In this document: one piece after another, positions 1 to 64,000 of the stretch
How the letters are laid out: every line of letters starts with the position of its first letter
Numbering within the stretch: the first letter of the stretch is position 1
Source of the DNA: a virus
Virus record (IMG/VR): IMGVR_UViG_3300042482_000702
Coordinates: 258,478-322,477 of that record
Direction: 5' to 3' (one strand)
DNA: 64,000 bases
Translations under genes and position numbers: made by a program
Notes under the pieces: generated by a model
Database searches by the model: none
What the model was told of the DNA's origin: nothing
What the model saw: only the letters and a program-made list of their open reading frames with translations

Positions 1-140
1 ATTTTGTATCTGAAGAGATTATAAAAGGAAATGTTGTAGAAAACACTCCATACACAATCACCTCTGTTGATAAGGAAATTAAATTTCAAGAGGTTGTTGA
101 AGTTGTGAAAAAGACAAGAAAGAAAAAGGGGGATTTATAA
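1..140 (+). CDS. C-terminal end of an unknown protein (partial)
   Basis: An open frame enters from the left edge and stops with TAA at 138-140. The visible 45 residues end in a lysine-rich tail (KKTRKKKGDL). Too little is present to name a family. It converges on the minus-strand gene that follows, with a shared terminator between them. Confidence 0.6.
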   Translation, partial: FVSEEIIKGNVVENTPYTITSVDKEIKFQEVVEVVKKTRKKKGDL

Positions 141-165
141 TCCCCTCTTTAAATACCAAAAAAAT

Positions 166-195
166 AACCCCACCTTTCGGAGGGGTTTTTTATTT
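166..195. terminator. bidirectional rho-independent terminator
   Basis: A hairpin AACCCC...GGGGTT with a CTTTCGG-type loop is followed by a T run on the plus strand and preceded by an A run, so it can serve both converging genes. Confidence 0.7.
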
Positions 196-697
196 AATTT
201 TTGTCATTTGAATTATTCTCACCATATTTATCTATAATTTGTTCAACACGATGATAAGACTTTCTTCCCATATTAAATTTGATTGTTTTGTTACTCCCAT
301 CGTTAATTCTGTAAGATAAATCAACATTACCATCACTGTCAATTGTTATATTAACAGGTAATTTAATATTATCACGATGTTTAAAAATGTGAGACCTATT
401 TCCATCAATATGTAAATCAATACTGTTATCAATTTTTTCATACGATAATTTATAATCATTGGGATTAGTTTCAAATTCTCTGAACATTTTTTTGAACACC
501 GTTTTATCATCAAGTTTTAATCCAGACATTAATATGGATTCAAGTATTTGACGACCAAACAATTTCATAAATATATGTACACCTAATGTCATTAATAAAA
601 ATTCCCCAAAATTTTCATTTATGGTTTTTTTTCCTGTGTGCATCTCAAGGATTCTACTTTTTTCTTCTTGAGAAATATTATTAAATAAATTTTTCAT
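194..697 (-). CDS. tagged hypothetical protein (putative capsid-targeted)
   Basis: A 167-residue protein of unknown function. Its first 30 residues (ISQEEKSRILEMH...TINE) match the N-terminal tag type also seen in the genes starting at 46870 and 42945, ending at a possible INE cleavage point before NFGE. A hydrophobic stretch follows at about residues 33-60. A TATTTATA late-type promoter lies 13 bases upstream of the ATG. The function of the body is not recognised; delivery inside the virion is an inference from the tag. Confidence 0.65.
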   Translation of the reverse strand: MKNLFNNISQEEKSRILEMHTGKKTINENFGEFLLMTLGVHIFMKLFGRQILESILMSGLKLDDKTVFKKMFREFETNPNDYKLSYEKIDNSIDLHIDGNRSHIFKHRDNIKLPVNITIDSDGNVDLSYRINDGSNKTIKFNMGRKSYHRVEQIIDKYGENNSNDKN

Positions 698-709
698 ATT
701 AATTTTTAT

Positions 710-717
710 TATAAATA
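710..717 (-). promoter_or_regulatory. late-type promoter motif TATTTATA
   Basis: The coding strand reads TATTTATA just upstream of the tagged gene ending at 194. The same octamer recurs before most structural and lysis genes of the window. Confidence 0.55.
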
Positions 718-746
718 TATTACAAAAAAAAAGAGACCGAAGTCTC

Positions 747-1568
747 TTAAAATTTATAAAAATATTTTGAATCCGTTTTGTATAAATATTTTTTATACCC
801 CAAATCCTGAATCATCTTTTTACCGGTCTCTATTCCATTATAAACATCCTCAACAACCACATACTCATTTCTTGTGTGATAGTCGTAATAACCTATCGCA
901 AAATTGATACAGGAGAAGTCAAATAAGTTCTTCAGAGCATAAACATCAGTATATGGGTTTGAAAAGTATTCTTGTTCACCCTTAAAGTTTTCTGTTAAGA
1001 CATTATCACATGTCTTAAAAAAATCACTCTCTCGGTCAAACAATTGTGTTCCCATACAAAATTCTGTAACCATTCTGTTTCCCGGAGCATCAAATTGAAT
1101 TCCGTATCCTACATTTATAAAAAAATTGGGGTCAGCCTTTTTGGACCCGTGACATCCGGTTTCTTCAGATACAAAGAAAGCCGCCTTTAGATTTGGCAAT
1201 TCTTTTAATAATTCCAAACAAGCATAAACACCACATTTATCATCACCACCAATACCGGTTGGATTTCCAAAATCGTTATAAGCCTTTAACGCTGGTTTGA
1301 GTTCATATTGATTGTTCTGTAACATTTCCTCACGAATATTTATCGTGTCTATGTTATGAACCGTATCTGTATGAGCAATTACACAGGGAAAATAATCGAT
1401 AAATTCGTCTGTTTGTTTTATAGCGTAGATATTTTTATGTTCATCCACATTGAAGGGAATCCCATTTTCCTCTAACCAGTTGATTAGAAAATCTACCATT
1501 CTGTCCTCTTGATATGTTTTTGTCGGAACCGACAATACATCTTTTAATAATTGATAATTTCTTTCCAT
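747..1568 (-). CDS. M20/M28-like zinc aminopeptidase
   Basis: A 273-residue protein with the ordered metal-site motifs of co-catalytic zinc peptidases: AHTDTVH (about residue 65), GGDDKCG (about 107), SEETGCHGS (about 132), FDAPG (about 158) and a late YHTRNE histidine (about 230). This matches peptidase T/M20-type exopeptidases, which release N-terminal residues from short peptides in the cytosol. It is shorter than typical cellular enzymes (about 400 residues), as if the dimerisation lid were reduced. The -7 element TATATTTG ends 4 bases before the ATG, so the mRNA is probably leaderless. It could supply amino acids during infection; that role is inferred. Confidence 0.75.
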   Translation of the reverse strand: MERNYQLLKDVLSVPTKTYQEDRMVDFLINWLEENGIPFNVDEHKNIYAIKQTDEFIDYFPCVIAHTDTVHNIDTINIREEMLQNNQYELKPALKAYNDFGNPTGIGGDDKCGVYACLELLKELPNLKAAFFVSEETGCHGSKKADPNFFINVGYGIQFDAPGNRMVTEFCMGTQLFDRESDFFKTCDNVLTENFKGEQEYFSNPYTDVYALKNLFDFSCINFAIGYYDYHTRNEYVVVEDVYNGIETGKKMIQDLGYKKYLYKTDSKYFYKF

Positions 1569-1609
1569 AGCACAAATATAAGGAAAATAATTAACATAAA
1601 AACATTATT

Positions 1610-2977
1610 TTAATTTATTCTAACAAAACCCTCAAATAATTCAGGTGAAACTAAAAAGTTATTAAATTCTTCTTCGGTATAACTTCTACGAGCAACACCA
1701 TTTTTAGTGAAAACATCCATATGTATTCTATTTGTTGCCGGGTCAATTTCTCTAATAAAAAATTCTCTACCATACGAAGTCTTACTTCTAGTGTTAGTCG
1801 GGTATTTAGATATAACTCTATCGTAGATATCTGAGTATTCTAAAATATCAACATACTTATCGGATTGTTCTAATTCCTCAAGTATTTCATCTAATTCTTC
1901 CCCTATAACAAGATTAAGTCGCTCATCATCAAAATCGTTACATTGTATTTCATATCTATATTCATCCCACCCACCAGTGTTAAATGTGTGTCCAATATCT
2001 GTTAAAACACCCTTAATGTCTTTAGTGGGGTCTTGACTAATCTTAAACATTGATAATAAAAGACCAACAGTGGTATAATAAGTTCTAAAACAATCTATAT
2101 TGATTAACCCATAATTTTGAAAAATTTCACAAATTTCATCGTTAATTTGTTTTTTAGCCTCATCGTGACGACAATTATTTTCAAGGTCTACATACTCTTC
2201 TAACATACTTTCAATTTTACCCGCAAACATATCCGACAATTTTTCAGCAGCCTTTTCTTTCTTTTCATCATCGTCTAAAGAAATTAAATCAGGTGAAATA
2301 TATTTTAAAATTTGTTTTAATTTACCCTTATTTTCATCTGAAAACCAACCGAAAAAATACCCCCCATTCCAATCATCAACCGCTGTTTCATAATCAATAT
2401 AATCATATCCATTATCATAATACGAAAATAAACTACTAACATAATAAACATCATCTTCTTCAACCTCAAATAATTTAACATAATCTTCTATATCATCAAA
2501 ATGTAATTTGATTGTACTTTTACCCGGATTTTTTTCGTTGTAATTAAATTTATAAATTAAATTGTCAGCACGTTCCATTTCATTAGATGATACCTGTTCA
2601 CCATTCTTAATCTTAACTAACAAGTCATAAATTGGACTATAACCAATTATGGGTTCAAGTTCTGATTTAACATCATTAGGTAATTCGTGGAATAATTCAT
2701 TTCTAGTTATGACTCTATTTCTCATAACCTCACTACCAATATATTCTATCTTATGGTCGGTATCATTTCTAAAAATAGTGTATGTCTGAATCGGTTCTTT
2801 ATCCTTATCAATAACAAAATAAACATCACCATCCCTAAATTTATTAGTCCATTCTGGTTTAAGTTTTTCCGGTGCAAAATATTCAAACGCCAAACCTGTC
2901 ATTGGCTCAACTATCATCCAATCTTCAGTGTTTAATATAGTTTGACTTTGCTCGTAAGCGTCGTTTTTAGTGGGCAT
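1610..2977 (-). CDS. large acidic hypothetical protein
   Basis: A 455-residue acidic protein with no family I recognise. The N-terminal third has a WMIVEP...AFEYFAPEKLKPEW segment; the middle is rich in Asp and Tyr (YYDNGYDYIDYE). No signal peptide or membrane segment is seen. A TATTTATT element upstream suggests late expression, possibly as a structural protein. Confidence 0.65.
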   Translation of the reverse strand: MPTKNDAYEQSQTILNTEDWMIVEPMTGLAFEYFAPEKLKPEWTNKFRDGDVYFVIDKDKEPIQTYTIFRNDTDHKIEYIGSEVMRNRVITRNELFHELPNDVKSELEPIIGYSPIYDLLVKIKNGEQVSSNEMERADNLIYKFNYNEKNPGKSTIKLHFDDIEDYVKLFEVEEDDVYYVSSLFSYYDNGYDYIDYETAVDDWNGGYFFGWFSDENKGKLKQILKYISPDLISLDDDEKKEKAAEKLSDMFAGKIESMLEEYVDLENNCRHDEAKKQINDEICEIFQNYGLINIDCFRTYYTTVGLLLSMFKISQDPTKDIKGVLTDIGHTFNTGGWDEYRYEIQCNDFDDERLNLVIGEELDEILEELEQSDKYVDILEYSDIYDRVISKYPTNTRSKTSYGREFFIREIDPATNRIHMDVFTKNGVARRSYTEEEFNNFLVSPELFEGFVRIN

Positions 2978-3009
2978 AGATATTTATTTTAATAATAAAT
3001 ATATTTTTA

Positions 3010-3040
3010 TTTGGAATTATCTAAAAATGTATTATCTTTG
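3010..3040 (+). promoter_or_regulatory. host-type promoter of tmRNA
   Basis: TTTG at 3010-3013, exactly 19 bases, then TATCTTTG at 3033-3040: a perfect Bacteroidetes sigma-A promoter. The mature tmRNA 5' end lies 15 bases downstream. Confidence 0.85.
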
Positions 3041-3054
3041 TAGAGTTAAAATAT

Positions 3055-3463
3055 GGGAGTGACACGGAATTGACTATTCGTAATAGTTATTCGGGGCACG
3101 TAGTGAGATGTTCTCTATCACTTAAATCTATGGGTACAACAATTTAGACGGAAACGTTTTAAACAAAATGGCTCTAGTAGGTCTTGTACGTCAAGATGAG
3201 CTTGTGAACGTAGCGTAAGCAAACACACATTGGGGTCGACGGATATGTGTACCTAGCAACAGAAATATCTTAAGGTGTGATACCACCCGAAGAGTGTCAA
3301 GGTCTCGTTTGAGGGTCTACCTATTAAAGTGAACCTCCCACAGTTGTAGGTAATGATGGAAAAATTAGAACCTTCTATTTGTCAGTTGAGAATTAACTGA
3401 ATAAACGTGTAGTCCTTAATAGGTAATACAAATAACACTTGGGTTCGAGTCCCAACACTTCCA
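3055..3463 (+). ncRNA. ssrA: tmRNA (transfer-messenger RNA)
   Basis: The acceptor stem GGGAGTG (3055-3061) pairs with CACTTCC (3456-3462) with one G-U pair, followed by discriminator A. The T-arm TTGGG-TTCGAGT-CCCAA (3039+400 region, 3439-3455) is perfect, and the 5' end continues ACACGGAATTGAC as in tmRNAs. A tag frame ends at TAA 3216-3218 and reads ALVGLVRQDELVNVA from 3171; the true resume codon could lie a few codons upstream. It would rescue stalled ribosomes together with the SmpB encoded 550 bases away on the other strand. The ending NVA differs from the usual LAA-type degron. Confidence 0.9.
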
Positions 3464-3474
3464 CGTCCACTGGA

Positions 3475-3493
3475 GAGTCCCAACACCTCCACA
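3475..3493 (+). repeat. duplicate of the tmRNA 3' end
   Basis: GAGTCCCAACACCTCCAC repeats the T-arm 3' half and acceptor of the tmRNA (3447-3464) with one mismatch, 28 bases downstream. Such partial 3'-end copies are what integration or recombination at ssrA leaves behind. Confidence 0.6.
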
Positions 3494-3494
3494 C

Positions 3495-3527
3495 AAAAAA
3501 GAGACCTAAATGGTCTCTTTTTTTATT
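3495..3527 (+). terminator. tmRNA terminator
   Basis: GAGACC-TAAAT-GGTCTC hairpin followed by a run of T. Confidence 0.8.
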
Positions 3528-3542
3528 GATAATCACCAATAA

Positions 3543-3570
3543 AAAAACCACCCGAAGGTGGCTTATTATC
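3543..3570 (-). terminator. terminator of the coiled-coil membrane protein gene
   Basis: On the minus strand GCCACC-TTCG-GGTGG hairpin followed by TTTTTT. Confidence 0.75.
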
Positions 3571-3588
3571 AGTTCAAATGTTTATTTT

Positions 3589-3954
3589 TTAATCTTTTAA
3601 TACTTGTTTATCCCCAACCGGAGATGTGAATTTGGATGTTAATTTATCTAATCTTGAATCAAAATTTCTATATACATCACTAAACATTTTATCTACGTCA
3701 TCCATTCTTTTGTTGGTGTACATATTTGTTTCAGTATATAATCTATCAACCCTATCAATCTCCCCATCAATACGACGGTTTAGAGAATCTCCACCACTAT
3801 TAATATCATTAAAGATATGTCCTTGAACTTGTTCTAATTGTTTGCATTTATTTTTTAATCTGTTAATCTGAATGCACATTATAACCATAACCACAACTCC
3901 CAGTACCCCGAGAACCAAACCTATACCCATAATGAACGATGTTAAATCTACCAT
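3589..3954 (-). CDS. small membrane-anchored coiled-coil protein
   Basis: A 121-residue protein with one N-terminal transmembrane segment (about residues 6-29, glycine and valine rich) followed by a heptad-like, charged helical region (about 35-105). The layout is that of a membrane-anchored coiled coil such as a spanin or envelope tether, but no family motif is visible. Confidence 0.6.
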   Translation of the reverse strand: MVDLTSFIMGIGLVLGVLGVVVMVIMCIQINRLKNKCKQLEQVQGHIFNDINSGGDSLNRRIDGEIDRVDRLYTETNMYTNKRMDDVDKMFSDVYRNFDSRLDKLTSKFTSPVGDKQVLKD

Positions 3955-4005
3955 AATTTCTGTTTTTTTATTTGTTTATTATTGAACTGATAATTAATTA
4001 TAATA

Positions 4006-4032
4006 AAAAAAGGGACTATTTCAAGTCCCTTT
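4006..4032 (-). terminator. terminator overlapping the smpB stop codon
   Basis: GGGACT-TGAAAT-AGTCCC followed by seven T on the minus strand. The 5' arm encodes the last SmpB codons and the TAG stop lies at the loop-stem junction. Confidence 0.8.
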
Positions 4033-4453
4033 TCATATCTCTTTCGATGTCCCGAGATTTGATGGTATCTCGTTTATCGTATGTTTTCTTCCCTTTGGCA
4101 AGAGCAATTTCCATTTTAATTAATCCGGTGTCGTTTATGAAGATACGATAAGGAACGATGGTTACACCATTGATTAACTCATTCTCCCACTTATTAAGTT
4201 CTTTTCGTTTGGCTAATAGTTTTCTATCCTTTACGGTCTCGTGGAAGGACCCAAACCCATAATCGGAGATATTCATCCCCTTTATAAATAACTCCCCCTC
4301 ATTGAAATAACAATACCCTTCAGAGATGGATACCTTTCCCTGACGAATGGACTTTACCTCTGAACCAACTAGTTTGATTCCCACAATTAATGTCTGTAGG
4401 AATGAATACTCAAACTTGGCTTTCTTATTGACTATGTTAATTGAATTTTTCAT
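4016..4453 (-). CDS. smpB: SmpB, tmRNA-binding protein
   Basis: A 145-residue protein with the family's full set of motifs: GSEVKSIRQGKVSISEGY (about 31-50), the central ISDYGFG segment, and the basic C-terminal tail ALAKGKKTYDKRDTIKSRD (about 118-137) that enters the ribosomal mRNA channel. SmpB brings alanyl-tmRNA to stalled ribosomes. A phage tmRNA gene sits next door, so the pair probably forms a self-contained rescue system. The promoter -7 box ends 4 bases before the ATG, giving a leaderless mRNA. The length is typical (about 150 residues). Confidence 0.93.
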   Translation of the reverse strand: MKNSINIVNKKAKFEYSFLQTLIVGIKLVGSEVKSIRQGKVSISEGYCYFNEGELFIKGMNISDYGFGSFHETVKDRKLLAKRKELNKWENELINGVTIVPYRIFINDTGLIKMEIALAKGKKTYDKRDTIKSRDIERDMKRDLK

Positions 4454-4457
4454 ACGA

Positions 4458-4488
4458 CAAAGATAATATAAAAATTGATATAAACAAA
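4458..4488 (-). promoter_or_regulatory. host-type promoter of smpB
   Basis: Minus strand TTTG, 19 bases, TATCTTTG, then TCGT-ATG. The predicted start of transcription falls at or next to the start codon. Confidence 0.85.
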
Positions 4489-4520
4489 AAAAGGTGATAC
4501 AAATTAATGTACCACCTTTT
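4486..4520. terminator. terminator of the giant RNA
   Basis: Minus strand GGTGGTAC-ATTAATTT-GTATCACC (one G-U pair) followed by TTTTTTT. The flanking A and T runs make it potentially bidirectional. It separates the giant RNA from the smpB promoter. Confidence 0.75.
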
Positions 4521-5406
4521 TGGCTTAATACGATGAGAATACTCGTCTTATTGAGAATCTTCGGAAGGATTATTGTTTCCCTTCGTTTCCACCATCTTTT
4601 GAATGGTAACCCTCATTGCCGATTGGTTAGACCAATCACTCCTTGAGATATCATCTACTCTCTCATTATTCAACTCTCTTTAACCTTGCGAGCTAACTCC
4701 GGATTCGACTCCGTAGAGGTTTTTGGCGAGAATACATTCAGACTTGCGGTCATCCTGTGCAACGAACGGCTCGTTACTATGTAGGCAACTTGTCGACGAT
4801 ACCTGGTAAACATTTTTGCTATTGTCTATTTAGTTTTTCACCATATGAAAATAGTTAATGTGTTGTGGATGTATTCAGGAAGTAGTTTACCGTAAGCTCC
4901 CTAACCTTTTGGGTTAAAGAATACTAAACTTCCCGATGAGATATCCCTATCTCCAAATTTCAAGAATTCTTCAAATCAATATCTTGGTAGATATTTGATA
5001 GGGATAAAGTCAGCACCACCTGTTACTTAATCTTGCCTTTCGGCGTTAAGATTCCTTTTATTTTGGAACCCGCAATTATAAGGTCGGATAACCCTATTTC
5101 TTACTTGATTCCTATGGGTTCTTCTTATCTTGATTCCTCAATCAACCGGACAATCCACATTGCCAAGTTAGTATTCCATTTCCCTACGAAGTTATCCTCG
5201 GTACTACAGGACTACTAATATCCCACTTGCTTACTCGAGTTCGGTTTCCCAAACCACAAAATCACTAACACAAATGATTTCATTTTATCCCCGTTTCCGG
5301 GATTATTTAAAGATGATAAGCCACCTATTATCTTTGATACAACACCGAAGTGTTATAATGGATAATCTAAAATTTCTAAGAACGTCTTTAAGGTTTCCCT
5401 TAATTG
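4486..5406 (-). ncRNA. giant structured noncoding RNA (about 920 nt), unassigned class
   Basis: No convincing ORF exists here on either strand, yet the stretch has its own perfect promoter (5412-5442) and terminator (4486-4520). The minus-strand transcript is packed with ideal hairpins: TTAAGG-GAAA-CCTTAA (5388-5403), AACAC-TTCG-GTGTT (5341-5354), CCCG-GAAA-CGGG (5287-5303), GGTTT-GGG-AAACC (5243-5255), TTGATT-GAGG-AATCAA (5130-5145), AATCTT...GCC-GAAA-GGC-AAGATT (5029-5053), GATTGGT-CTA-ACCAATC (4621-4637), plus a 10-bp long-range helix between 4997-5006 and 4942-4951. Size, tetraloops, phage origin and position beside tRNA genes recall the GOLLD and ROOL giant RNAs, but I cannot align it to either. 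It is not RNase P, tmRNA or an obvious intron. Confidence 0.75.
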
Positions 5407-5411
5407 TTTTA

Positions 5412-5442
5412 CAAAGGTAAGTGATTTTTTTCTAAAGTCAAA
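5412..5442 (-). promoter_or_regulatory. host-type promoter of the giant RNA
   Basis: Minus strand TTTG (5439-5442), 19 bases, TACCTTTG (5412-5419). Confidence 0.85.
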
Positions 5443-5470
5443 TATTTTTGTAATTTTTTTTTAAAAAATA

Positions 5471-5564
5471 AAATGTGTTGTGTAAGCTCTACCACTGCAG
5501 CTAAACCTTGGTCACCAGGATTACGGTTGTTGGAATCGAACCAACGACTCTACACGACACATTT
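5471..5564 (-). ncRNA. permuted tRNA-like RNA A
   Basis: Read 5' to 3' on the minus strand: a terminal stem AAATGTGTCGTGT / ACACAACACATTT (13 positions, one mismatch), a canonical T-arm GTTGG-TTCGATT-CCAAC, a hairpin AACC...GGTT with a 17-nt loop where the acceptor would be, and then a canonical D-arm TAGCTGCAGTGGTAGAGCT. The T-arm therefore precedes the D-arm, the reverse of a tRNA gene, and the RNA ends lie where the anticodon arm would be. It is either a circularly permuted tRNA gene or a tRNA mimic such as a YrlA-type Y RNA. It shares a promoter (5776-5807) with the next two RNAs. Confidence 0.65.
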
Positions 5565-5568
5565 ATAG

Positions 5569-5659
5569 TGGTATCAGATGGATTCGAACCACCGGCACAG
5601 GGTTTTTCAGAACCCTTGCTCTACCAAGGAAGATAAATCTCCCACTGAGCTATAATACC
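5569..5659 (-). tRNA. atypical tRNA, Phe(GAA)-like with expanded D-loop and 8-nt anticodon loop
   Basis: The acceptor GGTATTA/TGATACC, TA at 8-9, D-stem GCTC/GAGC and T-arm GGTGG-TTCGAAT-CCATC are in normal order with discriminator A. The D-loop is about 25 nt and contains its own hairpin GGGAGAT-TT-ATCTTCC. The anticodon arm AGGGT-TCTGAAAA-ACCCT leaves 8 loop bases around GAA (or a 6-bp stem with a 6-base loop). A normal tRNA-Phe exists at 34700. This copy may be non-decoding, a frameshifting tRNA or a decoy. Confidence 0.6.
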
Positions 5660-5670
5660 ATATAAAATAA

Positions 5671-5745
5671 TGTGGGTGTATGCTCTACCATCTGAGCTAC
5701 GGATTTGAAACCGGAGGGATTTGAAACCTCGACACAACACCCACA
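5671..5745 (-). ncRNA. permuted tRNA-like RNA C
   Basis: A perfect 9-bp terminal stem TGTGGGTGT/ACACCCACA encloses, in order, a T-arm-like hairpin GAGG-TTTCAAATC-CCTC, a short hairpin CGG-TTTCAAAT-CCG in the acceptor position, and a canonical D-arm TAGCTCAGATGGTAGAGC. This repeats the inverted T-then-D order of RNA A. There is no free acceptor end and no room for CCA, so it is unlikely to be a directly aminoacylated tRNA. Confidence 0.65.
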
Positions 5746-5775
5746 CCATTAATTCAATGAACTTATTTTCTTCTA

Positions 5776-5807
5776 CAAAGATAATACATTTATTTTAATC
5801 TGTCAAA
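5776..5807 (-). promoter_or_regulatory. host-type promoter of the tRNA-like cluster
   Basis: Minus strand TTTG, 20 bases, TATCTTTG at 5776-5783, upstream of the RNAs at 5471-5745. Confidence 0.75.
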
Positions 5808-5823
5808 TCTTTTTTGATTTTTT

Positions 5824-6033
5824 TTAATTCATATTATCCAAGAACATTTCGGTAATCTCATCTTCCTCTTCATCTGTCCCTTCGGCTCCGTTATGCCACT
5901 CTATATTATCTACAGTATAATCGTCCCAAGTATCCCAAAACGCGTGAATTGTAAATTCTCTTCCATCCTCTGTTTGACCATCATAATCGTAATTTGCTGA
6001 AGTTAGAACTTCGCTTGAATAATTTATTTCCAT
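5824..6033 (-). CDS. small acidic hypothetical protein
   Basis: A 69-residue acidic protein (EGTDEEEDEITEMFLDN at the C-terminus) with a Trp-rich centre (FWDTWDDY). No family is recognised. It lies between tRNA-like genes, a usual place for small early phage proteins. Confidence 0.55.
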   Translation of the reverse strand: MEINYSSEVLTSANYDYDGQTEDGREFTIHAFWDTWDDYTVDNIEWHNGAEGTDEEEDEITEMFLDNMN

Positions 6034-6053
6034 TTTTTCTTTTTTTTAATTAG

Positions 6054-6130
6054 TAGTCAGAACAGGATTCGAACCTGTGTACCCTCGTATGAGTTCGTCA
6101 TACCGTGCATCTCCAATGTGCTACCTGACT
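6054..6130 (-). tRNA. tRNA with unusual anticodon arm (isotype uncertain)
   Basis: The acceptor AGTCAGG/TCTGACT, TA at 8-9, T-arm ACAGG-TTCGAAT-CCTGT and discriminator A are all good. The anticodon arm folds as GTATGA-CGAAC-TCATAC, or with a 7-base loop ACGAACT that lacks U33, so no anticodon can be assigned with confidence (GAA by position). Confidence 0.6.
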
Positions 6131-6163
6131 ATGTTTCGTTAATGTTAAAAACTGTTCAATCAC

Positions 6164-6283
6164 TGTAAAAACACATCAACTTGGTACTTACTATCTCGGC
6201 TCCCCCATCCTAACTATATAGTTTACCTGAAACTTCAGCGGGTTGTTGATTGACCACTCCCACCTACTCAAGTAGTTTTTACA
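6164..6283 (-). ncRNA. stem-delimited structured RNA
   Basis: The ends pair perfectly over 9 bp (TGTAAAAAC/GTTTTTACA). Inside are ATCAAC/GTTGAT, CTGAA-GT-TTCAG and AACTATATAGTT helices. The 5' strand of the terminal stem overlaps the stop codon of the upstream gene. No known class is recognised. Confidence 0.4.
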
Positions 6284-6533
6284 CACTCATCATCCAACCC
6301 ATTCGGTTTTGAGATTGATACTCACTATAAGTACATCTTCTCATTGAGGAATAGTCGGGTCTCAACTTAACATGAGTCGGATATTTCTTCTCGTGTTCTT
6401 TACTCTCTCTCACCACCTTAGCGTAAGCTTCTCTTTTACTTGAAGCCCACACATCATTAAATCCACCACCTATCCAATTAAACAAATAAAGGTATTCACC
6501 GTTAACACTTCTATACAATTTCTCTTTAGCCAT
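6279..6533 (-). CDS. small hypothetical protein
   Basis: An 84-residue protein starting MAKEKLYRSVNGEYLY. A longer frame exists, but its first 15 codons overlap a perfect host promoter (6557-6587), so the internal ATG at 6533 is the real start. The body has WASSKREAYAKVV and YSEYQSQNRMGW segments; no function is recognised. Confidence 0.65.
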   Translation of the reverse strand: MAKEKLYRSVNGEYLYLFNWIGGGFNDVWASSKREAYAKVVRESKEHEKKYPTHVKLRPDYSSMRRCTYSEYQSQNRMGWMMSV

Positions 6534-6556
6534 AATGATTAGTTTTAAATCCGATA

Positions 6557-6587
6557 CAAAGATAAGCATTAAATCCACACTTCCAAA
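6557..6587 (-). promoter_or_regulatory. host-type promoter
   Basis: Minus strand TTTG, 19 bases, TATCTTTG (6557-6564). It fixes the start of the downstream gene at 6533. Confidence 0.8.
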
Positions 6588-6670
6588 CTTTATTTCATTT
6601 TTTTTTAAAAAATTTTTTTACGATAACGATTCCGTGAATTTATTTACTATTTTTCTTGACATGACGATGA

Positions 6671-6678
6671 TATTTATC
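6671..6678 (+). promoter_or_regulatory. late-type promoter motif TATTTATC
   Basis: TATTTATC about 33 bases before the lipoprotein ATG, a variant of the recurrent TATTTATA element. Confidence 0.5.
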
Positions 6679-6710
6679 TATAATTTTACAGAATTAAAAA
6701 ACAAACTATT

Positions 6711-6887
6711 ATGAAAAAGTTATTATTGGCGATTGTTATCGCAGGGTCTTTGTCTCTAACTTCTTGTTGGAAAGGTACAAAAAATGAAGAATCAACTACA
6801 GAAGTTGCAACTGATACCACACAAGTGGATTCAATACAGGTTGATTCAGTGGAAGTGGATACAGTAAAAGTAGATACTGTTAAGTAA
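6711..6887 (+). CDS. small lipoprotein with Val-Asp repeats
   Basis: A 58-residue protein: lysine start, hydrophobic signal (residues 4-17) and lipobox LTSC with Cys19 as the lipidated residue. The mature part ends in five imperfect VDSxx/VDTVK repeats. It is probably anchored in the host envelope. Phage lipoproteins of this size sometimes block superinfection, but nothing here proves that. Its 3' end is duplicated at 7462-7488 beyond the next gene. Confidence 0.75.
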   Translation: MKKLLLAIVIAGSLSLTSCWKGTKNEESTTEVATDTTQVDSIQVDSVEVDTVKVDTVK

Positions 6888-6907
6888 TCAAGGTTAATGG
6901 GACTAGT

Positions 6908-7447
6908 ATGGTAACAATTAACAATGACATATCATTTACTAAAGAATTTATAAATCAATTAGTCCCATTAATTCCAAAAGAAGTACATGAATTTTGGAAA
7001 CCAAATTATTCTAATACTGGTTTAGTTAGATTCGTTAACAACAAATTTGATGCAGTATATATCGCATCTCCTAGCATATATGGACAACATAACTTAATTA
7101 AGTTCAATGTTGTTAAAGATAAGTATATATTTGATTCTGTATATTCTCATTATGATGTTATTACTAAAAAGGATATTCATCCATGGGAACATAGATACGA
7201 TAAAGATTTAAATGTAATAGCAACATATAAATTTGCTGAATCTGAATATGAGGGGTTTTTATCTATACAATACAAAGATGGTAAAAAGTTAAAAGAATAT
7301 TTATATCAGACTGAATTATTTCAACCAGAAGTATTCAAAGACTTATGGAACACAAATACAATAACCACCAAGGTTAAAAATATTTACAATATTAATTGTT
7401 TAAGAATTAATGGAAATAAAGAAATTGGGTATTATTGGATTAGATAA
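6908..7447 (+). CDS. hypothetical protein inserted at the lipoprotein 3' end
   Basis: A 179-residue soluble protein of unknown family, rich in aromatic residues (YGQHNLIKFNVV, HPWEHRYDKD). It sits between the lipoprotein gene and a copy of that gene's last codons, so it looks like a recent insertion that duplicated the target end. No nuclease motif is visible that would make it self-mobile. Confidence 0.6.
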   Translation: MVTINNDISFTKEFINQLVPLIPKEVHEFWKPNYSNTGLVRFVNNKFDAVYIASPSIYGQHNLIKFNVVKDKYIFDSVYSHYDVITKKDIHPWEHRYDKDLNVIATYKFAESEYEGFLSIQYKDGKKLKEYLYQTELFQPEVFKDLWNTNTITTKVKNIYNINCLRINGNKEIGYYWIR

Positions 7448-7461
7448 ATTTATAAAAAAAT

Positions 7462-7488
7462 TCAGTAAATGTAGACACTATTAAGTAA
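7462..7488 (+). pseudogene. duplicated 3' end of the lipoprotein gene
   Basis: These codons read SVNVDTIK-stop, matching the lipoprotein C-terminus, and are followed by the terminator expected for that gene. Confidence 0.6.
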
Positions 7489-7491
7489 TCA

Positions 7492-7522
7492 GAAACCCCT
7501 CTTAACGGAGGGGTTTTTTTAT
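7492..7522. terminator. bidirectional terminator
   Basis: AACCCCTC-TTAAC-GGAGGGGTT hairpin with a following T run; it also serves the converging gene at 7519. Confidence 0.75.
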
Positions 7523-8088
7523 TTTAAAAGTTGTTTAATTCTAATTATATTTTCGTTAAGGTCATCGTCTTTTTTCTTTTTTTTCGGTTTGTCGGACAAT
7601 GATTTATTAATAAACGATATTGGACTTAAAAGTATATCGGAAAAAATATCAGACCCCCCAATTCTAGGTTCATTTGATTTTACAATAGGTTCTTTGGTTT
7701 TAGGTTCTTTGGTTTTAGAGTCTTTAACATTTTTGTTAAATTGATGACCACTTAAAAAATTATCAACATTTTGTTTTGATTTGTTTTTATTTAGTATTGA
7801 GAATGATATTTCTTTATCGGAAAAATATCCAATAGTGTGTCCTTGTTTTACTGTACTACCAATTCCAACAATAACTCTACCTATTTCACAAAAATCTGAA
7901 TAAAATGTCTCCCCATTAACATTATGCTCAATACTAAGATTTCCATCACAACGATTAAAGGATGGTACAACTATACCATCATAAGGACTAACTAATCTAT
8001 CGTTATCGTATGATGAAAGACCGACAGTTTTTGATAACATACCTTGGTTTAAGTTACCATTAGGTGAAGGTGAGATGAAATGATTCAT
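7519..8088 (-). CDS. M23/LytM-fold-like protein with C-terminal tag
   Basis: A 189-residue protein. Residues 30-105 resemble the beta-barrel of M23 peptidases (SPYDGIVV, an IEHN histidine, and VKQGHTIGYF), but the usual zinc-binding HxxxD is absent, so it may be inactive. A Lys/Pro linker with KEPKTKEP repeats follows. The C-terminus LNENIIRIKQLLK resembles the tags found at N-termini elsewhere and the C-terminus of the next gene. It is probably a virion cell-wall-interacting protein. Confidence 0.55.
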   Translation of the reverse strand: MNHFISPSPNGNLNQGMLSKTVGLSSYDNDRLVSPYDGIVVPSFNRCDGNLSIEHNVNGETFYSDFCEIGRVIVGIGSTVKQGHTIGYFSDKEISFSILNKNKSKQNVDNFLSGHQFNKNVKDSKTKEPKTKEPIVKSNEPRIGGSDIFSDILLSPISFINKSLSDKPKKKKKDDDLNENIIRIKQLLK

Positions 8089-8714
8089 TATAATAAATTT
8101 TTTATACGATTAATACTCTCAAGTATTCTTTTATTTTTAAAAAAATTTTCATTATTTAGCGACATTATTTTTGATAATCCAGCAGATAATAAATCACCTC
8201 CAAGTTCCGGTTTTCCATCAACATAGGTAGTAGTTGTTGTGTCATCATTATTGGTTAAACCACTTTCTGTTGAACTATTTTTTTTTGACCCTTCTGGTTG
8301 ACCACTTCTATATGAAATATGAAAATGTCCTCCGGTGGCTTTGGCTGTTGGATTTGTATATTCATCAATATATGAAAATCCATTATATTTTGTTTTATAT
8401 GAATCTAATAATGACTTAAAAGATGAATGACATGAACTATCTAAAGTCACATCAACCGCTTCACCTTTGGTATGACGACTAGTATAACTAGTAATTTTTT
8501 TATGGAAAGCGTCATTACCGGATGTGAAAGTTAAAGGACAATTACTCTTTAGTTTTTTCCAATCATCCATGAATTTAGATAATATATCTAAAAAATCAGA
8601 TTGTAATTCACCCCCTGAAGTTAATTCATTTCCTTTTTCAGCATTCCCAACACTTTTAAGTTTAGATTTAAATTCTGATGATGAAATTTCCAATAATGTT
8701 ATTAATTTTTTCAT
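8088..8714 (-). CDS. M15-type peptidoglycan peptidase
   Basis: A 208-residue protein with the zinc-site pattern of D-Ala-D-Ala carboxypeptidase/endopeptidase family M15: SRH (H81), D88 in GEAVDVT, and GGHFHIS (H130, H132). It would cut peptidoglycan cross-links or stems. The N-terminus MKKLITLLE may be a short tag and the C-terminus ESINRIKNLL matches the neighbouring 7519 product. The start overlaps the neighbour (8088), implying coupled translation and a shared virion role, for example in local cell-wall opening at entry. Confidence 0.7.
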   Translation of the reverse strand: MKKLITLLEISSSEFKSKLKSVGNAEKGNELTSGGELQSDFLDILSKFMDDWKKLKSNCPLTFTSGNDAFHKKITSYTSRHTKGEAVDVTLDSSCHSSFKSLLDSYKTKYNGFSYIDEYTNPTAKATGGHFHISYRSGQPEGSKKNSSTESGLTNNDDTTTTTYVDGKPELGGDLLSAGLSKIMSLNNENFFKNKRILESINRIKNLL

Positions 8715-8715
8715 A

Positions 8716-9321
8716 TTATTGTTGTAGATGGTTCATTAAGACACCACCCAATGAGGCTGAATACATTTTTAAATGTTGAATATCGTCTTCATCAAGTTTA
8801 GTTTTTCTTTTTGTATAATCTAAACCCAATGTTCCAATATACTTTCCGTCAATGGATTTGATTGGGAATAAGTATCCGGATTTACATCCGGTATCTTCGG
8901 CAACATATTTTAATCCAAAAGTTGCTATTGTCTCATCTTTGTAATCAGCGATTTCAATAGATTCGTTTTCTAATAAATAGTTGATAGATTTTGAAAATAA
9001 ATTAACGGGGATATTTTGGAAGTTTGACTGAATGGATGAGACACCGGTTCTTACTGTTTCGTAAATAACGCTAAACTTAGCCATTGATTTACCTGTTGGG
9101 TAGAAATTACCTCCATTATGGAATTGGGTTACCCAAACTCTATCAGGTTTTAATTCGTCTTTGATACGGTCCAATTTAGACATTACAAGTTCACTAACTT
9201 TTAAGGTTTCTATAACCATATCAGGTTTTTGACTCCTTTTATCTAATTTATTTTTAATAAATAATAATATAACAGGACCTAAAACCCCCGTGATAAACGC
9301 TACTATTACCGATGTATTCAT
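8716..9321 (-). CDS. membrane-anchored GAF-like protein
   Basis: A 201-residue protein. One transmembrane helix (residues 6-24) is followed by a short helical linker and a domain (about 60-195) with GAF-like features: VTQFHNGGNFYPTG, SGYLFPIKSIDGKYIGTLGLDY. GAF domains bind small ligands; no catalytic motif is visible. The ligand and role are unknown. Confidence 0.6.
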   Translation of the reverse strand: MNTSVIVAFITGVLGPVILLFIKNKLDKRSQKPDMVIETLKVSELVMSKLDRIKDELKPDRVWVTQFHNGGNFYPTGKSMAKFSVIYETVRTGVSSIQSNFQNIPVNLFSKSINYLLENESIEIADYKDETIATFGLKYVAEDTGCKSGYLFPIKSIDGKYIGTLGLDYTKRKTKLDEDDIQHLKMYSASLGGVLMNHLQQ

Positions 9322-9357
9322 AATTTGTTAATATATCAAAATAAATAGTTTAAAAAT

Positions 9358-9388
9358 AAAAAAAGTGAGGACAATTCCTCACTTTTTA
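9358..9388 (-). terminator. terminator of the RNA-repair operon
   Basis: AAAAAGTGAGGA-ATTG-TCCTCACTTTTT on the minus strand, just after the RNA ligase stop codon. Confidence 0.8.
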
Positions 9389-9397
9389 TCTTTTTTC

Positions 9398-10423
9398 TTA
9401 CAACTTTTTAAATTCCGGTCTGATTAAATTCCATATAATCTCGGAGTAATCCTTACGGTCAAACATTCTAAATAAAATACCTGATAAATGTTTAGGTTGT
9501 TCTGACACCCACTGAGCAAATTCTTTTCTATCTGTGATGGGTTCTTTATCGTTATACTTACCATACATTTTACCATCAAATCTTTTACCAGCATCTTCGG
9601 ATATTGACATAAAAAAATATCGCAATTCTTTTACATAATTTTTAATTTTAGTGTAAAATTCATCCGGAACATCTTTTAATAATTCCATCACATCTTCACC
9701 ATTTTTTAAATACTCCCAAATACCTGTTGTAGATACATTAGTCATGATTTTGTGAAGACGCAAATATTCAATACCTTTAACCTTAACCCTATCCCCATTT
9801 GAGAACTTCACCACAAACCCCTCTTGGTCGTTTTTAACCATTTCTTTTAATTGTTTGTAGTCATTGATACCATCGTATTTTTTAACGACATCAAAACCCC
9901 ATTCATCCCAATCTGTGATGTCATAATCTTTACCCCAATTATCGAATGCTCCCAATAGGACCAGTTTCTCTTCACCTTTATAATCCAAAACAATTCTGTT
10001 TTCCGGGTAGATAATCTCAAAACAAAATGTCATATGTCTGAACATTATGTCAGTGTTGTATTTCTGTAAGAGTTCGGTAGCCTTGATTGCTTGGTCTGAT
10101 GTAAATGAACCACGAGTGGCAACCACCCATTGACCCTGATACCAAAATACGATACCTAATGAACCATCCATTTTTTCATAAACCTCAAAGGTTTCAGTTG
10201 GAGTATATTTTCCTTCTTCTATGTTAAAGAATTTTTTGAATGGTGTTGCAACAATGTCTCCTTTGTCGTCAGTAACTAAACCTCTACACATAAGGGTCAC
10301 CTCATCCCATAGGTTCTCGTACTGAACTTTTTCAGAGTAGTTCCATATGGTTAATGGAAGTGTTGGATGTACTTGTTTGTAAAGTAATCCGTCTTCGTAA
10401 TATTTGTTTAGTTTTTCTAACAT
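9398..10423 (-). CDS. T4 Rnl1-type RNA ligase
   Basis: A 341-residue nucleotidyltransferase. The adenylated lysine is K84 in KMDGS (motif I), with CRGLV upstream (46-50), FEIIYPENRIVLDY (about 134-147), EGFVVKF (about 205) and VKVK as the later motifs. The length and order fit T4 RNA ligase 1, which repairs tRNAs cut by host anticodon nucleases. It is the last gene of an operon with a polynucleotide kinase-like protein and a metallophosphoesterase, which supports RNA repair. Confidence 0.85.
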   Translation of the reverse strand: MLEKLNKYYEDGLLYKQVHPTLPLTIWNYSEKVQYENLWDEVTLMCRGLVTDDKGDIVATPFKKFFNIEEGKYTPTETFEVYEKMDGSLGIVFWYQGQWVVATRGSFTSDQAIKATELLQKYNTDIMFRHMTFCFEIIYPENRIVLDYKGEEKLVLLGAFDNWGKDYDITDWDEWGFDVVKKYDGINDYKQLKEMVKNDQEGFVVKFSNGDRVKVKGIEYLRLHKIMTNVSTTGIWEYLKNGEDVMELLKDVPDEFYTKIKNYVKELRYFFMSISEDAGKRFDGKMYGKYNDKEPITDRKEFAQWVSEQPKHLSGILFRMFDRKDYSEIIWNLIRPEFKKL

Positions 10424-10427
10424 AATT

Positions 10428-10565
10428 TTATTTTTTCTTTTTCTTTTTTTTAATAGGTCTTTCAGGTCTTTCTAAATATCTTGGGGGTAAAGGGATTTGT
10501 CTTCCCCCTTTGAATACATTCCCATTTCCCATCATGAGGAAGGACCAAATAAGCCACCCTATCAT
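10428..10565 (-). CDS. membrane microprotein with polylysine tail
   Basis: 45 residues: a hydrophobic N-terminal half (MIGWLIWSFLMMG), then PLPPRYLERPERP, ending in a run of seven lysines. The ATG overlaps the TGA of the upstream kinase (ATGA), so it is translationally coupled. The tail would bind nucleic acid or acidic phospholipid. It is too short for a homology call. Confidence 0.55.
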   Translation of the reverse strand: MIGWLIWSFLMMGNGNVFKGGRQIPLPPRYLERPERPIKKKKKKK

Positions 10566-10945
10566 AATTTTATTTCAAACCTATCTTTCATTTGTACTAA
10601 TTTATCCTCCGGAACTCCATGTTCATTAACACCACCGTGTCTATTTTCTACAATGATGGAGAATACCTTATATCCGTATTCTTTTGCCAAGTCATAGTAA
10701 GGTTGCATCTCCCATTCCTGAGTAAATGTGTTTGATACTACCACTCTTTTGCTTTTGTTTCCCATAAAAACTCTCACAGCGTTTTGACACCAAGCATGAG
10801 CCTCTTTTAATTTAGAACCATCAAATTCGTACTTACCTTCGTAGGTAAAGTATTTATCTGCTTCCATATGCAACCCCCCTAATGATTCCGCCAATGTTGT
10901 TTTACCTGAGCCGGGACAACCACGAACTAAAAATAATTCTTTCAT
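10562..10945 (-). CDS. P-loop kinase, polynucleotide-kinase-like
   Basis: A 127-residue protein with Walker A GCPGSGKTT (9-17), a MEADKYF acceptor region, VVSNTFTQEWEM and a late GVPED basic-lid segment. This is the pattern of the PNK/N4BP2-type 5'-hydroxyl kinase domain. There is no fused phosphatase domain; the metallophosphoesterase two genes upstream could supply 3'-end processing. The position beside the RNA ligase suggests healing of RNA ends before sealing. Confidence 0.75.
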   Translation of the reverse strand: MKELFLVRGCPGSGKTTLAESLGGLHMEADKYFTYEGKYEFDGSKLKEAHAWCQNAVRVFMGNKSKRVVVSNTFTQEWEMQPYYDLAKEYGYKVFSIIVENRHGGVNEHGVPEDKLVQMKDRFEIKL

Positions 10946-10946
10946 A

Positions 10947-11228
10947 TTAATTTTTTAAATATTTTACAATCTTTTCAAATTTTTCGGTATCATCCGAATT
11001 AATAATAAACTCATCAAACGCTCCGTACCTACATTGATAACCAAAAATATATTTCAAACCATAACTAACTCTTTCCCAAAAAGGTCGTTTAGTTAAATGA
11101 GTATGGATATATACCATCGGATATTTCACACCATCAATCTCGTCTTCATCATACATTACCACCATTTGATGTTCTGTGTTATGACAAGAACAGATGAATA
11201 AATCTTTTTGTGTTTGAGTAATTTTCAT
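10947..11228 (-). CDS. small conserved-looking hypothetical protein
   Basis: 93 residues with CSCHNTEHQ near the N-terminus and VYIHTHLTKRPFWERV in the middle. It is packed one base from its neighbours in the RNA-repair operon. No family is recognised. Confidence 0.6.
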   Translation of the reverse strand: MKITQTQKDLFICSCHNTEHQMVVMYDEDEIDGVKYPMVYIHTHLTKRPFWERVSYGLKYIFGYQCRYGAFDEFIINSDDTEKFEKIVKYLKN

Positions 11229-11229
11229 A

Positions 11230-11892
11230 TTATTTTCTTTTTCGACCTTCGTCGGTTATCATATCATCTGTGTGATGGTCATCATCCATGTTTGATTTAA
11301 TTTCTCTCAATTTTACAATCTTAATAACATTGTCTAATGAGTATGGTGCAAAAAACAATGAACCATCAATACCAACATCCATTCTACGACCTTTACCAAA
11401 GATTTTACCCGTTGGGAGATGTACATGTCCATGGAGGTGAATATGACCCTTATTTAACCCATCCCAAGAATCAATAGGGTAGTGCATTAAAACCAAAGTA
11501 TCAAATTTATACATCAATTTTGTGTAGTGATTGACACTTGAAAACAATTCCTGACAATCCCCTCGGTTATTTTCAATGTGATGGTCATGATTACCCAATA
11601 TAAGGTGAATCTCTTGACATACAATTCTATCTCTAAAAATTTTCACATTTTCAAATCCGCCAAAACTCCAATCACCCAAATGAATCAAAACATCATCTTG
11701 ACCAACAACACTATTAATACCGTTTACGATAGCGTCGTTCATCTCCCCAATATTACTAAAATCTCTTGTTTGAGCAATTGGAACACTCCCATCCGGAAGT
11801 CTCCATTCTGTTACACCACGACATATATTCTTATGTCCAAAGTGAGTGTCGGATATAATCCAAACTTTTCTATCTTTATCTATCTTAATCAT
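11230..11892 (-). CDS. calcineurin-like metallophosphoesterase
   Basis: A 220-residue protein with all metal-binding blocks: DTHFGH (15-20), GDWSFGG (about 72), LGNHDH (about 98), MHYP (about 134) and GHIHLHGHVH (about 147-156). It hydrolyses phosphomono- or diesters. Within this operon it could trim 2',3'-cyclic phosphate or 3'-phosphate RNA ends, but the substrate cannot be read from the sequence. Confidence 0.85.
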   Translation of the reverse strand: MIKIDKDRKVWIISDTHFGHKNICRGVTEWRLPDGSVPIAQTRDFSNIGEMNDAIVNGINSVVGQDDVLIHLGDWSFGGFENVKIFRDRIVCQEIHLILGNHDHHIENNRGDCQELFSSVNHYTKLMYKFDTLVLMHYPIDSWDGLNKGHIHLHGHVHLPTGKIFGKGRRMDVGIDGSLFFAPYSLDNVIKIVKLREIKSNMDDDHHTDDMITDEGRKRK

Positions 11893-12382
11893 ACTGCAAA
11901 TCTAATTCTTTTTTTCCAAACCAAAAAGGTTTTTCTCTGTTTTTCCAAGACGCTAAATTAATTTTAGCACCCATATAATAATTTCTATAAGATTCCACAA
12001 CAGAATCCACCTTAAACTCATCCGGCATTGCCATTGCTGGTTGAGTAAAACCAATATCCGGGATGTTAGGTCTATTTAAAATACACCATAAAACCACTTC
12101 AATTGATTTATGTTTTTTACCATACCTGTGGGTATATTCTTTACCTAATTCCAAACCCAATTCACACAAATACAAATAATTTGATAAACTCTGACGAGTC
12201 CATACCGCACAAGGGTGATTTTTATGAGACAACTTGTACGGTACTTGGTCGTTAACTTGGTCGGTTACGTGATGAACCGAACATAATAATTGAGCGGTTT
12301 CCAAAATCATTTTAACTACGTGTTTATCTACGTGGTATTGAGCCGATAGTTTAGGATTCTCATCCAAGAAAAATATATTCAT
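11885..12382 (-). CDS. conserved phage-type protein, function unknown
   Basis: 165 residues beginning MNIFFLDENPKLSAQYHVDK, with HVVKMILETAQLL and a Cys/Trp-rich centre. I recognise this N-terminal pattern as recurrent in T4-like and marine phages, but not its function. It overlaps the metallophosphoesterase start by 8 bases and has a TATCTTTG box at 12407-12414, so it probably leads this operon. Confidence 0.65.
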   Translation of the reverse strand: MNIFFLDENPKLSAQYHVDKHVVKMILETAQLLCSVHHVTDQVNDQVPYKLSHKNHPCAVWTRQSLSNYLYLCELGLELGKEYTHRYGKKHKSIEVVLWCILNRPNIPDIGFTQPAMAMPDEFKVDSVVESYRNYYMGAKINLASWKNREKPFWFGKKELDLQYD

Positions 12383-12417
12383 TATTTATTTTTAAATATT
12401 ACGGGACAAAGATACAA

Positions 12418-12550
12418 CTATTTTTTTTTATTCCAAGGGATTGAACCTTTTTTTCTTCCTGTTTTTTCTATACAGATTTCATCAATTTTATCAAATTTAT
12501 GATATCTCCAAATAAAACCTCCGGAACTTTTTGACTTACCTAACGAACAA
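12418..12550 (-). pseudogene. remnant of a homing endonuclease C-terminus
   Basis: An open stretch without a start reads HYCSLGKSKSSGGFIWRY... and ends GRKKGSIPWNKKK-stop. The SGGFIWRY and PWNK blocks are typical of NUMOD-type DNA-binding repeats at the C-terminus of HNH/GIY-YIG homing endonucleases. The catalytic part is missing. Confidence 0.5.
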
Positions 12551-12560
12551 TAATGTTTGG

Positions 12561-13019
12561 TTATTTAATAGGTATTCGAACCCTAACACAGGTCTCAGGT
12601 TGTTTTTCATTTTTTAAGAAATTGTTAATCCAACCACAAATATTATGTGCTCCAACAGGATTTGCTGAATGAACATATATCGTTGGAAAAGTAAATTTAC
12701 CGTCTTTTTTTTCATTTCTTGTCATATTAATTCTTTCCGGAAATTCATAATAAAATTGATTAACCAAGAATTTAGCAGCATCATATCCAGTTTTCTCGTT
12801 AATATTGTTATAATCCAAAGTGTAATTTGGCGAGACATTATCAAAATACTCTTTCATAGCTGAATCACCCAAATCGTGGTCTAAGGAGATTGTGCTAATA
12901 TTTTCTAACCCAATTTTATTAATTTCATTAACAAAATCGTCGTAATCTCTTACAACAATCCAATCATCTCCGGTTGGAGTTCTTACATCATCGAGATAAA
13001 TTCTACAGAGTGTTTTCAT
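12561..13019 (-). CDS. cyclic-phosphate processing receiver-like (cREC) protein
   Basis: A 152-residue receiver-fold protein with acidic cluster YLDDVRTP (8-15), ISLDHDLG (about 44-51), a TGYDAA helix (about 77) and VHSANPVGA (about 118). These are the landmarks of the receiver-like domain tied to cyclic-phosphate RNA-end processing. A paralogue lies at 54580. The RNA ligase, kinase and phosphoesterase nearby support an RNA-repair role. It has its own TATCTTTG promoter box (13037-13044). Confidence 0.7.
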   Translation of the reverse strand: MKTLCRIYLDDVRTPTGDDWIVVRDYDDFVNEINKIGLENISTISLDHDLGDSAMKEYFDNVSPNYTLDYNNINEKTGYDAAKFLVNQFYYEFPERINMTRNEKKDGKFTFPTIYVHSANPVGAHNICGWINNFLKNEKQPETCVRVRIPIK

Positions 13020-13068
13020 ATTATTTAATTTTAAGGCAAAGATAATGTTTTTTTTTGTTAAAAAAAAG

Positions 13069-13076
13069 TATTTATA
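13069..13076 (+). promoter_or_regulatory. late-type promoter motif TATTTATA
   Basis: TATTTATA 14 bases before the ATG at 13090; the same octamer stands 13 bases before the homologous gene start at 18024. Confidence 0.6.
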
Positions 13077-13089
13077 TAAAAATAATAAT

Positions 13090-16000
13090 ATGAAAGGTCA
13101 AAAATTAGAAATTAGAAATAACGGTAATTCAAACACAACAATAAAATATCAAAATTTTAATGATTCTATATGGAGAAATGGTGTGATATTAAGAGCTAAC
13201 CAAATCATGAAAATATGGTGTGTTAAAGGAACTTTTTCTTCCGTATCAAAAAATGTTGTAATTTTATCATCCCTTGATTGGCCACTGGCTAAACCACCAG
13301 TAATTGGAACATCTAACTGTGTTTTACCAGATGGGTTAATCTCGATTAATGTTTTAACATCAATCGTACTTGAGAATCCAAGTGAAATTATAACATTTGA
13401 TTTAACATTTGACCCAATTAATGATTGGATGTATTTAAAATCAGACCCAAATTACATTAATAGAAATGAAATAAGAACGTACACCTCAATTTATAGTTAC
13501 AACCCTCAACGAATGGTTTTATATGATAGACGTACCGGATGTAAAGCAATTAATGGTTTTTATGTGTCTACTAACATTGTATACGTTACAAATGGTGTAA
13601 TGGAAATAACTGACGATACTGGTACGAGAAATCCAACACCAACACCAACGAAATCTTTACCACCAACACCAACACCAACAGAAACTCCAACACCAACACC
13701 AACGAAAACATTAACGCCTACGCCTACCCCAAGTTTAACCCCAAATTTCACACATAGTTTAAGATTAACATTTGACACTACTGAAAATATAAATTTATTA
13801 GTTGGCGACCCTACCAATGTTTTAAATTGGAATGTTTTTTTTGATTCATGGAATTATGGTAACTCATTTTCATCTGTAACTATTGACGATGTTAATGTTA
13901 TATTATTTGGAGGTGGTAATCTCACAATAAAAAATAATTTATTTGAAGGGAATAATTCTTTAATAGGGATTGTCGACGAATTTAATTGTGTAATTAGTTT
14001 AGGTGATTATGTTTTTTCTTCTTGTTTAAATTTAACAACAATAAATTTACCAAGTGTTACATATTGTGGCGAATATTGTTTTAATAACATCCCAAAAGTT
14101 GAGGTTATTAATTTACCGAATTTAATGGTGGCACTTTCAAATTCATTTAACGGAGAATCAGTTTTAACCGAATTATCTTTACCTAGTTTAATAAATGCTG
14201 GTTCATATTGTTTTAATTCTCGTAGTAATGTAACAAAATTTTATTTACCAAATTTAATATCAATAGAGAATTACGGATTTAATAATTGTACATCAATAAC
14301 TGATTTATACATCCCTTCTATATTGGCATTTGGGGAAACTTTTGATAGTTATGAAATTTTTGACGGTACAACGGGAAATACGATAAATTTAACTGTATCA
14401 TCATATGTTATGACGGGTAATACAGGTCTTCCGGATACCGATATTCAATATCTTATAGATAATAATAACATTACGTTAACAATTGTAGATGTACAGACAT
14501 CAAGTTTTACACAACCATCTCTTATGTTGGTTTTTGATGATATATCTAACGCAGAAACTTTAATGGGTTATTCCTTATCGGTCAGAGATTGGAACACATT
14601 CTTTGATTTACCAACTTATGGTTATCCATTTACTAGCGTAGAAGTAAGTGGTAATACAGTTAGTTTATTTGGTGGTTCTCAGATTATTATTAAAGATGAA
14701 TTATTCTTAAATAATATTCATTTAATTTCTGTAAGTGATACTTTAGGTTGTGTTATGTCAATCGGTAATTATAGTTTTCTAGGTTGTACATCCGCACTAA
14801 CCTTTAATTTCCCATCAGTAGTGAGCGTAGGAATATACGGAGGTTGTTTTGAACAGTGTGTGTCATTAACAACAATTAATTTACCGTTAGTCACAATTAT
14901 AAGTGATGATTGTTTTTACAATTGTACTAGTTTAATAAGTATTAATTTACCATGGGTTACAACTATAGGTATTTCTTCTTTTGCTTATTGTTCTTCATTA
15001 ACAACAATGAATTTACCTTTATGTACTAATTTAGGAGAAACTGTTGTGAATAATAATGTGTTTGCTAATATAACGGGACAAACTATAACATTAACAATAC
15101 CTTCTGAACTAATGACGTGTAATGAAGGACTTCCCGATGGAGATGTACAATATCTTATAGATAATAATGAGGTGACAGTCGTAGAAATATCGACTTCAGC
15201 TGAGATATACTTATCTCTAAATTTAACATTTGATAATATCACTAACGCCGATTTACTTGTTGGGGATGTATCATTAATAACAAACTGGAATACTTTCTTT
15301 GACCTTCCCACTTATGGAAATCAATTTATTAATGTAGAAGTAAGTGGTAATACGGTTAGTTTAATGGGTGGTTCTGAAATAACTATTAAACATAATTTAT
15401 TTTATAATAACATTAATATAATATCTATTTATGATACAGGTAGTGTTATAGCTTTAAACAATTCTAGTTTTGATTCTTGTACTAATTTAACAACAATAAA
15501 TTTACCTTCTTGTATTAATTTAGGTGGTTCAGTTTTAAATGATGATGTTTTTAATTTTATTGTAGGACAAACAATAACATTAACTATTCCAAATATATTA
15601 ATGACATGTAATGGGGGATTTCCTGATGGTGACATTCAGTATCTTATAGATAATAATGATGTGACAGTTATAGAAATAACAATCCCTATCCCAACACCAA
15701 CCCCAACACCAACCCCTATCCCAACACCAACACCATCAAATGATTTGACATACATGTTATTACCGGATAATGATTTATACTATGAATTGATTGAACCGAC
15801 ACCGACACCAACACCTACACCTACACCAACAGCAATTTTTGTGGATTGTGTGAATGAAGGTTTACTATATAATTGGCAAGCCGCGACATATAGTGGTACA
15901 GGTAATACCACAATTGCACCAGCTGGATGGCACTTACCAACAATTGAAGAATTTAACACTTTAAGAACATTCTTGTCAAACAGTTCTTATGATTTAATTG

Positions 16001-17949
16001 ATGGTACAAAATGGGTAGATTATCAGGACACACAAGATTGTACAAACTCATTAAAGTTTAATGTTTGGAATAATAGAGAAAGAACTATATCGGGAGAATT
16101 TCAAATGAGTTATTCTGTTTATTTTTGGGCATCACAAGATGATAATAATAAAAGAGCTTTTGAAGTTTATGGATGTTGTGGTGATATGTACACTGCAAGT
16201 GAATCAATCAACCACGGACATTCTATCAGACTTATTAAAGATAATTCTGATAACACAGGAACAATGACTGACTATGATGGTAATGTTTACTCAACAGTAA
16301 AGATAGGAGACCAAGTATGGTTAGCACAAAATTTAATGGTTACACATTACAATGATGGTACACCTATACCTTATGCGGAAGACAATACCACATGGGCGGC
16401 TAGTTCTGATGCTTTTTGCGCATACGAAGGAAATTGGGCTAATGTGGGGTGTGACGCACCAACACCTACTCCAACCCCTACACCAACAAATGAACAATTA
16501 CCAACACCAACAGTAACTACAACCTCAACACCTACACCAACTCCGACAAAGACACCAACCCCTACACCATTACCACCTACAGAATTTATATCTATATGGA
16601 GAACAACATCTCTTGATGAATCTATAACACTTCCTTATAACTTATCTGGAGCATACACAGGAACTATAGATTGGGGTGATGGTAATATATCTAGTAATTC
16701 TTATTCTAACAGAACTCATACTTACCTTACACCTGGTGATTACACAGTAACTGTATTTGGAACAATAAATGGATGGTCTTTTGGAGTTAGTAGTACTCTA
16801 AATAACGCTGTTAAAATACGAAGTATTAGTCAATGGGGAAGTTCATTTAGATTAGGTAATCAAACTCAGTGTTTTAGTAATTGCTCTAACTTAAACTTAA
16901 GTGGAGTTACAGACATACTGAATTTAGATGGAACTACTACTCTTTCTAATATTTTTAATGATTGCACATCATTAACCACAGTTGGTAGGATGAATGAGTG
17001 GGATGTTAGTCGGGTAACTAGTATGTTATTTATGTTTGTAAATTCCACATTCAATCAAAACATAGGAAATTGGAATGTTAGTAATGTTACTACTATGAAT
17101 GGTATGTTTTATAGGGCGACATCATTTAATCAAGATATTAGTTCTTGGAATGTTGGTAATGTAACTAATATGGATAATATGTTTAATATTGCACCCTCAT
17201 TTAATCAAGATTTAAGTAGTTGGTGCGTAACTCTTATTCCAACAACGCCCGCAGATTTTGACACACAAGCAACATCTTGGGTATTACCAAAACCAATATG
17301 GGGAACTTGTCCGGGACCAACACCAACACCAACAATAACTCAAACACCAACAAGAACACCATTACCACCGACAGAAGTTTTTATAGGTACACAAATCTTT
17401 ACTAATAGTAACCTTGATGTTACAACGTATAGAGATGGTACTGAAATACCACAAGTAACTGGTCAAACAGCTTGGGATAATTTAACCACTGGAGCTTGGT
17501 GCTATTACGCAAACAATACAGCTAATGGAGTTGTTTACGGAAAGTTATATAATTGGTATGCTGTTGCAGGAATAGATGGTAGTGGAATACCAAGAAATTT
17601 AGCACCTTTAGGTTATCATATTCCAACAGATGCAGAATGGACTACATTAACAACATATTTAGGAGGAGAAAGTGTAGCAGGAGGTAAAATGAAATCAACA
17701 GGAACATCGCTTTGGACAAACCCTAATACAGGAGCAACTAATGAGAGTGGTTTTACAGGTCTTCCTGGAGGGGGTCGCTACAGCAATGTGTCGTTCAACG
17801 CCATTGGCATCTTCGGTTTTTGGTGGAGTTCGTCAGAGGACATTTCTACTAGAGCCTGGTACCGCAACCTGAGTACCAACAATAACGATGTTAGCAGAAG
17901 CACCTACAATAAGAAAGACGGTTTCTCAGTAAGATTAATAAAAGACTAA
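13090..17949 (+). CDS. giant modular adhesin / tail-fibre protein
   Basis: 1619 residues. The start MKGQKLEIRNNG at 13090 matches the start of the next gene, so an upstream in-frame ATG at 13045 is rejected. Order: a shared N-terminal domain (about 1-65, ending WCVKGTFS...DWP), a Pro-Thr linker, three blocks of BspA/LRR_5-type leucine-rich repeats (LTTINLPSV-like), a Fib_succ_major-type domain (GLLYNWQAA...AGWHLPT...IRLIKD), a PKD-like and DUF285-type repeat region (WNVSNVTTMNGMF), and a C-terminal Fib_succ_major/C-type-lectin-like domain ending GFSVRLIKD. Linkers are PTPTPT. It probably binds host surface ligands from the virion. The last 190 bases are compositionally distinct. Confidence 0.85.
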   Translation: MKGQKLEIRNNGNSNTTIKYQNFNDSIWRNGVILRANQIMKIWCVKGTFSSVSKNVVILSSLDWPLAKPPVIGTSNCVLPDGLISINVLTSIVLENPSEIITFDLTFDPINDWMYLKSDPNYINRNEIRTYTSIYSYNPQRMVLYDRRTGCKAINGFYVSTNIVYVTNGVMEITDDTGTRNPTPTPTKSLPPTPTPTETPTPTPTKTLTPTPTPSLTPNFTHSLRLTFDTTENINLLVGDPTNVLNWNVFFDSWNYGNSFSSVTIDDVNVILFGGGNLTIKNNLFEGNNSLIGIVDEFNCVISLGDYVFSSCLNLTTINLPSVTYCGEYCFNNIPKVEVINLPNLMVALSNSFNGESVLTELSLPSLINAGSYCFNSRSNVTKFYLPNLISIENYGFNNCTSITDLYIPSILAFGETFDSYEIFDGTTGNTINLTVSSYVMTGNTGLPDTDIQYLIDNNNITLTIVDVQTSSFTQPSLMLVFDDISNAETLMGYSLSVRDWNTFFDLPTYGYPFTSVEVSGNTVSLFGGSQIIIKDELFLNNIHLISVSDTLGCVMSIGNYSFLGCTSALTFNFPSVVSVGIYGGCFEQCVSLTTINLPLVTIISDDCFYNCTSLISINLPWVTTIGISSFAYCSSLTTMNLPLCTNLGETVVNNNVFANITGQTITLTIPSELMTCNEGLPDGDVQYLIDNNEVTVVEISTSAEIYLSLNLTFDNITNADLLVGDVSLITNWNTFFDLPTYGNQFINVEVSGNTVSLMGGSEITIKHNLFYNNINIISIYDTGSVIALNNSSFDSCTNLTTINLPSCINLGGSVLNDDVFNFIVGQTITLTIPNILMTCNGGFPDGDIQYLIDNNDVTVIEITIPIPTPTPTPTPIPTPTPSNDLTYMLLPDNDLYYELIEPTPTPTPTPTPTAIFVDCVNEGLLYNWQAATYSGTGNTTIAPAGWHLPTIEEFNTLRTFLSNSSYDLIDGTKWVDYQDTQDCTNSLKFNVWNNRERTISGEFQMSYSVYFWASQDDNNKRAFEVYGCCGDMYTASESINHGHSIRLIKDNSDNTGTMTDYDGNVYSTVKIGDQVWLAQNLMVTHYNDGTPIPYAEDNTTWAASSDAFCAYEGNWANVGCDAPTPTPTPTPTNEQLPTPTVTTTSTPTPTPTKTPTPTPLPPTEFISIWRTTSLDESITLPYNLSGAYTGTIDWGDGNISSNSYSNRTHTYLTPGDYTVTVFGTINGWSFGVSSTLNNAVKIRSISQWGSSFRLGNQTQCFSNCSNLNLSGVTDILNLDGTTTLSNIFNDCTSLTTVGRMNEWDVSRVTSMLFMFVNSTFNQNIGNWNVSNVTTMNGMFYRATSFNQDISSWNVGNVTNMDNMFNIAPSFNQDLSSWCVTLIPTTPADFDTQATSWVLPKPIWGTCPGPTPTPTITQTPTRTPLPPTEVFIGTQIFTNSNLDVTTYRDGTEIPQVTGQTAWDNLTTGAWCYYANNTANGVVYGKLYNWYAVAGIDGSGIPRNLAPLGYHIPTDAEWTTLTTYLGGESVAGGKMKSTGTSLWTNPNTGATNESGFTGLPGGGRYSNVSFNAIGIFGFWWSSSEDISTRAWYRNLSTNNNDVSRSTYNKKDGFSVRLIKD
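17755..17940 (+). other. compositionally distinct 3' segment, candidate variable region
   Basis: Visibly GC-richer than the flanks and rich in NNC codons (CGC TAC AGC, GCC ATT GGC ATC TTC, AGC ACC TAC), within a lectin-like fold whose tip residues vary in related proteins. This is how a diversity-generating retroelement target looks. No reverse transcriptase or template copy is in this window. Confidence 0.4.
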
Positions 17950-18003
17950 TCAACACCGACACCGACACCTACACCAACATCAACATAAAATCAATAAAAT
18001 AAC

Positions 18004-18011
18004 TATTTATA
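18004..18011 (+). promoter_or_regulatory. late-type promoter motif TATTTATA
   Basis: Octamer 13 bases before the ATG at 18024, matching the spacing of the upstream paralogue. Confidence 0.6.
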
Positions 18012-18023
18012 AATAAAAACATT

Positions 18024-20162
18024 ATGAAAGGACAAAGATTAATAATTAAAAATAACGGCACAACAAAAATTACATTAAAATATATAAATTTAAGTGATTT
18101 TTTGTTAAGAGACAACGTATCTTTAAATCCAAATCAAGTTAGGCACATATGGTGTGTTAAAGGAACTTTTAGTCACACATCAGGTGATTTATCAATTATT
18201 TCAGATATTGGTTGGCCACCTAAGAAAATAATTCAAAAACCAACACCTACACCAACGCCTACTAAAACATTTGTGCCAACTCAAACCCCAACTCAAACCC
18301 CAACAAATACCCCAACTAACACAGAAACACCAACTCAAACACCAACACCAACTCAAACACCTACACCAACAGATGTGTCGTTAATAACCCCTACCCCAAC
18401 ACAAACTCCAACACAAACAATGGAAGCAGGATATCACTATATTGCAAATTTATATGATTGTACATATGATTGTGCTCTTGCAGGTCCAAGTTTACCAGTT
18501 AAATCAACAACAACACCTTTAGAAATTGGTAAATTTTATAAAGACCCAGGTAGCCTTTCAGGTGGTACAGGATATTGTTGGGAAATTTTATCAGTAGGTA
18601 ATGAAATGACAATAGTCGATTTAGATTTAATGACACCATATGACACTTGTTCAGATTGTTGCGCCTTTTTATCTCCAACTCCAACAGCTACTCCTACGGA
18701 AACACCGACACCTACTCCAACAGCTACTCCTACGGAAACACCGACACCTACTCCTACTCCTACGGAAACTTCAGCACCTGCACCCAATGTTACATTTATA
18801 AATAATTCCACAATTGCATCTATAGATGATTTTATTGATAATTCAGGGTTTATATCATTAACTAACTTAACTGGTTCATTCCCTGTGACTTCAGGACAAA
18901 CACTTTCAGGGTATCACTCTATTATAACGGATGGACAACCTAGTACAACTATATCTGGTCAAGGAGTTATTAATTACTTAATAGAGATTAATGGTTTAGT
19001 GGTTTCTTCAGGTTCTACAGAAATCCCTGTTGGATTGGGTCTTGGTACGGGATTACCTTTAGATATTACCGATATTTTAGTGATAACAATAATTAACGAA
19101 CCTATACCCCTTACTATTTCATTAGAAGGATTTTACTTTTCAGGTTCGGTAGGTGCTGGATATCAAGCAATTGCTAACCAACCATTAATCGATGATGTAA
19201 CTATTAATTTTACTAATATATTAGGAACTATTACAGGACCACCGCTAGTAATTAGTGGTTCTGTTGAAATCTTATCAGGACAAACAAGTGGTTTTACTCA
19301 AACATTTATTGATTACGACTATAATAATTTAACAGAAGAAAGTTCATTCACTGGAATAACGTTTGAAGAGGTAGGGTTACCACAATATATTTTTTCAGGT
19401 GAAGTATCAGGTTCAACATTTAATGTAACACCTACACCAACACCAACGAATGAACAATTACCAACACCTACACCAACGGCGGAAGCAATAACAGGTGTTA
19501 CACCAACAGTAACCTCAACACCGACACCTACACCAACAATAAGTCCCGTAATGGCATCGTTATTTATTGATATAGTTGAGGGTTATAACGGTATTTCATT
19601 TGATGGGGTTACATATACATCAGACACAACAATCAATGTTATTAAAAATCAACAATATACTATTATTGCGTTTAATGGTAGTGGGTTGTTCCAAAATTGG
19701 GAGGGTACTAATGTTGATTTACCTGTACCTAATTCATCTAATACCATTGTAACTGTCACCGGTAATACCGCAACATTAAAAGCTGTGTTCCCTGAAGTAA
19801 CACCAACTCCAACTCCAACAGAAACACCAACACCTACTCCAACCCCAACAGTTGTCTCAAATGTGTTTAATGTAACTGCTGATGGTTCCTCTGCTTATAT
19901 AATAAACGGACAATCAAACCCTACATTAAGTATAACTGAAGGGGAAACTTATACATTTAACATATCAGCAATTGGACATCCGTTTTGGATTAAAACAGTA
20001 AATTCAACAGGCACAGAAAACTCATATAATGATGGAGTAACTAATAATGGAACTGATGACGGGACAATAACGTTTACAGTCCAATATGGTACACCATTTA
20101 TCCTTTATTATAATTGTCAATTCCATGCTAGTATGGCGGGTACTATAAATTTAACGCCTTAA
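18024..20162 (+). CDS. modular adhesin with cupredoxin-like tip domain
   Basis: 712 residues. Residues 1-65 are homologous to the N-terminus of the 13090 product and probably attach it to the virion. Several PTPTPT/TPTETPT linkers separate beta-rich modules, including a repeat-type domain around 510-590. The C-terminal about 100 residues look like a plastocyanin-type cupredoxin: GHPFWIK supplies the first His, and [10 protein letters not shown] gives the C-x2-H-x3-M copper ligands. Similar HPF...C..H...M modules occur in marine phage fibres. Copper binding is inferred from the ligand pattern. Confidence 0.75.
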
Positions 20163-20266
20163 TATAAAAATATAGATAAATTATTCTCTAATACCAAACA
20201 ATGATTTGGATATAGAACTATTATATTAAAAACAAATAACTTAACAATAAAAAAAAAACAAAAATT

Positions 20267-22378
20267 ATGGCAATAGGAGCAAGAATATTAAGTAACAATT
20301 TAAGTGGTGAAACCGTAGATGTTACTTTTTTACCATTTACAGGTGGAACAATTGATTTGGGAGAACAAACAATCCCATTTAATAACTTAACACCATACCC
20401 TTACGGTACGTATGAAGTGTATGTACCATTATATGACCAGACATATGAGGTGGTAATAAATCAAGGAGCTAGTGGTCAAACATTTAGTTTTGTGTCTAAA
20501 TTAACCGGAAGCAATAATCACGGAGCGGTAACATTAAACTTTACTGATTTAACTGCTCAAATTATTGATTTAAATGTTGATTACACCGGATGGTACATTA
20601 ATGATATATACCCAATTACAGATTATGGTTATGGATACTTTTTTCAAAATGATAGTACTTGTAATTTACAATGGGTTATTTTTGCAGATGTATTAGGTAA
20701 TATAATGGAAAGTTTCCAAACAAATTGTGATTGTGATTACGGTTATGACGATTTAGGTGGAAAATGGATATATTTTAATGACCATTTTAACGGTATATTA
20801 AAATATTTTAATGGTAAAGATGTCTATACATTAACTGCCGACACATCAAGTGAATATATTAATGTTAATGATTCTTGGGACGGTGTTATGTCAAATGATA
20901 ACTTTAGTATAACTATTTATAATACAATTAGTGGTACCGCAGTTAGTTATATTGTTAACGGTTCAACTTTAATACCATTTAATGAATTTAATAGTTCAGG
21001 ATATAACCAAAATATTATCACCTATTTTAGTGGTAGTTGGATAGCTGAAACGATTTACTCCGCTGGTCCTCCTATTCCTGAATCGATTTACGCCGTTGGT
21101 TCTGATAATTATGAAACATTAAAGTTTTATGATGGAACCGACGGAACTTTATTACAAACATTAAACCTAACAGGGGATACTTACACAGATTACGATATAA
21201 GCCCTTACGGTGATAATAAAATAGGTGGTTTATTCTATAAGGATGGTGACCCATTAGTTGATTATCTTATCTTCCAATATGACGGTAACACCGATACATT
21301 AATCACAACAACACACGCATACGCAAATTATGATTATAGAAATATATCCTCAAGAGATAATTTTTTCCCAAATCCTGGAGGTTCAGAAGCTTTGGTAATA
21401 AAACTTCAAAATACGGCGAGTTATAACAATATTGGAGAGGTTGTTAATTACTGTGATTTAATTTATATGTTAAGTGGTGATACTGATTTTACCACATATG
21501 TCTTCCAAGATAGTGGGACTGGAGATAAATCAATACGTAATTCGATGCGTGTAAGTGATATAGTTAATGGAATTTGTGATAATGGTGATGGATATGTTTC
21601 TTCATTAGTTATTAATTCAAGTGGTGTTACAATCACTTCAAGTGGGATTTTAACATCTGATAATGGTGGAAATGAAGTTTATGATGTTGGCAACGGAGTT
21701 GTTAATTTATTTTACACAGATAATAATTCAACAGGTTGTACCCTTACATACATTAACGGAGAAGGTGTTGTGAGTGATACAATCTCAGGAATTACATTTG
21801 GAATAGGAGGAGCATTTGATGCTAATAATACCGGAGGATTATTTCAGTTTAGTAATTCTTTAGGTGATGATTATTATATTACCGAAATGTCTGACTTATT
21901 TCAAACAGGTAATACTTTAGTTAATTCAGGGACAACCCAAGTTTATTACGTTCAAGGCAAATTCAGACCAGATTTTTTACTTCCTAGTTTACTATTGTCT
22001 GTTGATTATGTTACTAAAGAATATAATATATTATCATCAACAGGTTATACACAACACTTTGATTTATATGAGATTGGTGAATATGGTAGTTCATTTAATA
22101 TTGCTGTTGGAGATGATAAATTTATGTATACATTTTTCGATTTAAGTGGTAATACAAATATTAGTCTATATGATTTTAATGGTAACCGATTAAATCGTCT
22201 TGTAACATCACATACAACTTTTAATATTCCACGAGCTTGTGGAAATAGTTTTGTACAAAGAATTAATGAGAATGGTAATTACTACATATATTTGGTAAGT
22301 GAAACCGAAATATCACCATCAATACTTACAGATGATAATAATTATTATACATTTAACGACTATATTTGGTGGGACTAA
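20267..22378 (+). CDS. large beta-rich virion protein (putative fibre/propeller)
   Basis: 703 residues, rich in Gly, Asn, Thr and Tyr with repeating short strands (GDTYTDYDISPYGDNKIGGL-type blades). It may form a beta-propeller or fibre. It follows the two adhesins on the same strand and lacks their N-terminal domain and PT linkers. No family is recognised. Confidence 0.6.
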   Translation: MAIGARILSNNLSGETVDVTFLPFTGGTIDLGEQTIPFNNLTPYPYGTYEVYVPLYDQTYEVVINQGASGQTFSFVSKLTGSNNHGAVTLNFTDLTAQIIDLNVDYTGWYINDIYPITDYGYGYFFQNDSTCNLQWVIFADVLGNIMESFQTNCDCDYGYDDLGGKWIYFNDHFNGILKYFNGKDVYTLTADTSSEYINVNDSWDGVMSNDNFSITIYNTISGTAVSYIVNGSTLIPFNEFNSSGYNQNIITYFSGSWIAETIYSAGPPIPESIYAVGSDNYETLKFYDGTDGTLLQTLNLTGDTYTDYDISPYGDNKIGGLFYKDGDPLVDYLIFQYDGNTDTLITTTHAYANYDYRNISSRDNFFPNPGGSEALVIKLQNTASYNNIGEVVNYCDLIYMLSGDTDFTTYVFQDSGTGDKSIRNSMRVSDIVNGICDNGDGYVSSLVINSSGVTITSSGILTSDNGGNEVYDVGNGVVNLFYTDNNSTGCTLTYINGEGVVSDTISGITFGIGGAFDANNTGGLFQFSNSLGDDYYITEMSDLFQTGNTLVNSGTTQVYYVQGKFRPDFLLPSLLLSVDYVTKEYNILSSTGYTQHFDLYEIGEYGSSFNIAVGDDKFMYTFFDLSGNTNISLYDFNGNRLNRLVTSHTTFNIPRACGNSFVQRINENGNYYIYLVSETEISPSILTDDNNYYTFNDYIWWD

Positions 22379-22407
22379 TAAAAAAAATTAAATAAAAAAT
22401 TATAAAT

Positions 22408-22653
22408 ATGAAAAAACCAGTAAGAATTACAATAGATAAAGAATCACCAAAAGGTGAACTTACATCATACTTAACTCAGTTTGATGTAACTGAAACTACA
22501 ACAGTTTTAGAACTTAAAACAACAATAAAAGACTCAATTAAATTTCCATATGAACTTGTTAAAGAAACATTATGGGGTAGTTCTACTGAGTTAAAAGATG
22601 TTGATTTAATCCCAAAAAACGGAAGACTTGAATACAACCTTTTAATTAAATAA
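22408..22653 (+). CDS. small beta-grasp/ubiquitin-like protein candidate
   Basis: 81 residues. The pattern TTTVLELKTTIKDSI...PYELVKETLWGSSTELKDVDLI...LEYNLLI follows the strand-helix-strand spacing of ubiquitin-like folds (TVxxLKxxI, then LxxxGxxL, then a final LxLxI strand). There is no terminal Gly-Gly. It is the last gene of the fibre operon, so it could be a tail chaperone or minor component. The fold call is by eye. Confidence 0.45.
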   Translation: MKKPVRITIDKESPKGELTSYLTQFDVTETTTVLELKTTIKDSIKFPYELVKETLWGSSTELKDVDLIPKNGRLEYNLLIK

Positions 22654-22657
22654 TAAG

Positions 22658-22688
22658 AAACCCCTCTTAAACGGAGGGGTTTTTTTAT
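22658..22688. terminator. terminator after the fibre operon
   Basis: AACCCCTC-TTAAAC-GGAGGGGTT hairpin followed by seven T. Confidence 0.8.
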
Positions 22689-22712
22689 GAAACCTTGTTA
22701 TTTGTTTATTTT

Positions 22713-23549
22713 TTAAAATTTAGTTCCACAAGAAGAACAAAATTTATCAGAATCTTTTTTTCTTTTTTTACCACAATTACCACAATAAACTTTTAAATCT
22801 TTATTGTTGTATTGTTTTTGTGATTCAGGTAATATCTTCCATATAGAAGTAGAACATGCGTAGTGATTAAACGATTTATTCACCGTTTGGAATGATTGGT
22901 CACTTTTACCACCTTTCTCAACTCTACCGGTCTCTAATGAATCCATAGTAACCTCTTTTTTACCACTAATATTGATATTTCCTGATGAGGTATTAAACAT
23001 AGCTGAACTAATTCCCGCAGTTAATGTACTGTATGATGCCGTTCCGGTTGTTGAACCCGCAAATCCATTAGTTGTAAATGTAATTCCTCCAGTATTTGTT
23101 GTGTGGGTAGGTGGTTGAAATGACCCACCCGTGTTTGTAGAATAAGTTGGTCCACCAAATGAACCCCCATAACTAATATTGTTTGTCCACACCGGTTGTT
23201 TATACTCATCAAAGAAGTCAATAACAACATCCCCATTTCCGGAGATGGCATCCAACACCTCATTTGATGTTCCGTCAACCTCATAAGTTTCAAACTTGAA
23301 TTTACGAGCATCGTCAAGATATCTCTCAAGGAAAATTCGTTGTCCCGGTTTAAGAACAATTCCTCCTCCGGAGATATAATTTCCGTCAAGTTTAATTTTA
23401 GATAATACTGTGTTAGTGGAGGGGTTAAATAATTCTAGTTGGAATTCATCCCCATTTTTAAGATAGACATTTTGTCCAACTTGTTTAAGACGTTTTTTGT
23501 CTTTTGTGATATACGCACAAGGCGTACCTGTTTTTGTTTGGTAATACAT
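22713..23549 (-). CDS. virion-like protein with C-terminal zinc ribbon
   Basis: 278 residues. The N-terminal 110 residues form a beta-rich domain, followed by a low-complexity Gly/Thr/Ser region (STNTGGSFQPP) and a final zinc ribbon with CGNCG and CSSCG knuckles (about 253-273). A TATTTATA element about 107 bases upstream points to late expression. It is a likely structural or decoration protein. Confidence 0.6.
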   Translation of the reverse strand: MYYQTKTGTPCAYITKDKKRLKQVGQNVYLKNGDEFQLELFNPSTNTVLSKIKLDGNYISGGGIVLKPGQRIFLERYLDDARKFKFETYEVDGTSNEVLDAISGNGDVVIDFFDEYKQPVWTNNISYGGSFGGPTYSTNTGGSFQPPTHTTNTGGITFTTNGFAGSTTGTASYSTLTAGISSAMFNTSSGNINISGKKEVTMDSLETGRVEKGGKSDQSFQTVNKSFNHYACSTSIWKILPESQKQYNNKDLKVYCGNCGKKRKKDSDKFCSSCGTKF

Positions 23550-23717
23550 AATTTCCTTATTTTATTTTTTATGTTTATTGAACTTCTCTTCGTTGGTATC
23601 AATTCCAACTCAAATGCCACTTTGGACACGAGAACCTCAGCAACAAGGTTTCATTTATAAATATAAGGATGTTTTGTTTTATTGTAAATAAAAAACCCCC
23701 AAGTTTCCTCGGAGGTT

Positions 23718-23812
23718 CTATGTAGGAGTTCTCGGGTATCTACACTGATTAACGACAATCAGACCATCGTTCGCGACCTGTAAGAGTCCAACGACTGATA
23801 TTATACTATACT
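23718..23812 (-). ncRNA. structured RNA candidate
   Basis: The minus strand folds into ATCAG-TCGTT/AACGA...CTGAT, CTGATT-GTCGTT-AATCAG and TGTAG...CTACA helices directly downstream of tRNA-Met. It is not a tRNA, and no class is recognised. Confidence 0.3.
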
Positions 23813-23831
23813 TACACTCAAATATCTATTG

Positions 23832-23904
23832 TGGTCCCGGAGAATTACGATATCCCGACTTCTACATTATGAGTGTAGCACTCTAACCTCTGAGTTACGA
23901 GACC
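23832..23904 (-). tRNA. tRNA-Met(CAT)
   Basis: Acceptor GGTCTCG/CGGGACC, D-stem ACTC/GAGT, anticodon arm CTACA-CTCATAA-TGTAG, discriminator A. The T-loop ATCGTAA departs from the usual TTC start. First of three CAT tRNAs; initiator, elongator and Ile2 cannot be told apart here. Confidence 0.85.
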
Positions 23905-23944
23905 AATTATGGGTTTTTAATGAACCCATAAAACATATGTCAAT

Positions 23945-24178
23945 TTATTGGTGGTGCTTAATGTACCTCCCAAATTTATCAACCCTCACAGAGAGTTTCT
24001 CCAATCTAAAGTTCCAATTATCGAACTTTCCTAAGCCAGATTTTACTCTCGCCTGTTTAACCGCAGATACTTCTGCCTTCTCACGTCCTTCTTCCGTAGT
24101 TTCTACGAAAAAAGTGGGAGCCTGAACACCAGTCTTACTGGTAGGGACTACTCTCCAAATTCTCAATTTCTGAGTCAT
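23945..24178 (-). CDS. small basic hypothetical protein
   Basis: 77 residues, MTQKLRIWRVVPTSKTGVQ..., basic with a mixed strand-helix look and normal composition for real genes here. It lies between tRNA-Met and tRNA-Leu. No family is recognised. Confidence 0.55.
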   Translation of the reverse strand: MTQKLRIWRVVPTSKTGVQAPTFFVETTEEGREKAEVSAVKQARVKSGLGKFDNWNFRLEKLSVRVDKFGRYIKHHQ

Positions 24179-24353
24179 AAATTTTAGCTAATAGCTAAAA
24201 CTATGTGGAGTTGGGTTGGTTGTTTTTCATATTAATTAGTTTAATTTTTTAAATAAAATGATGTTTAAATCTCCAAGTAAAAAAAAATACTGTTATTAGT
24301 AGTATTATCTTTATTACCTTAATAATCTTTTTTCCCATATTGATAATATTTTG

Positions 24354-24438
24354 TATCCGGAGAGGGACTTGAACCCTCAATCTCCTTTCGGAAAACTAGA
24401 TTTTAAGTCTAGCGTGTATACCATTTCACCACCCAGAT
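24354..24438 (-). tRNA. tRNA-Leu(TAA)
   Basis: Acceptor ATCTGGG/TCCGGAT, anticodon arm CTAGA-CTTAAAA-TCTAG, long variable arm TTCCGAAAGGA as expected for Leu, T-loop TTCAAGT, discriminator A. Confidence 0.93.
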
Positions 24439-24658
24439 GTGTTCCCCCAATGAGATTAGTTTGGGGTAGAATTTTTTCGGTTTTTCTATTCAAAAGTCGA
24501 GACGGTCTTACCCGCACATAAAAGTCAACTATTACTTGGAGGTGAGTTAGTATGCTCCCTTTTTTCCAAAGACCTCATCTATCAAACCGTTTGAGGCGTC
24601 AGCTACATCTTTGTTTAAGAAACGATGCCAAATCTCTTGAGTATCTCTATCTCAATTG

Positions 24659-24739
24659 AGCTTCCGGTTGGATTCGAACCAACGTGCCATTCGGTCCTAC
24701 TTACAAAATAGGTGCAATCAACCACTATGCGACGGAAGC
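24659..24739 (-). tRNA. tRNA-Thr(TGT)
   Basis: Acceptor GCTTCCG/CGGAAGC, anticodon arm CCTAT-TTTGTAA-GTAGG, T-arm GTTGG-TTCGAAT-CCAAC. The variable region is longer than usual for Thr. Confidence 0.88.
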
Positions 24740-24949
24740 CTGTTGCAGAGTATTTTTTTTAAGTAGAAGTCAACTCTGTCTCTTAAACTACTAAAAGAAA
24801 CTGTCCAAGGTCTATCCTGCTTTCGCTGTCCAGATTTTTCTCTGTTTCTTAAAACATCATCACTTCGGCCACATTGGGAGAACCGCAGTTCCCACGTTGT
24901 TTAAGGAGGTAGTTGGCGGTGTATCACACCGAGTTATGATAATGTATTG
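24740..24949 (-). other. non-coding spacer with hairpins
   Basis: No gene is seen. The minus strand contains CGGTGTGATACACCG and other short hairpins between the Leu(TAG) and Thr tRNAs. It may be a processed spacer or a further RNA. Confidence 0.3.
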
Positions 24950-25023
24950 TACCCCCAGTGAGAGTCGAACTCACAAAACTCTTCATCCTAAGTGAAGCGA
25001 CTTTCCCGTTTGTCCACAGGGGT
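24950..25023 (-). tRNA. tRNA(TAG), Leu by code, short variable arm
   Basis: Acceptor ACCCCTG/TGGGGGT, D-stem GAC/GTC, anticodon arm CTTCA-CTTAGGA-TGAAG (anticodon TAG, G37), T-arm GTGAG-TTCGACT-CTCAC, discriminator A. The variable loop is only about 6 bases, unlike normal bacterial Leu tRNAs. Confidence 0.85.
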
Positions 25024-25089
25024 AAATTGATGGGACTTTAACCCATCTGTTGACTATAACAAAAACATAAAGAAAGAAAAATTAGTAGT

Positions 25090-25165
25090 GTAGATAGGAA
25101 TCGAACCTACCTCGATGAATTACTTGTAATATGCACCAACTCTTCTCTCCAATCCTAGTATTAAG
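25090..25165 (-). tRNA. degenerate tRNA or tRNA-like remnant
   Basis: A canonical T-arm GTAGG-TTCGATT-CCTAT is followed by CTACACT, but no matching 5' acceptor or normal anticodon arm is found upstream; ATTA-CAAG-TAAT could be a variable arm. Confidence 0.3.
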
Positions 25166-25212
25166 GAGTGTTACCTACAAATTACCATCACTCAACCCTT
25201 TTACACCATTTG

Positions 25213-25284
25213 TGACTCCACAGGGATTCGAACCCCGATAATTTCCTTAGAAGAGAAATGTCCTATCCGTTGAACGATGGAGCC
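25213..25284 (-). tRNA. tRNA-Arg(TCT)
   Basis: Acceptor GGCTCCA/TGGAGTC, anticodon arm TTTCT-CTTCTAA-GGAAA, T-loop TTCGAAT, discriminator A. Confidence 0.93.
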
Positions 25285-25717
25285 AATTTATTCTGTTACC
25301 GACATAGATTGGTAATTAAGTGTGAAAGCCCAAACCCTTTCACTCCCGTATTATCATCCTGCCACATTCTTGACGAATGCCGACGTTTTCACTTAACCTT
25401 CCGTTAGACATGCGAATCTATGTTTTCTGTATGTGGTGAGTAACTTCCTTCCCCACTTGTGTTTCCGAGATATCGAGGGCACCATACTGTCTAACGTCAA
25501 ACAGAATATAATTTTTAAAATAGTTTGACCAAATTTTTCACCATTGCGGTCTTAAGGAGCTATGACTTCATCTCCATGTCCGTTATGGGTAATTACTCCC
25601 AGATGGATGACCGGTGCGCCGTTGTCTTTCATCATACTTTTCACCAACCTATGTGTTAAAGGGTTCCGGCAGTGTCCCCGAAGGTTACTTCATATAATTA
25701 CTTTTTCACTATTTTTG
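25285..25717. other. 432-base stretch without a gene
   Basis: I see no convincing ORF or tRNA. Short complementary segments (GTGAAAG/CTTTCAC) and a GC content above the coding average suggest processed RNA or spacer, but no fold is compelling. Confidence 0.3.
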
Positions 25718-25789
25718 AGCGAATGGAGGGAATCGAACCCTCATCCCTTGATTGGAAGTCAAGAGTAATGACCATTATACGACATTCGC
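25718..25789 (-). tRNA. tRNA-Gly(TCC)
   Basis: Acceptor GCGAATG/CATTCGC, anticodon arm CTTGA-CTTCCAA-TCAAG, T-arm GAGGG-TTCGATT-CCCTC, discriminator T as in bacterial Gly tRNAs. Confidence 0.93.
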
Positions 25790-25922
25790 AGTTTAGATGA
25801 ACTTCGGACTTGTGTACCGAAATGAGACCCAATAATTAAATCACTAACCCCGGGTGTGGTCTATTCATCTATTTTTTTAAGCTTATACCTTTAAAATAAA
25901 TTTTAATTTTAAGCTTATAAGC

Positions 25923-26096
25923 TTAAACTTTCGTTTTAAGGTTGTTAATCTCCTTCTCGATTCTTTTCTTATCAGAATCAGTTAAAGGAATCTTGGTATT
26001 CATAGTACCCTTTTCGGTTTTTACACCATTTTTTAATTGTTTCTCCAACACTTCAAGAACTCTTTGTTGTCTTGACCTTTTCGCTGCTGTTGCCAT
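25923..26096 (-). CDS. small basic hypothetical protein
   Basis: 57 residues, MATAAKRSRQQRVLEVLEKQ..., highly basic and helical with two charged helices around a TEKGTMNTKIPLTDSD loop. A DNA- or RNA-binding role is possible, but no motif is decisive. Confidence 0.55.
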   Translation of the reverse strand: MATAAKRSRQQRVLEVLEKQLKNGVKTEKGTMNTKIPLTDSDKKRIEKEINNLKTKV

Positions 26097-26119
26097 ACGG
26101 ATTTAGTTATTAAATTAGT

Positions 26120-26190
26120 AGCGTAGGGCAGGTAACGCTCCTGCTTTGGTCGGCTTATGAGACCGATGAGATACTATACCTCCCCCTCGC
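26120..26190 (-). tRNA. tRNA-Met(CAT), second copy
   Basis: Acceptor GCGAGGG/CCTACGC (one mismatch), D-arm GAG/CTC, anticodon arm TCGGT-CTCATAA-GCCGA, T-arm GCAGG-AGCGTTA-CCTGC with an AGC-type loop. Confidence 0.8.
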
Positions 26191-26206
26191 GATGTATTAT
26201 TTTTTG

Positions 26207-26278
26207 CGGTCTATGAGAGAATCGAACTCTCATCTCTACCGTGACAGGGTAGCATCCTAGCCGTTGAACGAATAGACC
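26207..26278 (-). tRNA. tRNA-Asp(GTC)
   Basis: Acceptor GGTCTAT/ATAGACC, anticodon loop CTGTCAC, T-arm GAGAG-TTCGATT-CTCTC, discriminator G as required for Asp. A TATCTTTG box lies upstream at 26382-26389. Confidence 0.93.
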
Positions 26279-26419
26279 AAAATTTTCAATCCAAAGGTGA
26301 CAAACCTATAACAATTGAAAGAGAAAGAACCGTGTTTCCCGGGTAGTGACTTCCCGTATTCTGTCTTCCTGTTTTGTTTTACAAAGATAGTTATTAAATC
26401 TTTAATAACCAATTTTTTT

Positions 26420-27025
26420 TTACACCATTTTATTAAGTGTTGGTAAATACCATTTAAATCTCACCGCCATTACTCTAACTGATATAATCACTAATGAAGT
26501 GGTTAAATATAACACATCTGAGTTTAGGTTAAATTTCCTAAGTATGAAGAACACAATCCCCCCTAATATACAAATGGTAGCATATATTTCTTTTTTAAAG
26601 ATAACCGGTATTTCAGCACATAGAATATCTCTAATCACACCACCAAAACAAGCGGTCATTGTACCTAATGCGATACATATAATGGGATGTAGACCAATGT
26701 TTATTCCTTTTTCTAACCCAATCAATGTGAATACCCCTAAACCGATTGTATCAAATATAAAAAGATATATTTTAAATTTCTCTATTAGTTGTTTGAATAA
26801 TAATGTTACTATAAACCCTGTTATTATTACATAGATATAATCTATGTTGAGCATCCATCCCACCGGTGTTCTTCCAATCATTACATCTCTCAGTGTTCCT
26901 CCACCTAATGCGGTTACGAATGTAATTATAAACACACCAAATAAATCCATTTTTTTATCTATGGATACTAAAGCTCCGGATATGGCAAATGCCAGTGTTC
27001 CTATTAGGTCTAATAAATTAAACAT
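26420..27025 (-). CDS. TRIC-type (UPF0126/YadS-like) membrane channel
   Basis: 201 residues, almost entirely six to seven hydrophobic helices arranged as two similar halves. GGGTLRDVMIGRTPVGW (about 42-58) and GGVIRDILCAEIPVIF (about 128-143) are the paired GG..RD signature helices of the trimeric intracellular cation channel family. Bacterial members conduct potassium or other monovalent cations. A phage copy could alter host ion balance. It lies among tRNA genes. Confidence 0.85.
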   Translation of the reverse strand: MFNLLDLIGTLAFAISGALVSIDKKMDLFGVFIITFVTALGGGTLRDVMIGRTPVGWMLNIDYIYVIITGFIVTLLFKQLIEKFKIYLFIFDTIGLGVFTLIGLEKGINIGLHPIICIALGTMTACFGGVIRDILCAEIPVIFKKEIYATICILGGIVFFILRKFNLNSDVLYLTTSLVIISVRVMAVRFKWYLPTLNKMV

Positions 27026-27072
27026 TAATCATTTATTTTAAATTAATTGGTCTTAACAATAGACCTTTTTTG

Positions 27073-27144
27073 TGGAGCTACACGGTAACGCTCCGTGTTC
27101 TATGATTTGCAAAACCATTGTAATTGCTTTTATACGACAGCCCC
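27073..27144 (-). tRNA. tRNA-Ala(TGC)
   Basis: Acceptor GGGGCTG/TAGCTCC, anticodon arm ATGGT-TTTGCAA-ATCAT, T-arm CACGG-AGCGTTA-CCGTG, discriminator A. The D-arm is weak. Confidence 0.85.
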
Positions 27145-27205
27145 AATTTTGGATAGATGAGGTTCTATCCGGACCAGTACCTTCTCCCTTGGGAGATGTC
27201 AGTTG

Positions 27206-27277
27206 TAGCCCCACCGGGAGTCGAACCCGACTTTTATGGATGAAAACCATATGTCCTAACCGATAGACGATAGGGCC
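27206..27277 (-). tRNA. tRNA-Glu(TTC)
   Basis: Acceptor GGCCCTA/TGGGGCT, anticodon arm TATGG-TTTTCAT-CCATA, T-loop TTCGACT, discriminator A. Confidence 0.92.
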
Positions 27278-27324
27278 GTTTTGTATTACCAATATGTCAA
27301 TTAACTTGTTTGTTTTTGATGGTA

Positions 27325-27355
27325 CAAAGATAATGCTTTATTTCATTCCACCAAA
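27325..27355 (-). promoter_or_regulatory. host-type promoter of the Glu-Ala tRNA array
   Basis: Minus strand TTTG (27352-27355), 19 bases, TATCTTTG (27325-27332). Confidence 0.85.
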
Positions 27356-27356
27356 C

Positions 27357-27494
27357 TTATTCTTCAATAATATTATTCAGAACCAAATCTAATGCGTGGT
27401 CTTCATCCCACTCTGATTCATCAACAACATTTTTTAATCCGTAGGTTACTCCCAATATCGGTGAGTAATCCATAACCAATTCTTCTCTAATCAT
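27357..27494 (-). CDS. acidic microprotein
   Basis: 45 residues, MIREELVMDYSPILGV..., ending in acidic helix DEDHALDLVLNNIIEE. It lies in a small-gene operon behind the 27880 promoter. No function is recognised. Confidence 0.5.
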   Translation of the reverse strand: MIREELVMDYSPILGVTYGLKNVVDESEWDEDHALDLVLNNIIEE

Positions 27495-27502
27495 ACCTGT
27501 TA

Positions 27503-27616
27503 TTATTTTTTAGTTATTTTATCCACATATTTTTTACCTACGGCTACTAATAAAATAAAACATATCAATAATCCACTAATAATAACCACCAATTGTTCTC
27601 CTGTATATTCTTCCAT
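27503..27616 (-). CDS. single-pass membrane microprotein
   Basis: 37 residues with one transmembrane helix (VVIISGLLICFILLVAV) and a basic C-terminal tail. It sits between a lipoprotein gene and an acidic microprotein gene. Confidence 0.5.
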   Translation of the reverse strand: MEEYTGEQLVVIISGLLICFILLVAVGKKYVDKITKK

Positions 27617-27631
27617 ATCTTTAATTTGTTT

Positions 27632-27862
27632 TTACCAAGTATTGGTGTTATAAATACAAAACTCTGAACCCACTTGGGCGTTTCTCCAATCATTCGGATA
27701 TAGATAAAATAATTTATCATCACCGGTACATTCATTTCTAATTACAACAGAATAATCTCGTACTCTATTACTAACCACTAAACCACAATTACAACTCACA
27801 TACTCATTAATAGAACAAGATAAGAATAGTGGGATAACTATAATTAAAATTAATTTTTTCAT
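27632..27862 (-). CDS. small lipoprotein
   Basis: About 76 residues starting MKKLILIIVIPLFLSC, with lipobox FLSC. A longer frame is excluded because its start lies inside the promoter at 27880-27910. The mature part contains CNCG and two further cysteines. It is a second phage lipoprotein besides 6711; function unknown. Confidence 0.65.
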   Translation of the reverse strand: MKKLILIIVIPLFLSCSINEYVSCNCGLVVSNRVRDYSVVIRNECTGDDKLFYLYPNDWRNAQVGSEFCIYNTNTW

Positions 27863-27879
27863 AACCCTTTTATTTTTGA

Positions 27880-27910
27880 CAAAGATACAACTTAATTTCA
27901 TTCTACCAAA
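27880..27910 (-). promoter_or_regulatory. host-type promoter
   Basis: Minus strand TTTG (27907-27910), 19 bases, TATCTTTG (27880-27887). Confidence 0.85.
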
Positions 27911-27917
27911 TATAAAT

Positions 27918-27955
27918 CAAAAAAAAAATCCACCTTTTTTTGAAGATGGATTTTT
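27918..27955. terminator. bidirectional terminator
   Basis: AAATCCACC...GGTGGATTT-like hairpin (AAAATCCATCTTC on one arm) flanked by A and T runs. Confidence 0.6.
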
Positions 27956-28185
27956 AAATATTTTTTTACTTAAATATATATCATACCATCGTCTTCCAAG
28001 TTGTATCTCTACCCTCAGTTCCCGCTATCGTAAGTAATATGTTTAAAGTTTGCATTTTTTGTGTTATTGTAATTTCTAATAAATATACGACATTTTGTGA
28101 AAGTGTCAAGTGGTTTTAAAATTATTTTTTAAACTTAATCATAATTTAAGATATTTATAGTAAATAAACTTTTAAAAATTCAATT

Positions 28186-28356
28186 ATGAATAAAGAACAA
28201 ATTTTTGGTGTTATTCGCCACGTATTCACTGCCATTGGTGGTATTGTCATTGCACAAGGTTACATATCTGATAGTATGTACACTGAATTATCCGGAGCGA
28301 TATTAACATTAACTGGTGTAATTTGGTCAATTGTTGCTAAAAAATCTACAGTATAA
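28186..28356 (+). CDS. holin-like protein (Pam3-gp28 type)
   Basis: 56 residues with two hydrophobic helices: IRHVFTAIGGIVIAQGYI and LSGAILTLTGVIWSIVAKK. The IRH.xTAxGG and GxxWSxxAKK signatures match the small Pam3-gp28-like holin family. A TATTTATA late motif lies at 28152-28159 and a terminator follows. A second holin candidate sits next to the endolysin, so this one may be an antiholin or accessory pore protein. Confidence 0.65.
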   Translation: MNKEQIFGVIRHVFTAIGGIVIAQGYISDSMYTELSGAILTLTGVIWSIVAKKSTV

Positions 28357-28359
28357 TAA

Positions 28360-28392
28360 ACAGAAAAAGGTTAGAGAAATCTAACCTTTTTT
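28360..28392 (+). terminator. terminator of the holin-like gene
   Basis: AAAAGGTTAGA-GAAA-TCTAACCTTTTTTT. Confidence 0.85.
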
Positions 28393-28420
28393 TATGCCTT
28401 TAAGTTAAATAAAAAAAAGC

Positions 28421-28622
28421 TTAACAACCCCGCCCTCGGGTCGTAGCGGGCAACTTGAGAATTACTTCTCGTGGGAATTCCGGAATTGGTTGTGTTCCTC
28501 ACCGGCGTACCAGTCCTTATCTATCCTTTAACCGTATTTCTACGGTGCTACTGTTGGGAGGTCACCCCTATCAACACACCTAGTCCATTAGTTTTTTAGA
28601 GTATGGACACCCCGGTTGTTAA
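28421..28622 (-). ncRNA. 202-nt stem-closed structured RNA
   Basis: The ends pair over 9 bp (TTAACAACC/GGTTGTTAA) and the 3' end runs into GC-TTTTTTTT. Internal hairpins include ACCGTA-GAAA-TACGGT, TCCAT...ATGGA, GAGAA-GTAA-TTCTC and CCCGC...GCGGG. No ORF is present. Length and closed rod shape recall 6S RNA, but the sequence does not let me assign it. Confidence 0.6.
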
Positions 28623-28691
28623 ACTTTTTAATTTAATATTCTCTTACATAACGGCGATTATCGCCGGTATTAACCTAATTGGTAAATAAAA

Positions 28692-28839
28692 AAACAGACA
28701 ATGGGGATTCTCCGATATTTCAGTCTTAGGGGACTAGACGGGCATCATACCCGTGTTTACCCTCGGCGGTCTCTTGGTTTGGTTGATTACTCCAAACCTC
28801 ACCCCTACACTACCACTGACGTAAGTTATAGGTCTGTTT
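28692..28839 (-). ncRNA. 148-nt stem-closed structured RNA
   Basis: Terminal stem AAACAGAC/GTCTGTTT followed by T run; internal hairpins GGTTTGG-AGTAATCAA-CCAAACC and ACGGG-TATGATG-CCCGT. It neighbours the 28421 and 28848 RNAs. Confidence 0.55.
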
Positions 28840-28847
28840 TTAATTCT

Positions 28848-28931
28848 TTGTAAAACAACAGACGGCTTTGAAGTACATCCACACCAACAATTATGACCGA
28901 CTTCACCTTATGTGGAAGTTTAGTTTTACAA
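28848..28931 (-). ncRNA. 84-nt stem-closed structured RNA
   Basis: Terminal stem TTGTAAAAC/GTTTTACAA (9 bp) with an internal GAAGT/ACTTC helix. No ORF. Confidence 0.4.
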
Positions 28932-28962
28932 TATCTATCAAGATTTACCCCAGTCTTTAGGT

Positions 28963-29043
28963 CGCTATTAATACCTTTAACCCATACTCTCGGAACACTA
29001 TGGAGATGGAATCAAACCATCTAATAACCCGTCGGTTATAGCG
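28963..29043 (-). ncRNA. permuted tRNA-like RNA, third candidate
   Basis: Minus strand order: CGCTAT, AACC-GACG-GGTT hairpin, T-arm GATGG-TTTGATT-CCATC, hairpin CCATA...TATGG in the acceptor position, a D-like TTAA-AGGTA-TTAA hairpin, and the closing ATAGCG. The T-before-D layout matches the RNAs at 5471 and 5671, but the arms are less canonical. Confidence 0.4.
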
Positions 29044-29120
29044 TCAGCCTTATATTTCCTATCTTTTGGAGATAACTTTCGTCTGTCACCTTATTCAACC
29101 TTATATGAATAAATCTTTTG

Positions 29121-29227
29121 CCCTTCCAGTGGGAATCGAACCCACATACTCTTAATACATTCTTGGAATGGTTACCGGAGGGAGATGTATTCGTCTCTGT
29201 GTTTTGCTCTTTTTAAACTACAGAAGG
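29121..29227 (-). tRNA. tRNA-like with oversized anticodon/variable region
   Basis: Acceptor CCTTCTG/TGGAAGG, TA at 8-9, D-stem GTTT/AAAC and T-arm GTGGG-TTCGATT-CCCAC are good, discriminator G. About 54 bases lie between the D- and T-arms, with an AATACAT/ATGTATT helix, so no anticodon can be assigned. An intron-like insertion or a decayed tRNA are both possible. Confidence 0.45.
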
Positions 29228-29233
29228 ATTTTG

Positions 29234-29304
29234 CACGTTTGATAGGTCTCGAACCCATACAAATTCTTTTGGAGAGAATTATGCTACCATTACATCACAA
29301 ACGT
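29234..29304 (-). tRNA. tRNA-Trp(CCA)
   Basis: Acceptor ACGTTTG/CAAACGT, anticodon arm ATTCT-CTCCAAA-AGAAT, T-loop TTCGAGA, discriminator G as in Trp. Confidence 0.93.
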
Positions 29305-29305
29305 A

Positions 29306-29953
29306 TTATTTTAACCATTTTCTAACAGCGTTATCACTAACACCATATTTACGACCTGTTCCTCTATACCCAAGATTAATAATATCTTGTTTTATTTGTT
29401 CTATGGACGGTCTTTCAACTTTTCTATTTTGTTTATTTGAACATTTAATACATTTATCACTTTTTTTATCTTTTGTACTACCACATTCACAATGATATTT
29501 AATTTTATTGGATTTCCCGGAATATGTACTAGTTTGGGAGTGACAATTAGGACATAAAAATCTTAAATTTTCTATTCTATTATCATTATTAACTCCATTT
29601 ATATGGTCTAAATGTAGACTAATATTTTTACCATTCCACACCCCATTATTACCACATTCAATACATTTATATTCAAGTAAATTTTTCTTTAATATTCTAT
29701 TTTTAATTTTTTGTCTTGGAAATGTTGAATTTTCAACAAAAACATCCTCATCTAATCTAACCTCTTTAGGTCCAGTCCCATAATAATTATATTTAGGAAT
29801 CTCTAATCCCAATTTAATTATTCTATCTTTAATGTTCCTATAACCACCCGAACCATTTGGTGATAAATTAAATAATAAAATAACCTCTCTCATAGATTTT
29901 GAATTATTCAAAATTTCAAATAACTCTTCTTTTGTAATAGTTTTTAAGTTCAT
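29306..29953 (-). CDS. free-standing HNH homing-type endonuclease
   Basis: 215 residues. A zinc knuckle CIECGNNG precedes SLHLDHINGVNNDNRIENLRFLCPNCHSQT (about 110-140), the His-Asn-His core with its second CxxC. A further Cys cluster (CECG...CIKC) and a C-terminal helix-turn-helix RGTGRKYGVSDNAVRKWLK for DNA binding complete the usual layout. Its stop lies one base from tRNA-Trp, suggesting that it entered the tRNA array as a mobile element. It has a TATTTATA element upstream. Confidence 0.88.
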   Translation of the reverse strand: MNLKTITKEELFEILNNSKSMREVILLFNLSPNGSGGYRNIKDRIIKLGLEIPKYNYYGTGPKEVRLDEDVFVENSTFPRQKIKNRILKKNLLEYKCIECGNNGVWNGKNISLHLDHINGVNNDNRIENLRFLCPNCHSQTSTYSGKSNKIKYHCECGSTKDKKSDKCIKCSNKQNRKVERPSIEQIKQDIINLGYRGTGRKYGVSDNAVRKWLK

Positions 29954-30184
29954 ATTATGTCTTTTATTATAAATATCTTAAAAAATACCAAAGTTCACCA
30001 TAACCTATGTTTTACCAAAAATAATAACATAATCATTCGTAGTCCCCTGCCGGGCAACCCTCCTACTTTTTCACACAATCCGGATGCCTCCAAATCTAAT
30101 TTTCTTTTTTACCCCTATTAAGAAACGCGTTTTCCGTTCGGTAGTTCAAGCCCATTTTCGTGAGTTAAATAATTATGTTATTTG

Positions 30185-30267
30185 AGTTCAGGGTCGGATT
30201 CGAACCGACGAGGACTTTCGTCATTGGTTTTGCAGACCAATCTAATCAACCACTCTAGCACCTGAAC
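30185..30267 (-). tRNA. tRNA-Cys(GCA) with long variable arm
   Basis: Acceptor GTTCAGG/CCTGAAC, anticodon arm TTGGT-CTGCAAA-ACCAA, discriminator T (the Cys identity base), T-arm GTCGG-TTCGAAT-CCGAC. The variable arm (GAC-GAAA-GTC) and the GAGTGGTTGA D-loop look Ser-like. Confidence 0.88.
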
Positions 30268-30328
30268 ATTTAAAGTAAAATATAATTTACAAATACACCC
30301 ATTTTTGTAAATTATATTTAATGTTAAT

Positions 30329-30709
30329 TTAATAACCTATTTCATCTTTAACCTCCCATTGTTTATCAATGGGGATTCTTTCAATCTTTTCCACCGGAAC
30401 AAATCCGTCAAATCCTTTGTCTTTAACATCTTCAAAATGTTCTATGGTGTCCAAGTAAAATCCAAATTGATATCTAACGTATTGGAACTTCTCTCCGTCC
30501 CAATAAGCGACGTGGTTGTTTCTACAGAAACCATTATACCACCCCTCAACCATTTCATTTTTTGGTATCATCATTTCTATTTTTATATTAGCACCCTTGT
30601 CTATATAGCCTGAATCTCTCAAGCGCCATGCCTTATTAGGGTCTCTATATAAACTTAGGGTCACGTAGTTACTGGATGAACCCAAATAACTTACTTGCTG
30701 AGAACTCAT
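30329..30709 (-). CDS. hypothetical protein
   Basis: 126 residues, beta-rich and aromatic (YNGFCRNNHVAYWDGEKFQYVRYQFGFYLDT contains a Cys-Asn-His cluster). The central WDGEKF and HVAYW resemble small phage-specific folds, but no family is named. A stem-closed RNA lies immediately upstream. Confidence 0.6.
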   Translation of the reverse strand: MSSQQVSYLGSSSNYVTLSLYRDPNKAWRLRDSGYIDKGANIKIEMMIPKNEMVEGWYNGFCRNNHVAYWDGEKFQYVRYQFGFYLDTIEHFEDVKDKGFDGFVPVEKIERIPIDKQWEVKDEIGY

Positions 30710-30710
30710 T

Positions 30711-30774
30711 TGTGTTGATAGAGGCGTTCTCTATACGTTTAATTTACCTATTCCTTTCTCAAGGGAACAACACA
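30711..30774 (-). ncRNA. 64-nt small RNA, family shared with 33612-33826
   Basis: Terminal stem TGTGTTG/CAACACA encloses TTCC...GGAA and ATAGAG-AACGC-CTCTAT hairpins. The 5' part TGTTGTTCC.. recurs in the tandem units near 33.7 kb. Confidence 0.45.
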
Positions 30775-30888
30775 TCTACCATTTCTGATAGTATCTTTAT
30801 GTAAATAACCAAGACAATTGTACAAATGCTACCACGTATTTCTTTGGTTCACTTATTATTTACAAAGGTTTCAATGTTTAACCTATTT

Positions 30889-31074
30889 TTACAACGATAC
30901 AATTACATTTCTACTTTTGAGAATCTTTCTCAAAAAAACTAATCTTTTTCTATGATTAACATACTCATCAGCATCATTGGCTTTATGACCTCTAAATATT
31001 GATTCGGTTATCTCACAATCCAATTTAATAATTTCGGTTATTATCTCCTCCGTGGTTAAATTACTTTTTTTCAT
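30889..31074 (-). CDS. small helical hypothetical protein
   Basis: 61 residues, charged and helical (TTEEIITEIIKLDCEITE...HRKRLVFLRKILKSRN). Its ATG overlaps the stop of the upstream gene (ATGA), so the two are coupled. Confidence 0.55.
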   Translation of the reverse strand: MKKSNLTTEEIITEIIKLDCEITESIFRGHKANDADEYVNHRKRLVFLRKILKSRNVIVSL

Positions 31075-31394
31075 ATCTTCTCAAATTCGTCTTCAAATCC
31101 GTACCACTCATCACCATTTTCATCTTCGTACCAACATTTGTATTCTCGCTCGTACCGATTCCAATCAATTCTTGTTAATTCAACTTCATTTCCCCCATCT
31201 TTGTTTATAACCACTTCACCCACTTGGAATGTTTGTGGTGCGTAATTGTCGATTGTTTTACTTTGAATAATTAAATCTCCAACACTTTTAACCTCATCGG
31301 TTTGGATATTGGTGTAATTTCCTCCGGATGATAATTTCCACCCTTTACTATACAACCAAATCGTAAAATCTAAAATTTCTTTTTCTAATAACAT
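31071..31394 (-). CDS. hypothetical protein
   Basis: 107 residues from MLLEKEILDF. A longer frame begins inside the TATCTTTG promoter box (31416-31423), so the internal ATG is chosen. The C-terminal half (GEVVINKDGG...YKCWYEDENGDEWYGFEDEFEKI) looks like a small SH3-like barrel with an acidic tail. Confidence 0.6.
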   Translation of the reverse strand: MLLEKEILDFTIWLYSKGWKLSSGGNYTNIQTDEVKSVGDLIIQSKTIDNYAPQTFQVGEVVINKDGGNEVELTRIDWNRYEREYKCWYEDENGDEWYGFEDEFEKI

Positions 31395-31426
31395 AATACA
31401 TCTGTTTTGTGAGTACAAAGATAATA

Positions 31427-31759
31427 CTATTTTTTACCCAATCCTACAATCGTAACACTTTTAATCTTTTTTTTACCTTTTTTAACTTTTTTCTCAACTT
31501 TTGGTTGGGAAACTCTACTTTGTTTCGCCAATACCTTCCTTGTTCTTTTACACATTTTTTCTAAAATCTCCAATGATTCAAGATTCTTAAAGAAAACAGT
31601 TAGAAGTTCTTCCGATTCGTCTGAAGAATAAATATTATCACCAATCATTCTTGGTTTTAATAATTTATTAAAACTAATAAATGGTGTTTGAGTAATATTC
31701 TCAATTCCCGCACCCATAGACAATTCTCCCAATCCCGCAACAACAATACTTTTTTTCAT
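31427..31759 (-). CDS. basic-tailed hypothetical protein
   Basis: 110 residues; the N-terminal half begins KKSIVVAGLGELSMGAG, and the C-terminal 40 residues are strongly basic (KVEKKVKKGKKKIKS). TATCTTTG at 31793-31800 is the likely promoter. Function unknown; nucleic-acid binding is plausible. Confidence 0.55.
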   Translation of the reverse strand: MKKSIVVAGLGELSMGAGIENITQTPFISFNKLLKPRMIGDNIYSSDESEELLTVFFKNLESLEILEKMCKRTRKVLAKQSRVSQPKVEKKVKKGKKKIKSVTIVGLGKK

Positions 31760-31820
31760 AATTTTTATATATTTAATTTCGACAAAGATAATACAATTTT
31801 TTAAACTACCAAACTTTATT

Positions 31821-32330
31821 TTAAAAAAATAAATAAGGTTCCCATTCTTTTGGGATATCGTGATGAACTTGTTTCATTAACATCAGATAATGTGGTCGTC
31901 TTGGTTGAGGTATGTCTTTACCATATTCCTCTAACGTCAAATTGGACTTCTCACCGTTACATCTCCTACAAGCGGTAACCAAGTTGTCCCAACTATCTTT
32001 ACCCCCCTTAGATTGGGGTACTACATGGTCTAATGTTAATGTCTTTCTGTTATTACACCCACAATATACACATTCAAAGTTATCTCTACGATAAACATTC
32101 TCTCTATTTAAAGGAACTTTTTGTATGATTTGATTAACATACTTATATACCCGAATGATTGATGGTTTTTTGATGTCCAATTCAGGATTTACTAATTTGA
32201 ATGATTCCGGATGTTCGTTTATAACATCGGCATTACCTTTATAAGAAATGACGAAAGCCCTCTCTGTGGAAATAATACTCCTCGCCATGAAACTTGAATC
32301 TAAAACCAAAGTTTTTTGGTAACTACTCAC
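31821..32330 (-). CDS. HNH endonuclease (McrA-like)
   Basis: 169 residues. The core CVYCGCNNRKTLTLDHVVP (about 91-109), followed by GGKDSWDNLVTACRRCNGEKSN, contains two CxxC zinc knuckles and the catalytic His. This subfamily occurs as free-standing phage and bacterial nucleases. No DNA-binding repeat is attached, so target choice is unknown. Confidence 0.88.
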   Translation of the reverse strand: MSSYQKTLVLDSSFMARSIISTERAFVISYKGNADVINEHPESFKLVNPELDIKKPSIIRVYKYVNQIIQKVPLNRENVYRRDNFECVYCGCNNRKTLTLDHVVPQSKGGKDSWDNLVTACRRCNGEKSNLTLEEYGKDIPQPRRPHYLMLMKQVHHDIPKEWEPYLFF

Positions 32331-32360
32331 GATTTCTAATTTTTAATTAAACATTTTTTT

Positions 32361-32960
32361 TTACTCTAAACTATCAGGATAGTATAAAAGTGTTGGATTT
32401 TTCTTTTGGATGTCTATCTCCGGAAATTTTTCTTGGAATTTTCTAACATCAAATTTTCTGGTAATTAAATGAACACCATTTTTTGTTGGGATGACAGCCT
32501 CAACTTTATCACCAACCGGTTGTAAAACAATTAGAAATTTTGACACTTCAAAAAGAGTATCAAAATCTTTAGTATCAATATCTACAATCCATCTTTTTTC
32601 CTGTGTCTTAATTTGACCCACAACCGAATCAAATAAACCTTTTTGGTTTTGAACCCCATTTTTGATTCTCTCAGCAAGAAGTGCTAACATATCCAAAGAT
32701 ACATCACGATGATTTTGTTTTTGGATGTGGATGTAAGCTCTCGCTTTAAACATCTCACATAATTGGATAATCTCATCATACCTTTTCTCCAAATGCTCAA
32801 TACTATCAATACAGTAAGTTTTAATTGTTCTTACTGATTGGTGATTGTCCCTCTCATCGATGGGTTGGTCTTTTTTACGCTTAAAAACATATAACATATA
32901 AAAATCACCCTTTTCGGAGAAATTTAACAATGGTTTCAGTTGTTCGATGTTGTTTATCAT
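32361..32960 (-). CDS. possible archaeo-eukaryotic primase-like protein
   Basis: 199 residues. RWIVDIDTKD (D127, D129) followed by PTKNGVHLITRKFD (H164) resembles the DxD...sxH metal and nucleotide motifs of the AEP/PrimPol fold. The protein is shorter than a full primase and no zinc knuckle is seen. It could be a reduced AEP or a structural relative. Confidence 0.4.
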   Translation of the reverse strand: MINNIEQLKPLLNFSEKGDFYMLYVFKRKKDQPIDERDNHQSVRTIKTYCIDSIEHLEKRYDEIIQLCEMFKARAYIHIQKQNHRDVSLDMLALLAERIKNGVQNQKGLFDSVVGQIKTQEKRWIVDIDTKDFDTLFEVSKFLIVLQPVGDKVEAVIPTKNGVHLITRKFDVRKFQEKFPEIDIQKKNPTLLYYPDSLE

Positions 32961-32977
32961 TATTTCTATTTTTTTGT

Positions 32978-33047
32978 TCCCCCAGGTGGTATCGAACCAA
33001 CTTCCCGATATTAAAAGTATCGTGCTTCACCTTAAAGCTTTGGGGGA
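32978..33047 (-). tRNA. tRNA-Lys(TTT)
   Basis: Acceptor TCCCCCA/TGGGGGA, D-stem GCTT/AAGC, anticodon arm CGATA-CTTTTAA-TATCG, T-loop TTCGATA, discriminator A. Confidence 0.92.
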
Positions 33048-33129
33048 GTTTGAGCTCATTTCACTTTGTTATTTGGCTCAAAACATAACTAATTTGAGCT
33101 TAATAATCAAAGTTTGTGAGCCACATTTG

Positions 33130-33201
33130 TTGTTCCGGTAGGATTTGAACCTACGACCGCTGAAGTATCAGTTCAGAACTCTACCGCTGAGTTACGGAAC
33201 A
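33130..33201 (-). tRNA. tRNA-Ile(GAT)
   Basis: Acceptor TGTTCCG/CGGAACA, anticodon arm CTGAA-CTGATAC-TTCAG, T-arm GTAGG-TTCAAAT-CCTAC, discriminator A. Confidence 0.93.
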
Positions 33202-33207
33202 ATATTG

Positions 33208-33279
33208 TCGGGATAGCAGGGGTCGAACCTGCCGCCTCTTGGTCCCAAACCAAGCGTCTCACCCCAAGACTATATCCCG
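33208..33279 (-). tRNA. tRNA-Pro(TGG)
   Basis: Acceptor CGGGATA/TATCCCG, anticodon arm CTTGG-TTTGGGA-CCAAG with G37, C1-G72 and A73 as in bacterial Pro. Confidence 0.93.
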
Positions 33280-33350
33280 AATAATAAACTACCACCTGAC
33301 TCTTTTCGAACTTTGCAGGCTCGTATCATTCCCTAATGGTAGTTATTTTG

Positions 33351-33424
33351 TCTAAATGACTGGACTCGAACCAGCGGTCTCTACATTCCAAGTGTAGCGG
33401 ATTAACCAACTTTCCCACATCTAG
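33351..33424 (-). tRNA. second tRNA-Pro(TGG), with A37
   Basis: Acceptor CTAGATG/CATTTAG, D-stem GGA/TCC, anticodon arm CTACA-CTTGGAA-TGTAG, T-loop TTCGAGT, A73. It lacks the G37 normally conserved in Pro tRNAs. Confidence 0.85.
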
Positions 33425-33535
33425 ATTTTAATTTTATTTTCTGCGGAGAGCAGAATACTTGAAATCCATCCCTTTTACAGAACCACTCGCTTAGCAGGCG
33501 GTGACAATACCCTGATTGTTTTACTCTCCATTTTG

Positions 33536-33607
33536 TGTCCCCAAGAGGATTCGAACCCCTATCTCTGATGCCGTAAATCAAAATTCTATCCGTTGAACTA
33601 TGGTGAC
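33536..33607 (-). tRNA. tRNA-Arg(ACG)
   Basis: Acceptor GTCACCA/TGGGGAC (one mismatch), anticodon arm TTGAT-TTACGGC-ATCAG, T-loop TTCGAAT, discriminator A. A34 would need host deamination to inosine. Confidence 0.88.
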
Positions 33608-33611
33608 AATT

Positions 33612-33826
33612 TGAGGTTGAGAACTCCTCTGTGTTGTGTGTTTAAGACTAACTTTTTATACACTAAATAGGACTTACGCAAGTAGGTTGGCCTAATTTTA
33701 ATACTTAATTCCCCTCTCACAGGAACAACACGGCTGTGAGGTTGAGAACTCCTCTGTGTTAGTCTTTACTAGTTAATTGCAATAACCGTGTAGCCACTCT
33801 ATTTTCCCCTCTCACAGGAACAACAC
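33612..33826 (-). repeat. two tandem RNA-like units with conserved ends
   Basis: A 24-base sequence (33612-33635) recurs exactly at 33737-33760, and a 21-base sequence (33711-33731) recurs exactly at 33806-33826. This defines units of about 120 and 90 bases that share both ends but differ inside. Conserved ends form TTCC...GGAA and GAGG...CCTC hairpins. No ORF is present; a related unit lies at 30711-30774. Confidence 0.6.
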
Positions 33827-33829
33827 ATT

Positions 33830-34018
33830 TTACTTCCATTGAGTTTTTCGGTTATACTTCCAAGTTTTATGTTCTCTGTATTTGTGAGAGAACTGACCTC
33901 TTCTATAATGAACACCCTCATCCCAATAAGGTGGATATTCAAACTTTAACCAAATTACTCTGTAATCTTTGGAACAAGTTGCCTTGTTCAGTTTCATTCT
34001 GTTTGTGTTTACACTCAT
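33830..34018 (-). CDS. small basic aromatic hypothetical protein
   Basis: 62 residues, rich in Tyr, Trp and Lys, ending YREHKTWKYNRKTQWK. The WKYNRKxQ ending is of a type I have seen in small Bacteroidetes-phage proteins, but the function is unknown. Confidence 0.45.
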   Translation of the reverse strand: MSVNTNRMKLNKATCSKDYRVIWLKFEYPPYWDEGVHYRRGQFSHKYREHKTWKYNRKTQWK

Positions 34019-34068
34019 AATCTTGAGTCTGTTGTTTAGCAGACCTCAAAGATTATCCAATACCTTTT

Positions 34069-34326
34069 TCATAACCGTAATTTATAAATTCTTTTATAAT
34101 CATCCATCGCCGACTTCAGATTTACAATACATTCTCGGTAATTAACATTATCACCAAGATTAAATCTTTCATTTTCTTGTTCCCTCTTGAATAACACTTT
34201 CAATGAATTATCAATGTTAGATAGAATGTCCAAGTAAATCATTTCCTTATCTTTGGATTTTTTTAAATCAAATTTCAAATCAACAATTAGACCTTCTAAT
34301 TCTTCAATTTTTTTATCTTCATCCAT
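34069..34326 (-). CDS. coiled-coil hypothetical protein
   Basis: 85 residues with heptad-patterned helices (MDEDKKIEELEGLIVDLKF...), no membrane segment. It lies between RNA units and tRNA-His. Function unknown. Confidence 0.55.
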   Translation of the reverse strand: MDEDKKIEELEGLIVDLKFDLKKSKDKEMIYLDILSNIDNSLKVLFKREQENERFNLGDNVNYRECIVNLKSAMDDYKRIYKLRL

Positions 34327-34339
34327 AACAAATAATTTT

Positions 34340-34413
34340 GGGAGTTAGTTCGGTATCGAACCGAATTCTTTGGTACCACAAACCAACGCTTCACCGTTAA
34401 AGCTTCAAACTCC
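34340..34413 (-). tRNA. tRNA-His(GTG)
   Basis: Acceptor GGAGTTT/TAACTCC, anticodon arm TTGGT-TTGTGGT-ACCAA, T-loop TTCGATA, discriminator C as required for His. Base -1 in the DNA is T rather than G. Confidence 0.9.
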
Positions 34414-34477
34414 ATATTACCCCACTTCCCCGGCTTAACGGACCGAGTGCCATATAGGAGGTGTGGGGGTAACCTCG

Positions 34478-34549
34478 CTCCTCCGGGTGGGATTGAACCA
34501 CCATGATTTGATTAACAGTCAAACATAATTACCATTATATGACAGAGGA
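34478..34549 (-). tRNA. tRNA-Asn(GTT)
   Basis: Acceptor TCCTCTG/CGGAGGA, anticodon arm TTTGA-CTGTTAA-TCAAA, T-arm GGTGG-TTCAATC-CCACC, discriminator G. Confidence 0.93.
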
Positions 34550-34699
34550 AGATATGACCACTATGTTATTTTGCGAACGTATGAAGCTCGTATCATTGTT
34601 AAGTCATAGTAGTCCAAGGCGTTACGCACCCATCTGGTAACTTTACTTCTCTTGAGTCCGGGTAAGCGCTTACCAACTCGGGGGTTGTTTCCTTGTTTG

Positions 34700-34772
34700 T
34701 GGGGACTACCGGTTACGCTCCGGTCTCCTTGATTCTTCAGACCAATGCTTTCACTAGATTAGCTTAATCCCC
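34700..34772 (-). tRNA. tRNA-Phe(GAA)
   Basis: Acceptor GGGGATT/AGTCCCC, anticodon arm TTGGT-CTGAAGA-ATCAA, T-arm ACCGG-AGCGTAA-CCGGT, discriminator A. This is the canonical Phe tRNA; compare the odd copy at 5569. Confidence 0.88.
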
Positions 34773-34915
34773 AATTAAAATGATGGTGAGATACCCGTTT
34801 CGTCTCACTCTTGACTGCTTAATAGTAGTTTTACTGTGCACAGGCAGAGGGTTATAATTTCGTTTATTGTAATCAGAATTGTCGACATTCTTTCATACAG
34901 AAATTCATCATTTTG

Positions 34916-34996
34916 TGGGACACTATGGAATCGAACCATACCCTACTACAGAACGGTGTTACAGACCGCTTATCACACCAGTGACTGAAGCATCCC
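34916..34996 (-). tRNA. tRNA-Tyr(GTA)
   Basis: Acceptor GGGATGC/GTGTCCC, anticodon arm GCGGT-CTGTAAC-ACCGT, long variable arm as expected for bacterial Tyr, T-loop TTCGATT, discriminator A. Confidence 0.92.
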
Positions 34997-35002
34997 TTTT
35001 TG

Positions 35003-35073
35003 TACCTCGTGATGGTTATGCTCCACCGCCATTTGTATGTAAAACAAATACGCTCCTATTACGCCAACGAGGT
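35003..35073 (-). tRNA. tRNA-Val(TAC)
   Basis: Acceptor ACCTCGT/ACGAGGT, anticodon arm TTTGT-TTTACAT-ACAAA, T-arm GGTGG-AGCATAA-CCATC, discriminator A. Confidence 0.88.
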
Positions 35074-35166
35074 AAATAAAATTAACAATTGCTATCAGGA
35101 TTTAAACGTCGCTCAGAATACTTACTGACGCCCACCGATTGGGTACGATGACTAGTTAATTTTTTG

Positions 35167-35238
35167 TACCGATGGGTGGGATTGAACCACCGACACCTTC
35201 CGTATGAAAGAAGTGCTCTACCACTGAGCTACATCAGT
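35167..35238 (-). tRNA. tRNA-Met(CAT), third copy
   Basis: Acceptor ACTGATG/CATCGGT, D-arm GCTCAGTGGTAGAGC, anticodon arm CTTCT-TTCATAC-GGAAG, T-loop TTCAATC, discriminator A. It may be elongator Met or Ile2. Confidence 0.92.
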
Positions 35239-35292
35239 ATTTTGGTGGATATAGGCTCATCACCTATTCGTGGGTTTCCACCGAACCCCTCG

Positions 35293-35364
35293 TTACCCCT
35301 AATGGAATCGAACCACTCCCGCATGGACCAAAACCATGTGTACTAACCGATATACGAAGGGGCA
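35293..35364 (-). tRNA. tRNA-Gln(TTG)
   Basis: Acceptor TGCCCCT/AGGGGTA, anticodon arm CATGG-TTTTGGT-CCATG, T-arm AGTGG-TTCGATT-CCATT, discriminator A. Confidence 0.92.
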
Positions 35365-35370
35365 AAATTG

Positions 35371-35452
35371 CGGAAGAGACAGGATTCGAACCTGCAAAGC
35401 TGTTACACCCGATAGTTTTCAAGACTACTTAACGACCACTGTCCACTCTTCC
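35371..35452 (-). tRNA. tRNA-Ser(TGA)
   Basis: Acceptor GGAAGAG/CTCTTCC, anticodon arm GTAGT-CTTGAAA-ACTAT, long variable arm, T-arm GCAGG-TTCGAAT-CCTGT, discriminator G as in Ser. Confidence 0.93.
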
Positions 35453-35503
35453 ATTTTATTCTTACCAATATGTCAAATAACTAATTCCTTTATTTTGATG
35501 GGA

Positions 35504-35534
35504 CAAAGGTAATCCTTTTTTTTTAACTTCCAAA
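35504..35534 (-). promoter_or_regulatory. host-type promoter of the Ser-to-Lys tRNA array
   Basis: Minus strand TTTG (35531-35534), 19 bases, TACCTTTG (35504-35511), about 50 bases before tRNA-Ser. Confidence 0.85.
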
Positions 35535-35547
35535 CTTTTTTATAAAA

Positions 35548-35582
35548 AAAAATCCCGAACTTTTTGAGTTCAGGATTTTGGT
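35548..35582. terminator. bidirectional terminator
   Basis: AAATCCCGAACT-TTTTG-AGTTCAGGATTT hairpin flanked by A and T runs. Confidence 0.75.
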
Positions 35583-35787
35583 TATATTTTATGTTTAACT
35601 TTTATATTGTCGTTAAATCATTTAATAAACTATCTGAACTTGTATGCGAAATACGCGGATACGAACAATTACTAAATTGTTGGTTCCAAATCACGACATT
35701 CATATGTTTATTAGTATTTTTCATTTTTCTTTTTTTTGTGGTATCTCTACCTGTGTTTCTTATAATTATATCAAACTTACGAAAAGT

Positions 35788-35952
35788 TTAAATAGTTGTC
35801 AAATTTTTTTCAATAATTTTATTTAACTCCTCTATGTGGTACTCCTCCATCCATTCAGCAATTTTACTGTTGGTATCAGCAAAAACACCAAATTCCTTGA
35901 AATGTTCCTCTTGTTTTTTATCTAAAAAAATTTTAGCATTAATGTCGTCCAT
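35788..35952 (-). CDS. small acidic hypothetical protein
   Basis: 54 residues, MDDINAKIFLDKKQ..., helical with WMEEYHIEELNKIIEKN. Its ATG shares one base with the upstream stop codon (TAATG), so it is coupled to the 35952 gene. Confidence 0.55.
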   Translation of the reverse strand: MDDINAKIFLDKKQEEHFKEFGVFADTNSKIAEWMEEYHIEELNKIIEKNLTTI

Positions 35953-36212
35953 TACGGTAATTTTTTTGAAATAGTGAAAATGATGTCTTCATCTTCTTTT
36001 GTCAATACCATTTTTGAATGATATAATTTATTTAAAGCCTCATACCACTCATCATCTATTCCATCTTTACTCGATAATTTAACCTTCCCGTTGAATGAAT
36101 TTAAATGTCCTTCTTCAATAAGAATCTCAATTAATTCTATAATCTCACTACGAGAACACTCTGATACATATTCTGAAGGGTCAACATCAATATAAGTACT
36201 AAAATCCGCCAT
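35952..36212 (-). CDS. small acidic hypothetical protein
   Basis: 86 residues with a YIDVDPSEYVSECSRSEIIELI start that reads like a small helical domain. Middle gene of a three-gene operon. Function unknown. Confidence 0.6.
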   Translation of the reverse strand: MADFSTYIDVDPSEYVSECSRSEIIELIEILIEEGHLNSFNGKVKLSSKDGIDDEWYEALNKLYHSKMVLTKEDEDIIFTISKKLP

Positions 36213-36215
36213 AAT

Positions 36216-36476
36216 TTATAAATTTTCTAATCTGTTAATAATTTTTGTTACTTCTTCTTTTGTGTTCCACCCTGATTGATTATCACCATCTTCAAATGGA
36301 ACAAATTTATTGAGAGTTTTGTAGAACGCGGCAACTTCAAAAGTTGTTATACCATCTCCATATAATCCCTCTCCACCAACCACAGAAACTAATATATCGT
36401 TTCCTAAATCCAATTTTGCTTGGACACCTTTTCGTATTGGATATGGTTTAAACTCTAAATCGTCAAATGTTTTCAT
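36216..36476 (-). CDS. small hypothetical protein
   Basis: 86 residues, MKTFDDLEFKPYPIRKGVQA..., beta-rich (DILVSVVGGEGLYGDG). The promoter box TACTTTTG (36481-36488) ends 4 bases before the ATG, giving a leaderless mRNA. First gene of the operon down to 35788. Confidence 0.65.
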   Translation of the reverse strand: MKTFDDLEFKPYPIRKGVQAKLDLGNDILVSVVGGEGLYGDGITTFEVAAFYKTLNKFVPFEDGDNQSGWNTKEEVTKIINRLENL

Positions 36477-36536
36477 AGGACAAAAGTAATATAAATTATT
36501 TAATAAACAAAACTTATTTTAAAAAAGTTTTAGGCA

Positions 36537-36566
36537 ACAAAAAGATGTCCGAAGACATCTTTTTGC
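36537..36566. terminator. terminator
   Basis: AAAAAGATGTC-CGAA-GACATCTTTTT, downstream of the tagged-protein operon on the minus strand. Confidence 0.8.
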
Positions 36567-36634
36567 TAGATGTGGTATTTTCCCCTTTCTTTTTAAATGG
36601 TTAATACCATCCGGTTTCTACACCGGAGGTAAGT

Positions 36635-38242
36635 TTACTTACTTAACACTTTTTCTTTCATTTTATCAGTAGCTGTCTCTATTTTAGTTTTAACACCACC
36701 TAATAGGGGACATATAAGAGTAGATAAATTTCTCTCAACAGATTGTCCGAAATCGGAATGTTCTACCATTTCAGCCAATGAGTTTCTTAATATATCATAA
36801 AACGGACCTGTCATACCAACAGATTTTTTAATTTTATCCGCAGCTTCTTCAACAATTGATTTAGTTAGAACAGGCACTAGAAAATTACAATTAGTTAATT
36901 TACCGATATCTGTAAGACCAACGTTACCTACCGCTTTAACAACTATACCACCAATCCATCCATCAGTATCTAACGGTGTTAATTTAGTAATAAGTTGTTT
37001 TGCCAAATATTCTTTAAAGTATTGGAATGTTCCTTCAGCACCAGTTCCGAATAAGCCTTTTAATGCGTCCCAGAATTGCTCGTTAATTAATTGTTCTCTG
37101 AATCCTTGAGAATTTAAATAATTCGATTCAATAAGTATTTCATTGAAGAATTTATCTCTTTGAGATTCTGTTTCAAGTATTCTATTCTCAATTAAAAATT
37201 TGGTTCTATTTCCAATAATATTAGATTCTGTGATTAAATTTTGTTTTTTAAGTTTAGAACTTTGATATAGACTTTCTTTAATCATTGTTTTTAATTCGTT
37301 TTGAACTGACTCATTTTGTATTCCTCCGATGTAAAACAAATAAGGACTTGGTGATGGTAAATATTTGGGTTTATCACCTCTTAATAATTTTACAATGAAT
37401 TCAAATCTTAATTTATTTCTAAATAATTTGAAAGGGTTTTTATCATTAGGAACACCTGGATAATCAGCTTTATCTATTCCGGAGAAACTATTGTACTTAC
37501 CACTACCATAACAACTATTAATTTGACCTTGCATTTTTAAAACATCCGGTCTTGCATCTAAATTATTGTATGAGTATTGGAATGCGGAATCTAAATAAGT
37601 TTTTAATATGGTATTACAAGTAGTCTCGTCTAATTTCATATCCACAGTAGTTGGTGTTTCCATTGCTGCTTGTGGTAAATAAATTGAGATGTTCTTCCAT
37701 CCATAATCAGAATTTAATTGTTCTGACATATTTGGTTGATACTTGATTTGTAAATCAGAAGTTTTAGCCGGTAATGAGTTTTCAGGTTTTATTTTTAATA
37801 CTTCTGTACTTTTAAACACATTAGTTAAAACATCATTCCATTTTTGGAATATGTCCGACACGGCATTTTGGTCAATTAATCCTCGTAATGTTGTTGTAAT
37901 TTGTTTTGCCTTTTCAGTATCAGTTTTGGTTATACCAAAATTTGCTAAAATATCATTGTATTTTCCTCCAACGGTATCACAAGACCATCCTCTTTTTTCT
38001 TTTGTTGAAATATTTTCAGCAACCATTCTTCCACTACCATCAGGAATTAAATCTAAATAAAAAACAATATCTTGATTTTTACTATTTTTACCTGACCAAA
38101 CTCTCTTATTTTTGTAGTCTGAGACAGTACCGCCAACTAACCATTTCGGAAAACATCCCGCACGATTAAATTCAATCAATTTAGCTCTATCGGCAATTTT
38201 TGGGTCCGACACTTGTTCTTTTATAATCTCTCTCTTTTTCAT
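36635..38242 (-). CDS. tagged two-domain virion-type protein with multi-site linker
   Basis: 535 residues from MKKREIIKEQVSDPK; this ATG lies 1 base after the upstream stop codon, so earlier in-frame ATGs are rejected. The tag ends at IIKE. The N-terminal part (to about residue 325) is soluble. A linker at about 325-395 carries a series of (I/L)xE sites (MIKE, LITE, LIE, ILE, LINE). The rest (from QFWDALKGLFG) is hydrophobic, with membrane-active helices. The arrangement suggests a precursor cut by a prohead protease into two pieces delivered with the DNA. No enzymatic motif is recognised. Confidence 0.65.
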   Translation of the reverse strand: MKKREIIKEQVSDPKIADRAKLIEFNRAGCFPKWLVGGTVSDYKNKRVWSGKNSKNQDIVFYLDLIPDGSGRMVAENISTKEKRGWSCDTVGGKYNDILANFGITKTDTEKAKQITTTLRGLIDQNAVSDIFQKWNDVLTNVFKSTEVLKIKPENSLPAKTSDLQIKYQPNMSEQLNSDYGWKNISIYLPQAAMETPTTVDMKLDETTCNTILKTYLDSAFQYSYNNLDARPDVLKMQGQINSCYGSGKYNSFSGIDKADYPGVPNDKNPFKLFRNKLRFEFIVKLLRGDKPKYLPSPSPYLFYIGGIQNESVQNELKTMIKESLYQSSKLKKQNLITESNIIGNRTKFLIENRILETESQRDKFFNEILIESNYLNSQGFREQLINEQFWDALKGLFGTGAEGTFQYFKEYLAKQLITKLTPLDTDGWIGGIVVKAVGNVGLTDIGKLTNCNFLVPVLTKSIVEEAADKIKKSVGMTGPFYDILRNSLAEMVEHSDFGQSVERNLSTLICPLLGGVKTKIETATDKMKEKVLSK

Positions 38243-38243
38243 A

Positions 38244-39275
38244 TTAAAATTCATTATTATCAACATTATTTACATAAGCCTCAGCATCAGGTATTGGTCT
38301 TTCTTCTGGTGCTGGTGCTGGTCTTTCTTCTGGTGCCGGAGCTGGTGTTGTTCCACCACATATTTTACTAACATCAGCATCGGTAAATCCATTTGGAAAA
38401 CCTTTAGCAACTAACGCCGCTTGTGTTTTAATCCAAAATTTACCGTCTTGGATTAACCCTAAACATGCCTGAACTTGTCCAATAACACCTGTTGGTGATG
38501 TTTTACACCCTTTTTTATAAGTACCTCTACCTGTACAATCAATATATCTATTTGTACCAGGGGGTGTTACAGGTGGTGTTACAGGTGGTGTTACAGGTAA
38601 ATCGTCCGGAACTGTGCTCATAGTTGATAAAATCCACCAAGCAATCAATCCCGCGGCCAAAAGACCGACACCCCATTTAGCAGCGGAAGATTTAACTATT
38701 TCTTTAAATGATAACCCTTTCTTTACCATTACTTCAACTTCTTCAGACCCACCTTCTCTAACAACTTTTTCTAACCCTTCTTTACTAGCCTTAGCAAAGT
38801 CGTCGGCACCGGCCTTTATTGTTTTACTAGCACCTCCTCTAGTTCGTTTGGTAATACCATTAACTATTTGTCTAGAGTTGTTTCTAAGTTGATTTGTAAT
38901 ATTGATAACAATACCCCTATCCGCCAATTCTTTACTACCCTGTTTTGCCGCTGCTTCAGCCTCTTCTTGAGCTAATCTAATTAATTCCGCTTTAATACCG
39001 CTTTTTTGGGTGTCGGTTAATGATTGTAAACCCGCTTTTTTCATAACAGATTTTTGAGCTGCGCGTTCTACTGATGAGTAAACTTTTCCTTGTTTTGAAA
39101 TCACCCCGACACCCTTCATGGCGGCTTGAACTTCAGCCCTTAAAATAGATAATATTTCTGTTTCGGCCACGTTTTTAAATAAACTACCTAACGCACTTTC
39201 GTTTAAAGTGAATTTATTTTCAATACCGATAAGTTCCGATATTCTATGTATTTCTGTAATTAAATTTTTTTCCAT
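38244..39275 (-). CDS. tagged virion membrane protein with Pro-rich spacer
   Basis: 343 residues. N-terminal tag MEKNLITEIHRISELIG...TLNE ends at about residue 26. An Ala/Lys-rich helical region (30-190) leads to one transmembrane helix (about 200-222), a VTPPVTPPVTPP spacer, a small domain with a CTGRGTYKKGCK cysteine pair, and a PAPEERP repeat tail. This resembles an ejected virion protein that spans a host membrane. Confidence 0.65.
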   Translation of the reverse strand: MEKNLITEIHRISELIGIENKFTLNESALGSLFKNVAETEILSILRAEVQAAMKGVGVISKQGKVYSSVERAAQKSVMKKAGLQSLTDTQKSGIKAELIRLAQEEAEAAAKQGSKELADRGIVINITNQLRNNSRQIVNGITKRTRGGASKTIKAGADDFAKASKEGLEKVVREGGSEEVEVMVKKGLSFKEIVKSSAAKWGVGLLAAGLIAWWILSTMSTVPDDLPVTPPVTPPVTPPGTNRYIDCTGRGTYKKGCKTSPTGVIGQVQACLGLIQDGKFWIKTQAALVAKGFPNGFTDADVSKICGGTTPAPAPEERPAPAPEERPIPDAEAYVNNVDNNEF

Positions 39276-39296
39276 TTTTATAATATAATAATATTT

Positions 39297-40724
39297 TTAT
39301 GTTGTTGGTTGTTTTGCAACCTTTGATAAACTTTTTTTAAGAAAATCAGTACCTTGTTTAGCCATTTTACCCATAGTTTCTTTGGCTTTAGGTGGGATAT
39401 ATTTTGAAATTCCTCTCTCATCCATTGTTAGACCCATGGCCATTAAACCACCATTATCTAATTTTCCATCAGTTCTTAATTTTTCGTATTTACCTGTTTC
39501 AGGGTCATTATTGAAACAAGTTGCAAATTTTTTAACACCGTCCTCAGTTTCTTTGGTAAATGTATTTCCGTTAGGTATTTTTGTAATATCAACTTTACAC
39601 GCAGGAAACATTATATTATGAATGTCTCTAAAATACTTATTCACGTTTGAAACATCATCTCCGGTGTCGTTAATTCCTAACACAATTGGTCTAACTAATA
39701 ATCCAACACCGACACCCGTAACAACTGCTGTAACACCTTGTTTAGAAAATAGTTGAGATATAAATGTATCAACACCCTTAATAATAGAATTAAAACCTGA
39801 GATTACTTTAGTAACGATTGTTTTTGCTCCCGGAATATGTTTAATAATTAAATTACCAAATGATGATAGTGATGATGAAATGCCCGGTAAAGATTTTGAT
39901 AATTTTGTTAGGGTATTTTTCAAAAATCCACTAGCCGGTTTACCCGCTTTGACCGCTCTTAAAGCAGTCTTAGTTGTAAGACCTGCGGCAGCGGCAAATA
40001 CAAATGAAATTAAATCAATTAATAACCCTGAATACGGGTCTTGTTGTCTTTCGGGGTCAGCTGGGTCAAAATTACCTGAAATAATCTCAAATACATCTAA
40101 AATAACTATCATTGCCCAAACTAATTTATTTGCTCCCGTTGTAACAGGTATCATTGCCGTTACAACATCTATAACAGTCCCCGCTACGGTATAAACATTT
40201 TTTCTTATCCATCTTAATGCCGGTAAAAACCCATTCATTAAGGCTTTCTTGGCTAACTCAGCCGCACCACTCGCAATGGTACTACCAACTTTTTTGGTTG
40301 CATTCCAAGCCGACTTAGCGGTATTTTTTATCCAATCTGATTGTTCATTAATTAATTCATCATCATTAATTAAAGATAACGACTCTAAAAATAAATCTTT
40401 AGTCCATCTAATAGAATTTAAAACACTTTCTTCAATAATATTAGCACTATTTTTATAATTTTCTTTAATTATTTCATTAATAACCCAAGTATTTTCCCAT
40501 ATATTACCAATAAAACCTAATTCTTTAGAAATTAAATTATCCGCCCAAATTAAATATTTTTCATCTTCAGTAATGACAAAATCAAAAACATAACCTTCCT
40601 CAATCATTGGTAAAAATTCTTGATTTTCAGTTAAAGTTTTTCTACTATCATAGTTCATCATAAGAAGAGCGCGATTAAGGACTTCATTCCTTTCATTTAA
40701 ATTATATTTGTTATTATAAGCCAT
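39297..40724 (-). CDS. tagged hydrophobic virion-type protein
   Basis: 475 residues from MAYNNKYNLNERNE. Its first 33 residues are closely related to those of the next gene upstream (NLNExN..L.R.LLMM.YD..KTL.EN), while the bodies differ. The body has several amphipathic or transmembrane stretches (AGTVIDVVTAMIPVTTGANK and VVTGVGVGLLVRPIVLGI) and basic helices. The start overlaps the upstream gene by 11 bases. A pore-forming or internal virion protein is likely. Confidence 0.65.
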   Translation of the reverse strand: MAYNNKYNLNERNEVLNRALLMMNYDSRKTLTENQEFLPMIEEGYVFDFVITEDEKYLIWADNLISKELGFIGNIWENTWVINEIIKENYKNSANIIEESVLNSIRWTKDLFLESLSLINDDELINEQSDWIKNTAKSAWNATKKVGSTIASGAAELAKKALMNGFLPALRWIRKNVYTVAGTVIDVVTAMIPVTTGANKLVWAMIVILDVFEIISGNFDPADPERQQDPYSGLLIDLISFVFAAAAGLTTKTALRAVKAGKPASGFLKNTLTKLSKSLPGISSSLSSFGNLIIKHIPGAKTIVTKVISGFNSIIKGVDTFISQLFSKQGVTAVVTGVGVGLLVRPIVLGINDTGDDVSNVNKYFRDIHNIMFPACKVDITKIPNGNTFTKETEDGVKKFATCFNNDPETGKYEKLRTDGKLDNGGLMAMGLTMDERGISKYIPPKAKETMGKMAKQGTDFLKKSLSKVAKQPTT

Positions 40725-41250
40725 ACCTAGATTTAACAACACAAAGGTTGTTTTTTTTATTTTTAGGGTCTTGACACCAAGTTTGTATTTGAGTTTTAAC
40801 AGGATTAATAACTGAATCTTTTAAATCATCTGCAAACCATTCACCTTCAATTGCTTCCCAAAATGTTTCACCTCCTACAGCAGGATACGATTTAATCATT
40901 GCAACACTATTCGGTAATATGTTAAATGTTTTTGAAATAATGGAGGGTAATCCTTGGTCAGGGTCCATATCTCTCGTAATACTACCAATACCTCTCTTTC
41001 TATCATTACTAATAGCCATAAAAAACGCTTTAGCATTTACCTCAGGCTTTATTGTTGGGTTTCCAAAAATATTAGGAATTTGCTCAGGATGAGCCATAAA
41101 ACTTTTGGTTAAATTTGTGAAATATTCATCTTCAGTTTGTTCAAATATTAAAGAAGTATTTTCAACTAAAGTTTTTTTATTATCATATTTCATCATAAGA
41201 AGAACTCGTTTAAGAGCATCGTTCCCCTCATTTAAATTAAATTTTTCCAT
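40714..41250 (-). CDS. tagged virion-type protein
   Basis: 178 residues with the same N-terminal tag family as the downstream gene, ending at LVEN or at FEQ. The body has a WEAIEGEWFADDLKD segment and a C-terminal WCQDPKNKKNNLC cysteine pair. A TATTTATA late motif lies at 41274-41281. It may be a lysozyme-like or structural protein, but no catalytic motif is clear. Confidence 0.65.
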   Translation of the reverse strand: MEKFNLNEGNDALKRVLLMMKYDNKKTLVENTSLIFEQTEDEYFTNLTKSFMAHPEQIPNIFGNPTIKPEVNAKAFFMAISNDRKRGIGSITRDMDPDQGLPSIISKTFNILPNSVAMIKSYPAVGGETFWEAIEGEWFADDLKDSVINPVKTQIQTWCQDPKNKKNNLCVVKSRYGL

Positions 41251-41310
41251 ATTATTGTTTTGTTATAAATATCATTAATAATATAAATATTATTTTATTT
41301 TAATAAACCA

Positions 41311-41553
41311 TTACGTTAATGGGTTTGCCTTTCCCCTCGTTAACCCTGATTCCCATTTTTCACCTTTTAATCCTAACATATTTGCTGGACCTCTAGTTAA
41401 ACCTGTTGTCCATTTTGTTACGGTATTAGTTGAACCACCCTCGGAACTAGCACCATCGACAGGAGCTTCTTCTTGTTCCCCAAGTTCTTCATTTGAATTT
41501 GTTGTTGTGTATTCTTTCATTAAAGAAATAATACGGTCAATATCTGTAATCAT
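41311..41553 (-). CDS. tagged small protein with WxxGLTRG repeats
   Basis: 80 residues. Tag-like start MITDIDRIISLMKEY, a Glu/Ser-rich spacer with ELGEQ, then two copies of a W-x2-GLTRG-x-AN motif (about 46-57 and 67-78). Function unknown; the repeat suggests a binding peptide. Confidence 0.6.
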   Translation of the reverse strand: MITDIDRIISLMKEYTTTNSNEELGEQEEAPVDGASSEGGSTNTVTKWTTGLTRGPANMLGLKGEKWESGLTRGKANPLT

Positions 41554-41558
41554 ATTTG

Positions 41559-41867
41559 TTAAAATAGTTGGGTATTGGGTAATCTTTTAGGGTAAATTAG
41601 GTAATATTCATTTAAAAATGATATTATTTCTTCTTCTTCAAAATCTTCATCAAAAAACTCATCAAAATAATCTTCCTCTTCCTCTTCCTCTTCATAAAAA
41701 TTATCGGACTTATTTTGGGTTAATATATATCCAAATGTTTTAGATTCTTCTAAATCTATTTGGTCTGTTCTAATTTCATCCTCATTATCGGAATGAATTC
41801 TAAATGTAACTTCTAAAGTTTGAGATGTTTCATTTATATAAAATGATTCTAATTCTTTAATTTCCAT
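41559..41867 (-). CDS. acidic hypothetical protein
   Basis: 102 residues with an extremely acidic centre (YEEEEEEEDYFDEFFDED). The C-terminus contains SFLNEYY. It lies within the tagged-gene operon and may be a scaffold or chaperone-type component. Confidence 0.55.
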   Translation of the reverse strand: MEIKELESFYINETSQTLEVTFRIHSDNEDEIRTDQIDLEESKTFGYILTQNKSDNFYEEEEEEEDYFDEFFDEDFEEEEIISFLNEYYLIYPKRLPNTQLF

Positions 41868-41933
41868 TATATTCTATTTTTCATTGTAAAATGCGTCGTG
41901 GAATTCACCTCTTCGCTTATATAGATTTTTTTT

Positions 41934-42311
41934 TTAATTGATTGGTAAATTTGGGGATGTTAAAACATCAATCATTTCTGATAATCTTTCCGATTCTATT
42001 TCACTTTGAAATCCTTTTGTATACCAATTACAATCACCTTTAATACACGATTGTTTTAATTTAAATTGCACGATAATTTTATTACTAGGTTTTAAAACTT
42101 TTAAGACAGCACCATCTTTCTTAAATTCAAAAAAGAAATTTCCCGCTCCTTGTATTTTTTTAACTAATACTTTTCTACCTCCGGTGTTATTGGCATCGGT
42201 GTATCCCCTACTTCTTAATTTTGTTTCCAAATTTGAATTGGATTGTTCATTAATAAGTCGTTTTATAATACTAATTAAATCACTTTCTTTTAATCTAATA
42301 ATTTTTTTCAT
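41934..42311 (-). CDS. tagged small basic protein
   Basis: 125 residues. Tag MKKIIRLKESDLISIIKR ending LINE at residue 22 is nearly the same as in the 60122 gene, whose body is unrelated. The body has a single domain with CIKGDCNWYTKGF. Function unknown. Confidence 0.65.
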   Translation of the reverse strand: MKKIIRLKESDLISIIKRLINEQSNSNLETKLRSRGYTDANNTGGRKVLVKKIQGAGNFFFEFKKDGAVLKVLKPSNKIIVQFKLKQSCIKGDCNWYTKGFQSEIESERLSEMIDVLTSPNLPIN

Positions 42312-42312
42312 A

Positions 42313-42945
42313 TTAATTATATTTCATAAATCTTTTGAACATATCTAAAGATTCGGTAATGTTTGAAATGATGTCATCTTGTTCACCTTGTTCAAACTCA
42401 TCAACCTCATCTTCAAGACCAAATAAATCCATAATATTTAAATCAAAATCGTCATCACTATCATCAGGATTGGTTAACGCCATTATATCGTCATCATCGT
42501 CAAATAATTCATCGTCTAATTCCTCAAAATCATCATCTTCAAATGTTCCGTGGTCTAAATCATCATCACCATCACCAATCATATCTAATTGTTCCCCTAA
42601 TGAAACATAATGTCCTTCGTCTTCTTCACTTTCAAAGGATTCTTCCGGTTCATATTGAGAACCTGGTGATATATGTCCTTGTTCCTTTGGTTCTTCATCA
42701 GAAAATAATCCAGTACTTTTTCCGTCGGCATGCATTTCGTTAATTTTCATAGTTTTATATGATGAAACTTCGCCTTTATTGTTAACGGTAACACCTTCTT
42801 TATCGTTTGCGTAATCTTGCGTATATAAAGGTTGGTTTTTCTCTGGTTGAGCGTAACTAGTTACGTATCCATCATAAATCTCTTTATGTTGGTCAAGGAT
42901 ATTATTTCTTTCCTCGTTGGTCATTTTGAAAAAATATGCATTCAT
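42313..42945 (-). CDS. acidic scaffold-like tagged protein
   Basis: 210 residues. The start MTNEERNNILDQHKE matches the QEK.RIL..H tag subtype of the 194 and 46870 products. The rest is strongly acidic with long Asp/Glu runs, and ends NITESLDMFKRFMKYN, a tag-like C-terminus. It could act as a core scaffold. A TATTTATA motif lies at 42963-42970. Confidence 0.6.
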   Translation of the reverse strand: MNAYFFKMTNEERNNILDQHKEIYDGYVTSYAQPEKNQPLYTQDYANDKEGVTVNNKGEVSSYKTMKINEMHADGKSTGLFSDEEPKEQGHISPGSQYEPEESFESEEDEGHYVSLGEQLDMIGDGDDDLDHGTFEDDDFEELDDELFDDDDDIMALTNPDDSDDDFDLNIMDLFGLEDEVDEFEQGEQDDIISNITESLDMFKRFMKYN

Positions 42946-42976
42946 AATTTTTGGTTTTTATATATAAATATATTGT

Positions 42977-43582
42977 TTAATGTAAGTGTATGTAATTTTC
43001 AAGAACTTTTGATGAATAAACTCTAAGATACTTATTAAGATTTTCTAAAGTATCTTCTATACCTTTAGATTCTAAAACATTAATAACCCCATTTATCATT
43101 TCTGCTTGGGCTTGGTTAGCTAAATCTAAAACTTGGTTAAATGCTTCTTCATTGTGAATATCCTTATATTTAAATTCGTGTTCAATTCGTTCTTTACCCA
43201 TATAAAGATATGGTGCTGCCCCAAACATATTAACAATTGCCGACTTTTTAATTAATATAAGGTATTTGTATAAAAATTTCATATTAAATGATTTAAATAC
43301 ATCCCCATTTTTACCTAATAAAATATCAAAACTTTTGTTAGATGTTTGTTCTTTTATCTTCTTTTTTTCCCCTTGTTTTTTTAATGGTTCAAAACCCCAC
43401 ATATCCTCACCACCTATTAACATTAACGTACTACCATTATCCCAATTAACACTATAATGGTCTTCACCAAATATGTGTTGGGCTTTGGTGACCGTTCCAT
43501 AAGTATTTACCGGTATTGAATATTCGTTGGGCATATAGTAGAGACACACTCTATCACCGACTTTTAATCTAGGGTTTAACAT
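42977..43582 (-). CDS. SH3-like N-terminal domain protein
   Basis: About 201 residues from MLNPRLKVGDRV (an in-frame ATG 8 codons earlier is possible). Residues 5-60 form a KOW/SH3-like barrel (GDRVCLYYMPNEYSIPVNTYG...WDNGSTLMLIGGEDMW) resembling DUF4314-type domains. A KKKIKEQ linker contains an IKE site. The C-terminal part is helical. Function unknown. Confidence 0.6.
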   Translation of the reverse strand: MLNPRLKVGDRVCLYYMPNEYSIPVNTYGTVTKAQHIFGEDHYSVNWDNGSTLMLIGGEDMWGFEPLKKQGEKKKIKEQTSNKSFDILLGKNGDVFKSFNMKFLYKYLILIKKSAIVNMFGAAPYLYMGKERIEHEFKYKDIHNEEAFNQVLDLANQAQAEMINGVINVLESKGIEDTLENLNKYLRVYSSKVLENYIHLH

Positions 43583-43621
43583 ATTTTTATTGATTCTATT
43601 TAACAATAAATATAATTAAAG

Positions 43622-43629
43622 TATTTATT
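43622..43629 (+). promoter_or_regulatory. late-type promoter motif TATTTATT
   Basis: Octamer 6 bases before the ATG at 43635, on the plus strand. Confidence 0.5.
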
Positions 43630-43634
43630 ATCAT

Positions 43635-44264
43635 ATGAAAAGGTTATTAATAATTAACGAGCAACAAAAAAAATTGATTTTAACTGAATCAATTATCAAT
43701 GAATTTACAAAATCAATAGAAGAAGGGTATGACTATACCTCTAAAGTATTGAAAGAAGTGAATGAAAATTATAAATTAAATTTTGAGTTTCTTATAACCT
43801 GGGGAGCTAGTATTGGAGGTTTTATCTCTCCAATAAGTGAATTTTTGCAAGGTAGATTCCCTGAAATTTCTGATTTAGATTTGAGTTTAATTTTAACGGG
43901 TATTATTGCGGTTAATTATATTGATAATAGAAAAAGTGTAGAAAAAGTACTTAAACTAATTAGAGAGGAGGGATTATCCGATATTTTTAAAGTTGGGTTA
44001 GATAAATCAATTGAGTTGAAAGAGGTTATGTTTAAATTTTTAGAGAGTTTGAATATAACATTATTTAAAATCACAAAAATGATGTCTTATGCTTTTATCA
44101 TACCTATTTTAGTTATGTTATATACAATGGTGATAAATAAACAAATTAATGAGTCTGATGCTAAAGAAATAACTTTAAGAATTTTAGGTAGTGGATTAGT
44201 TAATGTTGGTGGAATTATGATAAAAGATTTAATTAGTAAATTAATTGCTCGTTTTAAAGGTTAA
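43635..44264 (+). CDS. tagged multi-spanning membrane protein
   Basis: 209 residues. Tag MKRLLIINEQQKKLILTES ending IINE, then three to four hydrophobic segments (about 55-72, 82-98, 150-170 and 185-200). Divergent from its neighbours on the minus strand. A membrane protein carrying an internal-virion tag suggests membrane insertion after ejection. Confidence 0.6.
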   Translation: MKRLLIINEQQKKLILTESIINEFTKSIEEGYDYTSKVLKEVNENYKLNFEFLITWGASIGGFISPISEFLQGRFPEISDLDLSLILTGIIAVNYIDNRKSVEKVLKLIREEGLSDIFKVGLDKSIELKEVMFKFLESLNITLFKITKMMSYAFIIPILVMLYTMVINKQINESDAKEITLRILGSGLVNVGGIMIKDLISKLIARFKG

Positions 44265-45028
44265 AATTCTCCATTAATAAAATCACACATTTTACCACTA
44301 AAAGTGCTCTGACTAACGTAATTATAACTATCAATCGGAATATCATTTATAGTTCCCATGTTAACATATGTGTGAGTCCAAATTTCACAATCCATTAATT
44401 TCATATATTCATTTGTTTCATCCCAAATAGCTTCATCCAGACTTTGTTTAATAGTATCCATTTCCACAATATATCCGGTTATCATCCCAAGTATTTCTTC
44501 GTTTGTTATATTAATTAACACACCATCCAACGCAATTCCGATGCAATCCAGTGTGATATTACTAACAATACCATCATCAATGTACATATCGGAACCATAA
44601 TATCTTAAATATAATTTTAATATTCTTTTTTGATTTCCACAATAAAAATATGTTTCAACAGATTTTACAGTGTTAGCTTTAAACAATTCGTGAGCTTTAT
44701 CTTCAAACCATTTCGGAATATAACCCCCATATCTTTCAATTTTTTTAACACCCAAATATGTATCATTATGATTTCCTTTAACTTTCCCAAAATCAATACC
44801 GATAAATTCACAAGCACTTTCTATTATATGGTTTGATTTACAATGAAAATAATCCCATAACCACGGAATGTCTTTTTGCTCATAATTTATATATAAATCA
44901 TAATCAAATATTAATTTATCATCATTAATTCTTGATTCTTTAATATCAAAATTAAATTTGAAACTATCTACCTTGTTGGTACTTCTAGTTAGATACATTT
45001 TTAATGCGGTTGCGTCTGATTGGGTCAT
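44261..45028 (-). CDS. hypothetical protein
   Basis: 255 residues, mixed alpha/beta with many aromatic residues, no membrane segment. It starts with MTQSDATALKMYL and overlaps the upstream stop codon at 45028. No family is recognised. Confidence 0.6.
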   Translation of the reverse strand: MTQSDATALKMYLTRSTNKVDSFKFNFDIKESRINDDKLIFDYDLYINYEQKDIPWLWDYFHCKSNHIIESACEFIGIDFGKVKGNHNDTYLGVKKIERYGGYIPKWFEDKAHELFKANTVKSVETYFYCGNQKRILKLYLRYYGSDMYIDDGIVSNITLDCIGIALDGVLINITNEEILGMITGYIVEMDTIKQSLDEAIWDETNEYMKLMDCEIWTHTYVNMGTINDIPIDSYNYVSQSTFSGKMCDFINGEF

Positions 45029-45981
45029 TACTTATTTAATAATGTGTTTATTACGATTTTCACTTCTTCATCGTTTAAATTGTGAATTTCTTTATGAGTG
45101 TCGAACCAATCTTGAATAACCTGTTTATATGGTAATTTTCTTAATTTAGCGACTCTTCTAAATCCGACTCTTTGAGATTTAATTTCTTGGGGTTGTAGAT
45201 AATATTCGATACCTTTTGGTGGTTCATTATAAACATGCTCACCTTTAAAATATTGGTGTAAATGTTCTAATTCGTGAGCAATAATATCATTTAATTCTCC
45301 AATAATATTGTAGAAATTTTTCTTTAATGTTTTAGGATTAAACCTAATTAATAATTCTATAACATCATTTTCAGCATGGTTAGCATTTGTCTCATAACCC
45401 TCCAATTCATTATCTATTTTAAGTGTTAAATCCACCGTATAACTAAAAGGTAAATTTGTAAACATATATTCGTCATCATTATTTGGTAAACGAAATTCAC
45501 CAGATTTACCATCCTTTAATTTATACACCACATCCTTAACCGTTGTTCTAACTGCCACCCGACTCATTCTTGATTCAGTAATATTTTCAGATTTAGGTAA
45601 ATCAAAACTAAGATTATTAATTGTTATTCTAACATAATCATTATCAAAAAATCTTAAATAACTTGCAATTGCCTGATTTAACCCATTATAAAAAGGGTAT
45701 AGTTGAGTTTTAAACATTTTTTCAAAATCAAAATGCTTGTTATTTTCATCAAACCCAAACACTAATCTAGATAATGGGTCATTAAGACCGGTAATTGTCA
45801 CATCAATTAATAAATAATCATAATATTCACCAACGCTTATCATTTGTTTAACACCGGTTATTTTAAATCTATATTCTATATTTATAATAGTTGTTGCCCC
45901 AGGAATTAATTCACCACTGTATTTAAAGGTTTTATCCCCTACCAACTCATTAATTTTTTCTATTAAATTTTGACTTATCAT
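45028..45981 (-). CDS. zinc metalloprotease-like virion protein
   Basis: 317 residues. HELEH (236-240) is a zincin motif, with acidic candidates for a third ligand downstream. The N-terminal 130 residues are beta-rich, and an internal NITESRMSR segment (about 133) looks like a tag. TATTTATA stands 3 bases before the ATG. It is probably a protease carried in the virion. Confidence 0.6.
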   Translation of the reverse strand: MISQNLIEKINELVGDKTFKYSGELIPGATTIINIEYRFKITGVKQMISVGEYYDYLLIDVTITGLNDPLSRLVFGFDENNKHFDFEKMFKTQLYPFYNGLNQAIASYLRFFDNDYVRITINNLSFDLPKSENITESRMSRVAVRTTVKDVVYKLKDGKSGEFRLPNNDDEYMFTNLPFSYTVDLTLKIDNELEGYETNANHAENDVIELLIRFNPKTLKKNFYNIIGELNDIIAHELEHLHQYFKGEHVYNEPPKGIEYYLQPQEIKSQRVGFRRVAKLRKLPYKQVIQDWFDTHKEIHNLNDEEVKIVINTLLNK

Positions 45982-46040
45982 ACCTATAAATACTTTTATT
46001 ATTAATTAATTTAGTTATATTGATAATAAAATAGATTATT

Positions 46041-46199
46041 ATGTCACATTATAAAGAATTACTTAATTGGATTGAGTCAGAGCAGGAGAAATTTCCGGAT
46101 GAAGATATTCAAAATGCTGAAATGGTTGCGTACGCAACTTTAGAATTAGTTAAAAGAAAAATAATGGAATTGGAAGAAAACAATGAAAATCATAAATAA
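46041..46199 (+). CDS. small acidic helical protein
   Basis: 52 residues, MSHYKELLNWIESEQEKFP..., a single charged helical unit. It precedes two tagged genes on the plus strand. Function unknown. Confidence 0.55.
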   Translation: MSHYKELLNWIESEQEKFPDEDIQNAEMVAYATLELVKRKIMELEENNENHK

Positions 46200-46241
46200 T
46201 TACATTTATGACGATATTTATAATATAAAATTAATTCAGTT

Positions 46242-46754
46242 ATGAAAAAAATAGTTATAAACGAAAAAGAACTTCGTAAATCAATTAGACAACACCTATT
46301 GGAGCAATCACAGGTAGACGCTAAAGACAATAGAGAAGAAAAACAAAGATGTGTTGCCGGTAATGTTATTCCGTTAGACACAATGATTGGCCCATCCAAA
46401 AATTTTAACAATTATACTTCTACCGTTCTTAAAAGAGATGGTGGTATTCACGGAATGGTTGATACTTTAGATATGTTAAAAACATTAAGATTACACCAAG
46501 GAATCGAAGATTCTGGAGAACATTTATCGTACAATCTAATGAACCATTTAAATACTTTTAGAAATAAAAATTATTTTGACGAAACAAACAGTGAATGTCA
46601 AAAAGCTATGGATAAAGTTATTGAATTGTATAAAGAAAATGACCACGGTGAAGACCTTGTTAAAGACATTGAAAAGGTGTTAAGACATCCTGACCCTTCA
46701 CCTAGAGCTAAAGAATACCTTAAAAGATGTTTAATCTTAGTTAAGGAAAAATAA
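46242..46754 (+). CDS. tagged hypothetical protein
   Basis: 170 residues. Tag MKKIVINEKELRKSIRQH ending LLE before QSQ. The helical body contains a GGIHGMVDTLDML segment and a cysteine-containing C-terminal helix. TATTTATA at 46215-46222. Function unknown. Confidence 0.65.
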   Translation: MKKIVINEKELRKSIRQHLLEQSQVDAKDNREEKQRCVAGNVIPLDTMIGPSKNFNNYTSTVLKRDGGIHGMVDTLDMLKTLRLHQGIEDSGEHLSYNLMNHLNTFRNKNYFDETNSECQKAMDKVIELYKENDHGEDLVKDIEKVLRHPDPSPRAKEYLKRCLILVKEK

Positions 46755-46807
46755 ACCTCATTTAATTGGGGACATTTAGGACCGTTATCAGTGATGGTAA
46801 CAAAATA

Positions 46808-46841
46808 AAGGGGAAGTTCGCTACTATCCCCTTTTTTATTT
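46808..46841 (+). terminator. terminator
   Basis: AAAGGGGA-AGTTCGCTAC-TATCCCCTTTTTT. Confidence 0.7.
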
Positions 46842-46869
46842 TTTGTGATATTTATGAATAAAAAGTATC

Positions 46870-47505
46870 ATGAAAAAACACATAATCACCGAACAAGAAA
46901 AAAATAGAATACTTAAATTACATTTAAGTGAAAAAAATATTAACGAGGATTTAACATCTTATTACGGTGGAGATGAATTTAAAAAAATGTTAGATAAAAT
47001 GAGTGAACCGAGTCCAATGTTTGACTACACCTCTGAAACTTCTTTATCTCCAAAAAAGTTTAATGAATTTTATGATAAAATAGAGGGAAAATTATTTGCA
47101 TCATTTGGGGGTTTAGGTAAATATGTTGAATTTATTAGGGATTATCCCGCGTCACCTGAAATGAATTTAATTTTAAAAAAACATCCCGTGATTGATACGT
47201 TTTCATCTTATGATGACTATAAAAATTCGCCATATTATGAAATGTCAGAAATTTTTTTTAAACCTAATAGGTATCATACTGAAAACGATAAACGCAGGTC
47301 TTTTGACCATTTTATAGATAAATTTGGAGACCTTATAATTAAAAAAGGGGGCGACTTTAATAAAGAAAATGTTAAAACATATAGAGATAAAACAGAAAAA
47401 ATGTCACCTGAAGATAAAACCCGAGAATACACAGTAGGTATTAACAAAGTTCATCAAAATTTTGATGATGAAGGAAATGTTATCAGTAGAAAAAACATTA
47501 ATTAA
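46870..47505 (+). CDS. tagged hypothetical protein
   Basis: 211 residues. Tag ITEQEKNRILKLHLSEKN ending INE at about residue 27, of the same subtype as the 194 and 42313 products. The soluble, charged body shows no recognised motif. TATTTATG at 46849-46856. Confidence 0.65.
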   Translation: MKKHIITEQEKNRILKLHLSEKNINEDLTSYYGGDEFKKMLDKMSEPSPMFDYTSETSLSPKKFNEFYDKIEGKLFASFGGLGKYVEFIRDYPASPEMNLILKKHPVIDTFSSYDDYKNSPYYEMSEIFFKPNRYHTENDKRRSFDHFIDKFGDLIIKKGGDFNKENVKTYRDKTEKMSPEDKTREYTVGINKVHQNFDDEGNVISRKNIN

Positions 47506-47513
47506 GTAGTATT

Positions 47514-47801
47514 ATGAAAAATAAAAAGTATTTTTTTGGGTGGGGAAACATTAGATGGTTCATTACTGAAATTGGAAAACAATACAGTAATTCAAAATCT
47601 TATTTTTCTAAAAAACGGGTTGAGTCCGGAATCGCATTTGGCGTGGGACAATTAGGTATGATATTTTTTTTAATTAAAAAATATGAAACATTAACAATGT
47701 CAGATGTCCTTATGTGGGCGGCGGTAGAATTCGCAATTGCCGGGTATATCGTAAATCAAATTCAAAAAGAAAAAAAGGAAGAAGAAGAAATTGTAGAATA
47801 A
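47514..47801 (+). CDS. small membrane protein, holin-like
   Basis: 95 residues. A basic N-terminus is followed by two hydrophobic helices (about 38-55 and 63-82) and a charged tail KEKKEEEEIVE. This is a class II holin-like topology, but the lysis enzymes are elsewhere. Confidence 0.5.
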   Translation: MKNKKYFFGWGNIRWFITEIGKQYSNSKSYFSKKRVESGIAFGVGQLGMIFFLIKKYETLTMSDVLMWAAVEFAIAGYIVNQIQKEKKEEEEIVE

Positions 47802-47804
47802 CAA

Positions 47805-47833
47805 ATAACCCCCAATTAAGGGGGTTTTTTATT
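47805..47833. terminator. bidirectional terminator
   Basis: AACCCCC-AATTAA-GGGGGTTTTTT between converging genes. Confidence 0.8.
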
Positions 47834-48482
47834 TATTGTTTTTAATCCTATTTTTCAACTCTCGTAATGCCGATATGGCTAATTCAGTATTATCAATATT
47901 ACCATCTGGAGTCACTCTTATTGAGTCAACATCAGTAATACTAATGGGTGTTCCATCCGAAACCGGAACATCTTTAAATTTAGACACTCGTATTAAACTT
48001 TTTTTCTTATCTCGAATTTTAAGATTATCTAACATTACTTCAGGACAACCGTTGTTTTCAACTGAACCTTTTACCGTTGGGCATTTATCGTCTTTATCTA
48101 AAACTCTGTCTCCATCAGTGTCGGGCCATGATATTGAGTAAGGTTTGGAATTTCTTATTATCTTTTCTAACTCATCAATTTGAGCAATTATTTCTTTTTC
48201 TCTCTCTATTCTTTTATTCGTACACTGTGATTGTCCATTAATCACTTCTTGGGTTAAATTACCGATTTTAAAGGACAAAGTATCCAATTGAGTATTCAGA
48301 GTTATTATTTCTTTTTTTTGTCTCTTAACGACTAAAATCAGTTGTGATGGGTCTGGTTTTAAAACCTCAATTATATCCGAACCAAATGTTATAAAAAAGG
48401 TTGATACACATAGAATAGTCAAAACCCAAAGTCGTTGAGTGATTGAGAATAGCGAGATAATATCTTTAAAATACTGCATCAT
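47829..48482 (-). CDS. membrane-anchored coiled coil with thrombospondin-3-like repeat
   Basis: 217 residues: one transmembrane helix (about 19-37), a coiled coil (about 50-120), then [19 protein letters not shown] (about 125-143), a calcium-binding thrombospondin type 3 repeat as seen in OmpA-like envelope proteins. It is possibly a spanin-like or envelope-linking protein. TATTTATT lies just upstream. Confidence 0.6.
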
Positions 48483-48493
48483 ATTAATAAATA

Positions 48494-49087
48494 TCAGTCA
48501 TTCAGATATTCTAATAGTTTTTCTTTAACTCCGGATTGTTTGATTCCCTCATTTTCTCTTGGCGTATGAACAAAATTGGATAAACCCCATTTTCTATCAA
48601 ACCCGTAAGAATCTTTTTCACCTAACTCTAAATCGTCGATACAAGCCCAATGTGTGATATCGGGATGGTCGGTTAGATATTGTCTAACTTCTATACATCT
48701 TTGTTGTTCATACATTGTACTTCGTTTCCATTCAAATTCATCTGGTTTATCACAACCGATGTATCGTTTGGTAAATGCGATTGGGGCTTTTAAGATTCCT
48801 TTTGATAGGTAGTATTCTCCGATTTCTTCTAATGTTGCGTGTAATCTCCAATCAGATGAAACAACAAGTTCTGCTCCGGTTTCTTCTAATACTTGATTTA
48901 ACACCTTAACCGCCTTCTTATCAAAATCATCAAATCGTACCTCAACTGGAGCCATTGTGTCGCTGGTAGCTTCAGGATTAAGTTTTTTATACTTCCTCCA
49001 TTTTTTCATGCGACCACCCCAATTATTGGAGAGACAGATAACACCATCGTTATCTAAAAATAGTACCGCTTTTTTATTTGTTTCCAT
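48494..49087 (-). CDS. HAD-superfamily protein (RNA-repair-type)
   Basis: 197 residues. FLDNDGV (D12, D14) and SSDWR (about 75-79) match the HAD nucleophile and Thr/Ser motifs, with a late acidic CIDDLE segment. The short helical cap and the SSDWR pattern resemble the HAD domains of Swiss-army-knife RNA repair proteins. It probably acts as a 3'- or 5'-phosphatase on nucleic-acid ends; that substrate is inferred. Confidence 0.7.
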
Positions 49088-49460
49088 TTATATCTCTTTC
49101 CCAAATGTATTTTTTATACTCACCTATTATTCTAATTTCATAAGGAACTCTTAAAACTGCTATTCCTACATTTGAAAAATGATTAACAAAATCCTCCATT
49201 CCTTCAGGAGACAAAGATAGTGAACTTCTTCTACGTATCATCAACCATTCTAATTTATATTCTTCAATATATAGATATTTTCGTCTTTCTATTAAATCCC
49301 ACAATAACTCGGGTGTTAAAAGACCTATTTTCTCTAATGTTATAATCGCATTATGAATTGACCTATTCAAGGATTTTATATTTATAATTTTTCCTTTTGC
49401 TCGTTTATAACTCAATTTCTTTATTGAGTCAAAACTTCTTACTTTAACAATTCCTTTCAT
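49074..49460 (-). CDS. basic hypothetical protein
   Basis: 128 residues, basic, with a LIERRKYLYIEEYKLEW centre and overlaps at both ends (14 bases with the HAD gene, 4 with the next). Function unknown. Confidence 0.55.
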   Translation of the reverse strand: MKGIVKVRSFDSIKKLSYKRAKGKIINIKSLNRSIHNAIITLEKIGLLTPELLWDLIERRKYLYIEEYKLEWLMIRRRSSLSLSPEGMEDFVNHFSNVGIAVLRVPYEIRIIGEYKKYIWERDINGNK

Positions 49461-49744
49461 TCTTCATTAAATTTACTTATTTCGTCCCAAATTTCTTGTG
49501 ATGTTGAAACTTCACCCATTTCCATAGTAAAACTCTTTAAACCTCTTCTATAATCATTACTAAACCATTTACCCTCACCATTTAATCTGACATAGGTTCT
49601 GAAACTATTTAAGTTCCAATGTGGTTTAATTTCACTATTTGGGTTATGAGCGCAATCACCATACCAAACATCAATACATCCCTCAACACAAGGAACTCTA
49701 GTGAATTTAACCCACCCTTCTTCTATTCTTTCCGGTGTTATCAT
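49457..49744 (-). CDS. hypothetical protein
   Basis: 95 residues with a Cys/His/Trp cluster (CVEGCIDVWYGDCAHNP). A metal site is possible, but no family is recognised. Overlaps both neighbours by 4 bases. Confidence 0.55.
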   Translation of the reverse strand: MITPERIEEGWVKFTRVPCVEGCIDVWYGDCAHNPNSEIKPHWNLNSFRTYVRLNGEGKWFSNDYRRGLKSFTMEMGEVSTSQEIWDEISKFNEE

Positions 49745-50166
49745 AATTGAATAGGTTTAGCTAATTTCCAATAATCAATTGACCTAAATTCCTCATCAGT
49801 ATCTACACAGGTTTTTATACTATTTGATGTTACAAAAGTCCCTTTTGATATTGCAATTACATTTCTTCTTTTCCAATTTATACCATCCATACTAACCATC
49901 ATTGGTATATTAACTAATTCAGGTAGTGTTTCTTTTTTTGATATAGGCATCGGCACTTCAAGTATACCCAATTCTTGAATGGGTTCTCTCTCCATAAAAT
50001 ACATAAATTCAAGACATTTATAAACACTAACATTTTTTTCATAACAATCAAAAATATGATAGATGTAGTTTTTAAAATCCTCATCAGTGTATTTGGAATT
50101 GAGTTCAGTTCGTCTATCTTTTAATCTCTGTAAGTATTCTTCAAATGTTTCTTTTTCCATTTCCAT
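49741..50166 (-). CDS. hypothetical protein, paralogue of 51910 product
   Basis: 141 residues. The stretch YLQRLKDRRTELNSKYTDED followed by VYKCLEFMYFMERE is closely similar to the product of 51910-52449, marking a duplicated family in this operon. The C-terminal half (VSMDGINWKRRNV) differs. Confidence 0.6.
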   Translation of the reverse strand: MEMEKETFEEYLQRLKDRRTELNSKYTDEDFKNYIYHIFDCYEKNVSVYKCLEFMYFMEREPIQELGILEVPMPISKKETLPELVNIPMMVSMDGINWKRRNVIAISKGTFVTSNSIKTCVDTDEEFRSIDYWKLAKPIQL

Positions 50167-50170
50167 ATTA

Positions 50171-50323
50171 TTAATTATCCTCCTCCCATTCGTCTTCTTC
50201 TTCCTCTTTAAGTTCGTTCGCCTTAATTATTTTTTCCTCCTTTAAATTATAAAGGACATCACCCAAACTATCCTGTGATAGGATATAGTTTTTAATTTCA
50301 TCTATTGTAAATGTTCTGCTCAT
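50171..50323 (-). CDS. acidic microprotein
   Basis: 50 residues, MSRTFTIDEIKNYILSQDSL..., ending in a Glu/Asp-rich tail (EEEEDEWEEDN). Function unknown. Confidence 0.5.
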   Translation of the reverse strand: MSRTFTIDEIKNYILSQDSLGDVLYNLKEEKIIKANELKEEEEDEWEEDN

Positions 50324-50376
50324 AATGTATGTTATTTAAATCATTATATCGGTTTAGTGTCCGGAATAACGGACAT

Positions 50377-50634
50377 TTATATGTATGTATTAACTTTATA
50401 CGCCTCATAATTATAGAGGTTTGATGAATAATGGGGATACTTGGGGTCGACCAAATAATTAATAATATTACCCGTCTTCAGATTCTTACTTTCCCAAATG
50501 TATTGACCGGTTTCATTTAATTTTGGTAAAGTCATTACCTCACATTTAATTCCAACACCCAATTCATATTCATAATGAATATCACCAATTTTAATCTCCT
50601 CAACAATTACGTCTCCTTTTGTGTATGTCTTCAT
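50377..50634 (-). CDS. small hypothetical protein
   Basis: 85 residues, beta-rich (GDIHYEYELGVGIKCEVMTLP), resembling a small SH3-like barrel. It lies directly after the HAD gene at 50638. Confidence 0.55.
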   Translation of the reverse strand: MKTYTKGDVIVEEIKIGDIHYEYELGVGIKCEVMTLPKLNETGQYIWESKNLKTGNIINYLVDPKYPHYSSNLYNYEAYKVNTYI

Positions 50635-50637
50635 ATA

Positions 50638-51129
50638 TTACGAGTTTAATATTCTTATTGCTTTATTTGTACATTCGTTTGTTAATCCATATCCGATATC
50701 TATTGAGTCGGGATGATTGATATTATTTGCTGTCCTAACAAAATTTCCTCGTTGATGAGTTAAAAAATCGTTATCATCATCCAATATAACATAATTGGTA
50801 ACATTTGGGTTCTCATCCAACCATTGTTCTACTTCGTGACCTCTTTCAACATTGTCGTAAAATTCTGCTCTACCCTCATCAACAATCTGAACACAATCAA
50901 CTGTTACATCAATTAATTCACCAGGAAGATTTCGGTCAATCCACATTTGTTTCATTCTTTCAAGTCCTGCAAATCTCCAAGTTGAGCTCATCACGATTTT
51001 GGCTCCCGTTTCATCAACGATTCTTTTAAGATTATCTACGAACTCGGGATGAAATAAACGACCATAATCATCGTGTCCGGGATACCCGACATTTAAAACA
51101 CCATCTATATCTAAAAATATTACTTTCAT
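50638..51129 (-). CDS. HAD-superfamily protein (RNA-repair-type), second copy
   Basis: 163 residues. FLDIDGVLN (D7, D9), SSTWR (48-52) and ILDDDND (about 118-124) are the HAD motifs. It is the same subfamily as 48494. Its start overlaps the upstream DUF4177-like gene (ATGA). With the RNA ligase and kinase it would extend the nucleic-acid end-healing set. Confidence 0.72.
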   Translation of the reverse strand: MKVIFLDIDGVLNVGYPGHDDYGRLFHPEFVDNLKRIVDETGAKIVMSSTWRFAGLERMKQMWIDRNLPGELIDVTVDCVQIVDEGRAEFYDNVERGHEVEQWLDENPNVTNYVILDDDNDFLTHQRGNFVRTANNINHPDSIDIGYGLTNECTNKAIRILNS

Positions 51130-51275
51130 TGTTTAACTCTTTTAAAATAACATTTTCTTAAAGCTACCGCATCATTTGTCTCAACAGCAACTAATTCCCA
51201 CCCATCATCACCGAGTTTATTTAATTTATCTGTACTAATAATACCCCATTCAATTTTATACTCCCACTTTACCAT
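51126..51275 (-). CDS. DUF4177-like small protein
   Basis: 49 residues. WEYKIEWG...LNKLGDDGWELVAVE...YFKRV follows the WEY..., LN.LG..GWELV, FKR pattern of the DUF4177 family. Function unknown. The stop overlaps the HAD start codon. Confidence 0.65.
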   Translation of the reverse strand: MVKWEYKIEWGIISTDKLNKLGDDGWELVAVETNDAVALRKCYFKRVKQ

Positions 51276-51278
51276 AAC

Positions 51279-51365
51279 TTATTTCTTTTTAAATGGTTCA
51301 ATAATAACAAATCTTATAAATAACCCTGCAATTATTCCTAATAGACCAAACATAACTTCTCTCAT
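51279..51365 (-). CDS. single-pass membrane microprotein
   Basis: 28 residues: MREVMFGLLGIIAGLFIRF then a basic tail FKKK. It overlaps the upstream gene stop codon. The short length limits confidence. Confidence 0.4.
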   Translation of the reverse strand: MREVMFGLLGIIAGLFIRFVIIEPFKKK

Positions 51366-51622
51366 ATCTTATTTCTTTTTTCAAATAATTCTTTAGTGGT
51401 GAATGATGTAGCTTCGTCAAAATCAGGTCTATCAAACCACACACCTTTTTGAGAACTTGGATAAAAATTATCCTCACACCAATCAACAAAATTAATACAC
51501 TCTTTTTTTGAATACTCGAGAGCAATTGATTCAAGATGGTCAATTGTTTCTTTCGCCGATAATCCTGAATGGGCAAAAAACCCTAATTGCATTCCTAATC
51601 TATTTCTTAATTTTGAATCCAT
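51362..51622 (-). CDS. hypothetical protein
   Basis: 86 residues with CINFVDWCEDNFYPS and a helical start. A second frame across the same bases (51298-51576) has a shadow-like composition and is rejected. Function unknown. Confidence 0.6.
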   Translation of the reverse strand: MDSKLRNRLGMQLGFFAHSGLSAKETIDHLESIALEYSKKECINFVDWCEDNFYPSSQKGVWFDRPDFDEATSFTTKELFEKRNKI

Positions 51623-51625
51623 ATC

Positions 51626-51913
51626 TTATTTATTTTTAAATTTTAAATATTGTTCATTATGTTCTTCTTCTAATTTTTCAGGGGCAAACTCTTCCCAATG
51701 CTCCACAATTCTTTGAGCACATACCTTGTGTAATTCTTCCAAAAACGCAACACAAACATTACCTTCTAAAGCGTCAATATATCGATTGGCTTGTTCTTCG
51801 TAATCTGTATATGAACCGGTTTCATTTGATATAATAGCTTCTTCTAATGATTCTTGTATCTGATGAAGAAATATATGAACATATATACGACTTCCTAATT
51901 TAATTGATTTCAT
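51626..51913 (-). CDS. hypothetical protein
   Basis: 95 residues, helical and acidic (EEHNEQYLKFKNK end). Overlaps the upstream gene by 4 bases. Function unknown. Confidence 0.55.
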   Translation of the reverse strand: MKSIKLGSRIYVHIFLHQIQESLEEAIISNETGSYTDYEEQANRYIDALEGNVCVAFLEELHKVCAQRIVEHWEEFAPEKLEEEHNEQYLKFKNK

Positions 51914-52449
51914 ATCTTATTTCTTTTTAAGTAGCCGATTTCCTCTCTTAATAATTGGATATCCTTTGCACCCTGCTCTTGTTGCCATTTAGCACCCATT
52001 AAAAATATATCATATTCTTCCATTTTATAAGGGAACATTCTTTCAGCAGCTTCTTCAAGTGTTTCTTTTTTATGGTCTTGTATCAATTGCTTTATACCTT
52101 TCTTTTTTTCTTCGTTCCAAACTTGTTCTGGTTGAATCTCTTTTTCAGCAAAATACATAAACTCAAGACATTTATACACACTCATTCCACATCTCCAACT
52201 ATCCATAATGTATTCATCGTACTTTTCAAAATCCTCGTCGGTATATTTGTAATTGTCCTCTGTTCGTCTATCTTTTAATCTTATCAAATATTCGTCAAAT
52301 GTTTCATTATACAAACCTAAATCCTCGTCATCGTTCATCATATCAATTAGATGTTGTTTTTGTTCATCTTTAAGTGGAGAATGTTCCCAAGTATTTTGAA
52401 GACCATTTCCTAAATCATCGTATTCCGGATTGTCATAACATTTACTCAT
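51910..52449 (-). CDS. hypothetical protein, paralogue of 49741 product
   Basis: 179 residues from MSKCYDNPEYDD. An upstream in-frame ATG is rejected because the TATCTTTG promoter box (52469-52476) lies inside that extension. Shares YLIRLKDRRTE...YKYTDEDF and VYKCLEFMYFAEKE with the 49741 product. It leads the 48.5-52.4 kb operon. Confidence 0.62.
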   Translation of the reverse strand: MSKCYDNPEYDDLGNGLQNTWEHSPLKDEQKQHLIDMMNDDEDLGLYNETFDEYLIRLKDRRTEDNYKYTDEDFEKYDEYIMDSWRCGMSVYKCLEFMYFAEKEIQPEQVWNEEKKKGIKQLIQDHKKETLEEAAERMFPYKMEEYDIFLMGAKWQQEQGAKDIQLLREEIGYLKRNKI

Positions 52450-52479
52450 AATTATTTCTTTTATGGGACAAAGATAAAC

Positions 52480-52512
52480 AAAAAACCCCAATAAAAAAAT
52501 TATTGGGGTTAA
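52480..52512. terminator. terminator between dnaK and the small-gene operon
   Basis: AACCCCAATAA...TTATTGGGGTT hairpin downstream of dnaK. Confidence 0.7.
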
Positions 52513-52531
52513 AAATCATCATTATAATTTA

Positions 52532-54406
52532 TTATTCAGATTTTATCTCTTCAAATTCAACATCAGACACATCAATATCGGATTCTGAACCATCACCTTC
52601 ATTAACACTTGAGTATAAATCTTGAGATATTTGTTGGAACTTTTGAGACAATTCTTCCGACAATACCTTAACATTTTCAATATCTCTACTTGAATGAGCT
52701 TCTTTCAATTTATCCATTGATTCAGTTATTGTTGTTTTTTGTTCTTCAGAAATTTTATCTTCCAAATCCGTCAAAGATTTACCTGTTTGGAAAATCAGGT
52801 TGTCAGCAGAATTTAATGTATCCACATCCTCTTTAAGTTTTTTGTCCGATTCAGCATTTTCTTCAGCCTCCAATTTCATTTTTTCAATTTCCTCTTGAGA
52901 TAATCCTGAAGATGCCTCAATTCTGATTGATTGTGTTTTGTTTGTTGCTTTATCCACAGCGGAAACATTAATAATACCATTCGCATCAATATCAAAAATC
53001 ACTTCAATTTGAGGTGTTCCTCTCATTGCCGGTGGTAACCCATCTAAATGGAATCTACCGATTGTTCTATTGTCTTTTGCCATTGGTCTCTCACCTTGTA
53101 ATACATGGATTTCAACAGATGGTTGGTTATCAACAGCCGTTGAGAACACTTGAGATTTTTTAGTTGGAATTGTGGTGTTAGATTCAATAAGACGAGTTAA
53201 AACTCCCCCCATTGTTTCAATACCTAATGATAGAGGAGTAACATCTAACAATAATACATCTTTCACATCACCAGCCAACACACCACCCTGAATAGCCGCT
53301 CCTAAAGCAACAACCTCATCCGGATTAACACCTTTTGATGGTTCTTTACCGAAGAACTTTTTAACAGCTTCCTGTATTGCAGGGATTCTAGTAGAACCAC
53401 CAACAAGGATAACCTCGTCAATATCAGTAATCTTTAATTTAGCATTTTTCAATGCCGATTTACACGGAGCAATAGTTCGTTTAATCAAATCACTCGCAAG
53501 TTGCTCAAATTTAGCCCTTGTTAATGTCTTCACCAAATGTTTTGGTCCGGTAGCATCAGCACTTAAATAAGGTAAGTTAATTTCTGTTTGAGGAGAAGAA
53601 GATAATTCAACTTTAGCTTTCTCAGCACCTTCTCTTAACCTTTGTAACGCCATTGGGTCTTTTGTAATGTCTAAACCATCATTATCTTTTTTAAATTCAT
53701 CAACTAAAAAGTCAATAATAATTTGGTCAAAGTCATCACCACCTAAATGGGTATCACCATCAGTTGATAGTACTTCAAACACACCACCACCTAATTCAAG
53801 GATGGACACATCATGCGTTCCACCACCACAATCAAACACAACAATTTTACTATCACCTTTTTTATCAATACCATAAGCCAATGCAGAACTTGTAGGTTCA
53901 GATATAATTCTCAAAACATTTAATCCAGCAATTTGACCTGCTTCAATTGTTGCTTGTCTTTGAGAGTCATTAAAATAAGCTGGTACGGTGATAACCGCGT
54001 CAGTGATAGATTCACCAACATAATCTTCAGCAGTTTGTTTCATTTTTTGTAAAATGATTGCTGAAATTTCTTGTGGAGAGTATTCTCTATCGTCAATTTT
54101 AACTCTTGGAGTGTTTCCACTACCTTTAACCACAGAATACGAAACTTTAGATAGTTCATTTACGATACTATCATAGTTAGCTCCCATGAATCGTTTAATT
54201 GATGATATAGTTTTTGTTGGATTGGTAACCGCCTGTCTTTTTGCTGGGTCACCAACTTTTCTTTCTCCATCAGTTAAGAAAGCAACAATTGAAGGTGTTG
54301 TTCTTTTACCTTCGCTATTTGCGATAATTATGGGTTCGCCGCCCTCCATAATGGCACAACACGAGTTTGTTGTGCCTAAATCAATTCCTAGAACTTTTTT
54401 GCTCAT
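52532..54406 (-). CDS. dnaK: DnaK (Hsp70) chaperone
   Basis: A full-length 624-residue Hsp70. GIDLGTTNS (7-15) starts the nucleotide-binding domain; [22 protein letters not shown] and the linker [16 protein letters not shown] follow, then the substrate-binding beta-domain and the helical lid. It ends VEFEEIKSE. Some normally conserved residues differ (CGGGTHDVS for the usual LGGGTFDVS). No DnaJ or GrpE is in the window, so it would rely on host or distant phage partners. It may assist virion protein folding. Confidence 0.95.
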
Positions 54407-54568
54407 AATTTAATAAGTTTTTTTTTAAGTATATATGTTTATTTTTAATGTGTCAAACACATTTCACATATATTAAAAATTATACCAAATTATTTAACCT
54501 GTCAAAATTACAAAATGAACTGACAAAATGTCAGTAAATAAAAATAGTTATATTAAAAAAAAAGTTAT

Positions 54569-54576
54569 ATCTTTGC
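54569..54576 (+). promoter_or_regulatory. host-type -7 box of the second cREC gene
   Basis: TATCTTTG ends 4 bases before the ATG at 54580, implying a leaderless transcript. Confidence 0.6.
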
Positions 54577-54579
54577 AGG

Positions 54580-54954
54580 ATGAAATTATTTTTAGACGAC
54601 CACAGAGAACCTTACGATGTGTTTAAAGACACAATTGACCCAATTTATGAAAATAATAATGATTGGAAGGTAGTTAAGGATTATTTAGAATTTGTGGATA
54701 CCATTTTAGAACACGGATTACCGGAAGTAATATCGTTTGACCACGATTTATCTCAAAATCATTATTTACCCGAAAATCAAACAAATATCAGTTATGACAC
54801 CATAAAAGATAGGACAGGATTTGACGCCGCATTATGGTTAATAGGGTATTGTAGAATGAACCATACTGGATTACCAAAAATTAAAGTTCATTCCGCCAAT
54901 GTTGAAGGTAAAAGGAATATTGAGAGATTATTTTTCGGAAACAAAGGCTCTTAA
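54580..54954 (+). CDS. cyclic-phosphate processing receiver-like (cREC) protein, second copy
   Basis: 124 residues. FLDDHREP (4-11), VISFDHDLS (about 48-54), TGFDAA (about 85) and VHSANVEG (about 108) are the receiver landmarks seen in the 12561 product. Likely part of RNA-end processing. Converges on the 54928 gene with a 27-base overlap. Confidence 0.7.
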   Translation: MKLFLDDHREPYDVFKDTIDPIYENNNDWKVVKDYLEFVDTILEHGLPEVISFDHDLSQNHYLPENQTNISYDTIKDRTGFDAALWLIGYCRMNHTGLPKIKVHSANVEGKRNIERLFFGNKGS

Positions 54955-55509
54955 TTTAACTTTATCCCAATTTTTAAAGTCCTCGCCATTATCACCAAGT
55001 TTTAATGTGGACATAGCTCTATGCCATCCTTCAACAATCTCATACTTACCATGTTTATCTATATGAACAATTATTGGTTCGTTTTTACCTGTTGGGGTGG
55101 CTAGTTCTCTTTGTATTTCCATCCTTTCTTTATCGTCCTTAACAAAATAAGCATCAACTTCACCAAATTCTCTCTCAATGAAGGAGTTTATATTGTTTTC
55201 AACAAAATCTTCAGGATTAACTGTAATTATCTGTAATTTCCACGGACCTTTTAAATAGTTATAAATCATTTTACCTAAAAAAGGTATTGGGTCTCCGTGA
55301 TATTGTCCCATCACGGTTTTATAACTCTCCTCATCACCACATAAAACATTTGTTACAAATTCTTTTAAGATATATTCCGGAGTATTTGGGAACTCTTTTT
55401 TGAATCTATTATAAAATGATTTACATACTGAAGATGTTGGTTTATAGAGGGGGATTGATTGGATATCCTCCCATAATTTATATTGTTGTTCCGTTATTAT
55501 TATTTTCAT
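54928..55509 (-). CDS. tagged protein with ParB/sulfiredoxin-like domain
   Basis: 193 residues. N-terminus MKIIITEQQYKLWED is the tag shared by the next six genes. The C-terminal domain (about 140-193) has EPIIVHIDKHGKYEIVEGWHR, whose GWHRA (161-165) matches the GxxR nucleotide-binding box of the ParB/Srx fold. Such domains bind or hydrolyse CTP or act on DNA. A packaged DNA-acting enzyme is the inference. Confidence 0.65.
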   Translation of the reverse strand: MKIIITEQQYKLWEDIQSIPLYKPTSSVCKSFYNRFKKEFPNTPEYILKEFVTNVLCGDEESYKTVMGQYHGDPIPFLGKMIYNYLKGPWKLQIITVNPEDFVENNINSFIEREFGEVDAYFVKDDKERMEIQRELATPTGKNEPIIVHIDKHGKYEIVEGWHRAMSTLKLGDNGEDFKNWDKVKLRAFVSEK

Positions 55510-55510
55510 A

Positions 55511-55816
55511 TTAAACTTGTTCTACTCTGTAACATTTTTTACCTCTAAACCCAAACTTTTTATTAGCCCATTCTAATAATAAATCACTAACCTCATCATT
55601 ATCAAATCCAAACATATTACGAATAAAATCCCATATATCATGTTTAACACGTAAAGTTTTAGTTCTACTAATATAAGACATCTTAAACATTCCTTTATCC
55701 GCAACAAAAATGTCTTCATATTCAGGGTATCTTAATAATTCTAAATTGGGATAATCATTCTCTAACCATTTAATAGCGATTTGACTTCTTTTGCTCTCTG
55801 TTATTAATATTTTCAT
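55511..55816 (-). CDS. tagged small protein
   Basis: 101 residues from MKILITESKRSQIAIKW; this ATG overlaps the upstream TGA (TGATG), so an ATG two codons earlier is rejected. The body is basic, with a C-terminal KKFGFRGKKCYRVEQV. Function unknown. Confidence 0.62.
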   Translation of the reverse strand: MKILITESKRSQIAIKWLENDYPNLELLRYPEYEDIFVADKGMFKMSYISRTKTLRVKHDIWDFIRNMFGFDNDEVSDLLLEWANKKFGFRGKKCYRVEQV

Positions 55817-56172
55817 CACCACGCTTTACAGCTCCAAAACTTTGCGGAAGTTTTTGGACCAGGATTTTTACAATTATGTCTTGCTCTAAAAGATTTACGA
55901 TGTTTGGGACTTTGAACTTTAATTCTCATATTAGGGTCACCAAAATTAACCTTAACAACATTTCCTTTTGCGTTCTTAACATATACCGAGCGTTTTTTAG
56001 GTCCGTCAGGTGTTAAAAATGGTTTATTAAGGGTCACTTTTCGTCCCTGATATTCAGCTTCAGTTAGTAAATCACCAACAACAAAGTTAGTTTCTTCAAC
56101 GGAGCCATAAAAACTATCGTCTAATTCATTAAACAATTTTTCGTACTGAGATTCTGTTATTATTATTTTCAT
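55816..56172 (-). CDS. tagged protein with conserved phage C-terminal module
   Basis: 118 residues. Tag MKIIITESQYEKLFNE. The C-terminal 75 residues (VTLNKPFLTPDGPKKRSVYV...FGDPNMRI...SFRARHNCKNPGPKTSAKFWSCKAW in separated blocks) form a basic module with an HNC...WSC cysteine pair that I recognise as recurrent at the ends of phage head-related proteins. Exact function not known. Confidence 0.65.
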   Translation of the reverse strand: MKIIITESQYEKLFNELDDSFYGSVEETNFVVGDLLTEAEYQGRKVTLNKPFLTPDGPKKRSVYVKNAKGNVVKVNFGDPNMRIKVQSPKHRKSFRARHNCKNPGPKTSAKFWSCKAW

Positions 56173-56173
56173 A

Positions 56174-56632
56174 TTACATTCTATTTTTTATATCGTTTAA
56201 CATACTTTCATCAAATTCAACTCCGTGTCTTTCTTGAAAATGACTTAACAATAATCTAATTGGTTCATAATACCCTTTATCTTGTAATAGTATATACGCT
56301 CCCAAATCAGCTTCTAATTCATCTTTATTATCTCTAGGCCCATCGTGTCCTAATAACACATGAGTAATTTCATGAGCCTCAATAAATTTTAAAATATCTG
56401 TAGCATCTGGTTGTCCCACCAATATCTCACCATCAATAATGATTAAATTTTTACCAGGAACCATAAACCCAAACCCATACTCTTCAAAATATTCTTTAAC
56501 CTGTTCATATAATGGGTCGTCTTCAAACACAACAACAACTGTCACACCTTCTAAAAATTCGCTGGTGTATTCCAATTGGGTGTCTTCTTTAATTATTGTT
56601 CTATATTGAGATTCTGTTATTATTAATTTCAT
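56174..56632 (-). CDS. tagged zinc metalloprotease
   Basis: 152 residues from MKLIITESQYRTIIKE; a start 10 codons upstream is rejected because the tag begins here. HEITH (87-91) is the zinc site and DELEADLGAY (about 104-113) gives the third ligand, as in ImmA/IrrE and Gluzincin-type proteases. The tag ends at IIKE. A protease carried in the head could be injected to cut a host target; no target is visible. Confidence 0.75.
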   Translation of the reverse strand: MKLIITESQYRTIIKEDTQLEYTSEFLEGVTVVVVFEDDPLYEQVKEYFEEYGFGFMVPGKNLIIIDGEILVGQPDATDILKFIEAHEITHVLLGHDGPRDNKDELEADLGAYILLQDKGYYEPIRLLLSHFQERHGVEFDESMLNDIKNRM

Positions 56633-56636
56633 GTTT

Positions 56637-57791
56637 TTACCATTTATAATTATCCTCGCCAAACATAATTACAAAATCCGCCAATACAAGGTTTAATTTT
56701 GGAAATTTTTTATTAAGCATATTAAGAAATAATTTATTACTTAATTGAGCCATACCATTATAATAATTAATATTATTTTGTCTAAGAATATCACCTATTG
56801 ACTTGAATATTATTGTAAGTTGATTGCCTTGAATTACAAATTTTTTATTATACTCATCAATATTTGATTTAAACCATCTACGTCCATTATCTAATTCATC
56901 ATCTAATGTTATGTTATTAACAATATCATTTAAAATATATTTAATACCTTTTATTGTATTTTTTTCATCATCTGTTATCTCTAAACCTAATTTTTCTTTA
57001 TAATAAATTGGTATTAACTTTTCACTTAACCCTTTTTTTAGTAAAAATTTAGTTAAATTAAGAAATAATTTACTTTCACTAACGTCATCATCATTTTTAT
57101 TCATAAATTGACCAGAATCATAGTGAAATTGATAAGGTGATAATGGGTCACCCATATTATAAAAAACATAATAGGATGAACCAGGGGAATCATTAAGATA
57201 TCTCTTAAAACTATCAAATCCTGCCATAGTGCAAATAGATACTATCTGACCTTTATCTCTACCCGAACATTTACCAAGAATCTCTCGATATAAATTCCAA
57301 ACTTCTTTACTATCCTTCACTTCCGGTGGCACTTGAAAAGATTGTAATCCATCAACCATACCCAAATATTTAATACCGACCGATTCTAATTTTTGAATAT
57401 CGTTTGTGCTAATTAAGTTTTTCTTATCGGAAACATCACCTTGTTTGTTATCTTGCTGTTTTATTAAAATATCTTTTGATTTTCTTTCAAACTCAAAAAC
57501 GTCATTTATCGTTTTAATTTGACCTAAATCTTTAATAGGGTAATGTTGTTTAAATTTTTCAAAAACATTAAAGTAATTTTTAAATTTATAAGCATCCTCA
57601 TATTTTATGAAACCGGAACTTAACATTTTCAACAACCATCCAACATAGAATGGTTTTTTTATGTTATTAAGAATTTCGTTAAATTGATTTTCAGGAATTA
57701 ATCCTGAATCAACGTACTTTTCTCTAAACTCTTCTTCGGAATATGCTTCAGTCAGTATCCTATACTGACTTTCGGTTATTATTAATTTCAT
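56637..57791 (-). CDS. tagged large hypothetical protein
   Basis: 384 residues. Tag MKLIITESQYRILTE, then a body with FDSFKRYLNDSPGSSYYVFYN at about 190 and a helical C-terminal half. No catalytic motif is recognised. The stop sits 4 bases from the next start. Confidence 0.65.
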   Translation of the reverse strand: MKLIITESQYRILTEAYSEEEFREKYVDSGLIPENQFNEILNNIKKPFYVGWLLKMLSSGFIKYEDAYKFKNYFNVFEKFKQHYPIKDLGQIKTINDVFEFERKSKDILIKQQDNKQGDVSDKKNLISTNDIQKLESVGIKYLGMVDGLQSFQVPPEVKDSKEVWNLYREILGKCSGRDKGQIVSICTMAGFDSFKRYLNDSPGSSYYVFYNMGDPLSPYQFHYDSGQFMNKNDDDVSESKLFLNLTKFLLKKGLSEKLIPIYYKEKLGLEITDDEKNTIKGIKYILNDIVNNITLDDELDNGRRWFKSNIDEYNKKFVIQGNQLTIIFKSIGDILRQNNINYYNGMAQLSNKLFLNMLNKKFPKLNLVLADFVIMFGEDNYKW

Positions 57792-58180
57792 AACTTATTT
57801 ATACCCCCTTTAAAAGTTGATTGAGCGTTTTCATCGTATGTTTTATTAAACCACTCTAATAAATCATTCTCAAACCACATTGAATATTGTTTAGCTCTAT
57901 TATGAATTTTTGTATTAACATATAACCTATTCGGTGCTTCAGAACCTACTTCACCAACACCGGATTTCCAATCAGATGGTGAATCAATTATTAAAGTAAA
58001 AAATATTTCATTTGTTTTTGGGTCATAATATCTACGAGTAACACCTCTTACCGAACTTTTAATTCTATTTATTTTTAAATTTCCAATATTTGGATATCTG
58101 ATTTTTAAAAATGTGTCAAAGTCCGGTTTATCATTTTCAACCAATTTTTGATATTGTGATTCTGTTATAATTAATTTCAT
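57788..58180 (-). CDS. tagged small protein
   Basis: 130 residues. Tag MKLIITESQYQKLVE. The body is beta-rich (TNEIFFTLIIDSPSDWKSGVG) with a C-terminal helix. A GATAAATA late-motif variant lies upstream (58194-58201). Confidence 0.62.
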   Translation of the reverse strand: MKLIITESQYQKLVENDKPDFDTFLKIRYPNIGNLKINRIKSSVRGVTRRYYDPKTNEIFFTLIIDSPSDWKSGVGEVGSEAPNRLYVNTKIHNRAKQYSMWFENDLLEWFNKTYDENAQSTFKGGINKL

Positions 58181-58198
58181 ATTGATAAATACTTTGAA

Positions 58199-59290
58199 TT
58201 ATTTTTGATTCCAACCAAGTTGGGGATAATTACCGGTTGTTATTATATTACCATTAGTATTTTTACTTTTTAGTCCATAAAAAACTTCGTGATTTATTTC
58301 GTGATAAGTTTTAGTGGTATATGATATTCTAACTAATTTTATATTATTATTTTGACAATACGAGTTTTTTTCTTTGTCACTATTAATTCGTTTTCTAAAT
58401 TCTTCTTCACCACCAAAATATTCGTTTGATTGAAAATGTTGTTTCCCATCATATTCAAATATGATACCGGTTTCAGGTATGTAAAACCCTTCATTTTTAC
58501 CAACCATATAATTATTTTCATTATACGGTAGAAAAATATCAAATTTATAAAACTTACAAGTTAAACTATTTTTACAATCTTTATATGTATGTTGACCTTG
58601 TCGTGGAATATCTTTGAACCCCAAATTTTCTAATGTATCTCTAATTGCTTTTTCACCCCACCATTCTCTTAATTTTCCTAATTTTTTTTGTATTTCATAA
58701 ATTTGGTCTAAAACATTTTGAAATTTTCCAGTTTTATCGGATTTTTTATTATTATGGAACCAAATATAAGTATCACGGGTAAATTCACCACCATTTTTTA
58801 CGTGATTTAAAATTTGCTCAATTTTTTTATTTTCTAATTCTTCCTGTATTTTTGTAATTTGGTCTAAACCATTTTGAAATTTTCCGGTTTTATCGTATAA
58901 TATTTTACTATATAACCAAAGATAATTATTGTCTTTATTATCACGTTTAAATTCACCACCATTTTTTACGTGATTTAAAATTTCCTCAATTTTTTCATTT
59001 TCTAATTCAATCTTAATTTCCTTAATTTGGTTTAAAGCGTTTTGAAATTTTTGTTCTTCGGTTTTATCGGATTTTTTTTTATTATATAACCACTTATAAT
59101 AATCGTCTTTTGCCCTATTACGTATAAATTCACCACCATTTCTTACGTGATTTAAAATTTCCTCAATTTTTGCATCAATTTCTTCAGGAGTTTCTTTTGG
59201 TTTTCCACCCTCATTAATCTTACCAAACACAACATCTCTCGGTTTATTAACCAATGTCCTATACTGACTTTCTGTTATTCTAATTTTCAT
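58199..59290 (-). CDS. tagged nuclease with three internal repeats
   Basis: 363 residues. Tag MKIRITESQYRTLV...KINE ends at about 27. Three repeats of about 55 residues (41-100, 101-156, 157-205), each with EEILNHVKNGGEF and W...DKTGKFQN..DQI, form probable DNA-binding units. The C-terminal domain has FD (250-251) and EYDGKQHF (279-286) followed by a K-rich helix and VRISY, the PD-(D/E)XK pattern of phage nucleases. A packaged endonuclease is likely. Confidence 0.75.
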   Translation of the reverse strand: MKIRITESQYRTLVNKPRDVVFGKINEGGKPKETPEEIDAKIEEILNHVRNGGEFIRNRAKDDYYKWLYNKKKSDKTEEQKFQNALNQIKEIKIELENEKIEEILNHVKNGGEFKRDNKDNNYLWLYSKILYDKTGKFQNGLDQITKIQEELENKKIEQILNHVKNGGEFTRDTYIWFHNNKKSDKTGKFQNVLDQIYEIQKKLGKLREWWGEKAIRDTLENLGFKDIPRQGQHTYKDCKNSLTCKFYKFDIFLPYNENNYMVGKNEGFYIPETGIIFEYDGKQHFQSNEYFGGEEEFRKRINSDKEKNSYCQNNNIKLVRISYTTKTYHEINHEVFYGLKSKNTNGNIITTGNYPQLGWNQK

Positions 59291-59292
59291 AT

Positions 59293-59300
59293 TGATAAAT
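59293..59300 (-). promoter_or_regulatory. late-type promoter motif TATTTATC
   Basis: Minus strand TATTTATC (plus GATAAATA) just upstream of the nuclease gene; the same AAAGTATTTATC context precedes the 57788 gene. Confidence 0.5.
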
Positions 59301-59338
59301 ACTTTGAAATTATGTATCTTTACACAAAACTATAAATT

Positions 59339-60043
59339 ATGATAAAAAATACAACCCCTTACATCGGAAAAATCAGTTTAAAACTTGAAAAATACCCTGA
59401 ATACTCCGGGAAATCAAAATTAAACAAAATTCACTTGGATTTAGGTTTTACAAAATTGGTTTCAAGAATCACACCCAAAAGAGATTTAGCTGGATGGATA
59501 GTTAATCCGGAATGTGTTCATAAAATTAATAATTACACTGGTGGTGTTATTAAAGAACACTCTTTTGGAGATATAGACGAATATTCCCTACCAAATTCAT
59601 TCTTATCAAAAGAAGGTGATTATATTGGTGATATAGAGCGTGGTTGGTGGTATTACCAAAATAATATGGTGATTTGCGATGAATACCCTAGAGGAGTTGC
59701 CAAAATAATTAATGAAGTCACTTATGTTAATCACCATTTATTTCCTGAAATAGAAGGTTATTACGGATATACTCATAGAGGTGGTCAAACATTTAAACTT
59801 GGTGATAGATTATTTGACGCTTCTTACGAACCAAAAGAAGAAGATTATGAAGAGTGGGAATGGACTGGTTGGGAATATAAGTATCTTGAATTATATGGTA
59901 AATCTGACGCATTAGATAAAAAATGGATGAGAGAATCCGGCATTTCTTATGTAATCCCATTTAAAAAACGAGGTAAAAAAGTAATTGAAACTTTGGAAGA
60001 AGCTTTACAAGCGGCAATCAATATGTCAAATGAATTGTCTTAA
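59339..60043 (+). CDS. hypothetical protein
   Basis: 234 residues, aromatic and acidic in the centre (EEWEWTGWEYKYLELYG). It has no tag and no recognised fold. TATCTTTA lies upstream, a weak host-type box, so it may be an earlier gene than its neighbours. Confidence 0.6.
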   Translation: MIKNTTPYIGKISLKLEKYPEYSGKSKLNKIHLDLGFTKLVSRITPKRDLAGWIVNPECVHKINNYTGGVIKEHSFGDIDEYSLPNSFLSKEGDYIGDIERGWWYYQNNMVICDEYPRGVAKIINEVTYVNHHLFPEIEGYYGYTHRGGQTFKLGDRLFDASYEPKEEDYEEWEWTGWEYKYLELYGKSDALDKKWMRESGISYVIPFKKRGKKVIETLEEALQAAINMSNELS

Positions 60044-60051
60044 AAACAAAA

Positions 60052-60076
60052 AACCCCTGAAATGGGGGTTTGTTTT
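60052..60076. terminator. terminator
   Basis: AAACCCC-TGAA-ATGGGGGTTT between converging genes. Confidence 0.7.
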
Positions 60077-60121
60077 AATATTAATTCACATAGAAAAAAC
60101 CATTCTGTTGGAGGAGTAATA

Positions 60122-60544
60122 TTATTGTTGTTTTCGTCTCGCAACCAATTGGGGAAGAATTGGTTGTTCCGGAAAACCACTGCCACGTTTTGAAAATTTA
60201 TCGGAATGAATTTTATTAATTCGTTCCTCTATTCTTGGAACAAACCGACAATATTGATGAGGTTGGTCATCATATAGATAATTTTTACAATAATCTTTGG
60301 CAATGGACAACAATATTTCTGTGTCCGCTAATAATTTACGTAAATCGCTTTTTTCAAAATCATTATAATCTGTCCGAGCTTTATTGAGTTTTTCTCCATG
60401 AGAAGTCCAATCTTCATCAGACATTTTATCCATTTGTTCGGGGCTTAATGTCCCAAATCCATCACTATCAAATGGGGCCTCATTTATTATTTTCTTAACC
60501 AAACTCGTTAAGTCCGATTCAGATAATCTTACAACTTTTTTCAT
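60122..60544 (-). CDS. tagged small protein
   Basis: 140 residues. Tag MKKVVRLSESDLTSLVKK ending IINE, matching the 41934 product. The body is helical with a CKNYLYDDQPHQYC segment. TATAAATA on plus (60557-60564) is its late motif. Function unknown. Confidence 0.65.
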   Translation of the reverse strand: MKKVVRLSESDLTSLVKKIINEAPFDSDGFGTLSPEQMDKMSDEDWTSHGEKLNKARTDYNDFEKSDLRKLLADTEILLSIAKDYCKNYLYDDQPHQYCRFVPRIEERINKIHSDKFSKRGSGFPEQPILPQLVARRKQQ

Positions 60545-60607
60545 AATATAATATTTTATAAATAAATATCTTTTTTTTTTTCAAAAGTTTTTTTTTTGAG
60601 GCTGGGA

Positions 60608-60615
60608 TATTTATT
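60608..60615 (+). promoter_or_regulatory. late-type promoter motif TATTTATT
   Basis: Octamer 3 bases before the ATG at 60619. Confidence 0.5.
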
Positions 60616-60618
60616 TGT

Positions 60619-61512
60619 ATGAACTTACAAGAACAGACAAATAGGATTAAAGAGATAATGGGTGTTATTTCTGAAAATGATAATTTTATTAAAACTATCA
60701 AAAATTTTGGGATACCCGATACCATCAAATATGTTGGCAGTTATGATTTATTTAAACAAAGTAAATTTTTTGATTCTGTTTTTAAAATGGTTGATGATTT
60801 ATTAAAAGATTTTACTGATTTAATAATTGTGGATAATTATTCTGACGGTAATTATGACGATAAAAATTCATCAAGAGCGGTTGCTTATGGTGAGGGACAT
60901 AATGATTTTAAAATTAAACCCGGGTATGTATATTTTGATTGGTATAAATCCCCCATGAATAAACCAACAGCTACGTTGAGTGTGGATGAAAAATTATCTG
61001 ATGTGTTAAGTTCATTGGATTTACCGGATAATCTTATGAAAGATATTTTGGTTAAATGGGTTAATAAATATTACGATAATATCCCCCCAATCGACAATGT
61101 GAAGTATGGTAAAGTTCTTGGTTATGGGAATGATGAAACTGATGACCATAGTTCTCTGATACCACCACCTCATATCCCTTTTGATGATAATATTCCATCA
61201 AGAAAAATAACTGAAGATGAAATTATTGAACTTTTAAAAGATGCTGCGGAAAAATTTCCTAAAGAAAATTGTGATGATTTAATGGATTGGATGAATATTG
61301 TGTTTACTTATGTTGAAGATTACATTGATGATAATAATATTGATACCGAAATTAAAAATAAATCAATATTTAGTTTGAATTCCGATAATCTTAGAAAAAA
61401 ATATGATTATGTTTTAAGGGATATCTGGGGACCTGATGATGATTATCCATTTTTGGATGACGTTAGAGATTTTGATATGGGTAACTCTTTAAATCATCTA
61501 CGAAATAATTAA
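60619..61512 (+). CDS. tagged acidic hypothetical protein
   Basis: 297 residues. Tag MNLQEQTNRIKEIMGVISE, then an acidic body with IPPPHIPFDD and many Asp. It resembles the C-terminal RIKxLL tags of 7519 and 8088 in its RIKEIM core. Function unknown. Confidence 0.62.
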   Translation: MNLQEQTNRIKEIMGVISENDNFIKTIKNFGIPDTIKYVGSYDLFKQSKFFDSVFKMVDDLLKDFTDLIIVDNYSDGNYDDKNSSRAVAYGEGHNDFKIKPGYVYFDWYKSPMNKPTATLSVDEKLSDVLSSLDLPDNLMKDILVKWVNKYYDNIPPIDNVKYGKVLGYGNDETDDHSSLIPPPHIPFDDNIPSRKITEDEIIELLKDAAEKFPKENCDDLMDWMNIVFTYVEDYIDDNNIDTEIKNKSIFSLNSDNLRKKYDYVLRDIWGPDDDYPFLDDVRDFDMGNSLNHLRNN

Positions 61513-61550
61513 CAAATAAAAAACCCCTTCTTTACAGAGGGGGGTTTATT
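61513..61550. terminator. terminator
   Basis: AAAAAACCCC-TTCTTTACA-GAGGGGGGTTT hairpin with following T run. Confidence 0.7.
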
Positions 61551-61555
61551 TTTAA

Positions 61556-62215
61556 TTAAAAATTATCATCTTCATTAAAATCTGATTCAACATACCTTGA
61601 AAGGATATAATCACCATAATTATCTTTTATCAATTCCTCAAGTTCGTCATAATTGTTGTCTTCATAGTTATAATTTGTTAAATCATCAATAACCCAAGAA
61701 ATAATATTGTCAGCAAATTCAAATTCATCACCAAAATATGTTCCTTCTTCTTCTACTTCATTAATATATTTTTCAATAAGGGATTCAATAATTTCTTCTT
61801 CATCTAAATCATTATCTTGCTCAAATAAATTATCGTCTTTTTCTTCATTAAAATCACCTTCTTCGTAATCAAAATCACCTATTTCAGTTCCTCCAAATTT
61901 TGCTCCATAAGGTATATCTGTTGGATGATATTCAAACCCTAATTCTTCTCCGTGTTCGCTTGGATGATATCCTACTCCGTGTTTATAAGTCCCAACAACT
62001 TTACCGGTGTCAGAATGTTTTACTATTCTTTCAGGTCGTTCTTTTTCCGTATTAAGATTTAATTTTTCACCATCCCATAAATCTTCATCTAATTCAGTAT
62101 CTAAATAACCTTCAGTGGTGTAATCATAATTTTGTTCTGAAATAACTCTTCCTGCTTTATACCCAAAAAGGTATTTCATATTTTTAATATCTTCGTTAAT
62201 TAATTTCTTATCCAT
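61556..62215 (-). CDS. tagged acidic protein
   Basis: 219 residues. Start MDKKLINEDIKNMKYLFG...ISE, then a strongly acidic body (DEEEIIESLIEK) with a HPSEHGEELGFEYHP repeat-like segment. Possible scaffold or core protein. Confidence 0.6.
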   Translation of the reverse strand: MDKKLINEDIKNMKYLFGYKAGRVISEQNYDYTTEGYLDTELDEDLWDGEKLNLNTEKERPERIVKHSDTGKVVGTYKHGVGYHPSEHGEELGFEYHPTDIPYGAKFGGTEIGDFDYEEGDFNEEKDDNLFEQDNDLDEEEIIESLIEKYINEVEEEGTYFGDEFEFADNIISWVIDDLTNYNYEDNNYDELEELIKDNYGDYILSRYVESDFNEDDNF

Positions 62216-62231
62216 TTTTTAATTGTTTTTA

Positions 62232-62951
62232 TTATTTTATCACCGGTTTTCTTGGTGTTGTTTTTTTAACCGCCGGTTTTTTTGGTGTTGTTGTTTTTTT
62301 AACCGGAGTTCTTCTTTTTGGTTTAGGTTTTTCTTCTTGTTTCTTTATCATAGGATATACAATAGAACCTAACAATACAACCGCTAAAGCTAAAGCTCCC
62401 ATCATAAAATTTGAAAAGTTTTTAAGTAAGTCAATCATCTTCATAGTTTCTTCCTTACCTACTTTAGTTTGTAATTCCAATAACGCATTTGTATCATCAA
62501 GAACAGGATTAATCTTTTCATTTAGTATCCCTGTTGCCAAAATACTATCTACCGCTTCTCTATCAGTCACCGCTTTCTCTAATAAAGTATTAACCAAATC
62601 ATCAGCTTCATCCATCCCCTTCTGTGCATGCTGTACAAGTACCGACTCTTCCGGTGTTAGGTATGTTGATTTATATTCTTCCCACTCTTTTTCAGTTTGT
62701 TGTTTAATTTTTTGTATCTCACCTCTATTGGCTAGTAACTGGTCGTAGTCAACAACATGGCTTGAGAAATTATCCTGAACTGTGGTTCCGTAGTAATCAA
62801 ACCTATGAGAAATAAGAGGCACTGGTTTTAATCTGTCTTCTAATATTGTTGTTGCGGAAGCCTTTATATTCCTCCCCACATAAATTCCATAACCTGCAAT
62901 GAGTAAAACGATTGAGGTTAAAATTAACATAAATGTTTTTTGGTTATTCAT
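62232..62951 (-). CDS. two-pass membrane protein with four-helix-bundle domain
   Basis: 239 residues. One transmembrane helix (8-24), a helical domain (about 30-175) resembling the periplasmic 4HB module of chemoreceptors, a second helix (about 180-200) and a basic tail of KKTT/PKK repeats. It may sense or signal across the host membrane or serve in lysis. Confidence 0.55.
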   Translation of the reverse strand: MNNQKTFMLILTSIVLLIAGYGIYVGRNIKASATTILEDRLKPVPLISHRFDYYGTTVQDNFSSHVVDYDQLLANRGEIQKIKQQTEKEWEEYKSTYLTPEESVLVQHAQKGMDEADDLVNTLLEKAVTDREAVDSILATGILNEKINPVLDDTNALLELQTKVGKEETMKMIDLLKNFSNFMMGALALAVVLLGSIVYPMIKKQEEKPKPKRRTPVKKTTTPKKPAVKKTTPRKPVIK

Positions 62952-62955
62952 ATAT

Positions 62956-63363
62956 TTATTTTTTATTTGTTGTTTTCCTAACAGGTTTTTTAACTGTTCT
63001 AGTATTTCTTTTAGCCGGTGTATTTATTTTACCTGACTTTATGTTTGTTAAAAATTCACCAGGATTATCGGAAAAGGATGTTGTCACTTTTAAAATACCC
63101 TTTAAAATCTCAGGAGAATTTAAACCGGCAAGCCCATAAATTAAAGCTTTATATAGTGAATTAATTTCAAATTGTTCCAATATAAACCAAGCCAATAATG
63201 AAGTAATCATTGCCGATAAAATATTTTTAATTATACCATTAGTGCTAATTTCGTCTGTAGAATCAGTAGTGACTAATCTGGCAACCATTCCAGCAGCTCC
63301 AATTAACAATACAACCCAACCACCTTTTAAAAATTCCGGAATAAAGTCGTTTAAATTTTTCAA
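62956..63363 (-). CDS. holin-like membrane protein
   Basis: 135 residues with three to four hydrophobic helices (KGGWVVLLIGAAGMVARL, ILSAMITSLLAWFILEQF, SLYKALIYGLAGL) and a basic C-terminal tail. Position immediately beside the endolysin and TATTTATA at 63381-63388 support a holin of the LydA/holin-3 type. Confidence 0.65.
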   Translation of the reverse strand: MKNLNDFIPEFLKGGWVVLLIGAAGMVARLVTTDSTDEISTNGIIKNILSAMITSLLAWFILEQFEINSLYKALIYGLAGLNSPEILKGILKVTTSFSDNPGEFLTNIKSGKINTPAKRNTRTVKKPVRKTTNKK

Positions 63364-63417
63364 ATTATCTTTTTTATTACTATAAATATTTGTAAATACT
63401 TAAAAGAAATAATTTTT

Positions 63418-63446
63418 ATTAAAAACCCCTCTTTATGGAGGGGTTA
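63418..63446 (-). terminator. terminator of the endolysin gene
   Basis: Hairpin AACCCCTC-CATAAA-GAGGGGTT just beyond the endolysin stop codon. Confidence 0.7.
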
Positions 63447-63451
63447 GTTCA

Positions 63452-64000
63452 TTACTTTAATAAGTCATAGTATTCTTTGAAATGTTTGATTCTATCGGGT
63501 AACCCAATCGTACCACCATTTACTCTTTTAGTCACAGCAGTTACCGTGGCATCGTCAGCCCCTTTATCACAAATAGACCATAATTTATTTGAATCAAAGA
63601 AGAATGCCGCAGACGCTAATGGATATTTTGTTGCCACTAAATCAGGGTTAACAACAGTATCTTCACCAATGAATTTAGCGAAGTTTGTGTAATTTGATTT
63701 TCCTGTTAATTGGATATACCCTCTACCTCTAAATTTGAATCCCTCTTTTGTTGATTCATCCCCATTACCCATTCTTCCACCATATACTTTTGATGCAATT
63801 TTCTCAGGGTTTCTAGCGTAAGATTCCGCTAAATTACCAGGGAAATATTTTGGGAATATTTTTTTAAGCCCATCAGCCGAATAATTCACATTTTCAGATA
63901 CGGCTTTAAACCCACCTGATTCATGACCACACTGAGCCAAGAAGTGAGCTAATCTTAATGGATTAGTAATGTTGAATTTTTTTGCTGTATCCGGAATCTG
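63452..64000 (-). CDS. GH19 endolysin (chitinase/lysozyme fold), 5' end beyond window
   Basis: At least 182 residues are visible; the frame continues past 64000, so the start is missing. LAQCGHESGGF carries the catalytic Glu, followed by GRGYIQLTGKSNY and a late RVNGG, the standard GH19 endolysin pattern. It cuts peptidoglycan glycan chains at the end of infection. It is next to a holin-like gene. Confidence 0.9.
   Translation of the reverse strand, partial: QIPDTAKKFNITNPLRLAHFLAQCGHESGGFKAVSENVNYSADGLKKIFPKYFPGNLAESYARNPEKIASKVYGGRMGNGDESTKEGFKFRGRGYIQLTGKSNYTNFAKFIGEDTVVNPDLVATKYPLASAAFFFDSNKLWSICDKGADDATVTAVTKRVNGGTIGLPDRIKHFKEYYDLLK

What the first reader, a model, noticed from the sequence alone, without database searches (positions are those of the whole stretch)
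5471..5745. tRNA-like RNAs with T-arm upstream of D-arm
RNAs at 5471-5564 and 5671-5745 (and more weakly 28963-29043) have a canonical T-arm, then a closed hairpin at the acceptor position, then a canonical D-arm, with their 5' and 3' ends paired where the anticodon stem would be. This is the order of a circularly permuted tRNA, and also compatible with tRNA-mimicking Y RNAs (YrlA type) bound by Ro60 in bacteria and phages. The lack of an acceptor gap in the 5671 RNA argues against simple permuted-tRNA processing.
Basis: partly seen in the sequence, partly recalled or inferred. Interest (0 to 1): 0.87.

Follow-up and report, generated by a model that had tools for sequence, protein, structure and literature searches.

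The report
Ro60-less YrlA-like tRNA mimics beside GOLLD
A very large bacterial virus carries two small RNAs that fold like the elbow of a transfer RNA but with the arms in rearranged order and no decoding loop; they are almost unchanged between related viruses, sit beside a giant RNA called GOLLD, and appear to have lost the piece that normally docks such RNAs to the Ro60 protein.

Summary
The two main RNAs are real, on the minus strand: A (5745-5671) and B (5564-5471). Each has T-arm, closed hairpin at the acceptor position, D-arm, and ends paired where the anticodon stem would be. A model built only from 23 other phage YrlA-type RNAs ranks them first and second in the window (48.3 and 32.4 bits). 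A is 75/75 and B 94/94 identical in relatives whose neighbouring sequences are 74-96% identical; A's outer stem shows three compensatory changes in more distant relatives. They are neither decayed tRNAs nor permuted-tRNA precursors. The third candidate (28963-29043) fails.

They match the YrlA core but lack the Ro60-side motif and anticodon-like hairpin of phage Y RNAs encoded near Ro60. No Ro60 gene was found in the 322-kb record or in 17 other records carrying A or B. They form a cassette with a third non-decoding tRNA-like RNA (5659-5568, miscalled tRNA-Pro), behind a Bacteroidota-type promoter and just upstream of GOLLD.

Most likely: free-standing tRNA-elbow mimics that occupy tRNA-binding proteins. 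Fold, conservation and context are shown; the mechanism is inferred. New variant of a known kind (bacterial Y RNA tRNA mimics).

The parts
5776..5807 (-). Promoter-like TTTGACA...TATCTTTG (Bacteroidota -33/-7 type) upstream of A
   Evidence: Pattern match; 100% identical in three relatives and recognisable in more distant ones. That this is the Bacteroidota consensus is from general knowledge.
5671..5745 (-). RNA A: permuted tRNA-like RNA (YrlA-like core, 75 nt). Outer stem 5745-5737 with 5679-5671; T-arm 5730-5714; closed hairpin 5713-5700; D-arm 5697-5682
   Evidence: RF02553 41 bits; model R1 48.3 bits; 100% identity in 3 relatives; three compensatory pairs in the outer stem
5568..5659 (-). 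RNA M: tRNA-like RNA in normal arm order with a hairpin inserted in the D-loop and a 6- or 8-nt (never 7-nt) anticodon loop; ARAGORN's 'tRNA-Pro UGG' is a miscall
   Evidence: D-loop hairpin 100% paired in 9 variants
5471..5564 (-). RNA B: second permuted tRNA-like RNA (94 nt). T-arm 5545-5529; closed AACC/GGUU hairpin 5528-5504; D-arm 5501-5486 with a G.G mismatch; outer stem AAAUGUGU.GUGUA / UACAC.ACACAUUU
   Evidence: RF02553 26 bits; R1 32.4 bits; 100% identity in 2 relatives; absent in L161
5412..5442 (-). Promoter-like TTTG...TACCTTTG upstream of GOLLD
4530..4936 (-). GOLLD RNA, conserved 3' part (the whole RNA probably runs from about 5405 to about 4490)
   Evidence: RF02032 288 bits; terminator-like hairpin 4521-4488
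4016..4453 (-). SmpB gene; tmRNA lies at 3055-3466 on the plus strand (context)
   Evidence: PF01668 159 bits; RF00023 62 bits
9398..11892 (-). RNA-repair-like cluster (context): T4-type RNA ligase 10423-9398, AAA_33 kinase 10945-10562, metallophosphatase 11892-11230
   Evidence: Pfam matches

Best explanation
A and B are small phage RNAs that copy the elbow of a tRNA: T-arm next to a short closed acceptor helix, and a D-arm, with their own ends joined in a stem where the anticodon arm would be. They share the tRNA-like core of bacterial YrlA Y RNAs but have lost the Ro60-side part. They are probably transcribed with the tRNA-like RNA M from one promoter just upstream of GOLLD. Most likely they work as free-standing mimics that occupy host proteins recognising the tRNA elbow, such as tRNA-cleaving defence nucleases or tRNA-modifying or processing enzymes. 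With no open acceptor end and no anticodon loop they cannot be charged or cut there. Shown: sequence fit to the fold, conservation, covariation, promoter-like site, link with GOLLD, lack of the Ro60-type motif. Inferred: transcription, elbow binding, decoy role.
For: Top two hits of a model trained only on other phage YrlAs. A shares the invariant GUC, T-arm and D-arm columns with 23 phage YrlAs, whose closed hairpin covaries. A 75/75 and B 94/94 identical in relatives where M is 88-89%, the GOLLD 3' half 74-76% and the smpB gene 92-96% identical. Outer stem of A kept by compensatory changes in L207/L208. 17 viral contig stretches carry A and/or B, and the loci that extend far enough have GOLLD just downstream. 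No TROVE hit in those records. The neighbour M also lacks a normal anticodon loop, and its counterpart in L210 has GGAA there, so a set of non-decoding tRNA shapes is kept. An RNA-repair-like cluster lies 4-6 kb away. For Salmonella YrlA, which is not cut by the RecA-dependent anticodon nuclease, competitive inhibition of that nuclease was proposed as one possibility (PMC7790460). YrlA is a substrate of tRNA-modifying enzymes (PMC8394870).
Against: No expression or binding data. A's T-loop closing pair is not G-C, which may weaken recognition by some elbow enzymes. Covariation in A's outer stem comes from one lineage (L207/L208). In most A variants and in B a T-rich run follows the outer stem, so the stem could also serve termination, although L207/L208 keep A's stem without a clear run. 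The consistent neighbourhood with GOLLD could mean a joint function instead.
Confidence: 0.45

Rival explanations
1. A and B are partners or cargo of GOLLD: tRNA shapes made next to it that enter or help assemble the GOLLD cage.
For: In the A/B loci that extend far enough, GOLLD lies just downstream on the same strand. GOLLD forms a 14-mer cage with an empty interior, and phage tRNAs, sometimes present in its linker, were proposed as contents (PMC12286853). In this phage group the tRNA shapes next to GOLLD probably cannot decode.
Against: GOLLD in the Ro60-bearing huge phages is flanked by tRNAs in ordinary order, with no A/B found. Separate promoter-like sites precede A and GOLLD. Phage tRNA arrays, GOLLD and odd RNAs cluster in general.
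Confidence: 0.2
2. Ordinary Y RNAs: they bind a Ro60 protein of the host, or one encoded in the missing part of the genome, and tether it to an exonuclease as in RYPER.
For: YrlA-like core. 17 of 33 phage contigs holding YrlA candidates from a pattern scan have TROVE over the cut-off, one more below it. The record is a fragment.
Against: A and B lack the TTACTTCG-type motif and the extra hairpin of Ro60-linked phage Y RNAs. No TROVE in the 322-kb record or in 17 A/B records, which reach about 264 kb on one side of A (this record) and 284 kb on the other (G072).
Confidence: 0.17
3. Circularly permuted tRNA genes whose transcripts are joined at the anticodon and opened at the acceptor to give working tRNAs.
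For: Arm order is that of a permuted tRNA.
Against: Acceptor helix only 3-4 bp with a loop of 8 nt or less in A and no removable spacer; ends form a perfect 9-bp stem with no anticodon loop; no 7-bp acceptor in any of 8 variants.
Confidence: 0.02
4. Decayed pieces of two neighbouring ordinary tRNAs.
For: Tandem tRNAs can mimic the arm order and even reach high model scores.
Against: No missing halves in the flanks: a promoter-like site lies directly upstream of A and M begins 12 nt downstream. 100% conservation and compensatory changes.
Confidence: 0.01

Closest known systems
YrlA, bacterial Y RNA (Rfam RF02553; Salmonella YrlA)
   Same: T-arm, closed acceptor-like hairpin, D-arm order; GUC before the T-arm; paired ends
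   Different: 75-94 nt only; no Ro60-side motif or anticodon-like hairpin; below the Rfam gathering score; no Ro60 gene found; A and B paired around a third tRNA-like RNA beside GOLLD; A's T-loop closing pair is not G-C
Phage Y RNAs encoded near Ro60 (e.g. L151, L152, L035, L072, L082)
   Same: Same core, found by the same pattern and model
   Different: Those carry the Ro60-linked motif and mostly lie within about 2 kb of a TROVE gene
Circularly permuted tRNA genes (algae, archaea)
   Same: Arm order
   Different: No open acceptor, no anticodon, nothing to splice out
GOLLD with associated phage tRNAs
   Same: Next to GOLLD in the loci seen
   Different: A, M and B have their own promoter-like site and are not part of the GOLLD covariance model match
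tmRNA and other tRNA mimics
   Same: Use of T-arm and D-arm mimicry
   Different: No aminoacylatable acceptor and no message part

Membership tests
YrlA / bacterial Y RNA | tRNA-like core: T-arm, closed acceptor-like hairpin, D-arm in that order | tested here: met
YrlA / bacterial Y RNA | 5' and 3' ends pair in a long stem | tested here: met
   9-bp stem of A paired in 8 of 8 variants, three compensatory pairs
YrlA / bacterial Y RNA | Reaches the Rfam gathering score (69 bits) | tested here: not met
   41 and 26 bits
YrlA / bacterial Y RNA | Ro60-side stem with the motif common to Ro60-linked phage Y RNAs (TTACTTCG type) | tested here: not met
   Absent in all A and B variants; present in most Ro60-linked ones
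YrlA / bacterial Y RNA | Encoded near a Ro60 (TROVE) gene | tested here: not met
   No TROVE in own record or 17 A/B records; records are fragments
YrlA / bacterial Y RNA | Binds Ro60; substrate of tRNA-modifying enzymes | not testable with these tools
   Needs biochemistry
Circularly permuted tRNA | 7-bp acceptor stem split by a removable spacer | tested here: not met
   3-4 bp closed hairpin
Circularly permuted tRNA | Anticodon at the joined ends | tested here: not met
   Ends form an uninterrupted helix in A
tRNA (element M) | 7-nt anticodon loop | tested here: not met
   6 or 8 nt in 9 of 9 variants

The most novel reading that the evidence does not exclude
Huge phages keep a dedicated cassette of non-decoding tRNA shapes (two permuted, one with a D-loop insert) that has shed Ro60 and works together with the GOLLD RNA cage, for example to sequester tRNA-binding host factors: an RNA-only system built of tRNA mimics and an RNA compartment.
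Probability: 0.12. Interest if true: 0.9.

Novelty: new variant of a known kind. Interest (0 to 1): 0.6.

Why it matters
The role of the tRNA-like part of bacterial Y RNAs is not settled. Here it is kept almost without change where the Ro60-binding part appears lost, so its own function can be tested free of Ro60. The fixed place beside GOLLD, a giant RNA with a known cage structure but no known function, gives a concrete lead for GOLLD as well. The related tRNA/Y-RNA chimeras suggest that phages rearrange tRNA and Y RNA modules freely.

Tried and rejected
Third candidate 28963-29043: rejected by comparison with relatives and by model score. Permuted tRNA and decayed tRNAs: rejected. RF02553 and R1 hits in the Ro60-bearing huge phages are mostly junctions of tandem tRNAs, not YrlA. 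Locating the expected Ro60 place by synteny failed because the window's phage is only distantly related to the Ro60-bearing group (helicase about 20-24% identical). A/B pattern in 84,980 bacterial and archaeal species genomes: no hit. The primary YrlA paper Chen 2014 is not held; statements about YrlA come from PMC7790460 and PMC8394870.

Full report
What was checked. The window is the end of a 322,477-base virus record. On the minus strand the order is: a variable tRNA (6130-6054), a promoter-like site (5807-5776), RNA A (5745-5671), a tRNA-like RNA M (5659-5568), RNA B (5564-5471), a second promoter-like site (5442-5412) and GOLLD (model match 4936-4530, 288 bits), followed by a terminator-like hairpin (4521-4488). 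SmpB and a tmRNA follow.

The observation. A and B have T-arm, closed hairpin and D-arm in that order, with paired ends. Rfam YrlA matches at 41 and 26 bits, below its gathering score of 69; A's hit has E 1.5e-8 over the record. To avoid circularity I scanned viral contigs with a loose arm-order pattern, removed matches overlapping tRNAs, and obtained 36 places, 34 of them with a hairpin between the two arms. A model of 23 of these, without A or B, ranks A and B first and second in the window. In those 23 sequences plus three of the A family the closed hairpin shows changes on both sides at all six pairs. The same model also scores closely spaced tandem tRNAs up to 53 bits elsewhere, so score alone does not prove the case.

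Conservation. In three relatives (L158, L160, L161) A is 75/75 identical, and in two of them B is 94/94 identical, while M is 88-89%, the GOLLD 3' half 74-76%, the SmpB gene 92-96% and the 455-aa gene 86% identical. With 10% divergence the chance of no change in 169 bases is about 2e-8. More distant A variants change the loop of the closed hairpin, and L207/L208 change three pairs of the outer stem on both sides. This comes from one lineage, so it is good but not abundant covariation. The pair closing A's T-loop is never a standard pair, unlike in the other phage YrlAs.

Ro60. Of 33 contigs with YrlA candidates from the pattern scan, 17 have a TROVE protein over the cut-off and one more below it; most of those RNAs have a TTACTTCG-like motif upstream of the T-arm, often followed by a small anticodon-like hairpin. 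A and B have neither. No TROVE was found in the own record or in the 17 A/B records. The own record reaches 264 kb on one side of A and G072 reaches about 284 kb on the other. The genomes are incomplete and the two records are different phages, so absence is probable, not proven. Huge phages with related GOLLD, such as LR745206, do encode a Ro60-like protein, but the window's phage is only distantly related to that group, and A/B were not found near GOLLD there.

The cassette. M is called tRNA-Pro by ARAGORN, but the sequence aligned over nine variants has an inserted D-loop hairpin, always paired, and an anticodon loop of 6 or 8 nt, never 7; relatives of M are not given a normal anticodon by ARAGORN, and the counterpart in L210 has a GGAA loop in place of the anticodon loop. 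So the cassette holds three tRNA shapes that probably cannot decode. In the A/B loci with enough sequence GOLLD follows on the same strand.

How it may work. The best-supported reading is a set of free-standing tRNA-elbow mimics. What they bind is not known. A decoy for tRNA-directed host factors fits the missing anticodon, the closed acceptor, the strong conservation, the nearby RNA-repair-like genes and the suggestion made for Salmonella YrlA (PMC7790460). A role with GOLLD is the main rival, given the published cage and its proposed tRNA contents (PMC12286853). Binding to a Ro60 of the host remains possible.

Verdict. The feature is best called a YrlA-like tRNA mimic rather than a proven Y RNA, because the Ro60-linked features were tested and not found.

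Noticed in passing
L189:1426-1552, L174, L176:1707-1834, L182 (Ro60-bearing huge phages): tRNA-like RNAs with intact 7-bp acceptor, D-arm and T-arm in which the anticodon arm is replaced by a stem carrying the Ro60-linked GAGTTACTTCG motif: in effect YrlA with the ends moved back to the acceptor.
   Followed up: partly
L177:1947, L191:1849, L193:1935, L190:1629, L125:2133: The reverse arrangement: a Y RNA stem with the same motif takes the place of the acceptor stem of a normally ordered, Leu-type tRNA shape.
   Followed up: partly
L134-L150, about 400 nt upstream of Ro60: Two plain Y-RNA-like stems with TTACTTCG or ATACTTCG motifs directly upstream of the phage Ro60 gene, without a tRNA-like part.
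   Followed up: no
L014, L024, L054, L055, L059, L098, L111: YrlA-like RNAs on contigs up to 326 kb without a TROVE hit, several sharing a different outer stem (AGGAT...ATCCTGTT) instead of the Ro60-linked motif: possibly a second Ro60-less class.
   Followed up: no
window 5568-5659; L123 about 6067-6163 and 7261-7358: tRNAs or tRNA-like RNAs with a hairpin inserted in the D-loop lie next to GOLLD in several huge phages.
   Followed up: partly
window 29120-29232: tRNA-like sequence with a long insertion in the anticodon region (AATACAT...ATGTATT), conserved in L214; not called by ARAGORN.
   Followed up: no
window about 33.8 kb, 33.74 kb and 30.78 kb, minus strand: Recurrent paired segments gtgttgttcctgtgagagggga ... 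cacagaggagttctcaacctca between tRNAs, perhaps another small RNA family.
   Followed up: no
window 23832-23904, 34700-34772, 35003-35073, 6054-6130: tRNAs found by Rfam but missed by ARAGORN.
   Followed up: no
L198 and L211, between A and M: An extra structured insert bracketed by TCTAA...TTAGA separates A and M in this lineage, and B is replaced by another hairpin RNA: the cassette is modular.
   Followed up: no

Follow-up and report, generated by a model that had tools for sequence, protein, structure and literature searches.

Exchangeable N-terminal tags on unrelated proteins of a large T4-like phage as predicted capsid-targeting propeptides

What are the related N-terminal segments good for that precede otherwise unrelated proteins at the end of a 322,477-base T4-like phage record? 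The window analysed here, positions 258478–322477 of this record (64,000 bases), encodes a whole series of such proteins, for which a sequence-only reading had proposed head delivery of the T4 type. From the analysis of the window and of the rest of the record, read as loci L003–L016, we consider it probable (roughly 0.8) that the segments are capsid-targeting propeptides, which would be cut off in the head by an S77 protease, the cargo then being ejected with the DNA. The genes on which the proposal was built were all found again in their places, apart from small corrections of the start (ATG at 56632 for gene 56174 and at 55816 for gene 55511). They are given below in window coordinates, a slash marking the end of the tag.

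194..697, minus strand: tagged gene, type D, ISQEEKSRILEMH...TINE/
36635..38266, minus strand: tagged gene, degenerate, MNFNMKKREIIKE/Q
38244..39275, minus strand: tagged gene, type C-like, MEKNLITEIHRISELIG...LNE/S
39297..40742, minus strand: tagged gene, type F, NLNERNEVLNRALLMMNYDSRKTLTE/N
40714..41250, minus strand: tagged gene, type F, MEKFNLNEGNDALKRVLLMMKYDNKKTLVE/N
41311..41553, minus strand: tagged gene, C-like degenerate, IDRIISLMKE/Y
41934..42311, minus strand: tagged gene, type B, MKKIIRLKESDLISIIKRLINE/Q
42313..42945, minus strand: possible type D tag, MTNEERNNILDQHKE, without [ILV]xE site, the weakest member
43635..44264, plus strand: tagged gene, type A-like, MKRLLIINEQQKKLILTE/S
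46242..46754, plus strand: tagged gene, type B-like, MKKIVINEKELRKSIRQHLLE/Q
46870..47505, plus strand: tagged gene, type D, MKKHIITEQEKNRILKLHLSE/K
54928..55509, minus strand: type A, MKIIITEQQYKLWE/D; weak ParB-like match in the body, homologs elsewhere with a type C tag
55511..55816, minus strand: type A, MKILITESKRSQIAIKWLE/N
55816..56172, minus strand: type A, MKIIITESQYEKLFNE/L; body of family phrog_7595
56174..56632, minus strand: type A, MKLIITESQYRTIIKE/D; metalloprotease-like body (HEITH...H), tag-free homologs known
56637..57791, minus strand: type A, MKLIITESQYRILTE/A; distant homolog at L308:10150–12063 with a type C tag
57788..58180, minus strand: type A, MKLIITESQYQKLVE/N
58199..59290, minus strand: type A, MKIRITESQY...INE/G; HNH/homing-endonuclease-like body (phrog_559, E 4.7e-18)
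60122..60544, minus strand: type B, MKKVVRLSESDLTSLVKKIINE/A
60619..61512, plus strand: type C, MNLQEQTNRIKEIMGVISE/N
61556..62215, minus strand: C-like degenerate, MDKKLINEDIKNMKYLFGYKAGRVISE/Q

The row of seven adjacent genes described as sharing ITESQY is real, with the exception that two members deviate from this core (ITEQQY in 54928 and ITESKR in 55511), and membership of genes 36635, 38244, 41311, 42313 and 61556 is based on degenerate matches. In the AlphaFold model of the 56174 product, pLDDT is about 46–58 over the tag (residues 1–20) and about 80–97 in the body from residue 21 onwards; a Foldseek search with this model gave no significant match. The 54928 product was modelled poorly (mean pLDDT 53).

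For establishing whether the likeness exceeds chance, N-terminal 35-mers of the whole record were scored all against all without gaps. At a pair threshold of at least 40, 163 N-terminal pairs were obtained, compared to 29 with residues 46–80 of these proteins and 13 after shuffling the N-termini, and in 152 of the 163 pairs the bodies are without detectable homology, which bears out and enlarges the claim of related tags on unrelated bodies. About 50 genes of the record are tagged. The biggest cluster comprises 41 genes (types A, B and D plus a few chance members) and the second one six genes with MNLQENxxRIxxMMG; outside the window, tagged genes lie at 3.7–64, 80–84 and 161–162 kb of the record. 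Most of the genes listed for the window can be assigned to a class. Consensus sequences are MKxIITESQY for class A, MKKIIRLTESDLxxIVKRVINE for class B, MNLQENxxRIxxMMGxxxE for class C, ITEQEKxRIL for class D and NLNExNxxLxRxLLMMxYD for class F, while class E (MRDLIKKILREE) occurs in the record outside the window and class X (FDLKKFLVENKLT) was first met in the cultured Flavobacterium phage immuto. The same comparison applied to 150 of the 169 kb of T4 shows no comparable excess (22 N-terminal versus 19 internal pairs, with homing-endonuclease paralogs among the best), whereas immuto gives 21 versus 2 pairs.

As the sequence-only reading had suggested, the motifs were followed into relatives, and they are found elsewhere in the record as well as in IMG/VR. 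Searching the latter with degenerate DNA patterns resulted in at least 120 stretches each for types A and B, 103 for type C and 82 for type X. With strict patterns, 846 tagged proteins were counted in the fetched loci, this record and immuto, and those of the fetched loci fall into 352 body families; totals are restricted to these patterns because loose ones include false positives, such as MDLSKLTMDELISLRNKI taken as type C. In a 257-Gb collection of cellular genomes, the type B pattern matched only two stretches, one of them at L519:6395–6429 on a 113-kb Prevotella MAG contig, which may be a phage contig within a rumen MAG. In cultured phages, tblastn with the type B tag gave no match. In immuto, whose host is Flavobacterium sp. 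LMO8, tagged genes are located just ahead of the terminase gene; in the proposed reading, the products of its gp003, gp076, gp077 and gp092 and of neighbouring genes would be found in the head. Literature searches returned nothing relevant for the tag motifs and, for families resembling capsid-targeting sequences in Bacteroidota phages, only papers on T4 and giant phages.

The prohead protease of T4, gp21, cleaves after L/I-X-E and removes propeptides of 10–19 residues from the internal proteins (PMC9026906). The statement that most tags end at (I/L/V)xE holds for 20 of the 21 listed genes, but carries little weight alone, since such a triplet at residues 9–34 is present not only in 40 of 52 tagged but also in 143 of 320 untagged genes. 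More telling is where conservation stops. In type B, it amounts to 1.0–5.1 bits per column up to the Glu (89%), with Ile, Val or Leu two residues earlier, then drops to 1.1 bits in the following column and to about 0.1–0.3 further on; [ILVMF]xE ends at one and the same column in 139 of 169 non-redundant proteins, compared to a background of 2.1% per position. Types C and X follow the same pattern, conservation again halting at [ILV]xE: in type C, the motif is placed at two adjacent columns in 84% of 122 sequences, and in type X the figure is 88% of 74. Type A tags have a nearly invariant ITE core, with conservation gradually lost from about residue 16 onwards, and 48% of them show another [ILV]xE close to the usual tag end; hence, type A tags may be cleaved at the invariant ITE or not at all. 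Within the bodies, internal [IL]xE sites show an observed/expected ratio of 0.94 in tagged versus 1.18 in untagged proteins, with [IL]xxE being lower as well, so that the specificity of this depletion is not clear.

Homologous bodies behind different tag classes were found in 33 independent cases from 28 body families of strictly tagged proteins. The terminal Glu is aligned within one residue in 19 of these exchanges, with tags of 11–26 aa, and not so in the other 14, which are partly shared-domain or spurious alignments. Mean identity rises from 15% over the ten residues preceding the Glu to 47% in the bodies. Examples are MKIIITESQYKFLIE/NQEVVDRILDKIS (L114) versus MKKIIRLTESDLTRIVNRVINE/NQEEVDRILDKIS (L352), MNLQENINRIHQMMGGLITE/ESESKKDSMKSML (28023 in this record) versus MKDLIRKILRE/QTESKKDAIKSLI (L184), and MKKIIRLTESELILLVKRVINE/GLHDTSWQNDEGDKITLMDLL (L252) versus MNLQENISRIKQMMGLLTE/GLHDTYWQNEDGDKITLIDLL (L349). 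In addition, the start of ten untagged homologs lies no more than a few residues from the point where the tag ends. In the 56174 family, tagged MKIIITENQYKLLKE/MEKDLISYESNF (L291) stands opposite tag-free MDDDLIAYPSTF (L023), which looks as though the tag had been added in front of an old start. Judged from these alignments, the tag is a separable module.

A gene for a gp21-like protease, named in the sequence-only reading as something to look for beyond the window, is indeed present. Profile searching of the record identified a Peptidase_S77 prohead protease (PF03420, E 6.5e-24) at 242014–242739, which in alignment retains the ELNHP, SSRG and DxVxxPS regions (H, S and D regions) of T4 gp21, as well as a Gp23-type major capsid protein (PF07068, E 1.1e-73). 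Together with Portal_T4, both are grouped at 238–246 kb, about 12–20 kb before the window start (protease and Gp23 at 16–20 kb). A scaffold candidate is encoded at 240171–241625 and a 249-aa protein at 243519–244268. An S80-type protease reached only 16 bits in the record against a cut-off of 23.4, while the S77 match is strong. The propeptide of the Gp23 protein ends with SFLINE/ATSDG, aligned with SFLTE/AEIGG of T4 gp23, and INE/A is unvarying across 79 relatives of this capsid protein, the residues directly downstream being variable. As immuto is among the relatives found with the capsid protein, a host from the Bacteroidota is probable. The tags, with 11–30 aa, differ from the propeptides of more than 100 aa of the phiKZ/SPN3US type. 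In the set of tagged records larger than 140 kb, S77 scored above the cut-off in 33 of 40. The other seven are fragments lacking the head module or with it cut, six being without Gp23 and one having a Gp23 match truncated by the end of the contig, so that S77 is encoded in every tagged large record spanning the head module. In one tagged record, the 268,739-base contig holding L034, two S77 proteases are encoded, at 31 and 233 kb.

A 683-aa ClpB/ClpC-like double AAA ATPase is encoded at record 256566–258617, ending at window position 140 and facing the tagged gene 194. The window also contains 21 tRNA genes (5568–35452), 20 of which form a single cluster at 24.3–35.5 kb, and a complete gene for a DnaK-like chaperone (624 aa, 52532–54406) near the seven type A genes. 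In the vicinity of the latter gene, two paralogous small proteins (49741–50166 and 51910–52491) share EYLxRLKDRRTExNxKYTDEDF.

Alternatively, the tags might be localisation or partner-binding peptides acting in the infected cell, for example at the replication compartment, the membrane or in late transcription, the tagged proteins never being packaged and the terminal [ILV]xE belonging to an amphipathic helix. Short amphipathic segments able to dock to a partner can indeed be seen in types B, C and E, and type A often is without a second site. However, conservation halts precisely at [ILV]xE in three classes that are unrelated and differ in length, exchange and loss occur at this very point, the same motif ends the Gp23 propeptide, and the S77 protease is encoded in each record with a complete head module. 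This alternative is therefore regarded as improbable.

A TATTTAT box 9–29 bases before the start is present in 26 of 52 tagged versus 52 of 320 other genes of the whole record (p 3.7e-7), its position peaking at –11/–12 and at –20 to –25. Among the untagged genes having it are those for the protease, the scaffold candidate and several virion proteins. Within 60 bases upstream, the box precedes 42% of tagged versus 25% of other genes in other loci. The box is a candidate for a late promoter in this group of phages, and its distribution, albeit a post hoc find, would fit late expression alongside the head genes.

Most tagged bodies are without known family. Among those that can be assigned is an Acb1-like anti-CBASS domain (PF23474, E 3.5e-7) behind a type C tag at record 29610–30173 (L004:10610–11173), a product which by its tag is predicted to be in the virion; a PDB sequence search with this protein found nothing. 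In the clade, cargo domains comprise sigma-70, lysozyme, M23, GH19, PolyA polymerase, SET, GNAT, thioredoxin and ART-PolyVal as well as a weak vRNAP match, with sigma and ADP-ribosyltransferase cargo counted at the level of the family scan and not of single loci. PADLOC scanning of the tagged proteins gave only weak single matches. This cargo bears on a further explanation, according to which the tagged proteins are core or scaffold components for head assembly that are mostly degraded by the protease and not delivered. Such a fate is known for the T4 core proteins gp22, gp67 and gp68, which are degraded by gp21 (PMC9026906, PMC5694885), and the scaffold candidate of the record contains many [IL]xE sites. 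On the other hand, the bodies are enzymes or enzyme-like (HNH nuclease, Acb1-like, sigma, ADP-ribosyltransferase, lysozyme), turn over fast and differ among relatives, unlike a structural core, which makes a role confined to assembly quite unlikely.

Finally, the swapping of tags between genes and the clustering of tagged genes in the record might point to a cassette at the DNA level, be it a regulatory element or a recombination hot spot, that spreads by recombination and encodes a peptide without function. This was rejected as very improbable since almost every synonymous codon occurs at the invariant tag residues (Thr four, Ser six, Leu four to six) and selection thus acts on the protein.

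The tags, their boundaries, the exchange at the boundary, the protease and the matching capsid propeptide motif can all be read from the sequence itself. Taken together with the co-occurrence of S77, they support the proposed T4-type delivery into the head, and a T4 capsid-targeting-sequence system, greatly expanded and modular, is the best explanation, agreeing with every expectation that could be tested at this level. For the tagged proteins, we infer core binding, cleavage and ejection as follows. Late in infection, the tag would pull each protein into the core of the assembling prohead, where the S77 protease would cut after [ILV]xE and free the mature body within the head; the latter would then be ejected into the next host along with the DNA. 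Classes A–F in this record and X in immuto relatives would be interchangeable in this job, so that cargo genes could gain, lose or swap tags at the cleavage point.

Beyond this record, we lean towards the view that an interchangeable N-terminal head-address code with multiple tag classes is in use in a whole clade of large T4-like phages, most of it uncultured. At least 50 different effectors, including those for counter-defence and transcription takeover, would be loaded per virion, new ones being recruited simply by gaining a tag of 11–25 residues. If true, this would be the largest predicted repertoire of phage-injected effectors and one readable from sequence alone, whereas such proteins are normally identified singly, by proteomics. 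With tags as head addresses, hundreds of unknowns from environmental phages would become predicted injected effectors whose roles in anti-defence and takeover can be tested, and the tags themselves would provide short, portable loading signals for phage heads. The existence of several exchangeable classes also raises the question of which component of the prohead core reads the tags.

The closest known counterparts are T4 IPI, IPII, IPIII and Alt, with which the tagged proteins share a short N-terminal segment, the L/I-X-E motif, the S77 protease and the Gp23 shell. T4 IPII and IPIII have unrelated bodies behind a common MKTYQEFIAE, as is the case with the tags here, and the type A core MKxIITE recalls MELITE of T4 Alt. 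However, T4 has four such proteins with one or two tag types, compared to about 50 per genome, at least six exchangeable classes and hundreds of cargo families in the clade described here. Many processed and ejected head proteins cut after Glu, as predicted for the tagged proteins here, are known from the giant phages phiKZ, SPN3US and 201phi2-1 (PMC5694885, PMC9026906). Several propeptides of these giant phages exceed 100 residues in length, and a common module that can be exchanged between proteins has not been described for any of them; moreover, phiKZ combines an S/A-X-E motif with an S80-type protease instead of [ILV]xE with S77. Polyvalent proteins (PMC5512222) bring in many phage-delivered effector domains, and ART-PolyVal is among the tagged bodies, but they carry many domains per chain, in contrast to many small single proteins each with its own tag. 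Anti-CBASS activity is provided in T4 by Acb1 (gp57B), and in T4 it is the adjoining gene, ipI, that bears a targeting sequence, while here the Acb1-like domain itself is found behind a type C tag.
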